Source of the DNA: Sphaerosporella brunnea
Lineage: Eukaryota > Ascomycota > Pezizomycetes > Pezizales > Pyronemataceae
Length of the DNA stretch: 64,000 nucleotides
NCBI GenBank assembly: GCA_008704415.1
Contig: VXIS01000152.1
Span: 1 to 64,000 of the forward strand
Reading direction: 5' to 3'
A program made the position numbers and the translations under genes. The notes under the pieces are model-generated. The model did no database searches, was not told the DNA's origin, and worked only from the letters and a program-made list of their open reading frames with translations. Shown here in pieces: positions 1-64,000 of the stretch. Every line of letters begins with the position of its first letter. The first letter of the stretch is position 1.

Positions 1-102
1 ACTGAATGGATGCCGATATGCATATTTGCTTTTTTGTCCGAAACGATGCCGCGTTCGGATTGGCTGTCAGACACTTCAACTAAGCCTAATACGGTAAATG
101 CG

Positions 103-526
103 AGTGATATAATGTGCTTATGTGCATTAACTACCGCACAAAAATTGACTTAGCGACTGCAGCCCATCGATACGGCGATATCTCTCTCCCTTTTCCGGTC
201 ACGTGGTGATATCACGTCGGGTTGCCGTCCCGTCAATTTTTGTGCAGTAATGTACATAGAATACTCGACGGATTTTTAAGTCTTGGGACACCTGAGAAAC
301 CCTAACCCACGATTGAAAAACGGAGAAAAATCGATAGCTCCACTGACTTGGCTCCAAAAATTGCGATTGCTGGGTCAAAATTAATGCGAAAGAGCCCTCG
401 TCAGTTCTGGCAGTAAGATGTTCAGCGTTTATTTTTTTCTTTGTGACGATATCGTGTTTTGCGTTGTTTTGGTGGGGTTAGGGTTTTAGCGTGTCCCAAC
501 ACTTAAAAATCCGTCGAGTATCACTC
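103..526. repeat. nested inverted-repeat (foldback/MITE-like) element upstream of SmE
   Basis: Two inverted repeats lie side by side. The first pairs 119-150 with 231-257, around a shared CACAAAAATTGAC core. The second pairs 261-310 with 472-521, about 43 of 50 positions matching, with ATACTCGACGGATTTTTAAG at the outer end. The right arm of the first ends within 3 nt of the left arm of the second. An outer GAGTGATA (103-110) also pairs with TATCACTC (519-526), so the whole 424 bp may be one foldback unit. No coding sequence is seen in it. It looks like a non-autonomous DNA element; no target-site duplication was identified. Confidence 0.55.
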
Positions 527-850
527 GAGGGTTCATTTGGCCCACAAAATTTCAAGTGCTATCTCTGTCACAGCCAGACGTCATAATTTATTTTTGACGT
601 TGCAGACTGTTAGGCAAGATGATTCTCTACAAATCTATAAAGCCATTTTCTCCACTTGCTTTGTTGTGGTCACGATGTCCGGGATCAACATGTTGGAGCT
701 GTTTTTTGGTGAGGTGGGCTGGGTGTCCGGTACTATGTATCGAGCCAAAACAACCGCGTCAAGCAACTTCAACACACTTTGACCCACGACGCGAATCGCT
801 TAGCGTCTGCCCTCCGTTCGTTGCAAGCCCTACTTCGATACCCAACAACA

Positions 851-1272
851 ATGACCGGCCGCGGTGGAGGTGGTGGTGGTGGAAATCGTAGGGTTTTGCT
901 CCCGCCCATCAACTTCATCTTCAAGCTTCTGCAGACCCACGCGACTGTGCAGATCTGGCTGTACGAGCAGCTGGCTATTCGCATCGAGGGGAAGATCCGA
1001 GTACGATTATCAACACCCTGAGTTGAATTTGCAGCAGTAACTGACAGTTGCGGGGGGTTAGGGCTTTGACGAGTTCATGAATCTGGTGATCGACGACGCG
1101 GTCGAGGTCAAGTTGGCGACCAAGGAAACGGAGGAGTCCCGAAGGGACCTTGGTACCACCTTTCTCATTTGCTCTGTTCTCCCCCGCTTAGGACGTGTCG
1201 CTGATCTGATCCACACCGTTAGGACAAATCCTTCTCAAGGGCGACAACGTTTCCTTGATACAAAGCATGTAG
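851..1272 (+). CDS. SME1: small nuclear ribonucleoprotein E (SmE)
   Basis: Core Sm-ring protein that binds U1, U2, U4 and U5 snRNA in the spliceosome. Three exons join in phase: 851-1000, 1062-1152 and 1223-1272, giving 96 residues, close to the usual SmE length of about 92. After a Gly-rich start (residues 4-10), the Sm1 motif contains PINFIFKLLQ and VQIWLYEQ, followed by RIEGKIRGFDEFMNLVIDDA. The Sm2 motif near the C-terminus reads GQILLKGDNVSLIQSM. Intron 1 opens with GTACGA. Intron 2 opens with GTACCA and must end at the AG at 1221-1222 to restore the Sm2 motif. The ATG at 851 is the first in frame that gives a normal SmE N-terminus. The region upstream carries a foldback element. Confidence 0.95.
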
Positions 1273-1996
1273 GGTATCTAGAGGCGCAGTCGGGTCCCGT
1301 TTGGAAAATTCGGTATGAGCAGAACGGCCGTTTTCCCGGGCTTGGAGATGCAAATACCGAGACCCCGTTTGCTTGAAGAACCGATCAAAACGAAATCTGT
1401 GAGGCTCTAGGATCAAGACCAGGAACTGACCTCAGAGGTCCCACACAGGCGTCTTCCCCTCCCCAGGCCCCAAAACCCGCCACGAATCCGCACAACGAAC
1501 CCCTCAAAAGCTCCGCCTGCAACAGCGACAGCGACAGCAACAGTGACAGTGATATTCTTACATCCAAAGTTTTATGCAAAGTTGGCCTCGCTGTAGCTTA
1601 AAACCTGTTAGCGGATGTCACAACCTCCGTTTCCCACGTTCGTGACCCCGTTTGTTGCTGGACTGTGCCCACTCCGTTTGTGAAAGCTTGTTGAGAACCC
1701 CATGGTGTCGTCAAGGGCCGGTCATACAACAGTTGTGAGAAATCAACTATACACAACCTTGTGGGCTGCGATGCTGAGAGACACTGTCACCGTCCTCCAC
1801 AATTGTAAACCCGCGACGCCGGCTCAACACAGCGATTTTCTAGGTGAATGACTTTCAAAAGCTCTACACTAAAAATTCAAGCACGAGACGATCCAAAAAT
1901 CAAGGCTCGTCGCATAGGTCGGCGGCGACAGTTCCCAACCCTAGCTCCGCCCCGCTCCGCACTAGCCCGACCACTCGCCGCCGCAGATCTCCCGCA
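1273..1996. other. intergenic stretch between convergent SmE and SDR genes
   Basis: No gene supported. The open frames here are low in complexity, for example a Leu/Ser-rich frame around a CAGCGACAG-type repeat near 1520-1550. The two flanking genes converge, so this stretch should hold both 3' ends. Confidence 0.5.
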
Positions 1997-2972
1997 CTAG
2001 ACCTTCTCCTTGACCGCCGCCGCCGCCGCCTTCTCCTTGATCAACAACTCAACGGCCTGATCGTCCAGCAGCTTCGCCTTCGACAACCTATGTCCCTTTC
2101 CCTTCTCAAACGGCGGGCCGGGGTCATTATACATCTCCACGATCCTAGTCTGGTCCTTTCCCACCTCCAACAGCGTTCCACCCTTCATCCCCTCCTCCTC
2201 GATTAGCCTCAACATCGCGACCGCCACCTCCTCGGGGGTAGCCCAATCATCTAGCTCCTCATCCATCATCTGTAGTTTCTCAGGATGATCGGTCCACAGG
2301 GGGGTCTTAATAATGCCAGGACAGACACCCGCGACCCTGACCCCAAACTCTGGTTCCAGCCTCGCCATACTCTTGACAAAGCCCGAGACCCCATGTTTCG
2401 TAGCGACATAGATGGGGGCACTAAACTTGGGGACCTGTCCGCACACAGAGCTAACATGGACGACCGCAGCCTGCTCCTTCCCCGCCGCCAAAAACTCGGT
2501 GATCGCCAGCCGCGTAAGTCGGATCGGGTGCACGAGGTTGATGTCGAGAGTCTTGTACCTGCTGGCGGCGACCGACGCCTCGTCCTGCTCGCCCCAAAAG
2601 AACGAGCTCCACGGGGGCTCAAACACCCCCGCTCCAGGCACCACAATATCGGCTGTTCCCAGACCATTCTCTTTGCAGAACGGGAACAGCGCAGCGAGGT
2701 CGGCCCACAGCGCCACGTCGCAGCGTTTATAGAGCACCTTTGCGCTGGGCGGCGGCGAGGAAACAAATTCCTGCGCCGCCGGGCTGAGGGCGATGTCGGC
2801 GATGACGACGTTGCAGCCTTTTGATGCCACCAGCTGCGCAAAGGCGAGGTTTATGCCCGAGCCAGCACCCGTGATCTATTAGGAATACCATCAGCTCTCC
2901 ACTTCCTCCACAGAGGGGAGGGGGGTGAAAACCCACGATTGCGGTTTTTCCTGTTACTTCCATGGCCGGCAT
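1997..2972 (-). CDS. short-chain dehydrogenase/reductase, 15-hydroxyprostaglandin dehydrogenase-like
   Basis: NAD(P)-dependent oxidoreductase of the classical SDR family; the substrate is not evident. Exon 1 is 2937-2972 and exon 2 is 1997-2875, 304 residues from the first ATG. A second in-frame ATG at 2963 gives 301. Splicing at GTGGGT (2936 down) to TAG (ending 2876) rebuilds the cofactor motif AIITGAGSGIN near the N-terminus, the TGxxxGxG fingerprint. The family NNAG motif appears as VPGAGVFEP. The catalytic Ser is in VVHVSSVCG and the Y-x3-K pair in YVATKHG, near residues 152 and 167-171. PGIIKTPLW follows, as in 15-PGDH-like enzymes. The C-terminus is Lys/Ala-rich and may be a tail beyond the fold. 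It converges on SmE. Confidence 0.88.
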
Positions 2973-3680
2973 GTTTGCGTTATGTGTATAGGATGTATGT
3001 CCGTCCTCGAGCTCCAGAGGGAAATAAGTATTTAAACCCCCCGAGTTGATGTAAATATGCACAGATATTAGCCCCTCCTCCTACCTGCCCCCCCCCGCAC
3101 TCGGATGCGGTCGTCCGCTACAGCTCGGAAGCGCTTAGATGTTCCGAGATGCATCATGATTTCACCAACACAATGCGGAAAATGTTTCCCCCAATTGCAA
3201 TTCTAGATACGCCTTCGGAAATATTGATAATGAACCCTGACAGCAGCAGCCCACCCGATGCATTTCACTAAATTGCACGCTTGTTTGCATTCTACGATAC
3301 TGACGTGGTGGAGTAACTTCAGGAGTTCGACAAAACAAGCAAGTAAATCCCACACAAAATCGCCGGGAAAAAAGCAAACAAGTCATCGAGGATATCAAAA
3401 GAAAAAAGAAAAAAGAAAAAAAATAGTAGAAATCAACGAGAAGAAAAAAAAGATAGATACACATACTATCATTCGGCCCAGCTCAGAGAAAAAAACAGAA
3501 GTTACAAGATACAATAGCCCGACGCGCGGGGCTGACAATCCAAGAAGTGAAAAATAACCCAATCAATCCAAAGAAAAAAAAGAAAAAAAAACAGCAAAAG
3601 GGGAATAGAACATCTTCCACCAATCAGGCAACTGCCCCCCAAAATCAAACCTATTTACAACTACCGCGTCTTACATATTC
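2973..3680. other. A-rich spacer between SDR start and Rho1 GEF end
   Basis: No gene supported. On the + strand the stretch 3370-3600 is dominated by runs of A and AAAG. That puts T- and TTTC-rich sequence on the minus strand, where the 3' UTR of the GEF lies. The SDR promoter should also lie here; no clear TATA box was picked. Confidence 0.4.
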
Positions 3681-6600
3681 CTAATCGGTCTGACCCTCGT
3701 TGAGCACCAATTCCACGACCAATTGTCGCCCATCGACCTCGGGATGTGCCATGGCAACTTTCACAGTTCTACCTCTGCCTCCGGGAGAGCTACCATGCAT
3801 AGCGTCATCGAGACACCGCATGTCTCTGCCCGCAATAACTTGTCTCAGACGTCCATTCTGTGCGTTTCTGATCTCCAAAAAGTCCTGGTCGAAAACGAGG
3901 ACGTACGGACCGTACATGGCCACGGTGATGGCTTTTCCAACGAATTCCATCACCACGCTGCGCGAGACATCTCCGTGCTTGTTGACATAAACTGCACACT
4001 CCTCGTAACACAGCAGGAACTCAATGTCGCTGAGCCGGAACATGCCGAGTGGTTTTTCTCCCGAGAGCCGAGAGGCGATGTCGTCCACGTGGGTTCCAGC
4101 GCGGAGCTCGGGAACTGACCACGCTTGCTTTTTGTCGAGCGTCATGACTTCAAAGCCTATTCGCCGGGCGGTTAGTTATGGCAGAAGTAGTGGAAAGCAA
4201 AAGGACGGACCTTTGGAGGTATGCACTGCAAGACTGGAGTGGAAAAGGTTGATGCCATAGCAATCGGTAGGAATATAGAACTCGTCGAACTCTCGGAAGA
4301 ATTCTGTCGTGCCCTTTCTAGAGAACCGCGATTTCTTCTCTGTGGCCTTCTGGAAAACGGGTTCCAGGACCTTATTCATAGATCAGTCAACATTCAATAT
4401 AGCTATGCCACAGGGTAACGTACCTTGAACGTGGAACTCAATCCCTCACGCTTCTTGTAGAACACCAGAGTGCGGTCCTTCATCCTGCCCGTGGCAAAGA
4501 AACCCACATCCTTGGCACCGCTCAACTTCTGCGGCGCCTTCTGCTTGGTCGCAGTATTAGCCGCGTCACCAGGTGGAGGCACTACAACGTCCAAGTGGTA
4601 TGCTATAAGCGCCTTGTCCGCCAGCACTAAGAATAGACTGAACTCCTCGAGGACCGCGATCTGCGTCACCTTGACAGCACTAATAGCTCGGCTCCATCCA
4701 CGAGGGTTATTTGCATCGGCTATGTAAACACCATAGTCGGTACCAATAGCCATCACCTCACGGCCATATCGCGCCGTGAAGGCGGTAGCACAGTTGACCA
4801 TCGCCTTGCAAACTGGAGTGGGCTTCGGCGTGGCCTCATACCTCTTCTCGACCTCCGCAATGGCTCTGTCGAGAGGCGTGCCTCGAATTCTGATCGGCTT
4901 CGGTTGCTGAGCAGTGGCGCTGTCGTATGCGAACGCCGCATCTGCCAGAACATTGAGCCGGAACGGTTCCGCGTTCTGAGCATGCAAACTTGCCGCATGC
5001 TTCTCCTTGGCCAAAATGATTTTGTCGCACCAGTCTTGCCGGTTGGCAGCAGAGGGGGCGTAGAGGATGTAGGTATTGTCATCTGTCTTGAGCACTCTCG
5101 CGGGATTACCGAGATGCTTGATCCTGAATGGATAGAGAATCTTGTCATCCCTGTCATTCTGAACTTGCAGGTTGGTGACCAATCGCCCTGGGGCCGTCGC
5201 GGTGCTGTTAACACTGGTGCTGGTATTGGTGTGCTGCAATTGCGGGACGGTGCTCGCGCTGTTATGGCGTCCACGGTTGGTAACTGCGACAGCGGTTGGG
5301 CCAGCGATACCGAGTTTGTTGGCCGCGCTTCGTACCACGGGATCATCATTCGTACTTTCCAATACCAACAGATCCATGGGGATGGGCATCCTCGATACAT
5401 CGTACCGCTCATGCTTCTGGCCACCGGCAATCTCCTTCTGCATCTGAGTCTTTGCGAGAACCAGGTAATGGTCGAAGAGGATGCAATGGGTTTCCAACCA
5501 CGTAAACCGATTGCTTCCAGTGCGTTGCAAATCGCCCTTGAAGATCAGCTCTCGGCCCTTTTCTTCAAGCCTTAGATCCACAGGCCACTGTCTCATCATC
5601 AATTTCAGGCCAAGCTCGAGAAGTTGTATCCGTTTAGACATCTCGTCTACTCGTGCATCGCAGTCGTGGGTTACTGCCTTAATCTCCTCAATTGCCCGCT
5701 CGAGGTTGTGCTTCTCCTCTGTCTCGGTGATGGTGTGCTTTAACACGGTGGCGAGCAGTAAAGAATATCGTTGCAATCTCGTGATCGGACCCTTCAAGAA
5801 AGTGACCCAATCCAGACGTCTCGCACGTGGATCCTGGCGACAGGTCTCCAAAAATGTCCTGAAAAGCATGTTCCTGTCGGCTTCTCTCCGAACGAGCATA
5901 TCGGCCTTAGGGAACGCAGCCGCGTAGTCCAAATAAGCAGTCTTGGCTTTCCGAATCCACTCCCTGAAGATGTCGCTGAAGCCGACGATCCAGGGTCCTT
6001 GTTCCCGCTGCCGGAATTTCAACTGCGGGAGCAGGTGTTCCTCCGAAACCTTCCTGACGGCGTCCGCCTTGCCAAAAACGTCCCGGACAAAGTTGTCCAA
6101 TCTGTTGGGTTTGATGATAGACGGATTGGCATTGGCAATCTGATCTCGGTAAACTGACTTCAGGACCTTCATGTGCTCCAAGAATTCCTCTTCAGTCTGG
6201 ACAATTTCGTGTAAGTTGTTTTGCCGCTCAATCTCCTTTTTGTTTACGTCCGCAGTGTCTTCCTTCTTGATCTTCCAGTATGTTGCCCAATCTTCCTTCA
6301 TCTGCTTCACCTCGCCAATACCTGCGGGCAAGGTTATCTTCCGGAGGGTCCGAGCACAATGGTGAGCATAGCATCGCCCGGGAGAATCGAGCTCGTGAAG
6401 TCGTGACGCATAACAACCGTTGCCGGTGATCTGGTAGATGACACCGCAAACCTCGCCAGGACCAAACTTCACCCACTCTTCCTCCTTGATAAGATTCTTC
6501 TCCTCCAACATTCCCGAAACGACCTTGGCCGCCAGAGTCTCCGCATCCGCCACGTTCATTGTCGGAACATAATGCGTGAACAACGCGGCTACGGCATCCG

Positions 6601-8992
6601 CGACCAACGCCTCTTTGAGATCCTGCTCACCCTCGGTCATTTCCTTCAACCACGCCGAAATGCCACTGAGAGCCCATGGCGCTGTGCACTTTCTGAAATC
6701 TTTCGTACTGAGCTTCTTAGGATCAAATTTTCTAGTGAGAGGAATCGCTGGCAGATCGCTCGGAGTCAATCCGGGAGAGAGCTCGGAGTCAGGAAGTCCA
6801 AGGCCTGTTCCGACCGCTATCATCGAAGCCCTATTCGATTTTGGATGGATCTTACCATCGGTCTTTGATCTCACTGGAGGTTGCGCCGATGGGGTACTCG
6901 TGTGGCTATTTAAGCTGATTGTACGAGGAATGTAGGGCAGCTGGCTACCTAAGTTCATGTTGCTGTAGACGCATGGAGATGCCGGTGTGGATGGGAACCG
7001 AGTTGACTGAGCCTGAGAGTCATACATCTGCTGTTGGTAATTGATACCATATGGCGGGATTTGAGGAGCACTGCTCCTTGCAGGAGTTTGCGGCTCGACA
7101 CCATACTCGTAGCCAGGAGGGCTCGGGAGGGGCCTGGATACACGGGGGGAGCTGGAAGGCGGCGGGTGATAGAACAGCTCAGGGAAGTCGTCATCCGAGT
7201 CTGATCGTTTGGCAGGGCTATCCGTATGAGCACGCTCGAATTCCTCATCTCCTTCGTCGAAAGACATGCGCTTCGATGCCTGGGAAGGCGGTGCAAATCC
7301 GCCAGTACCGAAAGTATCCACTCTCGCAACATTGGTCCGAAACTGCGGGAATGGATGCAAATCGGACTCGTCCGGAAGGAAATAAGACTCTCCACTTGCA
7401 TCACTGGCAGATCTTTCAATTCCAAGGCCGGTATCACGCTGTACGGGAGGTGGAGGTGGGGTGTCGTCCTCAGTGCCATAACCAAAGAATCCACCATAGC
7501 CTCCACCGCCAATCATGCCGATATCTACGCCGGCCGGCGCATAGTCCAAATCGCTATCATCTTCCCTTGGTGTTGGGGGTAACGGTGCATGACTGCCCCT
7601 TCTCTGCGCCTCAACCTCCATCTCCTCGTCGTGGCGCATCATTGCCAGCCCCGCCAAGGCCTCTGCATCACTCTCGTTCGAATAATAATCGTACACACTA
7701 TCTATCCGAGGGTTGACGATGGTTCCATTCGTGCCATTGCGCCTGTGGCCATAAACAGAATCGCGATCATAGTCGCTGAGTCCACTCGTCCCCATATCGC
7801 TCAAGGAAGCCTCTATTTCACCGTAAAGATCACCGTCGTCGTCGCCGTTAGGAAGCTGCGGCAATGGCCGGGACTGACTACCGTGTCGGGAGATGGATTG
7901 TCCGTGTACCGGCGGCTCGGGGGGCGGCGGTGATGGCAGGTCGTGCGAGTTGTGAAACGGCAGCTGTGGGGGGCTAGGTAGTGGATGATGCGGAGCCTCC
8001 GGCTCGTTGGGTGGAGAGACGTCGCTTTCGGAGCCCGAGTGATAATGGGTTTCTGGGCGGCCGAGATATGAGTTGTACGATAATGAGGACTGACTCGGGG
8101 AATGGGAAGGGTAGGGGGTTGTGAACGCAGGGGACCCAGGAGGGTGAGGGGGCGGCGGCGGTGGGGGTGGCTGGTAGCCGTTTTGCGGAGGCGCCGACTG
8201 CGACGGTAAAGGAGGAAGTCCTGGGGAATATGGCACAGTGGGGCTCATGTAAGACTGCGTGCTTGGATATGGCGAGCGATTGGAATATTGATAGCCACCA
8301 TATCGCACGCTACCAGTGCCCGGCATCTGTAGCGGGGATTGCGCCGGGCCTGAACCTCTGAAAGAAGACGAAGTTGGGTATGGCGCGGTGTACAAATTTG
8401 GATCGTAGGATGCGGTTGTTGGGGAGAACGAGCCGGCGGTACTGGCATGCCGCTGTGGCCCATATGTATTCCCGGCTGTTGTCGCATGGCGCTGGGGGTG
8501 ATACGCGGCAGGATTATAAGGTTGGTTGCTGGGTGCAGAGGGATTGCCCGGGGAGGTGGGATACGGGGCATTGGGTGAAACGCCATCGTGCGGGGGCGCG
8601 AAGCCAGGCGAGTATGGAGGGCCATAGCCATTTCCGCCCGGAGTGACGGCGAAGTAGGTGCCCCCTGGGCTTGAGTCACGATCTGCCATGGTAGCGACCG
8701 AACCGCGACGATTTGGTGGCGGAGGCGGCGGCGGCGGCGGCGGTTGCTGCTGGTACTGGTATTGGTGCGGCTGCTGGGTAGCGTAGCGGTCGTCGTAATA
8801 TTCCTCGTTAAGAGTGGTTTGCACACTCAGTCTGCGACTTACTCCTGTTCCGCCGTCGAAGTATGAAGCATCGTCACCGTTGTCGAAGCTAAGGGTTCGG
8901 GTCAGATTCGAACTGGGCTGGTGTTGCTGGTGCTGCGAGCGGGTGGTTCGAGAATACGACGAGTGGGCCCTTTGCTGGTAGGGGTCCGCCAT
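3681..8992 (-). CDS. rom2: Rho1 guanine-nucleotide exchange factor (Rom2 type: DEP-like, DH, PH, CNH)
   Basis: Activates the GTPase Rho1 in the cell-wall-integrity pathway at growing tips and septa. Exons on the minus strand are 4424-8992, 4211-4370 and 3681-4156 in continuous phase, 1734 residues. The start is the ATG at 8992 (MADPYQQ); a 57-residue in-frame upstream extension is Pro/Ser-rich and was not used. Residues 1 to about 740 are disordered and rich in Pro, Ser, Tyr and Gln, with poly-Pro runs. A DEP-like region lies at about 755-890. The DH domain, about 925-1115, starts LHEIVQTEEEFLEHMK and carries GPITRLQRYSLLL. A PH domain follows, about 1140-1340. The CNH (citron) domain, about 1390-1715, is the part split by both introns. 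Its length and domain order match fungal Rom2 proteins. Target specificity for Rho1 is inferred from family. Confidence 0.95.
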
Positions 8993-10708
8993 GGGGGGGG
9001 GGGGCACGGAGGACGGACTATTGTGCACAGATTCCTTATGCGGGTAGCTGATGAGAGATGGTGTGGGTGGTGGGTAATCGCCCACGACGGTGTTCCCGGG
9101 GTGAGAATTACTAAGTAATATAAATATTGAGGGGGGGGAGGGGCAGCACTCGAAGAAACTCACGGGGAGAGACCTTGAAGGGGTGTGTGGGGGGAGGGGT
9201 TACAGTTGCACGGTGTATGGGAGGGAGGGAGGGATATGTTCGAGCGGAGGTTTGGATGACGATGTGTATGTATTAATTTTTTCTCGGGCCAGCAGATGAG
9301 GTGCGGTAGGTAATGGGTATTCGGTATGGACAGGTGCAGCAGTTGGAAGGAAGGAAGGAAGGAAGGAAGGTGAACTATTCTGCAGTGGAGGTTTCCAGCT
9401 CAGCACACAACCCCGCCTCGAGATCTCATTGGGCGGTTGTGGCAGAGGACTGGCGGAGGTGACAGACAATATTTCAGCGTGTCTGGATCTAGGATTGCAA
9501 TGTGCGAAGGGCTAGGGGGATGCGACAAGCTGCAGAGGGCAGGCAAGAAGAAGGCAAGCGACTTGAGCTTCAACACAAAGATCGTTTGAGGCGAGTGTCG
9601 AGTCGATTCAAATTCCGGCCGGTGATTACGACGAGTGACGACAGCGACGGCGAAGGATGAGCCGAATGAGTGATGCCAGCGAATTCGACTTCACGAAATG
9701 AGCTCCACGACTTTTGAATGCTGAAGCTTCCTTTCCACGATCTCGAACCCTTCTATCCATTCCCATGCGGACAGATATGAGCAGCATTGCACTGAGTTCA
9801 GCCGCGCGCTGTCGACTGAACCATGAGCACCAGCTCTCTGCGTGCGCACTTTCACCGCCAAGAATCACCAAGAACCACCACCACCACCCCAAAACCTGCA
9901 ATGTCACATGCCTGCAAAGTCGTCCGATTCTTTGGACTGGCGTAAAGATCGTCACTTTCCGGCGACTGCTTTGGAAATGCCCCAATATTGCCTTGAATTC
10001 ACACCGGAATCTTGGTAAAGTTGATCGAGAATACATAATGCCGTGCCAGTGTGCACAGCTTAGTCACCACCCAGCATTCCCATCCGCCCAATTTTAACGC
10101 ATGCAGCCACGGGACATAAACCCTTCTATTTGTGGTGCTGATAAATTTCAACTGTCCGCGCCACAGAGGCAGAGATGATTCTCGAGCAGTCTACTAGTAC
10201 TCGAGTAGAGTGGTCAAATCCTCTCCCACGACCAAACAACCACCGCCGCTCCTCCAATCCATAATCCATCAACGACGCCATAAACTCCACCATATGCACG
10301 ACCGTAACGTTAGCCACTTCAAAAGCAGACACCACCCAAAACCAAATTGCAATCGGCAGTCCGAAGCCTAAAGAGCAAGTTTTACTTCATGATCAGACCT
10401 AGGGAAATAGAAGTGCAAGCTCTCGATCTGTTATGTATACCGGGTCCGGGAAAGGGTGACTTGCCATGTCATGTCATCGTGCCCAAGTGATATCGAGCGA
10501 TATCGAGTGCTCGGAACCGGGAACAAGGGAAATACAGAGTTCACGGCCGAGACCGCGTATGTTTTATTCTGAAATCATACCCGTGATGATCCCTCATTGG
10601 CATTAATGCGCGATAGCAATCATTTCCCCATCCCCACCAACATGTCGCTCAAAGAAAACGAATTCAGCCTGGCGATCTACCATGATATCACACAGTTCGC
10701 TCAATGTT
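8993..10708. other. long upstream region of the Rho1 GEF
   Basis: No gene supported. It holds a poly-G/C tract at 8994-9003, another G-rich tract near 9131-9146, and a (GGAA)n microsatellite at about 9350-9371. Open frames at 9626-10097 are made of Trp/His-rich shadow sequence and match nothing recognisable. The region between here and the Nudix gene's 3' end shows no further features. Confidence 0.4.
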
Positions 10709-11572
10709 TTACACCTTCCCCTCCCTCCTGAGGCCCTCCCATAGCGCCACCGCCGCAAGCGCCTTCGCATCCAGCGTCTCCCTCCACAAATCCCCCAACC
10801 TCACAACCTTAAGCGTAATCTTCTCGCCGTGCTCCCTCAGGCCGGTTAGGCGCCCCTTCCACTCCTGCAGCGTACCTTTCCCAATATGATGTCGATACGC
10901 AAAAATCTTCAAGAACTCATCGCAGCCTAGACAATCCCCTTAGCCTCCCAATATGAACTGAATTAGAATTGGTGGTTACTCACCACCAGGACTGGGATAA
11001 ACCGCCGCCTTCAACCCCTCCTGACTCCTCCGCGCGAAGTCTCCAAGTGCTAGCTCTGTCAAATCCATCAGCTCCCCACTCTTGATCTCAATGCCACACT
11101 CCTCCTTGATCTCCTTCGCCGCGGCGCCAGAGAACGTGTCATCATCTATCATCCCCGCGGGCAACTCCACAAACTCCAACGACCCTGCGGGAACCCGTGG
11201 CTGGACCGTAAGGAGCGCATATTCCTCCCCCTTCCCCGACTCTTCCTCACACAGAATCACCAGCATCGCCACACTCCCCCCGCGCAGGAACACACTCCCG
11301 GGCAGCGTCTCGCCACCGGGATTTTGCAGCACCGCCCTGAGCTTGATAAAACCGATTCTTTCGCTGCCGAAGAAATCGACAGCTTGCACCTCGATGCTGC
11401 GGAGGGAGTAGGGCTTTGCATGGAAGGTGTGGGAGGCGTTGAGGTGTTGGAGTGATAGTGAGTGTTGCAGGGTTGAAAGCCAGGATTTGTACGGGCCGAA
11501 AGAGAGCAGTTGCGACTCGGTGAGTGGGACGGTGGGGAGGATGCTTATGCTGAGCGTCTGCTGCGTGCTCAT
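10709..11572 (-). CDS. Nudix hydrolase, ADP-sugar diphosphatase-like
   Basis: Likely hydrolyses a nucleoside-diphosphate sugar such as ADP-ribose or ADP-glucose. Exons are 10984-11572 and 10709-10926, joined at GTGAGT...CTAG in phase, 268 residues from ATG 11572 (MSTQQTLSIS). An in-frame upstream ATG (MRPLYRIPIKPHLYKM) would add about 15 residues with a basic, targeting-like character, so an alternative mitochondrial start is possible. The N-terminal part (LLSFGPYKSWLSTLQHSL, then YSLRSIEVQAVDFFG) resembles the plant NUDX14 group. The Nudix box, about residues 138-160, is AGMIDDD...KEIKEECGIEI. The REUxEExGU half is conserved with Lys for Arg; the first half is about one residue short and the usual Glu is Thr. 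Confidence 0.85.
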
Positions 11573-12371
11573 TTTGTAGAGGTGGGGTTTGATGGGGATG
11601 CGGTAGAGCGGGCGCATACTGGGGGTGGTGATGGGAGTGGGATGGATGATGTCATACAGAGGGTGATACCTGCACGTCACAGGCGGTGACTCGTGGCTAG
11701 GCCTTGACTTCGAAACGTCCCCATAGAAACGGCCGAATGTAGGTTCGATATCGCATAGTAGTAAGTGCCAGAAGTATTATGTACCTGTGACTACCGGTGG
11801 TCTAACATTGTGATCTGCTCTACTACCCTACGTTGCGAAACAAGAAAAACCACGGCTTTGTACCTCTTGCCGATGCGTGCCCTTCCGCTTGTATGTGCGC
11901 CTCTCTGCACTTTGATGCGTAGTGACCTAGGCCTTTACATGTAGAGCAGGGTGATGGCGCTCTGTCGGGCACTTCAACTCCTCCAGCCTGTTTGCGAACC
12001 CACTTCAAGTGCTCAGCATTTTTGCCGAATATTACCTTTTATCAACCTCTTTGTCGTCGTACGTCCCCGCGGTGCCTTAGTTAAATGTCGGGAACTACTG
12101 AACAACATACATCGGCGCAGCAGTCGCGGTTGGCCCGGGTGTTGTGCACCTGCGAGGCCGTCATGTTTATCTGCGCCGGCGGGTTCGCTGGCGAGCTGAC
12201 TGGTGGCTGTGTAGGCATTGCTGTGAGGATGGAACGGCTGTGACCAGCAGCGGGTTTTGGTTGTGTGTTGGTGCGCTGGCGAGTTGGATCTTTGTGGCAA
12301 GGGTGCAGTGGTGGGAGAAAAGGTGAGGTCGCGGTATATAAGGTGGGATGGGAGCCTCGGATAGTTCTCAC
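11573..12371. other. spacer with an isolated CCHC zinc-knuckle fragment
   Basis: On the minus strand at 11823-12008 a 61-codon frame contains CSTCKGLGHYASKC, a C-x2-C-x4-H-x4-C knuckle. The frame is not linked to any larger open frame. It could be a scrap of a Gag-like or transposase-associated zinc knuckle. No other gene is seen in the stretch. Confidence 0.3.
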
Positions 12372-13618
12372 TTAGAAAGTCCTCGGGTCACAATATACTA
12401 CTCGGAGGTCTGGCACTATCGAGGGGGAGAGCAGGTGCGAGAGGAGGTAAGCGTCGTTGGAGGCTCTGTCATCCCCTCCGCCTGTCAGCGGGTGCCGCAT
12501 GTTCATTGCGTCGCCTAGTAGGATCATCTCTGGCGTGTCATTGGCCTGCGCGGAAAGGAAGAAATTGGGCATGTTGGGCAGCTGGTCGGCGGCCTCGATG
12601 GCTTTGCGCAAGGCGGACTGGATCTGTGCGGGGAGGTCTGGGGCAACGATGTCTAGGAGGGGGTTTTAGTTGGCCGGAGGGCGGCAACGACGGCATATCC
12701 ACGTCTCGTGCGTGCCGATCTGGTACAGGAGCACTAGCGGGTTGTTTCCTATGATGATGTACCCGTGGTTTGGGCTGGAGAGTTTTACGTCGATGAGTTG
12801 GAGGGCGACGGAGGTGCTGCGGACCACGGGTTTACGCGTAGTACAGCGCTTGCGGAAGTTGCTGGCGTAGCCGTCCGCTGAGACCGTCAGCTTTCCGCGG
12901 TAGGTGTGTGTGTCGTCTTGCTGGATTTTTCGATGGCTAGCACTCCCAGAACTTCCGACGATGCCTCATCCCGCAGGATGTCTTTGGCGGTAGCTTCGAG
13001 AAGTGTCACGTTCGGTGTGCGCCTAGCCGCTGATCGCAGCTTCTGGACGAATTTGCCGTGGTGGAGGTGCGGCCTTCCGCTTTTTTCCCGGCGGGCGTCC
13101 GCGGTATGGGGATGTGACTGGCTCGCCATGGTAGATAGTCTCGTAGCCGTAGACCAGAATGGCGTCGATGTCTTCCAAGCAGTTTGTGGGTGTGCTGGTT
13201 CGCTGTGGGGGAGGAGGGCACACACCCCAAGCTTCTCGAGCGCCTCCACCCTTCCCGGCTGGAGAAGCTCCCCCACAATGTGGTTCGGCTATGACAGGTC
13301 GCGCTCGAGCACGAGGTCGCGGCGTCCTTGGTTTCTGAAGGCGACGGTCAGGACGCAGCCCATGATTCCGGCGCCGACTATCACGACGTTTCGTGGGGGA
13401 GGAGTGACATTATTGTTACTACTTCTGCTGCTGATTGAAGGATTGAAGTGATTGGGAATGAGGGTGCGTTGAAAGGAGCGGGTTGACGTTTTGCAAGAAG
13501 AGGGGGGAAAACAATAAGGTGATGAGGTAAAAGCAGCCCGTGTCCACAAGAAGCAGTTCAATTGCGAAGGGCCTGGAGCTTGTTCGTGGCCTGATACGAA
13601 TGCACAACCACTGCTCAT
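12372..13618 (-). pseudogene. erg1: squalene epoxidase (squalene monooxygenase, ERG1-type) pseudogene
   Basis: An intact copy would make the FAD enzyme that oxidises squalene in ergosterol synthesis. The fragments keep the family order along the minus strand. The FAD fingerprint VVIVGAGIMGC lies near 13360-13392, then RRDLVLERDLS, then IVGELLQPGRVEALEKLG. Next come CLEDIDAILVYGYET in another frame, HHGKFVQKLRSAARRTPNV in a third, and a DG-type motif SADGYASNFRK. Last is GDAMNMRHPLTGGG near 12490-12530. A TAG interrupts the first frame right after ERDLS, where family members have a Glu, consistent with GAG to TAG. At least two frameshifts follow in 13020-13230, and a TAA lies near 12667. The final part of the enzyme after the GGG motif is largely missing. 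It is clearly dead as an epoxidase. Confidence 0.9.
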
Positions 13619-14330
13619 AAACCGTGCAATGACGTTCGGTGCTGAAGCAGTAGAGTCGAAACGGGGGCTATGGGTTTATTTATGCATTTATTAGTTAGAG
13701 CTCCAATCGGAGGCATCACCAGTTCTTCCGGAAACGGTGCGAGCGGGATTCACGTGAGTTCGCGTTTCAACAGGCGGGTAAAAAAAACTATCTACCGTTC
13801 AGGCACAACGTGTTTCTATGAGAAGAATCGGCATTAAATTTATCTATTCTCGAACCTATGGTATGACGAACTGCCATTGTTGCAATTGAACTCGAGTGGC
13901 TCAGGAAACGTGGCATGATGCTCTGAATTCTCACGAATTGAGAATTCGGTTTTCAGGGCGAATTCGAATTCGAAGTGCATGTCTTAAGTGGCTGCGTGGA
14001 GGCCGCTAACAAACTTCCTCCCGCCGGATACGGAGGAAGAACTCGTGGTGATCTCCCCTCCTCCGCTGCATCCGCTGCACGTCACGATTTGATGGTCCGT
14101 GCCTACACACTTCTTTGTCTCAGTTGTTGCCACCAACCATCCATTCTCTGCTCTTTTCAACACCGCGGAACTCCTTCATCAACTCGTCCGATATCGCCAA
14201 ATCACCGAATTCTATCATCTTCATACAGGATCACTCGTGTAAGCAGCCGGGTCGAACAATGAAGCCGACAGCCAACGGCCCAGCCCGCGGGCCGGCTGGC
14301 TATTGACAATACTGCTCGTCTCTACCCAAA
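13619..14330. other. spacer between two decayed genes
   Basis: No gene supported. A cluster of AATTC/GAATT palindromes lies at about 13925-13975. A GC-rich segment at 14281-14300 (CAGCCCGCGGGCCGGCTGGC) resembles one at 25731-25752. Confidence 0.35.
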
Positions 14331-15690
14331 ATGGAATCCACCACGCATCAGATGAACAGCCTCGCGCTCACAGCTCTCAGCCTTTTTTACCAGAAGGCAA
14401 GCAGCTTCAAGGGTGTACGACGCGTGGTACTGGCACTGACAGACCGATATCCCTCCATGGCGGTCGAGGAACTCAAAGCCCTCATTCAGGAGGCAGTTGG
14501 CCCCATAGTCGGAAGTACGACCGCGTTCTTGCTCTGTCCGTTCATTGGGCATCTGATACGAAGGGTGCAGAGGAAGACGTCAAGTCCTTCAAAAAAATTT
14601 GCACCAAGATCGGCGCGGACCAAGAAACTCTGGTCCTGAGGGCGGACAGCCAAGTCTACCGTTTCATGGCCAACTTGCCTACTCTACTTAGGTGGGCCAC
14701 GGCGGTTTGAATGAGAATCGCGACCTGGTGTTCTACGCCGAAGGGACGCATGGTCAACCCGTTGGGCAACTGTTGGGACCGTAGGCGACCGTTGAGTTAT
14801 CGATCGTTAAATGGGTAGTCGGGATGGAGTGACGTCTGCTGGTTGACGAGTATGGTGTGGACCCTGAGCAGCCGGTGGGTGGGCCCTGCCAGGTCGCGGA
14901 CGTGCTCAAGATATTTGGTAAGATCAATGAGCTGACCTGTTTCAGAGCACAAGAAAATTACTACTCGCCTGATGGAGTGTCTTGGTATTGTCAAACGCCA
15001 ATCAGGATTTCTCCGGGTTCATCCTCGTCAGGTGCTGATATCAACATCCCGGATTATTTCCATCATCAGTTCTGGCGTTTGCAGATGCGTGCACCCTGAC
15101 ATGCGTCCTTGGCGCACGACATGGCTTGCTTTTGCAATCGAGTCTCCAGTACAGGATGGGTATCGCGCACTTAGGTAATATCGGCAAGGTTTTCGAGAAG
15201 GCTAGGAGCCGGCCGACATAATGAGGAACTGCAGCGGCAAAAGAGGGACGAGGCCACGATTTCAAAGCGTGGCCGCGGTGTCCATGTGTTTTCCGGAGGC
15301 GTCGAGATGGGTATTTGCGAATTAGTGGCATTTGGGTTGGATTTGTGATTGGCGTTGGGGGCCCGGGAGGATGATATTTAGACCGCGGAATGGCACCACT
15401 AGTATCCGGGTAGCAATGCTCAACTTCGCGATACTAGGGCGAAGTGAAGTTTTCAAGGCGTTCTATCGGGCCATAGGAACAAGTTCACGGTGTGGGTATA
15501 TCAGTTAAGCCGAATCCAGCCTCTCCTGCACGGCCCGGCTGGCTGGCTCCTCCACCGACAAAGAAGCCGCCATTTTGGCGACGTGGATAGAGAACCTTAA
15601 GAGAACCATGGAGGTGGCATTTAACATGCCATTCACATCTACCGTGGTCGGCCTTGTGGCTCTGCAATCAAGCGATAAACTACGCCGGAT
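14331..15690 (+). pseudogene. possible remnant of a caspase-like (peptidase C14 fold) gene
   Basis: Pieces resembling fungal caspase-like domains occur in order but in different frames. An ATG at 14331 opens MESTTHQMNSLALTALSLF. YDRVLALSVHWASDTKGAEE starts at 14516, followed by DVKSFKKICTKIGADQETLV. HGGLNENRDLVFYAEGT starts at 14698, out of frame with the previous piece; its His-Gly would be the catalytic histidine. A distal frame at about 15540-15695 (ILATWIENLKRTMEVAF) looks like the C-terminal region of such proteins. No intact catalytic Cys block was found; the likely region near 15010-15100 is broken. The assignment rests on remembered motif patterns, so it is tentative. A strange but live gene with unrecognised introns is possible though less likely. 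Confidence 0.35.
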
Positions 15691-17279
15691 ATGTTGCTGA
15701 TTTGGCTGAGCTGGATCTTGTCGAGATTTGTCTGTACGGATATGGAAGCGAGAATTGGAGGACCAAACTTGGCCATAAAACACTAACCCTAACCACCTAA
15801 TCCCCTTAACTCTGACCGTGGAGATTCCTTTTAAATCGGAGGGCATAGCAGCACGCGCACTTTGTTCCTTATTTTTCGTTCCAGATTCGAACTTCCATAT
15901 CCGAGTACTGTTGGTTGTGTGTCGCAAATCTCGCAGGCACGTGTGGAATAAAATGGTGGAAATGCGCTTCCTATCAGAAGAGGGAGCCGGTGATGGATCG
16001 AGGTGGATGGGCATCTCCATCCCGAGCCCCTGCGTGCGTGTGAATTCAGACCGATCGAATCCCGATCCCAACTGCCAGCTGTTCAACCTGCACCACCGCC
16101 ATCATCACCATAATCATCACCACCCATACAGCATCACTCGTGGTGAGTTGTTTACATCTAACGCCCCCATGTAGCACTGCAAGGATGCAGCGTGGGGAGC
16201 AGCGTATTTCACACATATGCGATCGATTTATGTACGTGATTGAGCTGGGATTCGCGTGCATGGCTGTAAACTGCCGCCCTTCAGAGACATGTACTGTGTT
16301 GTCATTTCGTATAGAGAAACGCGTTGTTTGTGAACTTTGTTTGTTCTCCGACCTGCTGAGTGAGTGAGATATTTGAAATTGACTTTCACCACCAGCTGGA
16401 TCGCGTCTCTCCCAGCTCTTCATCACCCACCCTCCTCCCCCTCTTTCGTTCATCACTCACCATCCATTCTCCTGACCTCCTCCTTTCACCACCCCACATT
16501 CTTGTTGCTTTTGCTGCATCCACACCCTATGCACGATTGAGCGACCCGGTGGATCCTTCCGAACATCACCGTTTCTCTAGAACATCCACGATCGCTCCAT
16601 CGAGTATCGCGCGCGACACTGACAGCGCCTCCCGTGGATAGTGTGCATCATTAGTGGGCAGAAGGGTTACATTCCTCTCGGAGAACGTTCGAACCACCTA
16701 ACCTTCGCGTCAAACATTCCATCCACCTAACCACGCCCTGCCTCCGAACACTCTACCCCCTCCCCCTCCCCCAGTCCACCCACCCATCTACACACCCTCG
16801 CCGCCCTCCTGCTCATCCGACAAACTACCTCCAAACCACCTGTTTCCGCTTGGGCAGTGGGATCGACTCATCGCTTCAGCCTCACTCTCGTTTCTGTTAA
16901 TCGCAATTTTTTACTTGTAATTTCGTCCCTCTTTCTTCAACAGTTTTGGAGTTCTCAAATCCTCTCTTCTCGGTCGTATCGAGAAGCTGAGAGACGAAGA
17001 GACAGAACGGATAGTCTCGAGCACAGGGCAGGCACAACACAGAGACTTTCTCCTAATTCGCGCAATCGCAAAACGAAACAACCCAGTCGGATTTCATACA
17101 GACGCACGCACTCACTCACATACCGTCATTTAATCGCCATTTTTCCTTTTTTTTTTTCTCGTAGCAGCGGGACGCATCACTCAACTTTGAACCCGGTGCG
17201 AAAACCCTAATCGCCTGTTTCGCCCAAGTCCAACCCTTCACATTCTTTTCACAACCAAGCAGAACCTCCTCGGAACACC
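15691..17279. other. upstream region of the ApsA/Num1 gene
   Basis: No gene supported. From about 16380 to 17279 the sequence is pyrimidine-rich (CTCC/CACC tracts, a T run at 17149-17158), as expected of a long fungal promoter and 5' leader. A His-rich frame near 16085-16135 comes from a CATCACCA repeat. Confidence 0.4.
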
Positions 17280-20200
17280 ATGTCTTCTGGCATGGATGAT
17301 CCATTTACGACCCCCAAACATGTGCGCGAGCCGCCTGCTCTGGACTTCGATTCGCCACCGATTCTTACCCGTCCGAACACATCCCCAGAACAGCTGAAAC
17401 GGACACTACAAGCCCATCTGGCAGAGACTCGGAAACGACTCGATGGTGCAGGGCAATTGGGGAGGGATTTAGTGAAGCAGGAGGAAGAAATTGAGGCACG
17501 ATTGAAAGAGCTTGAAGAGTGTGGCGGGAGGATTGATCCTGAACTCAAGCGTAAACTTGCGGAACTCGAGAAGGAGTACAATGAAGTGGGACGTGAGACC
17601 GCGCGAGCGTTGTTGACGAACAAGATTATGGGTGGTGCTTCACCGCATGCCCCTCCAAGCGTGCGTTACTCTCCTGTTCGGTGGAATGTGTAGTGGGCAA
17701 CACGGGCCGCTCCGCCCCGTTCACTGTGAATTTCGGCGGCTAACAGAACATAGTATCCCCCGACCCAAACAACCCTTCAGAGTCAAGGGACGTCTTCGCC
17801 ATCAAAACCTGCCGCTACTCAGACTCGCCGCCAGCGCAATCAGCCGCCCTCACGACATCATGATCTTGAATTCGCTGCCGAATTGGGACAGGGTCTCATT
17901 GCCGAAGTGCGCAAACTGCAGGCGCTTCTCTCGGAACGCGAAGAAACGCTGAAGGTTGTGCAAATGGAAAAATCTCGACTTGAGCAACATGCGGAGACCA
18001 TCGAGACCAGATTGAGGTCGTTGGATGACAGCGAACAGCGATACAAGGAAGAAAACTGGAATTTGGAGCTTGCGATTCAGGAACTCCATGCCCAGCAGTC
18101 CGAGCACAAGGAAACCGAAACTCGGATGCAAACAACTATCGCCCAGCTCGAGTACGAGAAAACGATGGTCATTAAAGAGCTGGACGACATGAAGGCTCAG
18201 TTCACAAAAGTCAGCGACGAACTTGAAGCGAAGACCAAACAGGACGAGACAGAGATCGGGTCTCTACGCCGTGCACTGGCGACAACAGACACCGAAAAAG
18301 GACAGCTTTCAAAGAAGGTGGAGGAGCTCAAGTTAGAGTTGGATGAAGCTCAGAAACAAAACTTACGCCTGAGAATACTGAGCGAGCGACAAGCGGAGGA
18401 AGAGAAGAGTGATGGGTTCAACCTCGAGCCTGAGGATGATGATTCGCCTGATCATTCCCCGCCTCCGTCCCCGACAAAGCACACCCAGCGACATGGACAA
18501 TTGGAAGCTGAAACGCTCAAATCGAGTCTTAATCATGCGCATCGGCTGATCCAGAACCTGAGATCCGGTTTGCATCGCGAGAAGGCAGAAAAGAACGATC
18601 TCAAACGATTGCTCCAGGAGGCCCGGGACGAGTTGGAAGGGGCACGAGGCTTCTCGAGTCCCTCACAAAAGGAAAAGAGACGTAGGCCTGACGGTACGTT
18701 CAAGAAACTACCGCGACCTAGCGTTGCCCTGTTGGGCATTGCTAGGAAGAGCAGGGACGAGGTCGTTGCCGAATCGCCAATCTCTCCTCTCGGCGATGAC
18801 GAATGGGAAGAGACGCCCGAAGATGATGGAGAATTTGGACGGACTCCGGGAGCGTACGTTTCGAGTGTTCCCCCCACTGATATCGAGGAAGGCGACACTT
18901 CCTTCGAGACGGCCAATGAGCGTGATTCGACAGACGTCTTCGACACAGCGACTGAAAACGAGCACGATGCCACCGAAACGGAGGCATACCGCACTGGAGC
19001 CGAGACCCCAGCCAATGATGGACCTACGTCCGCCGACGATCTCACCGAGACCGAGAGTCGTTCCCGTCGTCTGAGACCCAAGGCTTCTCATCTTTCGTCG
19101 AGAAGCATGCGGCCGCTGCGGCTGCAAAAGCTGCGGCAACAGCGGAGCAGCATCGTGTCTACTGCCTCTACCGAAGACGATGATGGATATGATGATAGAT
19201 TCTTCAGTTACCCCGGTTCCAACATGGACGAGTCCGATGGAATGCTCACTCCTGATAGCCGTGAGTACGACGAGGAATATCTTCAGAAGACTCCGGAAGC
19301 CCTTGCAAATCCTCGCCTCAAGTTGCGACTCAACAGGGCGTGGGGCAAGGTCCCACAGCGAATGGCGTCCGGCAACAGCATGTTCAACTCCAACGTATTC
19401 TCTCCTGGTAGCCCTGCTTCTTTCAACAGCCCTTCGTCCATGGACGCTTCGCCTCGTAACCCCAGCTTCCGGTCTTCGACAGTTCCCAACATCAGCAAGA
19501 GTCTGTTTGCTGAGCTTGGCAGCAGCCCCGGTATGATGTCTACAGATGGCGATGAGGATGTCTACAGCAGTCTCAGCAAGAAACTCTCGCCTTCTCTCAT
19601 GCCGCGCGGGATGGTCGAGATGGTCGATTGCGGCGTAATGACGGAAGAGCCTTATCCAGATATTCCTATTCTACTAGATGATTCCGCCAGTGATGTCGCG
19701 AGCGATCGGCCTTCAACCGCGGTCACGGTAGTCAATGACTTCGGGATGTTGGGTGTCGGGGCGATCTTTGACCGCAAGCCGTTCCTCGAGCCGACGCCGC
19801 CAATGCCGGAGATGTCCGACGCTGGCGTCCAGAGCGATGAGGAGGCTAAGCCCGTGCTCCACGACATGGGCATCCAGTCTGAGGAAATCCCTGCACCCGC
19901 AATGTCGGAGATAGGCACCCAGTCTGATGAGGAGCCCGCTATGGTAACATCGGATGCGGGTACTCAATTTGTTGTACTCGCGACCGAAATGGGCACCCAA
20001 TCCGATGAGGAACCCGTGCCGATCGTGACAGAAATCGGTACTCAATCCGATGACGAACCACTGCCACTCGTGGCCGAGATGGGCACTCAATCTGATGAGG
20101 AACCTGTGCCGGGGACGACAGAAATCGGTACTCAATCTGACGAGGAACCACTGCCACTCGTGACCGAGATGGGCACTCAATCTGATGAGGAATTCGTACC

Positions 20201-22673
20201 GGTCGTGGCAGAAATGGGCACCCAGTATGACGAGGAGCCCGCGCTGGCCGTTTCGGAAACCGGTACTCAGTTTGATACTGAACTGGAGGCGCCGGTCGTG
20301 CCGATCCTTGAGCCAGTGAAACTATCCGATAGTGGAACCCAATTCGATCCGGAGCTTGAGAAGGTCGAAATAGAGGCACCCGTCTTCGCGATTGTGCAGG
20401 GTGAAGCCGTTGCGACGGAACCTGTGCAGGAAGAAGAGCCCGAGCAGGCTATCGTGACGGTAGTGCCTACAGCACATGTCGAGGAGGCCCCGGCATTTGA
20501 GCTGGTCAAGGGAGAGTCTCTAGAGACTACACCGGTGGAAGTGGAGACGCCAGTCTTCTCCGTTGTCAAGGGAGAATCGTTGGAGACTACGCCTGTGGAG
20601 CCCGTCAAAGTGCAGCTTGTGCTTGAATTCGCAGATATCGTGGCAGAGTCTACGGAACCTGTCAGTCCTGTGCTCTCCACCCCGCCCGTGGTATCGGTGC
20701 CGAAGCCTGTTGATTTCTCGGAGATCATAGCTCAATCAACGGAGCCCGTCAGCCCTGTGCTCCCCCCACCGCCAATCGTGTTGTCTGCGCCAGCAGTCTC
20801 TATCATGACAGCCGCACCCGTTGCGGATGCTGCTGTGTCCTCGGACGAGGATACGCCTAAGAAGGTATCCGAGAGCATCGACGAATCTCCTCCACGACCC
20901 ACCACCCCCACTCCCAGCGAGAGGAAGAGAGGGTTCTTCAGTTCATTCTTCGGTAGTCGCAGCAAGCAAACGACGCCAACAAAGGAGCAAACATTGGGAA
21001 CCAAGAAGAGCTTCTCAGGCAGTAAGAATAGCCTTATACTAGTATCTGACGAAGAGGTCGACGACACGGTCAGACAAAAGGAAGCGTCGACTCGGCCAAG
21101 GCTCAACTTTACTGCTTCAGTTGCCGAATCCAGCGTCCAGACCGATCTATCGTCCGACTTCTTCACCCAAAAAGAACCTCAGATTCCCCAGAGGCCTGTT
21201 CTTATTGGAACTGGAACTATGACGGAACCTACGATCATAGCCACAACCCCTAGTTTACACTCCACTACTTCTTTTGAAAGCGTTGGTCCCAGTCGTAGCA
21301 AGATGGGCGCTGAAGGCGTTCGCCTCGTTTCTGCTGAATCGTCGCTCATTCGCCCTGAGAGTTCCTCCAGCATGCGTCAACTGCGTATGCCATACCCGCC
21401 ACTTCCTGAAAATCACCAGGAGCATATCGCTGCAGCTCAGCAAAAGTTTGGCGGTGCACATGAACAGACCTCGATGGGACCTCCGCCGGTGCCAACGCTA
21501 CGAGGCAGTGCGTTCCGACCACGCACACCTGCACAATATGACCAATCACGTCTCGCAGAAACACCTGCATCAACTTTGCATGCAGGATCCACCACACCCA
21601 AACCAGTACCGAAAATTTCGGCTACAAGAAGCGAAGTGTCCTCTCCAGGGTCCCGTCGGTCATCACTATCTTCATTCGCGACGGAACTGGACGATCGGTT
21701 TAATATGCAGCACGACGGATACCCCACGAGAAATGGCGATTCGCAGCAATCCAGTACTGACCCTCGCGTCATCCAGGCCATCACGCAGACTATGATTGGC
21801 GAATACCTATGGAAGTACACTCGCAACACTGGGCGTGGGACCATGTCGCATACACGTCATAAGCGGTTCTTCTGGATCCACCCGTACACCAGAACTCTAT
21901 ACTGGAGCGATCGGGACCCTCAGTCAGCTGGTCGCGCCGAGTTACGGGCTAAGAGTGTTGCCATCGAGGCTGTTCGAGTAGTAACCGATGATAACCCAAT
22001 GCCCCCTGGATTGCACCGCAAGAGCTTGGTCATCATCACTCCAGGTCGCACACTCAAATTTACGGCACCAACCAGCCAGCGACACGAGACGTGGTTTAGT
22101 GCACTATCGTACCTTTTGCTGCGGGATGGACAAGACGGCATTGTTGACGATACTGCACCGTTGAATGACGATGATATGCGGGAGTACGCTCCGCAAGGCG
22201 GATACAGCACAGAGAGCTCCTTGCGGCCAACAGTGCGTGGCGCTTCCTCATTCTCATCCTTCCGTTCCCGCACGACTCGGGAAGCGTCACCTGTGCGGAA
22301 CGCATCGTCCCTGTCAACCCGACGGCCAGCTGATAGAGAAAAGACGCAGGGCAGCTTATCGCGTTTGGGTAATATCTTCCGCCCTGCGGCAGGATTCGGA
22401 TCATACAGTTCGAGGAACGATAACAGCGTCTATGGCATCAGTGAAAACGGCAATTCGGAGGAAGACATTCCTCGGGACCAGGAGATGGAAATTGATCGGA
22501 TGGAAAATGTTCGGGCTTGTTGCGATGGTTTGTTTCTCATGTTCTATTGTTTGAATCGGTACTGAGTTCAACCTTCAGGAAAACACGATGTCGGAACTCT
22601 CTCGCGCAAAGGCGGCAAGAAATCGTTGCGAGCTCGAGGCATGAGCCATGGCCACTCACATTCACACGGCTAA
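17280..22673 (+). CDS. apsA: cortical anchor protein ApsA/Num1 (nuclear migration, PH domain)
   Basis: Family members tether dynein and nuclei, and in yeast mitochondria, to the plasma membrane. Exons are 17280-17660, 17754-22527 and 22579-22673, all in phase, 1749 residues. Intron 1 has GTGCGT and a CTAAC branch near its TAG. Intron 3' of the PH region is spliced so that ENVRACCDG continues into KHDVGTLSRKGGKK. Coiled coil covers about residues 172-340 and 372-425. The middle is acidic and disordered. About residues 814-992 hold roughly twelve 15-residue repeats of the type EMGTQSDEEPVP. The PH domain is at about 1472-1582 (YLWKYTR...RHKRFFWIHPYTRTLYW). The C-terminus is Ser/Arg-rich and ends in a His-Ser tail. 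PH binding to cortical phosphoinositide is known for the family, not shown here. Confidence 0.94.
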
Positions 22674-23760
22674 AGCGCCATGATATCTATCCTCCGGCTT
22701 TGACTGAGTCTTTTTTTACGGCTGTTAACTCACGTGTTTGTGTTGCATTCTCCTTTTGGGTCACAAATTTGGGGTTTTCTCTTGAATGGGTCATCTCTTT
22801 TTTTGCCGTGTGTGCTCTGCCTTACTTGCCTTGCCTTCATTTTCTCTTTTGTTTTGCACACACATTCACACTCACCATATGTTTTTTTTCTTTCTCTGGC
22901 GAATCGGGCGAACTGGATGGACGGACGGCGGGACGGTTGTTTGCGGTGTTATTGGGAACATCTGCAGTGTATCAGGAGGCTGGTTTCCGTTAAGATCGGT
23001 CGGGTCGGTTGGTTGGTTTTACCGGTGTTGGTTGAGCAACGGGAGGGAACCTTGCTGCGGGATTGAATTATGGAGCTCTATGGTGTTTTAATCTCATTTA
23101 CTTTTTTCTTTTTTCTCATTTTTTGGGAGGGTTGAGGTAACTGCGGAACTGGTTGTGGGGTTTGGTTTGTGGGGTTTTTTTTTGGAAGTGTTTGGTACTC
23201 CGCTCTGCTCTCTACCTTTTGGCACCGAGACTGCATTACTCTGCTTTCTGCTTTTCCTTTCTTTTTCTCACTTGGCTTTTCTTTGTTCAGATGGAGATGA
23301 GGAGTGTATTTTATGATCTTTATGACTAGAAATTGAGTTCCCTTTACCCTTTTGGGGAAGGTTTATATTACTACGATGGGTGAGGAGGCGGCCGGGGCGG
23401 GCAGCAGTGAAGGCCGCTTTAGAAGTAGTTCTCTAGAGGCCACCCCACGGAAGCGATATACCCACCCTATATACGGTAAACTGTGCCTAGTGACGGAACT
23501 AGATATTCTGTCCTTCCAAGAAGCCATGATGGCCACATGTTCACTGAGTCTCACTCGAAGCTCAAGATCTACTGTAGACTTCCCGCGTCCCGCTCGCGGC
23601 GATGAGTTCCCACCAGCAAGCCACATGTCGCGACCACGACGACGTCATCCTCTCGTAGTTGTCCGGGGACGACATGATGACTTCAGGGTCCGTGTATAAG
23701 AAAGAAACGCACGAACCACCCCCCTCCCCCTTCCATCATCACCAGCACCAACAAACCACT
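22674..23760. other. 3' region of ApsA/Num1 and promoter of the hemerythrin gene
   Basis: No gene supported. 22700-23330 is T-rich (TTTTTCTT, TTTTGG runs), consistent with a 3' UTR and terminator zone. The short frame at 23363-23626 has no recognisable content. Confidence 0.4.
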
Positions 23761-24560
23761 ATGATTACACACCGTCTCCGCCTCCTTTATCCTGCCCTCC
23801 TGGCCCGTCCGGGCTTTACCCTTGCCGCTAGAAGGCTGACAACGCAGACTACGGCGTTTAATACGGTTACGGATGCCATCAAGGCGGATCATAGGGAGCT
23901 GGAGAGATATTATGACAATATTGTGGCGGCGGAACCAGAGGATGTTGACACCAAGGTTCGGTGGCAGAATATGCTCGTGTGGGAGCTTGCACGGTATATC
24001 CCCCTGCTGCACCCCACCCGCCTCTCCCGCCGCCCCTGTTATCTGGGCTGGTGGCTCACGCCCTTCCCTACCGCAGTCACTCGGTGGGCGAAGAACTCGT
24101 CCTCTACCCCGCGTTCGAAGACTATCTCACGCGGGCGATCGCCGACAAAGACCGTTCTGCGCACCTAGACCTCAAGCACAAGCTCAAGACCCTCCAATCC
24201 CTGTACCCGTCCAGCAAGGAATTCACGCCCACGCTCGACTCGCTCATCGCTTCGCTCCGCTACCACATCGCGGAGGAAGAAACCCATGACCTCCCCGCGC
24301 TCGAAGATAAGCTTGCTATCCGCGAGGGCCTCAGCAGGAGCCTCGCCAGAAGCTTTGAGAGAACTAAGTGGTTGGTGCCCACGAGAGCCCATCCCAGCGC
24401 CCCGGATAGACCCCCATGGGAAACCGTGGTGGCGTTTTTGAATGCCCCCATTGATAGGGTTAGAGATGTGTTTTTGAGGTTTCCGGCCGGGGATACGCCT
24501 GCGGCCGAGAAGGGAGTCAAGGGAGAGGGGCAGGGGGTAGAGGATTTTGGGAGGGGTTGA
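23761..24560 (+). CDS. hemerythrin HHE-domain protein, probably mitochondrial
   Basis: Exons 23761-23993 and 24077-24560 join in phase (GTATAT...CGCAG), 238 residues. The first 35 residues are basic and hydroxylated without acidic residues (MITHRLRLLYPALLARPGF), a likely mitochondrial presequence. The four-helix HHE iron-binding fold is indicated by DHRELERYYDNI, then HSVGEELVLYPAFEDYL straddling the intron, then HLDLKHKLKTL, then YHIAEEETHDLPALE. These supply the spaced His and Glu ligands of a di-iron centre. Fungal members are linked to iron or oxygen/nitrosative stress, but the role is not established for this one. The start at 23761 is preferred because an upstream in-frame start would bury the presequence. 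Confidence 0.87.
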
Positions 24561-27500
24561 AGTGGGACTGAAAGCTTGGCGAATTCGAAAAGAGAATTTT
24601 GCTTTGTATGTGTGCTATGGTACCGAATTGGCGGTGTAAGTTTCAACAACTTTATCAGCAGGGTGGAGTACTCTTTGTTCCCGCGAGTCGAGTATATCCT
24701 TGTGAGGATCCGACTTGCCTTGCCAATAATAAAGGGAAGTCATCACCAATAGCCATTCAGAAGGTGACAACGAGTCGGAGAAGGGCAGTCAACTGATTCA
24801 ACCTTTCTTTTTTTAACCAATGCTTGTTAGACGTCTGAGCTCGGCCCGGAACTGATCGAAGCCAGCATAGCATGATCAGATGGACCGTTCTTCGTAGCAG
24901 GGAGTAGAGTAGGTATGCAAGGGGTTCACAGCAGGCCGGCGTTTGTGAAGGACACTTTTCATCGACCGGACAGATAACTAACCCAACCAAATCAATATCG
25001 ATGCACAAGGCACATAAGTACCTGTTCTAGAGCCTCCTCTACAGGATGTGTGATATCTACATAGATAACTCCGATCAAAAGGCGAAATGTCTGTCTTTGT
25101 TTGCGGCTTCAGGTTCATCGGTGTGAAGATAGATGAGATGCTGCGCATTGTTGGCACGAGGGAGGGAGGGAGGGTTTGTCTGTACCTGAACGTCGGGCAA
25201 TATTTCCGGGAATCCCACGCATTGCAATCTTGTGTTCAACAACAGTTCAATTCGAAATTTCGGTCGGTGAATTGATTTGGCATCCGGTTTTCTCTCACTA
25301 GCTCTCGTCTGCGTTCAATCTGCATCGTCGTGGCCAGCTGGCTGTACTTTAGCTTGACAGAATCAGACAGATATGTAGAGTAGGTATCGAGCAGTGTTCT
25401 CAGTAGCCAGTCGAAACAGCCGGGGGGGCTTGGCCGGCCGCTTTAAGCAGCCAGCCCGGCTGCCAGGGCTTTGAGTGATCTCCGGTGAAGACCGGCCACT
25501 GCGAGTGGCCGGGTTCAATCGGCGCCGAGAAACTTCTCAGGGTCTGTAATGTTATAGTAAACTCCTATCTAATGATTCCCTCCTAGTCACCATTTTACAT
25601 GGCGAACACCTTTATGTACGTTTCATTTCATAGCATCATGGTGGTCGTATTTGTCGTCATTGTGGTCTCCGCGTGGGCTGCACCCAAACAGCCAGCCGGG
25701 GCTTTTTGATCAGCCCACATCCGCCCAACGCAGCCGGCCGGGCGGGCTGGCTGTTGATAACACTGGTATCGAGGTAGATAATAAAAAAAACAAGGCCGAT
25801 GATCATCCTCCCCGATCTCAAGCGAGATGTTTCCCGGATTTTGTTTATGACATCTTTTTGAAGAGACTGGGTGGGGTTTGGGGTGTGAATATTGGTGACC
25901 GCATCAAAGTTCTGCAAAAGAAACGTGATTGGTTCAACTATAAGGGTGGCTCCGACTGGCCTATCTTTTTATACAGCGGACGGTTGAATAGACTCTGCAG
26001 TTTAGATCTGGCGCCGATCTACATACATGCGTTCTGGTTCGGCGAACAACACAGAGGAACACGGCTACGGGGAACCTGCGCAAACGAATCATTTTTTCTT
26101 CCATGTAAGTGGGAAGCCAAGTAGCTGGCGGGCTGGCGGCCTTTTCACCTAGACGACGGCCCGAAACGCGGGGGTCCAATAGATTGACAGATCGATCGCC
26201 AGGACCGACAACGAGGCCGCCGGGTTGAAGACTTGAAAGCTCGATCGTGCGCTAACTTACGCCAGGAGCGGTGGCCGACAAACAGATTGCTGCTGCTGCT
26301 GGCAATATGTATGTCTTTGGGTGCAGCGTGTATTCATCCAGTTTGGAAGACGCCCGCATGTGGAGTTCATACCGCAAGTAACTGGATGTGGTAGTTGTCC
26401 CTTCAATAAGTTTTTGGCACGTTAACGTTAGACATCGCAGATTTCGTAAAGAACACCCTTAGCGTTCAGATGGTCACTGCCACTGTCTGTCAAAATACTC
26501 TACTCTGGTGGAATGTTGATTCCTCAATCTGATTGGTCGGATATCAACAACTGAACGTCACGCCTTCTCAAACATCCCGAAAAACAGAGCTCTAGCTCGC
26601 TGCTGATGACGCAGGTAAGAAACACTACTGCACCGGAACAAATCAGCTGCAACCCAGGGAAGCTGTTGCTTCAACTTGACATTCGCCCGAATTTCTCAGC
26701 AGGGACCGCCGCAAAGACTTCACACTACATGGATGCATACACTTTGCTGCTCGAGCCAATACGGAATTATCTTTGAGCAGAATCGAATCTCCTTGCAAAC
26801 GGGATGTTTTTAGTACGCAGCTTGGGAATCGATGCGTACGGAGGTGGATACCCTCTCTGGAGAACCAGGGATGAGCCGCTGAGCCCACGAGTAAGAGTCA
26901 TGAAGTGGGTGTGAGCTGGCAACGAGGCTTTGCCTCGACGGTTCCAGAAAAGAGTGGAAAGAAATCCCTGGCCAGGAGAAGCGCCAGTGCGCGCGCGTCT
27001 GATGTTTTTGTTTTATTTTTGGGTGGCTCTAACAGCTGTCGTCTGTTTCCTCCCTGCGGCCCTGGGCGGCAGAGGAGGGAGAAAAGGCCCTGGCCCGCAA
27101 AATCGAAACGGGCGCCGCCTTGGAAGTTCGCAGCATTCGTATGTACTAGTACTATCCGATCTCCTGCGGAATGCATGGGCAAGACTGCATTTCGTCATAC
27201 CGCCGAATTCGAAATCCCTGCTCCCCACCAACCCCCAACCCCCCCGCCTGCTCCCCACCAACCCCCAACCCCCCCGCCTGCAGAGTTGCATCACAGTTTG
27301 CTTCACCTGTGCCAGAGGACGACAGCACCTCTAACTGTGCTGCGCGCCAGGTGGGAAGCGGAAGGATTTGAAACAGACATTTTTTTAAGCACGGCGTCAA
27401 AAAGCAAGGAAAAGAAGCAATTACGTCGTCGATCTCAACCGCGGCCTTGTTTAGGTCCCGGAGTGCTTCCATCAATATATAAACACGGCGGTAGAGCGAC

Positions 27501-27918
27501 GGGAAGTCATCGCATCGCAACTGCACCGTCCTCTCGCCTGTCTGTACTCATAAATATTGAAAGCCCTCACTCCCAGGCGTTTTTGGCAATTTACCGAACG
27601 CACCACACCAGCCTCTGTCCTGGGCTATCCCACGCATCAAGGTATTGAATGACCAAAGAATCGAGCCACACGTCGATGTGCTCACAGCCCCGCTCCGTCT
27701 GCCTTGATATCTGCGACGGTCCGTGATTCGCATCCTAGTTGCAGACAGCTAACGTTAGTTTGTTATTCCTGCAGCATCGACATCGATCGGTCGCCCTACT
27801 TTCGGTGCCACAAGGCTCCCTCCTCTTATATCAGTTCTTAAGGCCAACTTCTTGCACATAAAAGGCACCCCACCTTCTTCATTGCTTTCAGATCATCATC
27901 CCCACCAAATACGATACT
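24561..27918. other. 3.4 kb gene-free stretch with GC-rich motif repeats and a 30-bp tandem repeat
   Basis: No gene supported. GC-rich CAGCC/GGCTG segments recur at 25420-25480 and 25690-25765. A T-loop-like GGTTCAATC at 25512 has no tRNA fold around it. A perfect two-copy 30-bp tandem repeat occupies 27221-27280. The frames at 25651-26124 and 26905-27648 are open by composition but match nothing and have biased Pro/Arg content. Confidence 0.4.
27221..27280. repeat. 30-bp perfect tandem repeat, two copies
   Basis: 27221-27250 and 27251-27280 are identical C-rich units starting CTCCCCACCAACCCCCAACC. Adjacent sequence does not extend the array. Confidence 0.9.
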
Positions 27919-29055
27919 ATGTCAAGATACCACGACCGCCACGCTTCCGTTGAATACGTCGAGAGACCCGTGTCTCCCGAATATGGCTTTTCAGATCCCC
28001 GCGTTGATCCTCGTAGCTTGGTCGGCCTTGGGGCTGGCTACAACGACTACGGTCGAGATGCTTCTCGCACTTCTTTGACACTCGTCCGTCCCGCTCACCA
28101 TCACCACGAGAGGGAACGCTCTCCAACCGTGGCCAGCACGGTAATTCAAGAGCCCGTGATTGAGCACGAGCATCATCATGTCCACCACCATATCGACCAT
28201 GGTACACATCCCTCGGCGATGAAAATCATGTTCATGGGCTAACGTAAAAAACTTCAGGCGATATTTCCGCACAACAACTTTTCCTGGACCGTGCCACGCG
28301 TCGACCTCGCCAGCTGGCCCGGGAATATTCCTATGATGATCTCGATGTCCGTGAACGCCGCTACGCCAACGGCAACGCTGTGACCTCCATCTCCGTCGAC
28401 CACGTTGATCGGCAGTCTCAAGGTCGTCGCCACCGTCACCGTCACCGCCACAGGAGCCGCAACGGCGAGGTCGAGCAGGTCACTCGTTACGCCCGCTCCG
28501 ATGTCGACCTCCGCTATGAGCGTGAAGATGATGAACTGACCATCATCGATGTGCCCAACGGCACCAGGCGTTTGTACGTGAACATCGAAAAGGGACAGTC
28601 GCGGCCCGCCCACGAGAGCGTCGATTGGCGAAGGGAGCGTGGTATCCGCAGATCTCGTGGCCTGGGCAATGAGCTGTGGACCGAGATTACCAAGGATTTG
28701 ATTACTCGGGAGGCTATCGAGGAATGCGGCTACCCATTCGAGGAAACCGACTTCTTTTACTACATCTTCGAGTATCTGGATCGGGAACAAATCCATGAGT
28801 TGCGCGAGTTGACAGATGAAATACGACGTGGTAGGTTCCTTCTGCCAACAATGTCAGGGCGATTTTCTAACTAGTGGATTCACAGAGCGTGCCCTTGACC
28901 TCGAATATCGGTCTATCTCTGGCGGCTCCCAATACGGAGGCTACGAGCACCACTCCCGCCAGGTGCACCCTCAGCCCGTTGTTGATGACAACCGCACCGA
29001 AATCATCATCGAGCACAGCCACAATGGAAACGCCCGGCGGCGCTACTACCATTAA
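27919..29055 (+). CDS. DUF8035-type protein of unknown function
   Basis: Exons 27919-28201, 28258-28830 and 28886-29055 join in phase, 341 residues. The N-terminus (MSRYHDRHASVEYVERPVSP) is typical of a family of fungal proteins rich in Arg, Tyr and His. A His-rich stretch (EHEHHHVHHHIDH) precedes intron 1. The region is basic (RHRHRHRHR) near the middle. The conserved fungal domain lies at about residues 235-285, with LWTEITKDLITREAIEECGY and then FEETDFFYYIFEYLDRE. The C-terminus is Tyr/His-rich. No membrane segments or enzyme motifs are seen. The function is not known; the domain name is recalled from family resemblance. Confidence 0.82.
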
Positions 29056-30498
29056 ATGCGCGAGCTGTAAGTAGAGTAGCAGGCTTGCTTTCGGCATATT
29101 GTTACGAGTTGAAAAATCTCACCGTGCGACGTTTATGATCACGACTTTATGATGCATTTTGAAGACTTGAATCTTCCCCATGCTTTCCGGATCCTTTCTT
29201 TTTATTTCTTTTGCAAGTAAAGATTGTTTTGTTTTCCATAGCTATCATAAGGATGTAAAGGCGTTGGTGGAAGGGGAAGTATTATGTTATCATGTACTCT
29301 TATGCTGGTTTTGGGTCATGTGCTTTTTTTCTTTTTTTCTTTCTTTTTTCTCGCTGGAAGTTTCTTTCAAAAGCTGCTGTAATTATCATCTTAATCGCAG
29401 TTTTTTTGAGATTACTCTCGAATGTATCACATGACCAACTGATCATGAACGGTTGCATGGTACTAGGGTACAAGGGTAATTCGGGTGCCGTTACACACAT
29501 GCAAAGAGCACCCGACTTCTTTCCTCCATACAACCAAACAATGCCAAGACCTTTGTCGTTCACGAAGAAGTCAGTATTTTTTCTTCAAAACACTCAAAAA
29601 GGCTCTAGGGAGGCCTACAATGCCACCCCAACTTCACAAAGTTCTAGCAGCAATCGTAGTGGCGTTGCCAGTTGCTGTTTGTTCGGGGAGCACCCGACTT
29701 AACGCTGTACCCGAGTACATAGAGACGGCATTTTTAGTCCACGAGGTTGTTCTAATTATCCGCTGTGCTTACGACGGGGAGTAGTGAATATGGTCATACG
29801 CCAGAGTTGAATGATCATGAGCCCTGTGTAGAGTATATGGGAATTTCGTATCAGGCGATCGCCAAATTTCTCATCGCCGAGATAAACAGAATAATATTGG
29901 ATTCGTGGGCAGATTCTCTCACAGGAAAGCACTCGCTGGGGAAAAGCAGGGTTTAGCACTGAGACGCTGATCCATGAGTTGTCCGTTTGTTGTTCCAACT
30001 TCCAAGTTTCTGATCTAACACATGGTCGCGGCTGCCAAGTCCTACTAGCAGCAGATCGACATCGTTTACTCGCGCGGCCGAGCGCCAAGCTCACAAAATT
30101 CTGATTGGCTGCAGCAATGCAAAAAGCAGCGCAGAAGAATAAATTCATTATTAAGCCATTGGAATTATTTTTGGCTGCGTAACCACAGGCTGACTGTTTC
30201 GCGCAAGCGCACTCCCGCCGCGCTACATGGGCCCGCATGGCCGCACAATAATATTCACAACCACCCTTCTGCCGCACTCCCTCCCGACTCTGTTTCTAGT
30301 TACAATGCAACGAAGCATTCCCATCACGGAATCATTATTTTGTTTCGCTTCGTTGCTTGTGACGTTGCTGCAGCCAATCAGAATTTTGTGAGCTTGGCGC
30401 TCGGACGGAGATATCTAACTAGCAACATCCCGTTCGTGCCTTCCTCGCTTCCTCCATCAGAGTCCATCTACGTACTCTGCAGTCTTCACCACAACGCA
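29056..30498. other. spacer with an inverted-repeat element in the 5-phosphatase promoter
   Basis: No gene supported outside the inverted repeat (30078-30404), which is annotated separately. 29180-29410 is T-rich, likely the 3' end of the DUF8035 gene. The remainder shows only short frames. Confidence 0.4.
30078..30404. repeat. MITE-like element with 40-bp perfect inverted repeats
   Basis: 30078-30117 and 30365-30404 are perfect reverse complements over 40 bp (core CACAAAATTCTGATTGGCTG), separated by 247 bp. Inside, GCAACGAAGC near 30306-30316 pairs with GCTTCGTTGC near 30347-30356, so the right half carries its own hairpin. The element ends 94 bp before the ATG of the 5-phosphatase. It has no coding content and no clear target-site duplication. 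Confidence 0.8.
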
Positions 30499-31629
30499 AT
30501 GCATTCCCGCTCACCCCAGCAACAACAACTAATACTCTACCTCCTGACGCTGAACTGTGCACGCCTGCCGCAGCCGCCAGAGCAGCTATCGCAGGCGCTG
30601 TCACCGACGCTTCCGGCAACTCCACCAAACCTGCTTGTCCTCTCGCTCCAGGAACTGGCGCCCATCGCCGAAAGCTTCCTCGGGGGGACACACATAACAC
30701 CCTACATCGCGTCGATAACGGATGCGGTGCACGCGGCCACCGCGGCTGCCTATGATATCCGATACGAGCTTCTGGGCTTCCACAACATCGGCCTGACGGC
30801 CGTTATGGTGTTTGTGCACCCGCTGTCGGCGGAGGATGTGTGCGGCCTGCAATGGGCGGGCGTGGGTCTCGGTGTAGCGGCCATGGGCAACAAAGGCGCG
30901 GTAGCGGTGCGGCTGCGGCTCGCCGGCATCCCCATCACCGCCGTCGCCGCGCACCTGGCGCCAGATGAGTTCCGGGTCGAGCGCCGCGATAAGGACTGGG
31001 AGATGCTGGTGCGCGGGCTCGTGTTCGATGACGGCACGCAGATATATCCCTCCACCAAACAGGGACATTTGTTTCTCTTTGGCGACCTGAACTATCGCAC
31101 CGCCGACTCCAGGCCCGAGGCCGGCACAGTTTTCCCGGCCCCGGACGCGCCGATGGAAGCGTGGAGGGAGAGGCTTGATGGGGATCAGTTGCAGCGGAGA
31201 AGACAGGCGGGAATGACCTTCCATGCACTTGATGAGGCCCCAATCACTTTTCCTCCGACTTATAAGTATCGTGTCGATGCAGAGAATGGGTTTGAGGTGA
31301 AAAGATGGCCGAGCTGGACCGATAGAGTGCTGTTCTTGCCGTCCCCGGCGTTGAAGGTCGAAAGGTACGATAGCATACCGTCATATAGAGGCAGTGATCA
31401 TAAGCCGGTATTTGCGCTTTTCAGAATCCGCTGTGATGGTGCGGAGGAAGATGGGGGCGCGGTGGTAAGGCCGTCGTGGGAGATCTCGGAAGGTTGGAAG
31501 GCCCGACATGATCTGGCTAGGAATGGCGAGTTCTGGCTAGGCGCGACGACTATGGCGTTGAAGAACTCGGGGTGGTTCCCGCTGGTGCTTGTGGTGGTTT
31601 TTGTGGGGTACTATGCTTGGTGGAGGTGA
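30499..31629 (+). CDS. inositol polyphosphate 5-phosphatase, tail-anchored
   Basis: Removes the 5-phosphate from phosphoinositides or soluble inositol phosphates. A single exon of 376 residues runs from ATG 30499 (MHSRSPQQQQLILYLLTLNC). The open frame continues upstream into the inverted repeat, which is not counted as coding. Family signatures are in order: TLNCARLPQ at the N-terminus, LQELAPIAESF, NKGAVAVRLRL, FLFGDLNYR (about residue 193), PSWTDRVLF (about 270) and SYRGSDHKPVFALF (about 296). The magnesium and catalytic residues of the family are therefore present. The last 20 residues, FPLVLVVVFVGYYAWWR, form a hydrophobic C-terminal anchor, suggesting an ER or other endomembrane location. 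It lacks the Sac1 domain of Inp51-53. Confidence 0.93.
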   Translation: MHSRSPQQQQLILYLLTLNCARLPQPPEQLSQALSPTLPATPPNLLVLSLQELAPIAESFLGGTHITPYIASITDAVHAATAAAYDIRYELLGFHNIGLTAVMVFVHPLSAEDVCGLQWAGVGLGVAAMGNKGAVAVRLRLAGIPITAVAAHLAPDEFRVERRDKDWEMLVRGLVFDDGTQIYPSTKQGHLFLFGDLNYRTADSRPEAGTVFPAPDAPMEAWRERLDGDQLQRRRQAGMTFHALDEAPITFPPTYKYRVDAENGFEVKRWPSWTDRVLFLPSPALKVERYDSIPSYRGSDHKPVFALFRIRCDGAEEDGGAVVRPSWEISEGWKARHDLARNGEFWLGATTMALKNSGWFPLVLVVVFVGYYAWWR

Positions 31630-34543
31630 ACTTTTGGAACGGTGGAGGGTATACACAGCGCTGCATATACCCGTTTACTAACGAATGAATGAATGAATTG
31701 AATAAAGCATACTCAATCCGGCGACAGAACTACAGAGTGATGACCCGTGAACCTGCAGAAAGTGCGCAATCCCACTGCTGCGCGTGCAATATGCAAACGA
31801 AAACGACCCCGCATCGAGCTCGGTGCAGCTTACTACGCAGCCTAGGCAACAGCGGTCGGAGCGGCGGCGGTGGTGTACTCTAGAGTAGAATAAACAAGGC
31901 TCGGAAGGCAACGAGTCGGAAGCGGCCACGAGCATCTCAAGGGCTTGTCAATGGCGTTGCAGTCCGGCCGGGTGATGGGTTGTGATTCTCACTGCCCCCC
32001 CCCCCCCTCCAACCCCCACAAGCGGGCTCCGGGGTTTGGGATATTGTGGTTGTCACGAGACCGTGGGTCTGCAGGCAGATGCATTGATTCCTGCTTTCCT
32101 GCCAGTTCTAACAACGAAGGATGCGGGATGGTGCGGGGAAACATTCGCTCAGCTACATACAAAGGAATTTAATGGAGGTAGCGCAGGCATTAGGATTGGC
32201 TGGAATCGACAGCAGTTTCGCATACATCAGGTATGGATTTTGTTTGTTTTTGAGCGGGGTGATCTCGTTTTTGTTTCGTTTTTTTTTTTTTTTTTTTTTT
32301 TTTTCGGCTGAGAGGTCTATGGCTGTTAATATTCCCTCACAGGATGTACTTAGCAGAGTAGAATATACGGCGGGGATGATTAAGGTTTGAAACGACACAT
32401 CACAACGTAGAGTATTGGATCTGGTTCATCTGATTTGGTGGCGAAGGATGCATGGCTGACAGAGCGACCTATCGATAGGAAGGCGTGTCTGTTTGTTTTT
32501 GTTTTTTTTTTGTTTTTTTGTTTCTTGTATGATCTGATCTGAGCCGTCAATTCAATTGGGCAAATCGGCGAAATTCAATCGCAACATCAGGCGTCTGGCC
32601 CGTCGTTCAGGCATGCGCAGCGGCTAAGGAAGCAAATGTTGCGCCGCGACGAAAAAATATGAGCTGGGTGTTATGACAATCTCATCGCCGCTACAGACAT
32701 GCGTTTCCGGCGCGGATGGCTTGTTCGCAATGTTGCCGCAGGGGCCGCGGTCTGTAGGGATGGCGTTGATGGTTATCGCCTGTGCGGAGTTGGGTTACGA
32801 AATGTTGCATACGATTTAGAGTTTGCAAATGAATCGAGCAGCCTGCTCATGCCGGCTTTGGAGAGATATCAGAAAATTCGCAAATTCAGGCTCACGTGTG
32901 CAGATATCTATCTTGGACTATCTATTCGTTCTTACCCCGCAAAAGCTGGGGCCATCATCGGCTTGCTTGCTTTGTTTGTCAGCGTTCCTTTTTTTGTTGC
33001 TTCCATTCGCTGCACGGAACTGAACTGCCGACACCAGAGTCAACGATCGCCGCCATGACGGTCTTTGGGATCTGTGGGTTGTGGTTTGTGAATCACTCAT
33101 AGGCTTGCGTCTCAGTCTCCAGGAAGGGCCGAAAGGCCAGGACAGGCCGCGGGAGGCATTTCATCCACCGATCGACCAAAGATGAAGAGTAGGTAGGAAC
33201 CGCGTACCGCGCCGGTGGGAGGTAGTCGTTTTCTTTTTTTTTATCCCGCCCGGCGTGGCAGGTCCAGCCGTCGTGGTGGCCAAATCCCAGCTTCGAATTC
33301 TGCACGGAGAGCCGTGAGTTGATGCAGGTAAACGCGAGAAGATCTCTCATGAGTGGATGGGACCACACCACCACTCGCCGATGTGCCAGCTGTTCGAATC
33401 ATCGCTGCTTTTTTGCGCCAAGCAGCGTTGATTGAACGATAGGCTTTTCGGGGGGGGGGGGGGGGCAAACTGGCAGCGGGATTTGACGTTCCAGCTGGTT
33501 TGCGCGGCGCTGCAGGAGATTATATCTCCATTCGACGTGATGCCGCAGCCGTAACTTAGGGTCGGGATGGGTTCGCAAATTGCGGCAAGAAGTGGTGTTC
33601 TCGTCGGCAGCAGGCCAATCGCTGCTGACCAGTACTGCCCATGTGCAGGAGAGACATTCTGGTAGTGTAGGCACCTCCACTGTCTGTGACTGCGATTTCG
33701 AGATGGTACGCGATGACGGAAGACACAGCAGCTGAACTGACGGTGCATCTGGACGCAAAAGAAGTTTTTTCTGCCGGTGTCCGCCTCTCGCCGGCCGCGA
33801 GGCTTGTTTGTTTGTTTATTTGTTTATTTGTTTATTTATTTGTGTATTTATTTATTTAATCAATTGCCCACCGTTCGATGAGGAGCGATGCGGATGTGAT
33901 GGGGCGGGCCTTCTCATGTATGTGCGACATGGTACAGCTGGTTGCAAGCATGGAGCAGGGGTTGTCTTGTCGCTGCAGAAGCGGCGGCGGTGGTGGTGGT
34001 GGTGGTGCAGCAGGGAAGAGGAGAGAGAGGTGTGAGGGGAGGGGGATGCGATATTTGAAGTCCCCCCCTCCGCCTCCCCGATCCTCTCCTCCCACTTCTT
34101 CCTCCTGGCTTGATATATCCCCTTTCTTCTGCTGCTTTTGCATCTGGCTGTTGTGATCGCCCCCTCCCTCTCGAAAGCCTCCACTCTGTTGCCGCGTGTC
34201 AGGAAAAAAAAAAAAAAAAAAACAAAAGGCTTCTGCCTGTCCGCCGCTTCCGCTTTCTTTCGCCTCGAATAAAGCGACGGTTCTTCAGCCAACCTTCTCT
34301 CCGAATAGCATCCGGATCTCTGGAGTACCTCTCCTGCCCCGCCTCTGTTTGCGCCAGGCCGTTGCCCGTAGGGATCGATTTGTTTCGCTTTGTCCTGCCC
34401 CGCCCCCGAACATCCTGGGCAACTCGGCTCTCATTGACACCTCTCTCGACCCGCATTTCTTTCTCGAGCATCCGGAGTCCATTGCTTTTTACTGCGGAAC
34501 CTGCGCATTGCAAAATAGACATCCTCTTTGAGCCCATCGCACC
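31630..34543. other. 2.9 kb spacer with homopolymer tracts
   Basis: No gene supported. It contains C runs (31998-32008), a T run (32279-32304), a G run (about 33450-33464), TTTGTTTATTTG repeats (33805-33858) and an A run (34203-34220). The sequence before 34544 is rich in CCTCT and reads as the promoter and leader of the next gene. Confidence 0.45.
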
Positions 34544-35553
34544 ATGGCAGGCAGCTACGGTTACCATCAGCAGCACATAGATCGCTATGAGCAAGATCGT
34601 TACCATGCTGAGCAACCCCTCGAGTACTTCCTCGACGGCGAAGGTATTGAGCATCATGTGATACAGTCCGACTTGCCACGCTACTTGGGGAGCGATGCTG
34701 TGATGAGGCGTGGTAAAGATCCGGTAGGCTTGCGTTTCATGGCTGTGGAAGTCGCTTGCATCCTAATATATCGTGTCGGTAGGTTACCGGTCGTCGGGGA
34801 TATCTGTACAGCGCATATCGGCCTCTTACAACCGTATGTTCTCGCACTAGATACTCGGATATTCTCCGCATTCTGACCGATTTGTGCGCGCTTTACCAGA
34901 ACATGATAAGATCCCTAAAAGCAGACACCGCGAAGTGGCTGGCGGAGAAGAAAGAGTTACGGCACCTCCAGCGTCCGGAACCTGGTACGTATGCGCCTTC
35001 TCATTCTCCCTACTCTTCATCCACTTCCCTTGGAGTGGAAGAACAGACAAGGGTTCGGTCGCTCAATGCAGATGGGAGGTGGCCAGACTACTACCACTCG
35101 CGAACGCACAGAGAGAGCCGTGCTACACTAGAGCCCTCCGAACTGGACTCCTCGTTTGATCCATCGCCGCCCGCGGTGCCTCCAGTTCCGGTTACGGCTC
35201 GCCAGCCCCCTGCTCACTACGATTATTCTGCCCCACGGCCCAGCCATGAGCAACCCCAATCTTCCTCGTCATATGTTTATGACACATCGGAATATGGACA
35301 GCCGCAAGTATATCAGCCCAATGGGAGACGCCCACCCCAGGAGAACGCGGCTCCCCGATACCCCTCAGGAGGGTATCCGAATCAGCCGTATGGAGTCCAT
35401 GGCTATGCCTCAGGAGAGCCTCCACTCGACCCACCACCACAACAACCACAGGCTGTTCCTCCGCCGACGCCAATTTACAATCAGGCAACACAACGATGGG
35501 AATACCCGCCACAGGCGCATCCTTATGCTACCTACGGTCGAAGAGGAGACTAA
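34544..35553 (+). CDS. RfeG-like protein (putative fungal transcription regulator)
   Basis: Exons 34544-34723, 34783-34833 and 34900-35553 join in phase, 294 residues. Splicing at GTAGGC...TAG and GTATGT...CCAG gives a continuous conserved block: LEYFLDGEGIEHHVIQSDLP, RYLGSDAVMRRGKDPVTGRR, GYLYSAYRPLTTNMIRSLKA, DTAKW. Exon 2 is only 51 nt, but without it the block is broken. This arrangement (EGI...VIQ...RYLG...AYRPLTT.MI..LKAD...W) matches what I recall of the fungal RfeG group. The second half is disordered, rich in Pro, Tyr and Gln. No DNA-binding domain of a known class is visible, so a direct transcription role is uncertain. Confidence 0.68.
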
Positions 35554-37701
35554 TTACGGGGTGTGGAAATTTGATGTACAGGGGCCCGTACCCGCTTGCA
35601 TGCTGGAAGCGTTTCTTTGTGTTTGTTTTACTCTGGCCAGACACTGGAAGGGCTTAATGTGAGTTTTGTTTTGGATACCCAGGAGCGGACCTCGAGACCT
35701 GCCTATCTCTTCCCATGGACTTTATGGTTGCCCTGTTTCCTGCCCTTTGCAAGGCGGACTCTTGGATAATGGATTCCCCTCCTATGGACGTTTTTTGGCC
35801 GTTATTTCCGCATTTGGATTTTGTTAAGGACCACACTCTCACGCTCATTACTTTCACGCTGTACCTTTGGAGCGCCGGTTGGCTACACTGCAAACACCGC
35901 ACTGGAACTGGATTCGACGCCCTGGAATTTTCATTTCACAGTTGCTAGGCCAGCTGCTTTTGGATCATCGCCCTTGTCTGGAGGAAATGCCATGTCCCGG
36001 ATTGGAGCAGCCATGGATCGGATTTATCCACACCTTTTTGGACTGCCCGGATGGAATCCCTCTCACGGAGCCGATGGATCTTCACATGGCCCAGACATTT
36101 TTTTAAAAATTTTCTCTAATTCCTGTGGTTAAAACGGCGCTCCAGGGTAGATGATAGATGACCTTTTCTTGCTCTGCGATTTTCCGTTTTCCGTTGAGCC
36201 TTTCGTTTGTTTGTGGGTTCACCGGCTTGACTTTTGTTGTTTCCTTGGAGGCCTCTGTACGGGCGGTGGGCCAGATGTGTCCAGTGGTTCGTTCACTTGC
36301 TTACACTTGCATTCTATCACAACAACCAAGACTTGGGTTCCGTTTGCATGTGGTGTGTCTGGTTCTTCGATGTTATTGACGATTTGGCGATGGATGGTGA
36401 TATACTTTCATGTTTTTTTTCATATTACTTTATCTTGTCCTTTTATTTCATATATTCAGCTTCTCTGTATCTTCTTGTTTTGCGTTCATTTATTTTCTGT
36501 GCCGAAAAGCATTTGGTTGGTTATGCAAGTGGCGGTGGTGTGGATGCGGAGCGAGGCGTTGGAGAAGCAGCATATATTCTTTTATTCTTGATATCCCCGT
36601 GATTCTTCTCGAAAATGTCGATGCACCGGGTTGTACGTGCACTCGATTATAAACCCACGACTAAATATTCAACGACGAGGCTGTACAAGGTTGACGAGTG
36701 AGCCAGTGTGACCACCTCTAGTTGAGAACGAAATACCAAGTTAACCGCGGAAGTTTTGTGGTTAGTGATCTTGGGGGGAGGGGGTTAGCTTGAAGTCGAC
36801 TGGTATGCTGGTATGAGGCCGGTCTGTGCGTTATGAAGTAAAGGAGTGGGGATGGAATTGGAGGCCTTCCGCACTCAATGGGTGGTGTTGTCGCAGCGTG
36901 GATTTCTTCCATCATAGAAGAGCATTCACCACCCCCACCACCACCCCCACCACCATGGAAGTAACTAAGCCCAACCCTCTTCAGAAAATGATCCGGGTGG
37001 GGGAATTATTCTCTAGATCCTGACAAGCAAGTGTCATGTCCAGATCCTCAATCCCCGGGTCGGTATAGTACATATGCTCCGCAATCACGAAGTGCTTCAC
37101 GCACATTCACGGGCTATGAAAGCGGGCTTCACGGATTCCGGCGCGCGCGCACGCCATGAAGGCGGAGAAGCTAGAAACCGTGTGATCAAACAGCAGCAGC
37201 GCCACCTATTCCGCAACGTGCAGTCCGCGACTAGCCCCCTCGCGCCAACTAGACGGGGGCGAGAATGTAGGAGAAGGGCGAGCTTTTGCACATCACCGAT
37301 GTGAACGCCCCGACCCACGGTGGCGGAGCTGGGCTGCAGCATCGAGACGACCAGGGGGGCAGGAAATCATCTTGGTCGTTTGTCGTTCAGCATTTGCCGC
37401 CGCCGTCTCGTCCGATGATGCGTCAGGGAGTGAGTGAGTTGGGGCGCGCTTAGCCATGTATGTTGCTTGGCCAGTAGCCCCTCTCGGCTGCCTGGCTGCT
37501 TAAGAGAGCTCGAATGATGAAGCCCACAAAGTAGTAGACGGTTCATGAACAAAACGAGTGATTTCTCATGGAGTAACAACTCGATTGAGATTTTCCCTTT
37601 AAGCGACGAATCCCAAACACCCCCCACCCCCCTGCCACCCTCCAGCACCCCGCTTCACTTCTTAACCGGAGTAAGTACAGATGTACAGAGCCGTTCGGCC
37701 A
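35554..37701. other. 3' region of the RfeG-like gene and start of gene-poor block
   Basis: No gene supported. 36150-36600 is T-rich. A CCACCACCCC repeat lies at 36930-36955. Frames around 37000-37650 match nothing. The left target-site duplication of a LINE insertion is at 37687-37701. Confidence 0.4.
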
Positions 37702-38032
37702 ATGTGGAAGGCGGTGGAAGAGGGGAAGAAGGGGAGTGGAAGAAGGGGAGGACGCTCACTCCCATCAAGGTCCTGTTGGCAGACAACCGCCGTGCTGGGT
37801 TTCCTAGCATGCACTAAAGTCGGGTCCTGGCCCGAGAGGCCAAGAATGTAATGACCGTTCTGATCGTGTCCCTCTCTTTTGTCTATCACTCTCCTGTCAT
37901 CTCCTTATCTCCTCTTTTCCTTTAGACACACGCGTCTGTGGACCTCTGGGGTCCAAGGGCAGTCTATTCTCCTCCTGTATGTTATTTCATGGCCGCAAGC
38001 GGCCGAATACATTATGATTAAAACAAAAAAAA
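37702..38032 (+). mobile_element. 5'-truncated Tad-like LINE, copy 1 (331 bp)
   Basis: The element contains only the end of the reverse-transcriptase ORF and the 3' UTR. Coding scraps in two frames read MWKAVEEGKKG, TPIKVLLADNR and VLGFLACTKVGSWPERP, matching the tail of copy 2 (LWKAVAEATHKG, SVKDLLADGR, IMAFLGSTNVGMWPSK). The 3' end has the hairpin GGCCGCAAGCGGCC at 37991-38004, then ATTATGATTAAAAC and an A run. It is flanked by AGAGCCGTTCGGCCA (37687-37701) and AGAGCTGTTCGGCCA (38033-38047). This 15-bp duplication has one CpG-site C/T difference and marks target-primed insertion. Confidence 0.85.
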
Positions 38033-38047
38033 AGAGCTGTTCGGCCA

Positions 38048-41000
38048 GATCTGAAAGAAATGGTACTAACGAGCCACACGGTTACCGTCCTTTTAAGCCT
38101 TGTTGGCGTCCAAGACAATGAAGTTACTTTTTCGCCTTATGTTAGAGGGTCAGCCAGGGACACCTCCGCTCTGCTGTGATTTTACCGTGAACACGTTGAC
38201 TCGGACATCCACAGACTGTAAAGACAGTGCCACGCAAACTCCAAATTATCCGGGCGATCGGTGACGGCGATCCCCCTCGACTGCAACTTCTCATGGCAGG
38301 ATAATAGTCATTGGTAGGTCATCCACAGTGCTTCCTGTGATCATGAGTGATGCTCAGAATTGACGGGTTTGAGCGCGACACCTACGAGCTACGGGTCTGT
38401 AGTCTATGATGTGATATGTGATATGTGATAGCCATGACCACTGCTCGAGAGAGTATGAAGATTTAAATGTCTCTGAGATCGAAAAGAGGTGCTACTGTGG
38501 GGGTTTTTTATGCTAAAGGTTCTCTTATTAGGGGCCATCAAAGTAGGTTAGATATATTATCGATATGGGAGCGGGGGTGGTTTAATGATGAAGATTGCTG
38601 GCTTCGAGGGAACCTAACAAGTACTTAAATAAGAATTTTCCCTGCCTGGAAAAACACTTGATACTTGGTACGGCTAAAGCTTAGCTTGCAAGCTTGGTCT
38701 CGGTTGGCTGCGGTGCACATAAATACGGGGAAGTTTGCCTAAATGACCATTTCTCATTGTGGTTGGTCGTGGAATTCGGCAACGGCTCGTCCTAGTCCCA
38801 TCGGATCACAGCCCTAAGGGCAATAAGCCGTCAGCTTTCGTGACCGACTATACTGACGAGTGATAATGGATGACGGCGCCACCTACACTAGAGTAGCCAG
38901 TGGCATGATCGGCAAATAAAACGTGTTGAGCCGCTGGCAGCGGTGGATCACCACCGAAATTCCCCCGGATCGAAACTTGGTATGCCGGTCGACGTCGTTA
39001 ACGTTGGGCTAGCATACGTATGCAGGACGGGAGCCTTGTCTACGACGCTGACTGCTTATGTGGGAACAGCAAAGCAAAGCAAAGCTATGCATCACCGCGT
39101 AAGCCAACTGATACGGAGGATTTTATGCATATACTATGCCCTGAGCTGGCATCTTAAGCTTGGACCAATATAATTGTACATACGCTCTTTATCGAGCCAT
39201 GGCTATTGCTTAGAGTTTGGATTCTAGAACCTCTAGCTAATAACTACTAAGTACTTGGGATTGCAGAAGCCATTTAGAGGAAAATATGCAACTCCATGGT
39301 ATGCTCTGTGGAACGGTACATAGCAATCAACGATCATGATAATGATCCATGAGTGGTTGGTCACAAGCATGCTACTCATCTACAGCTCTAGATCTTCAAT
39401 AGTGTCTCACCCGCGTGACTCAAGATCTCAGGAGTCTGTTTAAGATCTCTGGAGCTCCACGTAACTGTTGCACATAGTATGCGCATGCTGGCACCAAGCC
39501 AGGAGTCAAGTTCTGTGGTATGAAAGACGGACATTTCCCCTCCCGCCGCTGCCCTTCTCCAGGCTTCTCATAATTCGAATGTCCTAACATAATGTATCAG
39601 CGGTCGAAGTGAGTTTTCTTTCCAACCTTTGATGGCTCTGCTTACTAAGGTAATAATTGAATAACTTCGGTGGTCGACTGTGCGACGTTTGTGCTACCCA
39701 CCGCGTTGAATAGGCGCGCCCAGGAACCACCAGCCACACTCACTTGCGTCATGAGCGTGGGCGAAACTACACAACGTACTTTGATATCACGATGCACAAC
39801 CATCGGGTCTAGATCTTCAGGCACGCATACAACTATAGACACGTTTCCAGCCTCGGCGGACCAATTAAGTTTGCACAAGGCGGCTACGGCCTCGAAAAAA
39901 AAAAAAAAAAAAAGACGCCGGCGCCGGCGCTGCTGACTCTGTGTGTGAGGATTCTTTCCTTTGCACAGCAATTGAGATGGAGCATAATACACACATACCA
40001 GTTTGCGGCCTGTTCTTCATACCATACGCCTTGCATGTCAACACATCATCGCGCGCGGCTCAAAAAGCCGTTTTCAGGCCTGGAAGGAAAGGAAAGACTC
40101 TGCTTTTACAGAGTCTATTGTTGGGTCCACGTCCATGACTGCGCGCGCCTTCATGACTGCGGCGACGGTCGCCGTAAGTTTGTGCGGCGTGAAAGAAGGT
40201 CTGGTTGAACTGTGGCGCGCGCCGGTTGGGGTGCTGGAATGAGGCTGGTGATGACTCTTCTTAGATACTAAGATACTGAAGAAAGGCTACAATACAGTAG
40301 ATCTGAGGAACGGGCTTTCGCCAATGCCTGCATACGAGACAAAAATTATGGGATGTCGACGCTTAGCGAGGGCATCACGGAATACCCGTGGAATGGGCAC
40401 TCACTTGGAGATACCATACAGCGGTGTCTGTATTGAAGACCTTTTGTATGGCCATGGTCTCTTTATCGCAGAAGTGATAACTAAGCACCGACAGGATACC
40501 TTGGGGTCAACAAAAGAGGCAAAAATCCAGTATTAAAAACTTATGCCATGCCATAATGACGCTGCTGCGTGCTTTTTTGAGTACGGACCAAAAACTTTTT
40601 AGAACCTGGAAAACCTTACCCATGCTCCTTTTGCATCAACGAGTGGATACTTATTGCTATGTATCAGCTTCCCGTTCAATGCAATCGTGGTCAGCTCCTG
40701 GTTAATCACCGCAATAACCTGTAAAAGTTAAATGGGCCCTGAGAGCGAGCCATCGTAACGTTGAATGCGACACAAATGGTTTGCTCAAACATACCATTCA
40801 TGTGGTGTAGTTCCTTTTCACAAACATAGAAAACCCCAATCGCCCTGGAATGTAGTGAAACCCTACTTAGGGTTGCAACAGTTGCAACAGTTGCAACAAA
40901 AACAAAGACATTCAGTAAAAACACAGGCACCAGCCAAACAGTTCAGAGGTCTAAGAGAGCAAAGGATTGAGAAGTGGGTTAACCACGAGACTAGCTATTG

Positions 41001-41378
41001 CTTAACCTACGATGTCAAACGAGGTTCTTATCGCAGTTAAGCCAAAATGAGGTTATAATAATTAAAACGTTACACATAAACTTTTGGAATCTTGAACCTT
41101 CAAGATTCTACAGCATTAGAGAAAGAAAAACATATGAATTTAAAGGTGCCGAACGCCCCAGAACTCCATCCCCCATTCCAAAAACCAAGAACTTAAGGTC
41201 ACCATTAACTCCACGGTGCCGGCCGAAATGAATTTTTTCCCTTCATATTGCGTGTGGCCGCTTGCGGCCGTGTCGTATTTCGAACTCGCTATGCAGCCGT
41301 GCGGGGTCTGCACTCGGGTCCGGCTCTTCCTCTTCGTGTGCGCGGGCGAGAAACGCAAAAGATACCCGCCGGTATCTG
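38048..41378. other. 3.3 kb gene-poor stretch
   Basis: No gene supported. A 9-bp repeat (GTTGCAACA, three copies) lies near 40875-40905. An A run is at 39894-39913 and a GCGC-rich stretch at 39916-39931. Near 41228-41269 on the minus strand lies a possible third LINE tail, with the same hairpin GGCCGCAAGCGGCC followed by GCAATATGA and an A-rich end. The frame at 40324-40536 is unrecognised. Confidence 0.4.
41228..41269 (-). mobile_element. possible LINE 3' tail fragment, copy 3
   Basis: Reading the minus strand, GGCCGCAAGCGGCC (41269-41256) is followed by ACACGCAATATGAAGGGAAA, as in the tails of LINE copies 1 and 2 (GCAATATGATTAAAAC). It lies 110 bp beyond the stop of the small Cys/His-rich gene at 41379. 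No coding scrap or duplication was found, so the assignment rests on the hairpin and the following 10-15 bases. Confidence 0.4.
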
Positions 41379-41617
41379 TTATGCGGCGGTCGGATATTCC
41401 GAGCATGCCGAGCACTTGATGTGTCCACACTCATGGCATTGCGGTTGAACTGCGAACAGCATGGGGCCCTCAAGAAGGCCGGTGCGCTGCAGGCACTCAT
41501 GACAAAACCAGGCGACTTCCGGCTCCATGAGGATGATGATAAGGGTGGGTGGGTATGTTTAGCGGTTACTAGGGGACGGTTAGTTTCATAAAAAGTCATT
41601 GAGGTAAAGTGAGACAT
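41379..41617 (-). CDS. Cys/His-rich miniprotein A (WFCH...CxxCxHxxCxxC family)
   Basis: Function unknown. Exon 1 is 41570-41617 (MSHFTSMTFYETNRPL) and exon 2 is 41379-41522, joined in phase after removing a 47-nt intron (GTAACC...GGAG, branch-like GCTAAAC); 63 residues. The spliced protein has AWFCHECLQRTG, then EGPMLFAVQPQ, then CHECGHIKCSAC near the C-terminus. This gives two zinc-binding-like clusters, WxCHxC and CxxCxHxxCxxC. CGHIKCSAC is identical in miniprotein C. A second in-frame Met could be the start (MTFYETNRPL). A TATATAA element on the minus strand at about 41707-41715 lies about 95 bp upstream of the ATG. The intron is short with an unusual GGAG acceptor, so the exon 1 model is the weaker part. 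Confidence 0.62.
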
Positions 41618-44412
41618 ACGAGGTGTTTACAGCAAGACAGATGCTGATTTCTAAGCGGGTGTGTGCACTCAGCTGCTGGCAAGATTGCGATGAATCGATC
41701 TAGGGTTTTATATATCTTCCTTTATACCGCGCCTGGAAGTTCAAAGACACACTCGTCTAAGGAGCCCAGAGAGGTAACAGTACAGATGCGCAGGTAATCT
41801 GCCTCGCGGTGATTGGCCTTGTTTTCTTCAGCTAATGTTGACGGGCTCTCTGGGCAGATAACCAGTAGTAAAAGAAGGCCCTGCCCAACCAACCCACTGT
41901 GACAAAGTACTAATAATCGGGCCCCGGCTTATAACGCTTTTCCTGGCAAGCAGATTGCTAATTGATAAGGGGGGATTTTTGGGATCTGTAGTCACGCAGC
42001 CCAGTCACGCGAATATCTCAACAGAGAATCTTTAACCAAACATAGTATCAGTTATGCGAAGTCTGTTATCGCCTTTGTCGTGAATGCTGGAAACTATGGG
42101 GCTTACCCCGGGTTCTCAAGTGTATTTGGTATTCATGACACTCGAGAGTGGCTCTCAACATTGAGAAGTTTGCACTCAATGGCAACTAGAACCAATGACG
42201 TGAATGTGAATGCGCCCGCTTTTACAAAGCTGCACATCATCAGCATCCTGAAAATTTGCGGTGGCGCGGGTTTCACCTCAATGTTAGGGTGTTTGCCTGG
42301 GCTCATGACACTGGCTTTTCGGACGAGGCTCTATATTGCGGATGGAGATACAGTTGAATCGCAACTCGGCTCAGAAATACAAAACGGTGAATTAGGAGTG
42401 GATACGCTATAACCTCACGTTCATTGGTGTATCAAGCCACGCTGCCGCTAAATATTCAGTTAAGGGACTGATTCTCCGCACCAATCGTCTGCGGACGAAA
42501 CAATATTCTTTTTGCCGTTGGTCGAAAGAACCTTCTACAGCAAAAAGATATATATCCCAATAGCCTTCCTGGGTCGGCTACGAATCGGGTGGCTGGTTGT
42601 TTAGTCACGTTTCAGTTTTCTGGGGCATGTGAGCACGAAATTGCGTGGACTCGAGCTCAACCGCATGGCGGGATGAGGTCGGCTCGTTTCCAAGGGTCGA
42701 CCCGAGTTCGCTTGCTCCCGCTAATGGAATCATATGCAGGGGATATGTTTCCACTTGTGAAGCCTGCATGCTGCAAATCAGAATTGCTTTCAGTGTGTGT
42801 TGGGGGCCACGAATGGAGGCAAATGGAGGGGGGTTGCTCATACTGTAGTCATTCACGCATATGGAGGCCCTCAACAGACGCACAATCCAAGATTGGCGTT
42901 CAGGTGCGATGACAATTCATTAGGAGGTCCTGCCTGAAGATATTGTAGCAGTCACCTTTATAGCCTGCTCACCGTTATGCCTGCCTCAGATACCCGAGAT
43001 CATACAGTCACAAAGCCTCCGCATTGGGCTGTATGGTCGGATATCGATACTCTGCCAGGTGATCAAACTCGATCATCTCGCACAATATACCCGAGCCTAG
43101 AAAGTTAGTAGGCTGAGTGATGGACTCTACAGTTAGGGACTGCAGGTGAGGGGAAATCAGACGACATGCGAGATATCCTCATGGCTTCAGCTTAACTATA
43201 AGGCAGAAGGCAGACAAAAGTCTGGTGAAGTTCTTTTGCATTGGGTGTTAGAAACGTTGAATCTTCTTGGGAGGCGATACAACTCAATGGGCGATTGGTT
43301 CTCACTGGCCGAGACTACACTCTCAGATGCCTTCGCATGGTCCGAGGAAGATTGCTGTTGGCATCCCTTAAGCAGAACCAGGGATGATTCAGCTTCAAAG
43401 ATCACCGAGCTTGCAAGGCGAGCCAATATACAAGCCGTAAAGGCTTCATTCAGGAAGATCGAAGCGGTGACCGCCCGCAAAGCCTAACATGACTGTGCAG
43501 CTTCTAAAACCACAGAACTCCATCAGAAAAACCACTGGCTTTGGGTGTACACCACGTGTCATTTTGGCAAACCGCCAGACTCTCAGACTGAGAGGCAGAA
43601 TTTGTCCAAAGCAAGCTGTGCGAGCCACACACGTGCACGAGCAGGCTGAAGGCACTTCGCTGGTTATCAGGCTTTGCAGGCGATTTTTCTTTTATATATA
43701 TCTAGGCTGATCACGGCTTACAAACGAGCCGGAACCCTCCCATGCAGTGGCGAAGAAGATTTCTGCCGTGGTTGTTGTCCGTCAGCCTGCGCACCGCCAC
43801 ACCATAAGTGTGATAGTTGCCGCGCAATCACGCGCAACTGTCGATATCGTAGGCGCTTCCTTGACAGCGATGGGCTTGCCATTCAAACTGCCGGTCAGAG
43901 GAGTTCTAAGGAAGGCTATCTCTAAATTGGTTCTCCATGGAGGCTCGAATCGACGGTATGTAGTCGTACGGATTTGGTCGGTGAATTGAAACTAGCGCCG
44001 TACGCGCGAGATGTGGCTAGCCCCTCATTATGTAATGCAGAATTCATTACGCGATATCTGTCAAGGACCGAAATTCACAACACCCGTTAAAGTAGGCATA
44101 CCGGTAACAAGTACTTATGTGAGTATGGTTATGTATTCACTTAACGAGAATCATAAAAAACCCCCCCCCCCCCCCCCAAAAAAAAAAATGCTCGCTTTTA
44201 GACCTAGTATAGTAAACACCATGATCAGGCTGACAACACCACTTGCACATCCTCGAAATTCGGGCTGAAACCCCCCAAAGGACACATGAGGACAGCCCGT
44301 GTATACTATAATCCCGAAATCAGCACAGGTATCCGAGCTGCGAACCGGTGTTCGTGGGTGTTTGTAAACAAAACAAAAAGGGAAAACATACAATCAGTGG
44401 CATGTTCATTAG
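41618..44412. other. 2.8 kb gene-poor stretch between miniproteins A and B
   Basis: No gene firmly supported. A + strand frame at 42589-42912 contains a loose Cys/His run (CCKSELLSVCVGGHEW). Another at about 43757-43835 reads DFCRGCC, then HHKCDSC, with TTATATATAT upstream at about 43691; it may be a degenerate relative of the miniproteins. The frame at 43146-43487 lacks an ATG start. A C/A homopolymer block is at 44160-44189. Confidence 0.35.
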
Positions 44413-44753
44413 CTACTCACGGGTGCACTGGTCGCAGGGCTGATGATCGCCTGTGACTGTGTCAATGAAATGATATCCTGGCATTGATGACGGCTTGTTC
44501 AATCCATACATTCGGGGCAAGAGGGCTGGCGTTTGAAGAACCAAGGTCCAGCGGCATGATCAATCATTCCGCGAGGATTGCAACAGTACCATCGCTTGTA
44601 TGAGCAATCCAGAAATGGGGGTAGGCTCGAGTTGACCGTGGGGTGCAGCATGCAGTTGGTTGGGAGCGACTACAGAGAGAATGTGAGCATCCGTGAAAGA
44701 CTAGCAGGAAACATTACTGGACTTGCCTCTCCTTCGTCACCGAGGACGACCAT
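44413..44753 (-). CDS. Cys/His-rich miniprotein B (WYCC...CxxCxHxxCxxC family)
   Basis: Function unknown. Three exons, 44727-44753, 44510-44669 and 44413-44450, join in phase to 74 residues. The key blocks are RWYCCNPRGMIDHAAGPW and SCPECDHQPCDQC, closing RE-stop. Intron 1 begins GCAAGT, a classic GC-AG donor, and ends TAG. Intron 2 begins GTATGG inside the Cys codon of CPEC and ends at CACAG; splicing there removes an in-frame TGA and recreates the C-x2-C-x-H-x2-C-x2-C knot exactly. That fit to miniproteins A, C and D is the main evidence that the model is right. There is no signal peptide or membrane segment. A CATAAATAG TATA-like box on the minus strand near 44905-44913 is upstream. Confidence 0.7.
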
Positions 44754-46149
44754 TATTGGCTACGATCCTTTGCCTGTTTAAGTCTAGAAGGGTAGCTCGG
44801 AAGACTGGCTGTTGAGGGAGGAGGCTTTTGAAGCGGGATCAATTGATCAAGAAGAGGAAGATTGGGAGTATTGTCTGGGACTTCTCGAGCGAAGGGCTAG
44901 ACGTCTATTTATGTATGACTGTCTAGAGAGCTCGCGCAGGCAACCGCCTCAAAGCACAGCAATGCTTTTTTAGAAAACTGCAATTTCCGCATGACTGCAC
45001 AGTGCTGCCCATCAGTGCCCGTACAAAAAAAATTTAAAAATTAAAAAAATACGTGACCATTGGCTCCCTAGATCGATGATCAAAACTCCGCGTGCATCTA
45101 AAAGCCAGTTTCCCTCCGAGTAGCCTAAGAGACTCCCTTAACGTCACCAACACCGCATGCCAGTGGATCTTTTGAGTTCTCGGAGCACACACATACAGAG
45201 GTGGTCGTTCGAACGTTCCCTGGCACTGACTTAGATAGTAAATAGCCAGACGTGCCGGCCCCTATCAGGATTTCGTCATCGAGCGAGGGAGTTTGTAGAA
45301 CGCTATCGTTCTTGTTCGCCTTGCAAAAACACTTAGATATGATATGAGAGAAAAAGCACAAAACGTCAAGGTAGGTACGTTGGTGTCAACCGTTTAGCGT
45401 GCAGCAAGCTTGAATTAAGCGCAGAAGCACTTGGTTTACCCGCTAATTCTGCATGCACCCTCGCTAAGCCGGATAACCAACAGGTAAGCATGCACTGACC
45501 TGGGAAGGCATATTCCCAGATTTGGGCGCGGAAGAGTTATCCAACTACATATGAAGCACGGGTGCACATTCTGGCTGGAGCACACAAAGACATTATCGAC
45601 TGTGCAGGTAAACGTAGCATAGTCCCTATGGACTCGATCCTTCTGTCCCAGACCCAAGGGCACAGTGCATCCTGCAATCGGCCCTAGGGCCTTCTAGTGG
45701 ATCTATCGAGAGATATCGATTAGGGGACGTCCCTTTGGGAAATTGTAAATTTCACTGATTGGCTCAAATAGAGCTACATAAGTACCTACTTAAGTACCAA
45801 GTCAATACTTAGGTAAGTATATCTCAGTATGTTTACATAAGTCTGTACTTTTGTAGATATAGTAGTTTATTCCCCAAATTTTCTCGGGAACCTTCACGTT
45901 ACTTCGCAATGAGACTTACGGGGGAATTTCAAATCTAGCTAGAGTGGGAGATTTGCTGTGTATGGCTCATTGCGATGTGGGCTCACTTTTCGGTTGTTCC
46001 CCTCGAAACAGTTGTAAGAAGATATTTCTGGATTTGGGGTTCACAAACTTTGAATTCCTAAAAGAAGAGAAAAAAAAAGAAACCTCCAGATAATCACTGA
46101 CTCCTCCAGGCTCCGAAGCCCCCCAAAACCCCCAACCCAGACGACAACT
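44754..46149. other. 1.4 kb spacer between miniproteins B and C
   Basis: No gene supported. TACTTAAGTA-like repeats occur at about 45780-45845, and an A/T-rich tract is at 45026-45049. Short minus-strand frames at 45125-45361 and 45436-45663 are unrecognised. Confidence 0.4.
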
Positions 46150-46482
46150 CTACTCTGTGAGACAAGCCGAGCATTTGATGTGCCCACACTCCACACAAGC
46201 GGGACACACGTCGATCAGCCAAGGTCCGGCGTAATGGTCGCTTTTGCCATAGGGGTTGTGGCAATACCACAGGGTGCCTTTTCGACTTGACGTCGTGTTC
46301 ATTGAGATTTCCGCAACGATTCTTTCGGTTGGAGTGGTCAGGTGCAGTGGGCGGAGATCCTCGGAGGCTGAATGAGAGTCCTCATTCTAAAGGCGTGGGA
46401 GATTGGTCAGTAGGAATCTTCCAGTTTGGTTTCGGTGGCATCTTATTACCAAATAAAACCTTCTCTCGGTCTGGTACTGCAT
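46150..46482 (-). CDS. Cys/His-rich miniprotein C (WYCH...CxxCxHxxCxxC family)
   Basis: Function unknown. Exon 1 is 46450-46482 (MQYQTERRFYL) and exon 2 is 46150-46386, joined in phase; 89 residues. The intron opens GTAATAAG, has a TACTGAC branch site and ends TTTAG, all standard for fungi. An acidic and polar linker (NEDSHSASEDLRPLH) leads to LWYCHNPYGKSDHYAGPW, then CPACVECGHIKCSAC. HYAGPW is identical in miniprotein D, and CGHIKCSAC is identical in A. The predicted ligands (one Cys and one His at WYCH, then three CxxC-type pairs and a His) would suit one or two zinc ions. A perfect TATATATAA lies at 46601-46609, about 120 bp upstream of the ATG. The gene is well formed, with no stop or shift. 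Confidence 0.78.
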
Positions 46483-48725
46483 GGCGTTTTCGTTGTTTGG
46501 AGGTCGGATGGAGGATGTTTAGGATAGGCTAGATGTGTTGTGTTGGTTTGTTTGCTTGTTGACTTGGTGAATACTCTTGGACGAACCGGACCTCAGCCGT
46601 TATATATAACCTCCTTGAACGCACAAGTCGAAGAAGAATGAGTGCATCTATCAGCGCACCGTGGGCAGCTGGCCTTGGTAATCCACCATGTCGAGCGATG
46701 CATCGAACCAGGCAGCATCAATTTTCCTATGAGCACACCGTAGGGCTGAGATCGAGTGTAGAACTATGTCTGCACCCCGTCTGGTCCGGGCTATGGGCAG
46801 GCTCCGAGGGATTGGAGTTAGCAACACAAAACGCTTCTTGGGGTAAGCTTGGGATAGAAGTCCGTCCTACAACTTCTTCTCGAATCACTGCCGAGGGTCA
46901 TGCCGCTCCCACTGCCGGGAAATTGCTCAGGGGATTGCACCGGCTGGTTCCAGAAGACTGCCAATCCAGTGTTCATGATGCAATCTTGCACCGTCTCCGC
47001 ATAGGCGCTGAGGCAACAGGTTCGCGATCACACATGATGGGTAAACCAATAATGGCTCGAGCCTCTGGAGAAGCACACTTTGTCATACTCTTTTTGGATA
47101 TAGCATTATTCGACGCATGGTTCGTATGGGGCTAAGCTGCACACACAAGGCTAAGCCTGTCGCTAGTGCAACGTCAAAAGTGCTGTGCTTTTGGCCGCCA
47201 GGGAAGAATTACCGGATTCGGAGAGATCTACTACTTGTCGAGAGTTGAATCCAATATTGCAAGCGACTAGACGACTGGATATGACCGGATCAAACAGTTT
47301 ATTTGCATAACCGTGCGCTCAACCACCGGTAACATAACCGAGATGCCCGGCCACGCTGCAGCCCTACGACAGCCACAACGAATACAGAGACCAAGAACCG
47401 CCAATCCAAGCAAATGGAGCGCAATATTATGGTTGTGGCATTTCTGAGAAAGAAGTCGGTAAGCAAAGTGCGCAGGAACACAGCCACACACTGGTCGTCT
47501 CCCATCTCGAATCTGGAATAATGAGAGGAAAGCGCAGTGGTAGGTGCACATGTAGGATTACCGTTAAATTGTTGAAGCACATCAACGGTGACGCTGTAGT
47601 ACTATGGAATGTCAACTTCGCGGAACTTCGTTCTCTGCAAGCGGATGTGCTTTTCGGCTGGTAGATACCTTTTTATGTCATCTGTTTCTTGTGGGTAAGT
47701 CAAGTGGCACACTCTGATCATTTCCAGTGCTTCTAGCAGCGCCTGACTTCAAAGTGCGAACCGAGTTTCCTATCTGAGCCGTTGGATTCCCAGAACGTTA
47801 ACCCAGGCCCAAAAGCACACCAGACAACGTTAAACCCTAACCACAGCCCAACCTCAGTGTGCCAGCTCCGCATCTTTCATTCAGAGCCACAATTATCACC
47901 ACGGCGGCAACCACAAGCGGAACGATGCCAATCGAACCCTCATTATCGGTCGACTGATGATAGTTTTCGATTTACGGAACCCCGAGGCCGGCCTCATATG
48001 CATGGTCATGCCTAAGCTTCTAATACCGAAATACTGCGCACACCTCGCCGGTGCCGATCCCAACCAGTGCAACCGTACAGCAAGCCGATATACTACTGCT
48101 ATATACATACCTAGTTAGTTAACATTACCGCAAGGGTCAGTAAAAACTCAGCACTGGTTGAGTTTCCAACTATGTGAGGCAGTTAGCAGGCTCCAAACGA
48201 CGACGACGCTTGGGCGTAGCAGCTGCGGTCTAGACCGGCAGCTAACTGCCTTCAGTATCATGATCTTTACGGCATGCGCCGTTTCCTCATTTCTGCCTCT
48301 GTGCCAGGGACTTGTTATTTTTTCAGCCTTATGTTTGTAGTATGGTGCTGGCAGCTATAGACCTAGTTGTCGCACGGATATTTTCGTCGGAAAGTAAGCA
48401 GCGGACACGGTGTAGATGGTGGTCAAAGGGTACGAAGTGGTGGGGACCAAAGTTCAGAGCGAACGCTGGGGCCAGGTGGACTATGACTCCAATAATCAAT
48501 TTATTGCCCATCTGCGCCTGGCTCTCGCTGTGAGACCCGCCGGTGACTGGTATAGACCCGCGCTCTGCACTCCTTGTCTCCAAAGGTGGCGCCTTCCCTA
48601 TATGCCTGGATAATGCGCTGAGTTCGTCGCCAGTATAGTGCAGGCGGCCTCAAACCGACCCATCGGCAGGCTCCGCTTGGTGGAGACAGCGACAACTGTT
48701 TATAAACTGATTACCGCGTGAGAAC
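46483..48725. other. 2.2 kb gene-poor stretch
   Basis: An ATG-started + strand frame at 46638-47135 (165 codons) runs divergently from miniprotein C. It matches nothing recognised and has no clear codon or domain signal, so it is not called as a gene. Minus-strand 48510-48560 shares about 40 bp with + strand 50074-50115 (core TCTCACAGCG), probably parts of one dispersed repeat. Confidence 0.35.
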
Positions 48726-48741
48726 TCTGGGGAAACCTCCC

Positions 48742-49215
48742 CATACCTCTTCAAGACCGGGCGCCGCGCGGACGACAGATGCTGGCTCTGCGCCTCCAAG
48801 CCAAGCCAGACCAGAGACCATCTCTTCAAGACGTGCCGAAGATGGCGAAAAGAGCAAGCCACCCTGTGGAAGGCAGTGGCGGAAGCCACACATAAGGGGG
48901 AAGGGGGCCGAAAGAGGCGGAAGACGAATACGTCAGTGAAAGACCTGCTGGCGGACGGCCGCTGCACCGAGGCTATAATGGCCTTCCTGGGCAGCACGAA
49001 CGTAGGAATGTGGCCAAGTAAGGCCTGAAACTATCTCCTTTGTCTCTTATCACGAATCTCCTTAGTGCGCCTTACTATGGTTTTTTTTTTCCTTGCTTTG
49101 TTTTCCTCCGGAGGAGCGGGCCCCAGAGTAGGCCACGTGCCTAGGGGTGGCGATGATCCTGTACCTATGCCATGGCCGCAAGCGGCCGAATGCAATATGA
49201 TTAAAACAAACAAAA
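48742..49215 (+). mobile_element. 5'-truncated Tad-like LINE, copy 2 (474 bp)
   Basis: This is the last part of a non-LTR retrotransposon. A frame from 48743 to the TGA near 49022 reads YLFKTGRRADDRCWLC, QTRDHLFKTCRRWRKEQATL, SVKDLLADGRCTEAIMAFLG, STNVGMWPSKA. The CWLC...HLFKTC pattern is the CCHC-like knuckle that ends many fungal LINE ORF2 proteins. About 190 bp of 3' UTR follows, with hairpin GGCCGCAAGCGGCC (49173-49186) and the tail ATATGATTAAAACAAACAAA. Identical 16-bp duplications TCTGGGGAAACCTCCC flank it at 48726-48741 and 49216-49231. The reading frame is still open, so this copy is younger than copy 1. Confidence 0.9.
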
Positions 49216-49500
49216 TCTGGGGAAACCTCCCTCCCGTCCCCTAAATAAGATGCGCTCTGTAAGACTGAGGACCGGGCTTCCACCAGTCACGCAATCTCGT
49301 GATGTTATAAAAGACTTGCGACGATGGATTTGGAAAGCTTGGACCATGCAAAATCGCGACGGCGTCGCTATGGCCAGCTGTCAACCGCTATGGCCAGCTG
49401 CACCGCTTAGTCTTTTCGTCGTGGTGATTTCACCATTTTTTCCGCTGTTGGCTGCCCCCAAACTCTTGAAACTACACATAGCCGCAGCCAGCAACAGCAA

Positions 49501-50185
49501 TGACGAGACCGAGCAAAAGGACCATCATTTCACGACAAGCTACAGCTATTCACAAGCGCAGGCGTCTGGCTGAGGCTGAGGCTGAGGCTGAATCACAGCA
49601 AATTGCCGGGCCTGTGTTTCCGGATGAGGTGGAGAACGAAGGAGAGGCAAAAGAGGATGACGAGGCAGAAGAGGACGACGGTGACCAGGAGGCCATGCAT
49701 AAATCCCTACAGACCTACATCAACACGTTTCAAGTCCACAATGGTGCAGACTCCGACTCGGAGCCGGAAGCAGCATCATTGCCAAAACAACCTCCACAAA
49801 CTGGACAGCAAACATGGCCTCGGGTGTCAAGACCGAAAAGAATTGAGATTCTCAAAGCGGGTATGCAACCAAGATATTATGATTGTTTACATAGATGATC
49901 GCTGACGCTGTTTCAGCCCTTGAAAACATGAAGAAGCTGCTTTTATCCGCACAGAAGTGCCCCGCCGGCCAAGATTATACCCGCCATCTCCAGGTAAAGG
50001 CCTTTATCTGTGTGCAGCTGGCACATACTGGGCTCGGCGGCCGCTGCGCAAAAAGGTATAAGGAACGGGTTTATAAGAGTCACCGGCGCGTCTCACAGCG
50101 ACAGCCAGAGGCAGACTCGGTGGGGGGCAGCAGGAACGGGGGGCGGCCGCGGCCGCGGGGGAGGCATGACGACAGGTTTACATAA
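49501..50185 (+). pseudogene. N-terminal relic of a DDE transposase gene
   Basis: An ATG at 49501 opens MTRPSKRTIISRQATAIHKR, a basic start like those of fungal Tc1/mariner-type transposases. It is followed by an acidic disordered stretch and a stop at 49896-49898. A second frame, 49895-50185, continues with ALENMKKLLLSAQKCPAGQD and YTRHLQVKAFICVQL, the start of a DNA-binding-like region. Nothing of the catalytic domain follows on this strand. The start is similar to that of the opposed element at 50420-50720 (MGRPNKRKVQSRQAG), so the two are probably related copies. It is not a working gene. Confidence 0.5.
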
Positions 50186-50419
50186 AATTTGATTCCCTTT
50201 TTCTGTCCAGGGTCCCCACCACTTCGCGCGCTTGGACCACTTTCTGCGCCCTCCGCATGCTATTAAAGTCACGGAAACTCTCAGCGACGGGTCGGTTCAA
50301 AGCTGCCTGCACCATACTTGAAAATGAGTGATGACTTCACAGACTCCAGAGCTTCAGGTACCGCCTCCATAAGACCTGATGGCTGTTAGCTACTGTTGCA
50401 CCCCCTTACTGAGGAAGGG

Positions 50420-50720
50420 TTAAATACCGGGCAGAGTGTAGTTGCCGTGCTTCCGGACATAGTGCTTGCATGCGCCCCAGTAATATTCGATCCAGTTAAG
50501 TTCGCAGTGGAACTTAGGATAGAACATTACTAGGTGTCCCGCATCCTCGAGAATCTCCTCAATCCGACTGCGCTGACCTTTAAAGTCAGGCTGCGCCGAG
50601 AGATTCACCGCCGCCGCCGAGAGACTCGGCATCGCCGAGAAAACTGCGTTTCCGAGTCCGAGATGCGCTGATGGCGCCCGCTTGTCGTGATTGTACCTTT
50701 CTTTTGTTCGGCCTGCCCAT
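50420..50720 (-). pseudogene. internally deleted Tc1/mariner (IS630)-type transposase copy
   Basis: The minus strand begins with ATG 50720, MGRPNKRKVQSRQAGAISA, a typical basic N-terminus. After about 45 codons it passes in another frame into SAQPDFKGQRSRIEEILE and DAGHLVMFYPKFHCELNWIE, then YYWGACKHYVRKHGNYTL. The motif N-W-I-E-x3-G is the region of the last acidic catalytic residue in the IS630/Tc1 superfamily. The first two catalytic Asp blocks and all sequence between are missing. This is a deletion derivative fusing the two ends of the gene. No terminal inverted repeat was picked out. Confidence 0.72.
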
Positions 50721-51500
50721 TGTGTTCAAGTTGCTGCTGGTGGAGGGTCGTTGTACCAGTGGTATACGAAGTTGGGAGCAGCCGGCATTATGGATCAAAG
50801 CCATGACGAAAGAACCTCAGTGCTTGGACCGAGTTCACCCTCAAGATATTGGCAGGTGGTAGCGTTGGCAGCTGGCCATGGCTGCGGGGCCGTGCCGTTC
50901 AGCTGGTCCAAGCTTTTCACAATCCATAATTGCGACCCCATAACCAGAGTACAACAGTGTTAAACCGGTGGGGCTGCACCACGTAGAATTATAGAGCGCA
51001 TCTTGTTTGATCGAGAAACGTGGTGTCTACTCAGAGTTCGCACGCGGGGATAACTGCGTTCATTATGGTCGTCCATCTCCACCCATCTCCACCAACCGGG
51101 GAACGAGGTTTATAAATTATAAGTGCCTGCATTATACATCACATCGACGGGAAGAAATGCCAGTATGGCCAGTTTGGTCATGATCGTACTTGGGATGAAA
51201 GGAACGGTCGATAAGCTCTCTGCGCAGAACGGAGAGCTTCTGGCTCGGCTCATGAGGGTCGAGGCAAAAGCCACAGCGACACCGGTATGGCGACCGTCGC
51301 TTCCGCCGCCGCCGCCTACGCCACGATGGGTTGTGAATGCGGCCACCCAAACGCCGCCCCCGGCCCCGCCTAGAAACAACAAACCAAAACAGGCACCACC
51401 AATCCTACAAATGAAACAAGGCGATGGATAACAAAGGAGATAAAAGTTAATTTAACGAGTGAATACCCTACACACACACCCAGACCAAACCAGCCAACGA
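50721..51500. other. spacer before the DUF7728 gene
   Basis: No gene supported. A Pro-rich + strand frame at 51123-51431 overlaps the likely 3' region of the DUF7728 gene and has no recognisable domain. Confidence 0.4.
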
Positions 51501-52692
51501 CTACTGCTTCTCCACAACCTCCAAGTCCGAAACGGGGGCGTCAACGTAGGCGGGAGGACACTCGACGTGTTCCTCCTCCTGGAGCAGGCCCTTCTCGACC
51601 TCGCCGTCAGCCTCGGCAGCAGCAAGCGCCTCGCGCTCCTGGCGCTCGCGGCGGCGATGGCAGAAGAAGCTACGGCGGCGGCGGCCAGCCTTGCAGCATG
51701 GTCCGCGCTTGAGGCCGCGGAACTTGTACCAGAGCATCAGGAAGCCGTGACCAAGGACCAGACCAATCAGCGACACCGTCATACCCGCGGCGATACCGAC
51801 AAAGATGGGCAGGAGAACCTGGGCAGCGATGCGGTGGAAGACGCCGTGGTGGGGACGGTGAGGGTGGTGGTGGTGGTGATGCTTAGGAGGAACCGCATCA
51901 AGACCCTCGACCGGGTGGTTGTCGATCTTGCCGCCGTGGTGCTTACCGCCCTTGCGGCCCTTGCAGCCACCCTTCCTGCCCCACGGCTTGCGCATGTGGC
52001 GCAGACGGAACATCATCTTGCTGATCATGCACTTGATGTTGGCGCCGCAGGTCTCGTTTTTGGGGATGGGGCGGATGGGGCCGAAGCTGAGCTCGCCGGA
52101 CGGGGACTGCAAGATGATCATCTGCAGACCCTCGAGCTTGACGGGGGTGGCATCGACGGCGAAGATGCTGAGCTCGAAGGTGTACTCGCGAGCACCGCTC
52201 TCGGTGATGACATCGGTAGTGACCAAGCGGGAGTTGTCAAGAGTGACCTGCGGGAACTTCTCACGGTCGACCATGTAGACGATTGTCGAGACGTCGTGGG
52301 GCATTTGCGTAGCGACCAGGCGCTGGTCTCCCTTGAAAGATACCGGGAAAACCTGGTGGCCATTAAGGCTCATGTGCGAGTGGTCGCCCTCTGGAAGGTT
52401 GAAATCGAGAATCTAGGGTTAAACAACTGGGTTAGCGAGGCACGCCTTTCGTCACCCCACATTAGCGGCGGGAGCTTACAATGTCCGTAGCGACCCCTTC
52501 CTCCTTGTAGTGGCAGCCATCGCAGGGAATGCGAACGACGCGCGACATGCTCATTTCTGACAGCGCGAGGCCAGCGCCGATGTCGATAGGAACGATATCC
52601 TTGAGGTCGTTATCGCTGACCTGGGGTGGGACCAAGAAGGCCGAGCTCAGCGCCGCCGCCTGGGCGAGGAGCAGGAGCGGTGAGAAACGCAT
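51501..52692 (-). CDS. DUF7728-type single-pass membrane protein with signal peptide
   Basis: Function unknown. Exon 1 is 52480-52692 and exon 2 is 51501-52412, joined in phase (GTAAGC...CCTAG); 374 residues. The first 18 residues are a signal peptide (MRFSPLLLLAQAAALSSAF). The lumenal or extracellular part holds IPCDGCHYKEEG, a CxxC-type pair, and FGPIRPIPKNETCGANIKCM, with a potential N-glycosylation site (NETC). A very basic, Gly- and His-rich stretch (PPKHHHHHHPHRPHH) precedes one membrane span at about residues 258-288 (VLLPIFVGIAAGMTVSLIGL). The tail is Arg-rich and then acidic, with CPPAYVDAP near the end. This layout matches a family of fungal type I membrane proteins that I recall as DUF7728. 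Confidence 0.78.
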
Positions 52693-53705
52693 CCTGAGTT
52701 GCTGCTAAACTTTTATCGTAAAGAGATTCGGAAAATACGGGGTAAAAGGTTTTGGTGGAGTTAGGATGGCGAAAAAAGCTGGTTGTTGGTTGAAGGTAAG
52801 GAGAGTTGTTGGAGAGGAAGAGAAGAGGGGACGAGGCAGTGTTGAAGCTGACGACGCCAGCATATCGCCAAGCCGGAGCGGCAGTGAAGTCGCAGCTCTC
52901 GGAAATAAACATAGAAGCCGTTCCGGTTTAAAAGAGCGTGGAAATCCTGAAGAAGCGTGATAAGCCTTGAGCATGATATCGGTGGGCCATACAGTTCCGC
53001 TCGCCAGGGACCGCGCTGGTTGCTTTTTCAAGGCTGTCTCGGGCTTTTGTCTGAACCGCTTCAATGTTCACAGAAACCTCCAGATCTCCGCCCATTCGAC
53101 AGGCTACGACTCGAACGCATGTTGAAAAATCAGCTCTAACTGTTCTAGCTCTATCGTTTCATGAGCGCAGTCAAATTTAAGGGTGGAGCTCGCTGCTCCG
53201 CAAGTAAAAACAGCTGCCATCCGTTCAATCATCTACGCTTCATGCAAAGACTATGAGGGAAACAAGTAAAAAAAAAAGCAACCAATGAAAAACAAGCACG
53301 CATAAAAATCACAAACGTTAAGTACACCCCGTGACCACGGCCCACCCACTCACCCTGGCGGGAAAATTGCAAAAAATCAGACGTCGAACAAAACATAGCC
53401 CTCCGGTGCAAAATATCGCAACCAAGAATGAGGACAAAAATCAAGCCCGATCCAAATGCTCCAGCCAAACGAAACGTCCACATACGAAGGTATAGAACAG
53501 AGTAAGAATGGCCCAGGGAAAAGCGACAAAACAAAAAACAAAAAAGAACTCCGAGCCCCAGATCCGAACGCAGTTATCCAATCCAAACCCCAAGTCCAGG
53601 TCAATCCAAACACACCAACAAAATCAATAGAGATATCATATTCCCAGCGCAAACACAAAAAAAAGATCGCTAATACGCCGTGTGCCTTCCCGGCAAAATT
53701 AATTC
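52693..53705. other. spacer between DUF7728 and GCR1_C genes
   Basis: No gene supported. The DUF7728 promoter lies at 52693-53000; the rest is A-rich on the + strand and likely contains the 3' UTR of the GCR1_C gene. Confidence 0.4.
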
Positions 53706-55139
53706 TCACGCCCAACCTCCAATTCCCGTATGCTGTTGTTGCTGCTGTGCATGCACTTGCTGATGCTGCTGCTCTTGCTGTTGCTGCAACTGCCTCGGTC
53801 GTCCGCCTGGTGCGGCCCTCGACTCCCGCCTCCCGTCATGCCCATCATAATCGGTCCGGTCATCACCACCTCCTCCACCTGTAGCTTTCCTCTTCTCCAC
53901 GATCGTCTTGGAAAGCTTGTCCAAACTTCGGCCACCTCTCCACTCATCGACATCGCTTATCGCATCCCACTCGGTCCGCCCCTGATCTATAAGCTTCCTG
54001 ACCTCCTCGATAATAACCTTCCGCCTGGAATAAAACTTGCGCTCTGCCTGGGTGGATCGCCATTTCGGGCCGTATGTTGACTCCAAATATACCACAGACG
54101 GCTGGTCGGGCGCCAGTCCTTTGGTCCATTCCTGCCAGAGTTCATTCACGGTCTTGATACTGCGCGACAGTTTATATTCCTGGTGATCACCACGGGGCGA
54201 GACGGAGCTGCTGGTACTGCTGGGCGTGTTGCCACCCCCACCGGCAGTAACTGCAGCGTTCCCGTTGCTAGGCGCATACTGATTGACCGGTGGTGTTGCA
54301 TGGGCAGGAGGGGGAGAATAGGGTGGAGGATTGTTGGGAGCGGTGTTGGCCAGACCGCTGTAATTGGACGTGGGAATCCCATTGACAGCAGGCGCAGGAT
54401 CCGGGGGCACGTTTGACTTGCTTGGTTGTGCCGACGGCTGCTGTATTGTTCTATTCGACACGTGCGTGCCGCCGTGAGGGTTATGATTCGGGAAGGATAC
54501 AATGAACAGCATGCCGTCGACCATGAAGCCTGGAAGTGACATCCGGGGAATCGTGTCGCCGCGTGAATTGGTCAACCTGGGATCGCCAGTCTTCGAAAAG
54601 GTAGCTTGAATCATGTGTACGAATGACTATTGTCACGCCGCCATCTGTTAGCGACTGGGATTCAACCCGCAGATGAACGCAAAAACTCACTTCCCAGGTG
54701 TTGACCATCCCGAGGGGTAACGCGAATGTCTCGGTCCCTCCCTCCTCCCTCACCCTCACAGTCGCGGGCCCCTCCTCGATGGGCACGAAAGGCTTTACAT
54801 CGCCACTGCCAGGCGACGGTGTAGGCGCGTGTGACGCGGAAACCGAGCTTCGTCCGACCATGGCCGCAGGAGTGCCGTTCCCGACCAGATTCACAGACGT
54901 GTTGTGAAGACTCGCATGCGACGTTGAGGGACTCCTCATGTAGGCTTGATGTTGCTTCACCGTGTTTCCACCCGCACCACCGGTCGCCTTCTGTTGTCCT
55001 CCGGCACCCATATACCCATTCGCGGCGGAAAACTTGTGGGAGGCACCCCCGCCCCCGCCGTTGACTGCGTTAGCAACGCCATTCTTTAGCGCAGCGGACT
55101 GCTGCTGCTGTTGCTGCTGAGATTGTTGTTGTTGTTGTT

Positions 55140-55176
<37 letters not shown>

Positions 55177-55395
55177 CTGTTGTTGTTGTTGATGATGATG
55201 TTGCTGCTGAAGTAACGCGGCCCTAAGCTCGAGAGGGGCATTTGCGACGGCGACGCCGTTCGAACTGGCATTCTGCAATCGCGCTCGCTTTTGCGGTCGG
55301 GAACTAACGCTTTCTCCGGACGAGGTGGTCACGCAGAGAGTGGCCGACGATCCGTGCGGCGACGGGACCGCGGATGGAGGGAGATACGAGGACAT
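53706..55395 (-). CDS. GCR1_C-domain transcription factor with long polyglutamine tract
   Basis: GCR1_C is the Myb-like DNA-binding domain of yeast glycolytic activators. Exon 1 is 54691-55395 and exon 2 is 53706-54626, joined in phase (GTGAGT...AATAG), 541 residues from ATG 55395 (MSSYLPPSAV). An 18-codon in-frame upstream extension is Leu-rich and was not used. Residues 64-103 are almost all Gln with a few His and Ser. Gly/Ala/Ser-rich linkers follow. The domain lies at about residues 384-450: YKLSRSIKTVNELWQEWTKG, then PSVVYLESTYGPKWR and FYSRRKVIIEEVRKLI. The C-terminus repeats Gln runs. The target genes are not evident; filamentous-fungal GCR1_C proteins are not limited to glycolysis. 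Confidence 0.88.
55086..55205. repeat. CAG/CAA trinucleotide repeat (polyGln coding)
   Basis: On the minus strand, CAG and CAA codons run almost unbroken, encoding the Gln tract at residues 64-103 of the GCR1_C protein. A second AGC-rich block at about 55415-55455 lies upstream of the start, and a third with interruptions lies at 55610-55690. Confidence 0.85.
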
Positions 55396-57174
55396 GGTTG
55401 CGACACCGATACCGAGCAGCAGCGGCGGCAGCAGCAGCAGCAGCAGCAACAGCAGCGTTTGGCAAGACGGGGAACGGGGGACAAGAACGAGTCAAGTTCA
55501 AGTCCGGGACCAGCTCAGGCCAGCAGGACAAGACGACACTACAAGGGCAAGCACGCCGCTAGTCTAGGTGCCGCGGGAGCCGGGTTGACCAGACAAGGCC
55601 AGCAGCGGAGCAGAGCAGCGGAGCAGAGCAGCAGCAGCAACAGCAGCAACACACAGCGGCAGCGGCGGCGGCAGCAGTGGCAGCACAGCAACACCCAAGG
55701 GCGCAGGGCGGAGGATCCGACGGGGAGCGGGCGTTTTGCTGTGCTTTCGGGGGTGGCGGGCAGGGGGTGGGATTACGCTGTGCTGGGCAGTGGAGGGTGC
55801 CGGGGTTCTTGCTGGGGGGGGGGTGGGGGGGGTGGTTGTGCTGGTGGCGGTGGGGGTGGGCAGCGTGCTAAGCAGCGGATGTTTTTTTTTTGAGTCGGAG
55901 TCGTGTCGTCGCCGTCGGTGAGACGAGGGACTCGACGGCAGCATCTGACGGCGTGAAGCGTGACGGGGTCGAGTTGGTTTGGTGAGCTGCGTGTGGGCTG
56001 GGGTGCGACTGGCTGGCTGGCTGAGTTTGCCTGCGCGAGCCAGGGTGGCGCAGTGCAGCAGCAGACTTCTCCTTCTCCGCCCTTTCCCCTTCGAATTCGC
56101 ACGGGGACAGGCACACCCGCAATCGACACACACACAAGCATCCAGCACCACTTTGCGCTTTCAAACGTTCGTTTGAAGCGATGGGTAAAAGAAGTAGATA
56201 CCAGACAGACAGACAATAGACGCTCGGTCACGCGGTGGCGGTGGTGTGGGGCGGTTACGGCGGATCTGAGGCATTTATTGCGATGTCCGCTGGAAGAGTC
56301 ACACTGTCACATCTCCTGGGAGCTGGATGTGACTCTGGGGGCGGGCTCGCATCCCAAACCTGGGGAAGACGGTCTCGAACTCGAACTTGAAACCCCCCCG
56401 CCCCAACCATGATGTTTCGACAACGCTGGACCTACAGTACCTACAACTCCTTCACAGCCCATCACTCTGGATCATCACGCGTGCCCCTCCCTCGCCAAAC
56501 TGCACTTCGTGATCCCATTCGTTTCGTTGCATCTGATCCATCTGCGCCCGAGGCGAAAGTGCTTCTCAAAAAGTATCCTCAAATCGATCGCAACTGCGGA
56601 TGCACTCGTCGTCTGCTGGTGGTGCCATTGCCGCCAGCGGCAAACTCGCCGGTTCCGGGACGGGCGCGTTCCGGCTCGAGGACAGAATAGCACGCATATC
56701 TAGCCAGCCTGTGCACTCCATTCCTGCCATCAAATAGATGATAGGCGACAGCTTTGAGCTTAAAAAAAAAAAAAAAAAAAAAAAAAAACACGGGCATCCC
56801 AATTTCAAAAAGGACCAGACCAATTCTGAAAGAAAGAAAGGAAGAAAAAAAAAAAAAAAAAAGCAAAAAGCATGTTCCCTTGCCGTGTATGCATGGCAGA
56901 AAAGCCACATCAACAACCTGTTGATAAAAAATACAACCAAGCTAGGCAGACAGGACAGGAACCGTTGGATAAAAGAGAAATAACTCCATAAACAGTGCCA
57001 TCCCGGAGCATTTTCTACAGCCCAACCCATTGACGCCAAAAAAATACAGATCCAATAATTACCGATAAGCCGAGACCAATCGCCCCCAAAAAGAAAAGAA
57101 AAGAAAACAAGAATCAAAACCAGACCCATCGCTCCTGCATGGTGCATCTACAAGTACGCCAGAACTCCTCATGG
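55396..57174. other. upstream region of the GCR1_C gene and 3' end of the Pfa5 gene
   Basis: No gene supported. It holds AGC repeats (55410-55690), G-rich sequence (55815-55865), and A runs at 56762-56787 and 56847-56862. Frames here are low-complexity shadows. Confidence 0.45.
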
Positions 57175-58708
57175 TCATCCTTGAACCTTATCGTGAGTGT
57201 GTTCGACGGGTATCCCCGCCTCTTTTTTCAGTCTCGAAATAATTTCTGGATTCCATCGATAGAATCCTTGTTCACCCCCACTGCTTCCAGGCTTCGGAAC
57301 TCCCCAGAACTTGAACCAGTGCCACCAACTCCCGCCAAGAGATTCCTTGAAGTTTGCGTACGTGCTGTTTAATTTCCACGGATTCTCTCCAGGTCGCGTT
57401 CGAACAATCACATAGCACCGCTGCTCCTCCCCAGGCCCCGGGTTGGGCGGTAACCATACACGAGTTCCACTGGGCTTGTATGGATTGGAATCGATCGATG
57501 CGAAAGATGGTGCCGGTGGATTCGGATCGTGAACCGCAAGCTGGTAGACCTTCGTCTTCACTGAGAGTGAGTCAATAGTACTAACGTTGCTCCAGATCAG
57601 CTGAGACGTTGAGAATGTCATCCCGGCAGAGAAGAGAGCAAAGATACACGCCCTGCAATAACGGCTGTCAGTCTCGATCAAGTCTGGTGGTCTGGGAAAT
57701 GCATACAATACTAAAGCTGCAACCCACTTCGAATCGACATTCATACCAGCTTTATTTCGTTCGTGCATGAGAACTCCCAGCGTGACGATCAGGAACAGAC
57801 AGTAAACGGTGCCGAAAACAACGACCTGGTAAAAATATCGAAAACTGGTTTCTGCTACCACGCCGCCAACCCTTAACCCTGCGTTCAGTATTGTTTATTC
57901 CCGAGCACTTTTCGGTGCAGCAAGCATACCACGGGCAGAAATGGTCCATCCTCCACACACAACGCCCAACCTCCGAGCAGTGGTGCGCTCGATCAGGCTT
58001 CCAGCAGTCACACTTTGAGCAATATCGAGGAAGGCCATCACTTTCACATACAAAGATCTCCTTATTGAGGAACTCTTTCAGATTTGAAGGGGCCGATTGG
58101 GCTTCCGGTCTAGGGTAGGTCCATTGGCTGTACGGCCGGCCTAGGATTTGAGTAGGCGGTCCAGTCATTGTTGGCGCACCGGGGCTCGGCTGCGGCGGTC
58201 CTTCGCGCAAAGCGGTGTCGAGCGAAGTGTCCGTCATCACTCGGGCTAGACCTTCGGTAGATCCCTCCGTGGCGGTGATCCTAGCTGGTTGGGCGCTCCT
58301 TAACCCGGTCTCCAAATCGCCATCTTCCGCACCATCAACTCGCGGCTTCTCGCTCAAGTTCGCGGCGTCGTCCGTGTTGCGACCTTGCTGCACGTAGCCA
58401 GGGTTGAAGGTGAGCGTAATCACAGTGCGAAGGTATGATATCGAGAGCAATGCGAAAAAGACGAAGTAGAATGCAAAGAGCAGGGCTGCGGCCACTTTGC
58501 GTTTTCGATCGAATAGAAGATAGTGGACTGAAGGAAGTGAGTCGCGTCATCACGGGGAAACAAGATGCGCAATTCGGCTGGACTCAGGCAGATACGCACC
58601 GCAAACCAGCGACAGAAACACCCAGGTAGCATAACCCACCATGCCGGCCATGAGGAGGGGCATGGCCCGCGCAACCCAGATGTTGAGGGTGCGACGGTTC
58701 TGGCCCAT
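57175..58708 (-). CDS. PFA5: Pfa5-type DHHC protein S-acyltransferase
   Basis: Palmitoylates cysteines of membrane proteins. Exons on the minus strand are 58600-58708, 57930-58527, 57707-57871 and 57175-57652, in continuous phase, 449 residues. Membrane spans lie at about 15-35, 45-68, 250-275 and 285-312. The Cys-rich domain, about 205-238, reads YCSKCDCWKPDRAHHCSEVG, then RCVWRMDHFCPWVGG. The canonical DHHC is DHFC here, with the catalytic Cys kept; DHFC is what I recall for Pfa5 proteins. Intron 2 cuts the CPW codon just after the active site; splicing there restores VGGVVAETSF. Intron 3 is 54 nt, a multiple of three with no stop, so its retention would insert 18 residues between spans. 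The C-terminal half is cytosolic and of unknown role. Confidence 0.9.
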
Positions 58709-61700
58709 TTTTGGCGGTTGGTGATGGTCGGAGAGGAGAGTGTTCAAGATAGGAGCAGTTATTTTTTTTTGGGGGGGGGGGGGTTGGGTGAGAGTCTGGG
58801 GGGGGGAGCTGCACCAGTTTCGCTAATAGCAACTCGCACGGCCCGGGAAGGAGCTGTGGTTGCAACTTGCTAGGGTCCGGGAGCCAAGCCAGCCGCCATA
58901 CATGCAATACCGTATTATCCCGGTAATAAGGCAATGTGGCTAAGTGACTTTGCCAGGAGGCTGAGTGACTTCCCCACAGAGCGCAGTGACTTTGCCACAT
59001 TGCCTTAGTACCGAGATAATACGGTAGTACATAGGTACTTGGTACTCTACGAGATTAAGGTTCCAGACTGGATGGTCAAAACACGCAGCAACCATGCAAA
59101 TGCAAGTGGCATGCTCTTTTGACAGCTTGCGCGCGATCGTGAAGACTCTTTTTTTTTTTCGCACTTCCGTTCGGATTGTTCTGCCGCACCAGCCACCAAT
59201 CTGCCTTCCCGCGTCGCTTGCCCTGATGGCTGACGAAAAGGATGGTAACGACAGTAGTCACTCTGCTCACCCATAGATATGAATTGGAAGCGGAGCGCCT
59301 ACAATGCCTACTCTACTCTACATACATAGTATTCTACCTGTGTCCCGTCCCGCTCTAGCCAGGATGCCGCCTTGACCCATGGTCTGCAGAACAGCGATGC
59401 GGAGTGTCGATTCCCCCGCACTCCTATCGCCATCCCGCTTACTCTCAGTCCGTTTCGTCGCGAGCCGATTTGCCGTGTATAGTAGATCCCCCCCCCCCCC
59501 CCAAATCCATACATGCGAAAAGTGCCATCTCTCCCCCACCCTCTGGATATCTAAACTGGGAAACACTCAATAATCGCACAACCAGCAGAAGTCGCCGAGC
59601 GTCCACATACATATGCTACCTGTACGCACTATCCATTTCAGCCGTCCCGCATCGGTTTGCAAGCGATGTTACCATTTCCAGCGAGGCGGCGCAGGCATAA
59701 CTTGCATTCGCAGTCAGCCGTCAATGTCTGGAGGTGATAGCCTTTGACTCGTCATAACCGGTCGGCCGTATATGTTTGCAGGGCCTGTTATGGATCCATG
59801 GAAAGCTTTCACACACATGACCCTATCTAGGCCGTTAACAAGGCTACATCACCTTCCTACACTTAGGTATCCGCAACTCCAAATCCGTCACCACATGGTA
59901 ACGGAACGCCGGCAAAACAAACAACCTGGTTGTCGATCTACATATCTTGCACGCAACTTGGTGTTCATTTCGACTCAGCCACCACGCATCCGCTAAAAAA
60001 TCGGCTTTGTTTGAGGAACGGACCGGGAGAAACCTTTACCAAGACGTGCGGAACCATTGAAAATTAGGGCAACGCATCTCACCTTTGTTAAGTCCTTCGG
60101 CGCTAAAACCTTGGTCATACAGCCGCGTTTATGCTGTGAGTACATGATGGGACAGATACGCCTTCCGTGCAAGGCGAAAAGCGAGGACTTTCTTGACCGG
60201 GAAACCGGTCTGGTCGGGGGATTCCGATGATGAAGCAGGAAGCACGTCGTCTTCACCGTTTCTCATGACCTCGAGTGCTAGAGTAGAGTTGAAGCCAGAG
60301 ACCTCGAGTCACGTAAGAATATTACAGGCTTGGGCGCGCCTTGTTGGAACCTTCTTGCAGCTCTATAGAAGCCACTCGCCCGCCCCAATTTGCTCGCAAT
60401 GAATCATTGACCTGTGGAGAAAAACAGTGAGGGATTTCACGAGACTGTGAACGTTACTTCGTGCCCGCTTTTGTTGTACCCCACCCCGAAGTCGACAGTC
60501 GAATATTCGGACGTATTGTGACGCACGGTCACACAAACAACGCAGCCATATATTATGGTTCGATGTGATGTTAAACATTCACCAAAATATCTATGCAGCT
60601 GCAGCAAGCCTACGGCGTAGCACGTACACCATCCAGACCCAGGGTTAGAGAACTTCCATTAGTCTTCCGTTACACGCTCTTAGAGATATGCCTGATATGT
60701 CTGGGGAAAGCCAGATTGCTGCCCCGACTCGGTCTAAGAGTTCTGGCTGCATGGCCACGGCTAAATGAGCCCTTCTTTTGGTTGGTTAGATGGACGTTGT
60801 GAAACGCTGGTGTGGTCTGCCTCGAAGGAAACAATTGATCGAAATAGGAGATGGCCCAGACGCCATACCGTTTCTGGTACGCTCAGGCTGACGAGGCGCT
60901 CAACGTCGGCTGCATCACGCGCAATTTGTGTAACACCCGTTGTATGTGCGCGCGAAGGAGTCTTCAACTTCACCAAAGGCTTTGATGTTGGAGACCGAGC
61001 CTTTTTTTTAGCACCAGAGCTTGTGGCCATGAATGCCCCCCTTTGGGCTTTCGGTGTACTCATATGGCCAGTCCTCGCATCGGGACAACCATTTTCTACC
61101 TCCTTCAAAACACGAACTGATGCACAACATCTGGGGCTAACCCCACTACCCATCCCGCTCGGCATATTACCGTACCTGCTTATGAGCAGTGTAACCACAA
61201 GGCTCAATCTGCTGGTCACACTGTGAAATGAAGTGTATCTAGGGTCTGCAGCGAGTTTCCACCTCCATGCTGACGTTTCGACCAGTGAGCCTTCCTCACC
61301 TTCACCAACAGCAGTGCCGGCACTATAGCGGCGCAAAAAAAATGTTGTGGCTGGCCGCTAAACTTGCAAACGTGGGTTACATTGGGGCTACAATCACCCA
61401 CTGCCTCCTGCTGCGGTCCGGTTGTCCATGTCCATATGTTCTTTCTCCTCGCGCACGTCTCAATCGATCCCTGGGGATATCAAGGTGCGCGTGGAGCAGC
61501 TTATGGTGCACGGTATGTATCTTTTTTCATAACTGCATGTTCGGAAGGGAAATTACTCACTCCTTCGAAAAAAACGTTTTCACAGATATGCGGAAAGCCC
61601 CCCACCCACCGCCGGAGATTTATCGCCGTGGAGCGCAATCGTCGTCCTCAGCATCATCGTTGCGTTCCTGGAGCCTGAGAACCAGGGTTCCCGCCCCATA

Positions 61701-62497
61701 TAATATAAACCGCCACGAGGAAGGGATAAGGAGGCCAGAGAAGGCTCAACTCCTTAACATAGGGCTGGTGCAACGACGTGCGCTGCTTGGAGGTCTACCT
61801 CCGCCGGCTTCCCTACTTTGGGCTTCTGTACACAGGAAGTCCCATGTGCAGCAGCGGCAGTGCTTTTTAGCTGTCATTACACAACTTGAGCCCCGCCGCC
61901 GCCGTTTCTTGGGTTTACGCTACCCCATGCAACCGTGTTTCAGGACAGGGCGGTTGCCATCATCTTTGAGGTTAGATTCTCTTCCAGAGCACCATTGAAC
62001 GGGGCGGAGACGGGAAGGTTCCCAACGGTACACTCAACACCGAACCATCCCTAAGCTGCCTGGATGTCTCAACCTTACTGACTTATTATTGTCCACTAAC
62101 GTCTGGCAAAGGTAGCGGTGGGGCGTGCGGTCCTTGCGCTTTTTGGCCTCGCACACGGGTTGCTCTGGCCTGGGCACAAGGAAAGCGGGCTGCGGACACT
62201 GTGCTCGCCCTCTCTCCTCCTAGTACTATGTGTATGCACTCTAGGTGGCACTGCACTCCACAACGTGGTGCTCACGTTTTGAAGGTGTTCAACCAGGCAA
62301 AGGAAGTCTGGATATAAAGATCTCGTCAGATCACTCCCATTATTTCTCCATCAACTCGAGCAGCAAACTTCATCACGCATACAAACATATATCTCCCCCT
62401 CTGGAAACATCATAAAGACAGCATCCCCCTTGATATCTATTCATTCCAGCTTCACACAAACCTCTGCAACCCAAACACTATACATAAACACCTAGCC
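58709..62497. other. 3.8 kb gene-poor stretch with a foldback element
   Basis: No gene firmly supported. A T/G homopolymer block is at 58761-58785, a C run at 59489-59503, and a foldback repeat at 58911-59029 (annotated separately). An ATG-started + strand frame of 243 codons at 61267-61998 matches nothing recognised. Antisense and sense frames at 60761-61336 are both open, which suggests composition rather than coding. Confidence 0.35.
58911..59029. repeat. foldback element with 33-bp imperfect inverted repeats
   Basis: TACCGTATTATCCCGGTAAT at 58911 begins a 33-bp arm that pairs with the reverse complement of about 58994-59026, with two or three mismatches, ending GGCAATGTGGC. The loop holds three spaced AGTGACTT units at about 12-22 bp intervals. 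No coding function is apparent. Confidence 0.7.
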
Positions 62498-62931
62498 ATG
62501 TACAACAAGAACATGGTCCGCCGCGCCGTCAAGGGAGGAGAAGACATGGAGATGGTATGCAAACTCCCACTAGCATCCAATGTTCATCAGTTCTAACACA
62601 CCTCCAGCCCTCCATCACGCCAGCCCAGCTATCCGCTTCTAGTCCTAGTCATCTCCCCAGCACCAACCATGCCCAGCACTCCTCCACCACCCAGCGCACC
62701 GCACGCAATAGCCGGGCCTCGGATGCTCCTAGCCCCCCATCATCCGAAGCATCAACCAAGTCTGGTGGCCGCGGCGAACACGCCTGGTACTGCTGCATCG
62801 GCGCTGCACCCCCGGACCGGCCCGCGCACTACGCTGGCCCCTGGTTGATGGTCAACACTGAGGTGTGCCTCACCTGCCACCATCACAGGTGTCCGCACTG
62901 TACTACGATCTTTATCCCGGGTGCTTACTAG
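62498..62931 (+). CDS. Cys/His-rich miniprotein D (WYCC...CxxCxHxxCxxC family)
   Basis: Function unknown. Exon 1 is 62498-62554 (MYNKNMVRRAVKGGEDMEM) and exon 2 is 62608-62931, joined in phase, 126 residues. The intron opens GTATGC, has a CTAAC branch and ends CCAG. A Ser/Thr/Pro-rich linker of about 60 residues precedes HAWYCCIGAAP, then AHYAGPW, then CLTCHHHRCPHC, close to the C-terminus (TTIFIPGAY). HYAGPW and the final knot tie it to miniproteins A-C, 16-21 kb away on the other strand. GATATAAAGA at 62311-62320 is a TATA-like box about 180 bp upstream. This is the best-formed member of the family: clean splice sites, clear start and no damage. Confidence 0.8.
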
Positions 62932-63912
62932 ACGCCCGCTTGCGCGCTTGCGCGGCTGTTGAGGAGTTGTGTGACATGCGGCCACGAAGGTAGTTGCACA
63001 CGAATACACCCCCACGTTGAGACCCAAGGCTTTTTTTTTTTTTTTTTTTCCTTTTGCATAGAAATTTCCTGTTACTTGCTATTCTAGCCCTAGCTAGAGT
63101 CTCGCTGATAAAAAAACACAAAAACAGCTGCTTTACGAGAGATCATTTCCTATTCCCTTGTCCCTTACATTTTTGATCGATATCTGCTTTTTAGACGTCT
63201 AGACCAGCCACTGCTTTTTAGATTTTTTTTTTAAATTTTTTTTTTCTCACTATAGATTTCCAAGATCCTTCAACTTGCAACATTGCAACGATAAATCGAC
63301 AGAAACCCTATGTGTCTTTTTTGCGATAGATTTCCTTTGCTTTGCATGTTTTCTTTCCCCTTAATTACACAACCCACGGGAAAAAAAAAAAAAAAAGACT
63401 AGCTAGATGGATGTTGAGACTAACTGCCGGGACGTGGAGTTTTTTGGCATATATTTAATGAACGTTAGGATTTACGGCTTAGAGGGGTAGGTTTTTTTTC
63501 TAGCCTTTTTTTTTTCGTTTTCGTTTTCTTGTTTTCTTTTGTGGTTTTCTTGTTTTGTTTTGTGGTTTTGAGTTTGCTTGCATGCATGTTGTTTTAGAGC
63601 TAGAGATAGAAAATGGATCATGATGTTATGACTGTAAATTGTCTCCTGTCTGTTTTGCTGCGGTGAAAATGGAACTGATGGGCTGCTACCTAAATGGGGA
63701 TGGGATATCTCAATGCTGTTGGGGGAAAGAATGGAAGGGTGAGGCGGCCGCGCGCGGGGGGGAATATAATTAATAAAAAAAAAAAAAAAAAAAAAAAAAA
63801 ACTTCACCCCAAACGGCATCTCGTAGTGATCCGCCGTGCTTTCCAGGCAACAAAAGGCGCGCGCTCATCAATCAAGGCATGTTAACTTGCAACAATTCCC
63901 TGGCTTCCTCAG
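62932..63912. other. spacer downstream of miniprotein D
   Basis: No gene supported. T runs (63028-63049, 63221-63245) and A runs (63379-63396, 63775-63800) dominate. The 5' exon(s) of the next gene may lie within the last 150 bp, but no convincing start was found. Confidence 0.4.
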
Positions 63913-64000
63913 TTCAGGATGCCCACGCTGCCGCAGAAACTGGTGATTGCTGGATTTGTTGCTGCGGTACTGCGGAAGCCGGACACTGGGCATTGCCGGA
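63913..64000 (+). CDS. Cys/His-rich miniprotein E, partial at window end
   Basis: A frame opening after TTAAC...CCTCAG (acceptor AG at 63911-63912) reads AETGDCWICCCGTAEAGHW up to the window edge. WICCCG followed by a Gly-His-Trp spacing resembles the WYCC part of miniproteins B and D. The downstream CxxCxHxxCxxC half would lie beyond the window. The upstream exon is not identified and the frame is incomplete, so this is tentative. Confidence 0.4.

What the first reader, a model, noticed from the sequence alone, without database searches (positions are those of the whole stretch)
41379..64000. Unrecognised family of tiny spliced Cys/His-rich genes, five candidate members in 23 kb
Seen in sequence: four complete models (63, 74, 89 and 126 residues; A 41379-41617, B 44413-44753, C 46150-46482, D 62498-62931) and one partial (from 63913). 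They share W-[YF]-C-[CH], a GPW/GPM block and a terminal C-x2-C-x-H-x2-C-x2-C. HYAGPW is identical in C and D, CGHIKCSAC in A and C. Linkers and N-termini differ widely, so selection seems to hold the metal-binding knot only. All have a very short first exon and an upstream TATA-like box. A-C lie together among transposon relics. Inference: a rapidly diversifying group of small zinc proteins, overlooked because each coding exon is short. I recall similar WxCC...CxxCxH motifs in uncharacterised fungal proteins, so the motif may not be new; the clustered array is the interesting part.
Basis: partly seen in the sequence, partly recalled or inferred. Interest (0 to 1): 0.82.

Follow-up and report, generated by a model that had tools for sequence, protein, structure and literature searches.

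The report
Small fungal zinc-binding domain genes
A cup-fungus-like genome carries several tiny genes for an uncatalogued, probably metal-binding domain, which also ends some larger fungal zinc-finger proteins; it is a real but modest family, not an exotic array.

Summary
The core observation holds: A, B, C and D encode one Cys/His domain, W-[YF]-C-[CH] ... GP[WM] ... C-x2-C-x-H-x2-C-x2-C, absent from 150 shuffles, with third codon positions diverging fastest. Candidate E is not a member. Models C and D are plausible; B needs a second intron inside the domain; A lacks a CAG/TAG-acceptor model and may be a 49-residue ORF. Six copies in this genome are firm (A-D, F, H) and three tentative (G and a tandem pair, I/J). 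No Pfam family matches the domain above cut-off. It is also the C-terminal tail of C2H2-type proteins of Trichophaea, Geopyxis and Tuber and of gene H here: hhalign 98.4%, score 66, against at most 35.5 with only ligand columns kept. C is closest to a 61-residue protein from another source. Nothing shows a recent local expansion, though A and C share a 29-base match, so an older local duplication is possible. Best reading: an intracellular, perhaps two-zinc, protein-binding module that occurs alone and as a regulator's tail. Function is inferred only.

The parts
41379..41528 (-). Gene A: 49-residue ORF MEPEVAWFCHECLQRTGLLEGPMLFAVQPQCHECGHIKCSACSEYPTAA; a longer 63-residue model from 41617 needs a GAG acceptor
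44413..44753 (-). Gene B: exons 44753-44718, 44669-44510, 44450-44413; 77 residues; second intron splits the CPE|C codon of the zinc motif; first intron lacks a CTRAY branch site
46150..46482 (-). Gene C: exons 46482-46450 and 46386-46150; 89 residues
62498..62931 (+). Gene D: exons 62498-62554 and 62608-62931 (spliced by eye); 126 residues with a Ser/Thr/Pro-rich linker before the domain
63913..64000 (+).
48711..50725 (.). Transposon relics beside the A-C group: zf-RVT-like frame (48711-49025 +) and DDE_3-like frame (50423-50725 -), both below Pfam cut-off

Best explanation
A-D are real small genes, each ending in one copy of an uncatalogued fungal domain, probably zinc-binding. The same domain forms the C-terminal tail of some Pezizales C2H2-type proteins. 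Shown: the shared domain, its profile similarity to the C2H2 tails, no C2H2-finger match in the A-D stretches, and divergence fastest at third codon positions. Inferred: about eight Cys/His ligands (C, C/H, the H of HYAGPW or HAAGPW, C, C, H, C, C) hold two zinc ions; A lacks that H but has an extra Cys (CHEC), as if one ligand were swapped for another. The starts of C, D, P0001 and I show no signal-peptide-like stretch by eye, and Cys/His metal sites suit a reducing compartment, so the proteins probably act inside the cell. The domain probably works as a protein-protein adaptor: in the C2H2 proteins it recruits a partner, and in the stand-alone proteins it binds the same kind of partner alone.
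For: Motif not by chance. Similarity beyond the metal skeleton: hhalign of the five-row small-protein alignment A1 against the five-row tail alignment A4 (P0003, P0004, P0007, P0009 and H) gives 98.4%, score 66.0; with eight ligand/Trp columns kept and the rest shuffled mean 23.1, maximum 35.5 in 60; all columns shuffled maximum 17.9 in 60. tblastn of whole P0003, P0004 and P0007 on the window hits A, C and D through the tail (E 8e-6 to 0.011). P0001, a 61-residue stand-alone relative from another source. Per site, positions 1+2 differ less than position 3 in 10 of 10 gene pairs. C-domain model from 12 sequences: best mean pLDDT 79.7, against 64.3 from 5.
Against: No transcript data; the adaptor role and zinc binding are untested. 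Only one stand-alone relative was found among 5.8 billion sequences, in word-limited searches. In tblastn, B was hit only weakly (best E 0.044 among the C2H2 proteins), P0059 hit only A (E 0.092) and P0028 hit none of A-D; composition correction was off, which flatters Cys-rich matches. The same holds for the pairwise scores. The third-position test uses an alignment made on the protein. The five structure models spread from 79.7 to 44.7 mean pLDDT, pTM 0.56. Foldseek found no PDB match at E <= 10 for the better model; the VIA second look then had one chain to compare, without result. Only 10 of the 120 listed hits of the C2H2 query match a loose tail pattern, so the tail is not general in that family as annotated.
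Confidence: 0.55

Rival explanations
1. MicroProtein-type regulators: the stand-alone proteins compete with the C2H2 proteins for the tail's partner and so damp their activity.
For: Single-domain proteins similar to one domain of a larger putative transcription factor, in a genome that has such a gene (H, contig C128).
Against: A-D are only distantly similar to the tails of P0003, P0004 and P0007 (24-42%), which argues against a shared binding surface; no partner is known.
Confidence: 0.15
2. Relics: tail exons of lost C2H2 genes, drifting in a gene-poor stretch.
For: A has no good splice model and B's first intron is weak; the stretch has little other coding signal and transposon relics lie nearby.
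Against: Intact frames, complete ligand sets, third-position excess, 62% identity of C to a protein from another source, TATAWA upstream of A, C and D. No finger match within 41-47 or 62-64 kb; the finger-like matches elsewhere were weak and far away (e.g. P0028 and P0059 at 30.6-30.7 kb, E 0.37 and 0.83).
Confidence: 0.15
3. Fast-evolving secreted effectors of the fungus.
For: Small, Cys-rich, variable N-termini, repeat-adjacent location.
Against: No signal-peptide-like start in the models of C and D or in P0001, by eye only; Cys/His metal-site layout rather than disulphide knots; similarity to the tail of putative nuclear proteins.
Confidence: 0.05

Closest known systems
C-terminal tail of Pezizales C2H2-type proteins (Trichophaea hybrida P0003, Geopyxis carbonaria P0004, Tuber borchii P0007, Tuber magnatum P0009)
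   Same: W-[YF]-C-C ... C-x2-C-x-H-x2-C-x2-C close to the C-terminus; profile similarity
   Different: A-D show no C2H2 fingers and are 49-126 residues long; they carry GPW/GPM where P0007 and P0009 have GPY and P0003, P0004 and H lack a GP there
RING finger (zf-C3HC4)
   Same: C-x-H-x2-C-x2-C core; weak profile matches (F: E 0.015 to zf-C3HC4; RNF4 chains E 0.26-0.37)
   Different: the last C-x2-C pair of a RING is absent; scores below cut-off; no fold match
FYVE / FYVE_2 zinc finger
   Same: C-x2-C-x4-C-x2-C spacing (that this suits FYVE_2 is recalled); weak profile matches from A (FYVE E 0.021, FYVE_2 0.17) and from the P0003 tail (FYVE_2 0.078)
   Different: below cut-off; only about 40 residues; the one Slp4 zinc-finger match of the poorer model had E 8.9

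Membership tests
C2H2-tail domain (uncatalogued; defined here by alignment A4) | W-x-C-[CH] followed by C-x2-C-x-H-x2-C-x2-C | tested here: met
   A-D, F, G, H, I (B and H after removing a predicted intron); J has one residue fewer between its first two Cys of the last block; E fails
C2H2-tail domain (uncatalogued; defined here by alignment A4) | position at or near the C-terminus | tested here: met
   B and C end three residues after the last Cys, A within seven, D within nine; G does not meet it, 61 residues follow in its frame
C2H2-tail domain (uncatalogued; defined here by alignment A4) | profile similarity beyond ligand spacing | tested here: met
   score 66.0 against at most 35.5 in 60 ligand-preserving shuffles, for A1 (A, B, C, D, F) as a set
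C2H2-tail domain (uncatalogued; defined here by alignment A4) | binds zinc | not testable with these tools
   no metal modelling; ligands conserved only
RING finger | eight ligands ending in C7-x2-C8 after C-x-H-x2-C-x2-C | tested here: not met
   B, C and P0001 end three residues after the last Cys of the motif
RING finger | Pfam score above curated cut-off | tested here: not met
   F 15.6 bits against 21
FYVE / FYVE_2 | Pfam score above curated cut-off | tested here: not met
   A: FYVE 15.4 against 27.8, FYVE_2 12.5 against 27.2; P0003: FYVE_2 13.6 against 27.2
Secreted small cysteine-rich effectors | N-terminal signal peptide | tested here: inconclusive
   read by eye only in the models of C and D and in P0001; no signal-peptide program was run

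The most novel reading that the evidence does not exclude
The small genes are fungal microProteins: stand-alone copies of a C2H2 regulator's tail domain that gained their own promoters and introns and now tune that regulator or its partner, perhaps in fruiting-body development.
Probability: 0.12. Interest if true: 0.6.

Novelty: new variant of a known kind. Interest (0 to 1): 0.36.

Why it matters
It describes a domain that the held Pfam copy does not match above cut-off and ties a set of tiny, easily missed genes to the tails of C2H2-type proteins, giving gene finders a profile to use. It also gives a concrete test for part of the 'orphan gene' excess reported for Pyronema confluens (PMC3778014, passages seen), where many orphan genes are upregulated in sexual development.

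Tried and rejected
Rejected: E as a member. Dropped after inspection: C155 (E 1.07, incomplete motif) and C501 (E 0.026, two stops inside). Rejected: multi-copy transposon cargo, since no second copy of 40.9-47.2 kb was found. RIP-like decay is not pronounced: composite index -0.81 to -0.02 in the eight 1-kb windows from 40 to 48 kb. dN/dS among copies was not computed: only 11-22 of 37 codons share a residue and synonymous sites look saturated.

Led nowhere: the first structure model (pLDDT 64.3) gave three Foldseek hits, E 7.7-9.6, and VIA on four chains none; the second gave no Foldseek hit and VIA had one chain. PDB sequence search with A4: 0 hits. A DNA search of D in the plasmid collection found nothing and was of little use for a fungus. 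Paper search for spellings of the motif: 0 papers. Eight other paper searches, several with capped listings, listed nothing that by title and abstract start describes this domain; only listings were seen, except passages of PMC3778014. 'Not in print' is only as good as these nine searches. No tool named the organism; Pezizales is inferred from the best hits of gene H.

Full report
What is there. The window is bases 1-64000 of contig C60 of a 50.6-Mb, 640-contig assembly. On the minus strand at 41.4, 44.5 and 46.2 kb and on the plus strand at 62.8 kb lie four reading frames with W-[YF]-C-[CH], a GPW or GPM block, and C-x2-C-x-H-x2-C-x2-C. In B the last block is complete only after removing a 59-base GT-AG intron that cuts the second Cys codon. 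Regular expressions for the full motif gave 3 hits in the window and 0 in 150 dinucleotide shuffles; the W..GP part gave 4 and 0. Across A, B, C, D and F, third codon positions differ at a higher rate than positions 1 and 2 in 10 of 10 pairs, and 92 of 151 comparisons of degenerate codons for a shared residue use different codons. The alignment was made on the protein, so this is support for coding, not proof.

Gene models. C (46482-46150) has a 63-base intron with a CTRAY branch site, phase 0, 89 residues. D (62498-62931), spliced by eye, has a 57-base first exon, a GTATGC..CAG intron with CTAAC, and 126 residues. B has three exons and 77 residues; its first intron has no CTRAY site. E fails: past the window edge its frame has no GP block and no C-x2-C-x-H. 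TATAWA lies upstream of A, C and D, not B; 354 of 5000 random 300-mers have one.

Copies in the genome. Ten protein queries on G000 give six copies that I call firm: A, B, C, D; F on C32 (WYCHNPTKRDTHYAGPWWLLKEFKTCLECGHSRCSAC); and H on C128, the end of a C2H2-type gene, whose query returns A at E 5.6e-5. Three are tentative, accepted on the motif. G on C618 lies inside a 251-residue frame (E 0.023-0.025 from P0001 and C; its own query found only itself). I and J on C518 are 0.6 kb apart and 73% identical (I: E 0.009 from H; I's query returned J and, at 0.026, A). Two weak hits, on C155 and C501, were inspected and dropped. The tool calls such counts lower bounds. I/J is the only clear recent tandem duplication seen. 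Among the A-D gene regions the only DNA match was 29 bases between A and C, and no second copy of 40.9-47.2 kb was found.

Relatives elsewhere. An alignment search found one 61-residue stand-alone relative, P0001 (E 2.9e-16; 19 candidates); a second round found only the same one (7 candidates). These searches need shared 5-residue words, so absence is weak evidence. Searching with part of gene H found 675 proteins, 120 listed; the best are from Trichophaea hybrida and Geopyxis carbonaria, with Tuber next among the named ones. This places the genome near Pezizales by inference. Of those 120, 5 match a strict tail pattern (P0003, P0004, P0007, P0009, P0094) and 10 a loose one (adding P0028, P0059, P0073, P0108, P0121, among them Lasallia and Xylariales); two more have only the last block (P0010, P0106). 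The other 108 match neither. Of the 12 proteins read in full, some (P0020, P0045, P0053, P0077, P0098) end in ways that look like shifted or truncated models, so absence of the tail is not proven there.

Is H a C2H2 protein? Its finger scores in Pfam are below cut-off (zf-C2H2_jaz 18.8 against 22.6), as in Trichophaea P0003; in Tuber P0007 zf-C2H2 is above it (26.3 against 25.2). The label rests on that family.

Is the tail the same domain? hhalign of small-protein alignment A1 against tail alignment A4 gives 98.4% and score 66.0. Keeping eight Cys/His/Trp columns of A4 and shuffling the others gave mean 23.1 and maximum 35.5 in 60; shuffling all gave maximum 17.9. tblastn of P0003, P0004 and P0007 on the window hits A, C and D through the tail with E from 8e-6 to 0.011; B is hit weakly, P0059 hits only A at 0.092, and P0028 hits none of the four (composition correction off). 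No finger match fell within 41-47 or 62-64 kb; weak ones lay elsewhere (30.6-30.7 kb, E 0.37 and 0.83). So A-D do not look like C2H2 genes with missed exons nearby.

What it might be. Pfam has no match above cut-off over this domain. Weak matches point to RING and FYVE_2 zinc fingers, but the last ligand pair of a RING is missing. The better structure model (best pLDDT 79.7, others down to 44.7, pTM 0.56, 12 sequences) has no Foldseek match at E <= 10. By residue count, two zinc ions and eight ligands are plausible; in A the His before GP is lost and a second Cys in CHEC is present. That swap is an inference from the alignments.

How it most likely works. The domain sits at or near the C-terminus of the small proteins and of the C2H2-type proteins (G is an exception, with 61 residues after it). 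The economical reading is an intracellular protein-binding module. MicroProtein action on C2H2 regulators is the bolder reading; microProteins are described as single-domain relatives of larger proteins in plants and animals (abstract starts of PMC6003976 and PMC4807768, seen in the listing). Nothing here tests it.

Context. Transposon relics (zf-RVT, DDE_3, both below cut-off) lie at 48.7-50.7 kb, outside the A-C stretch. The Pyronema confluens genome paper (PMC3778014; passages seen) reports many orphan genes, with more than 20% upregulated in sexual development, and warns that some short ones may be annotation artefacts. Small genes like these could contribute to that class; this is a suggestion only.

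Noticed in passing
L041/L040 (contig C518, 15731-16596): Tandem pair I/J of the domain, 73% identical; J has C-L-C-K-H where I has C-G-P-C-G-H, one residue fewer between the first two Cys.
   Followed up: partly
window 48409-50250: Nested inverted repeats (48409-48448 with 50211-50250; 48511-48560 with 50066-50115) around transposon-like frames: a possible element with terminal inverted repeats.
   Followed up: no
window 37983-38032, 49166-49215, 41243-41277: A GGCCGCAAGCGGCC-centred element in three places, one inverted and lying about 100 bases 3' of gene A.
   Followed up: no
window 51374-51712 and L002 2185-2460: A dispersed repeat giving the frame TNPTNETRRWITKE in both places.
   Followed up: no
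window 58902-59032: A 48-nt inverted repeat, 88% complementary, 35 nt between the arms, near a frame at 57752-58495 with a DHHC-type (here DHFC) motif; that name is recalled, not from a call.
   Followed up: no
L026 (contig C618) 275-1794: Copy G lies in a 251-residue frame beside a 332-residue one, with 61 residues after the domain; Pfam finds nothing in the 251-residue frame.
   Followed up: partly
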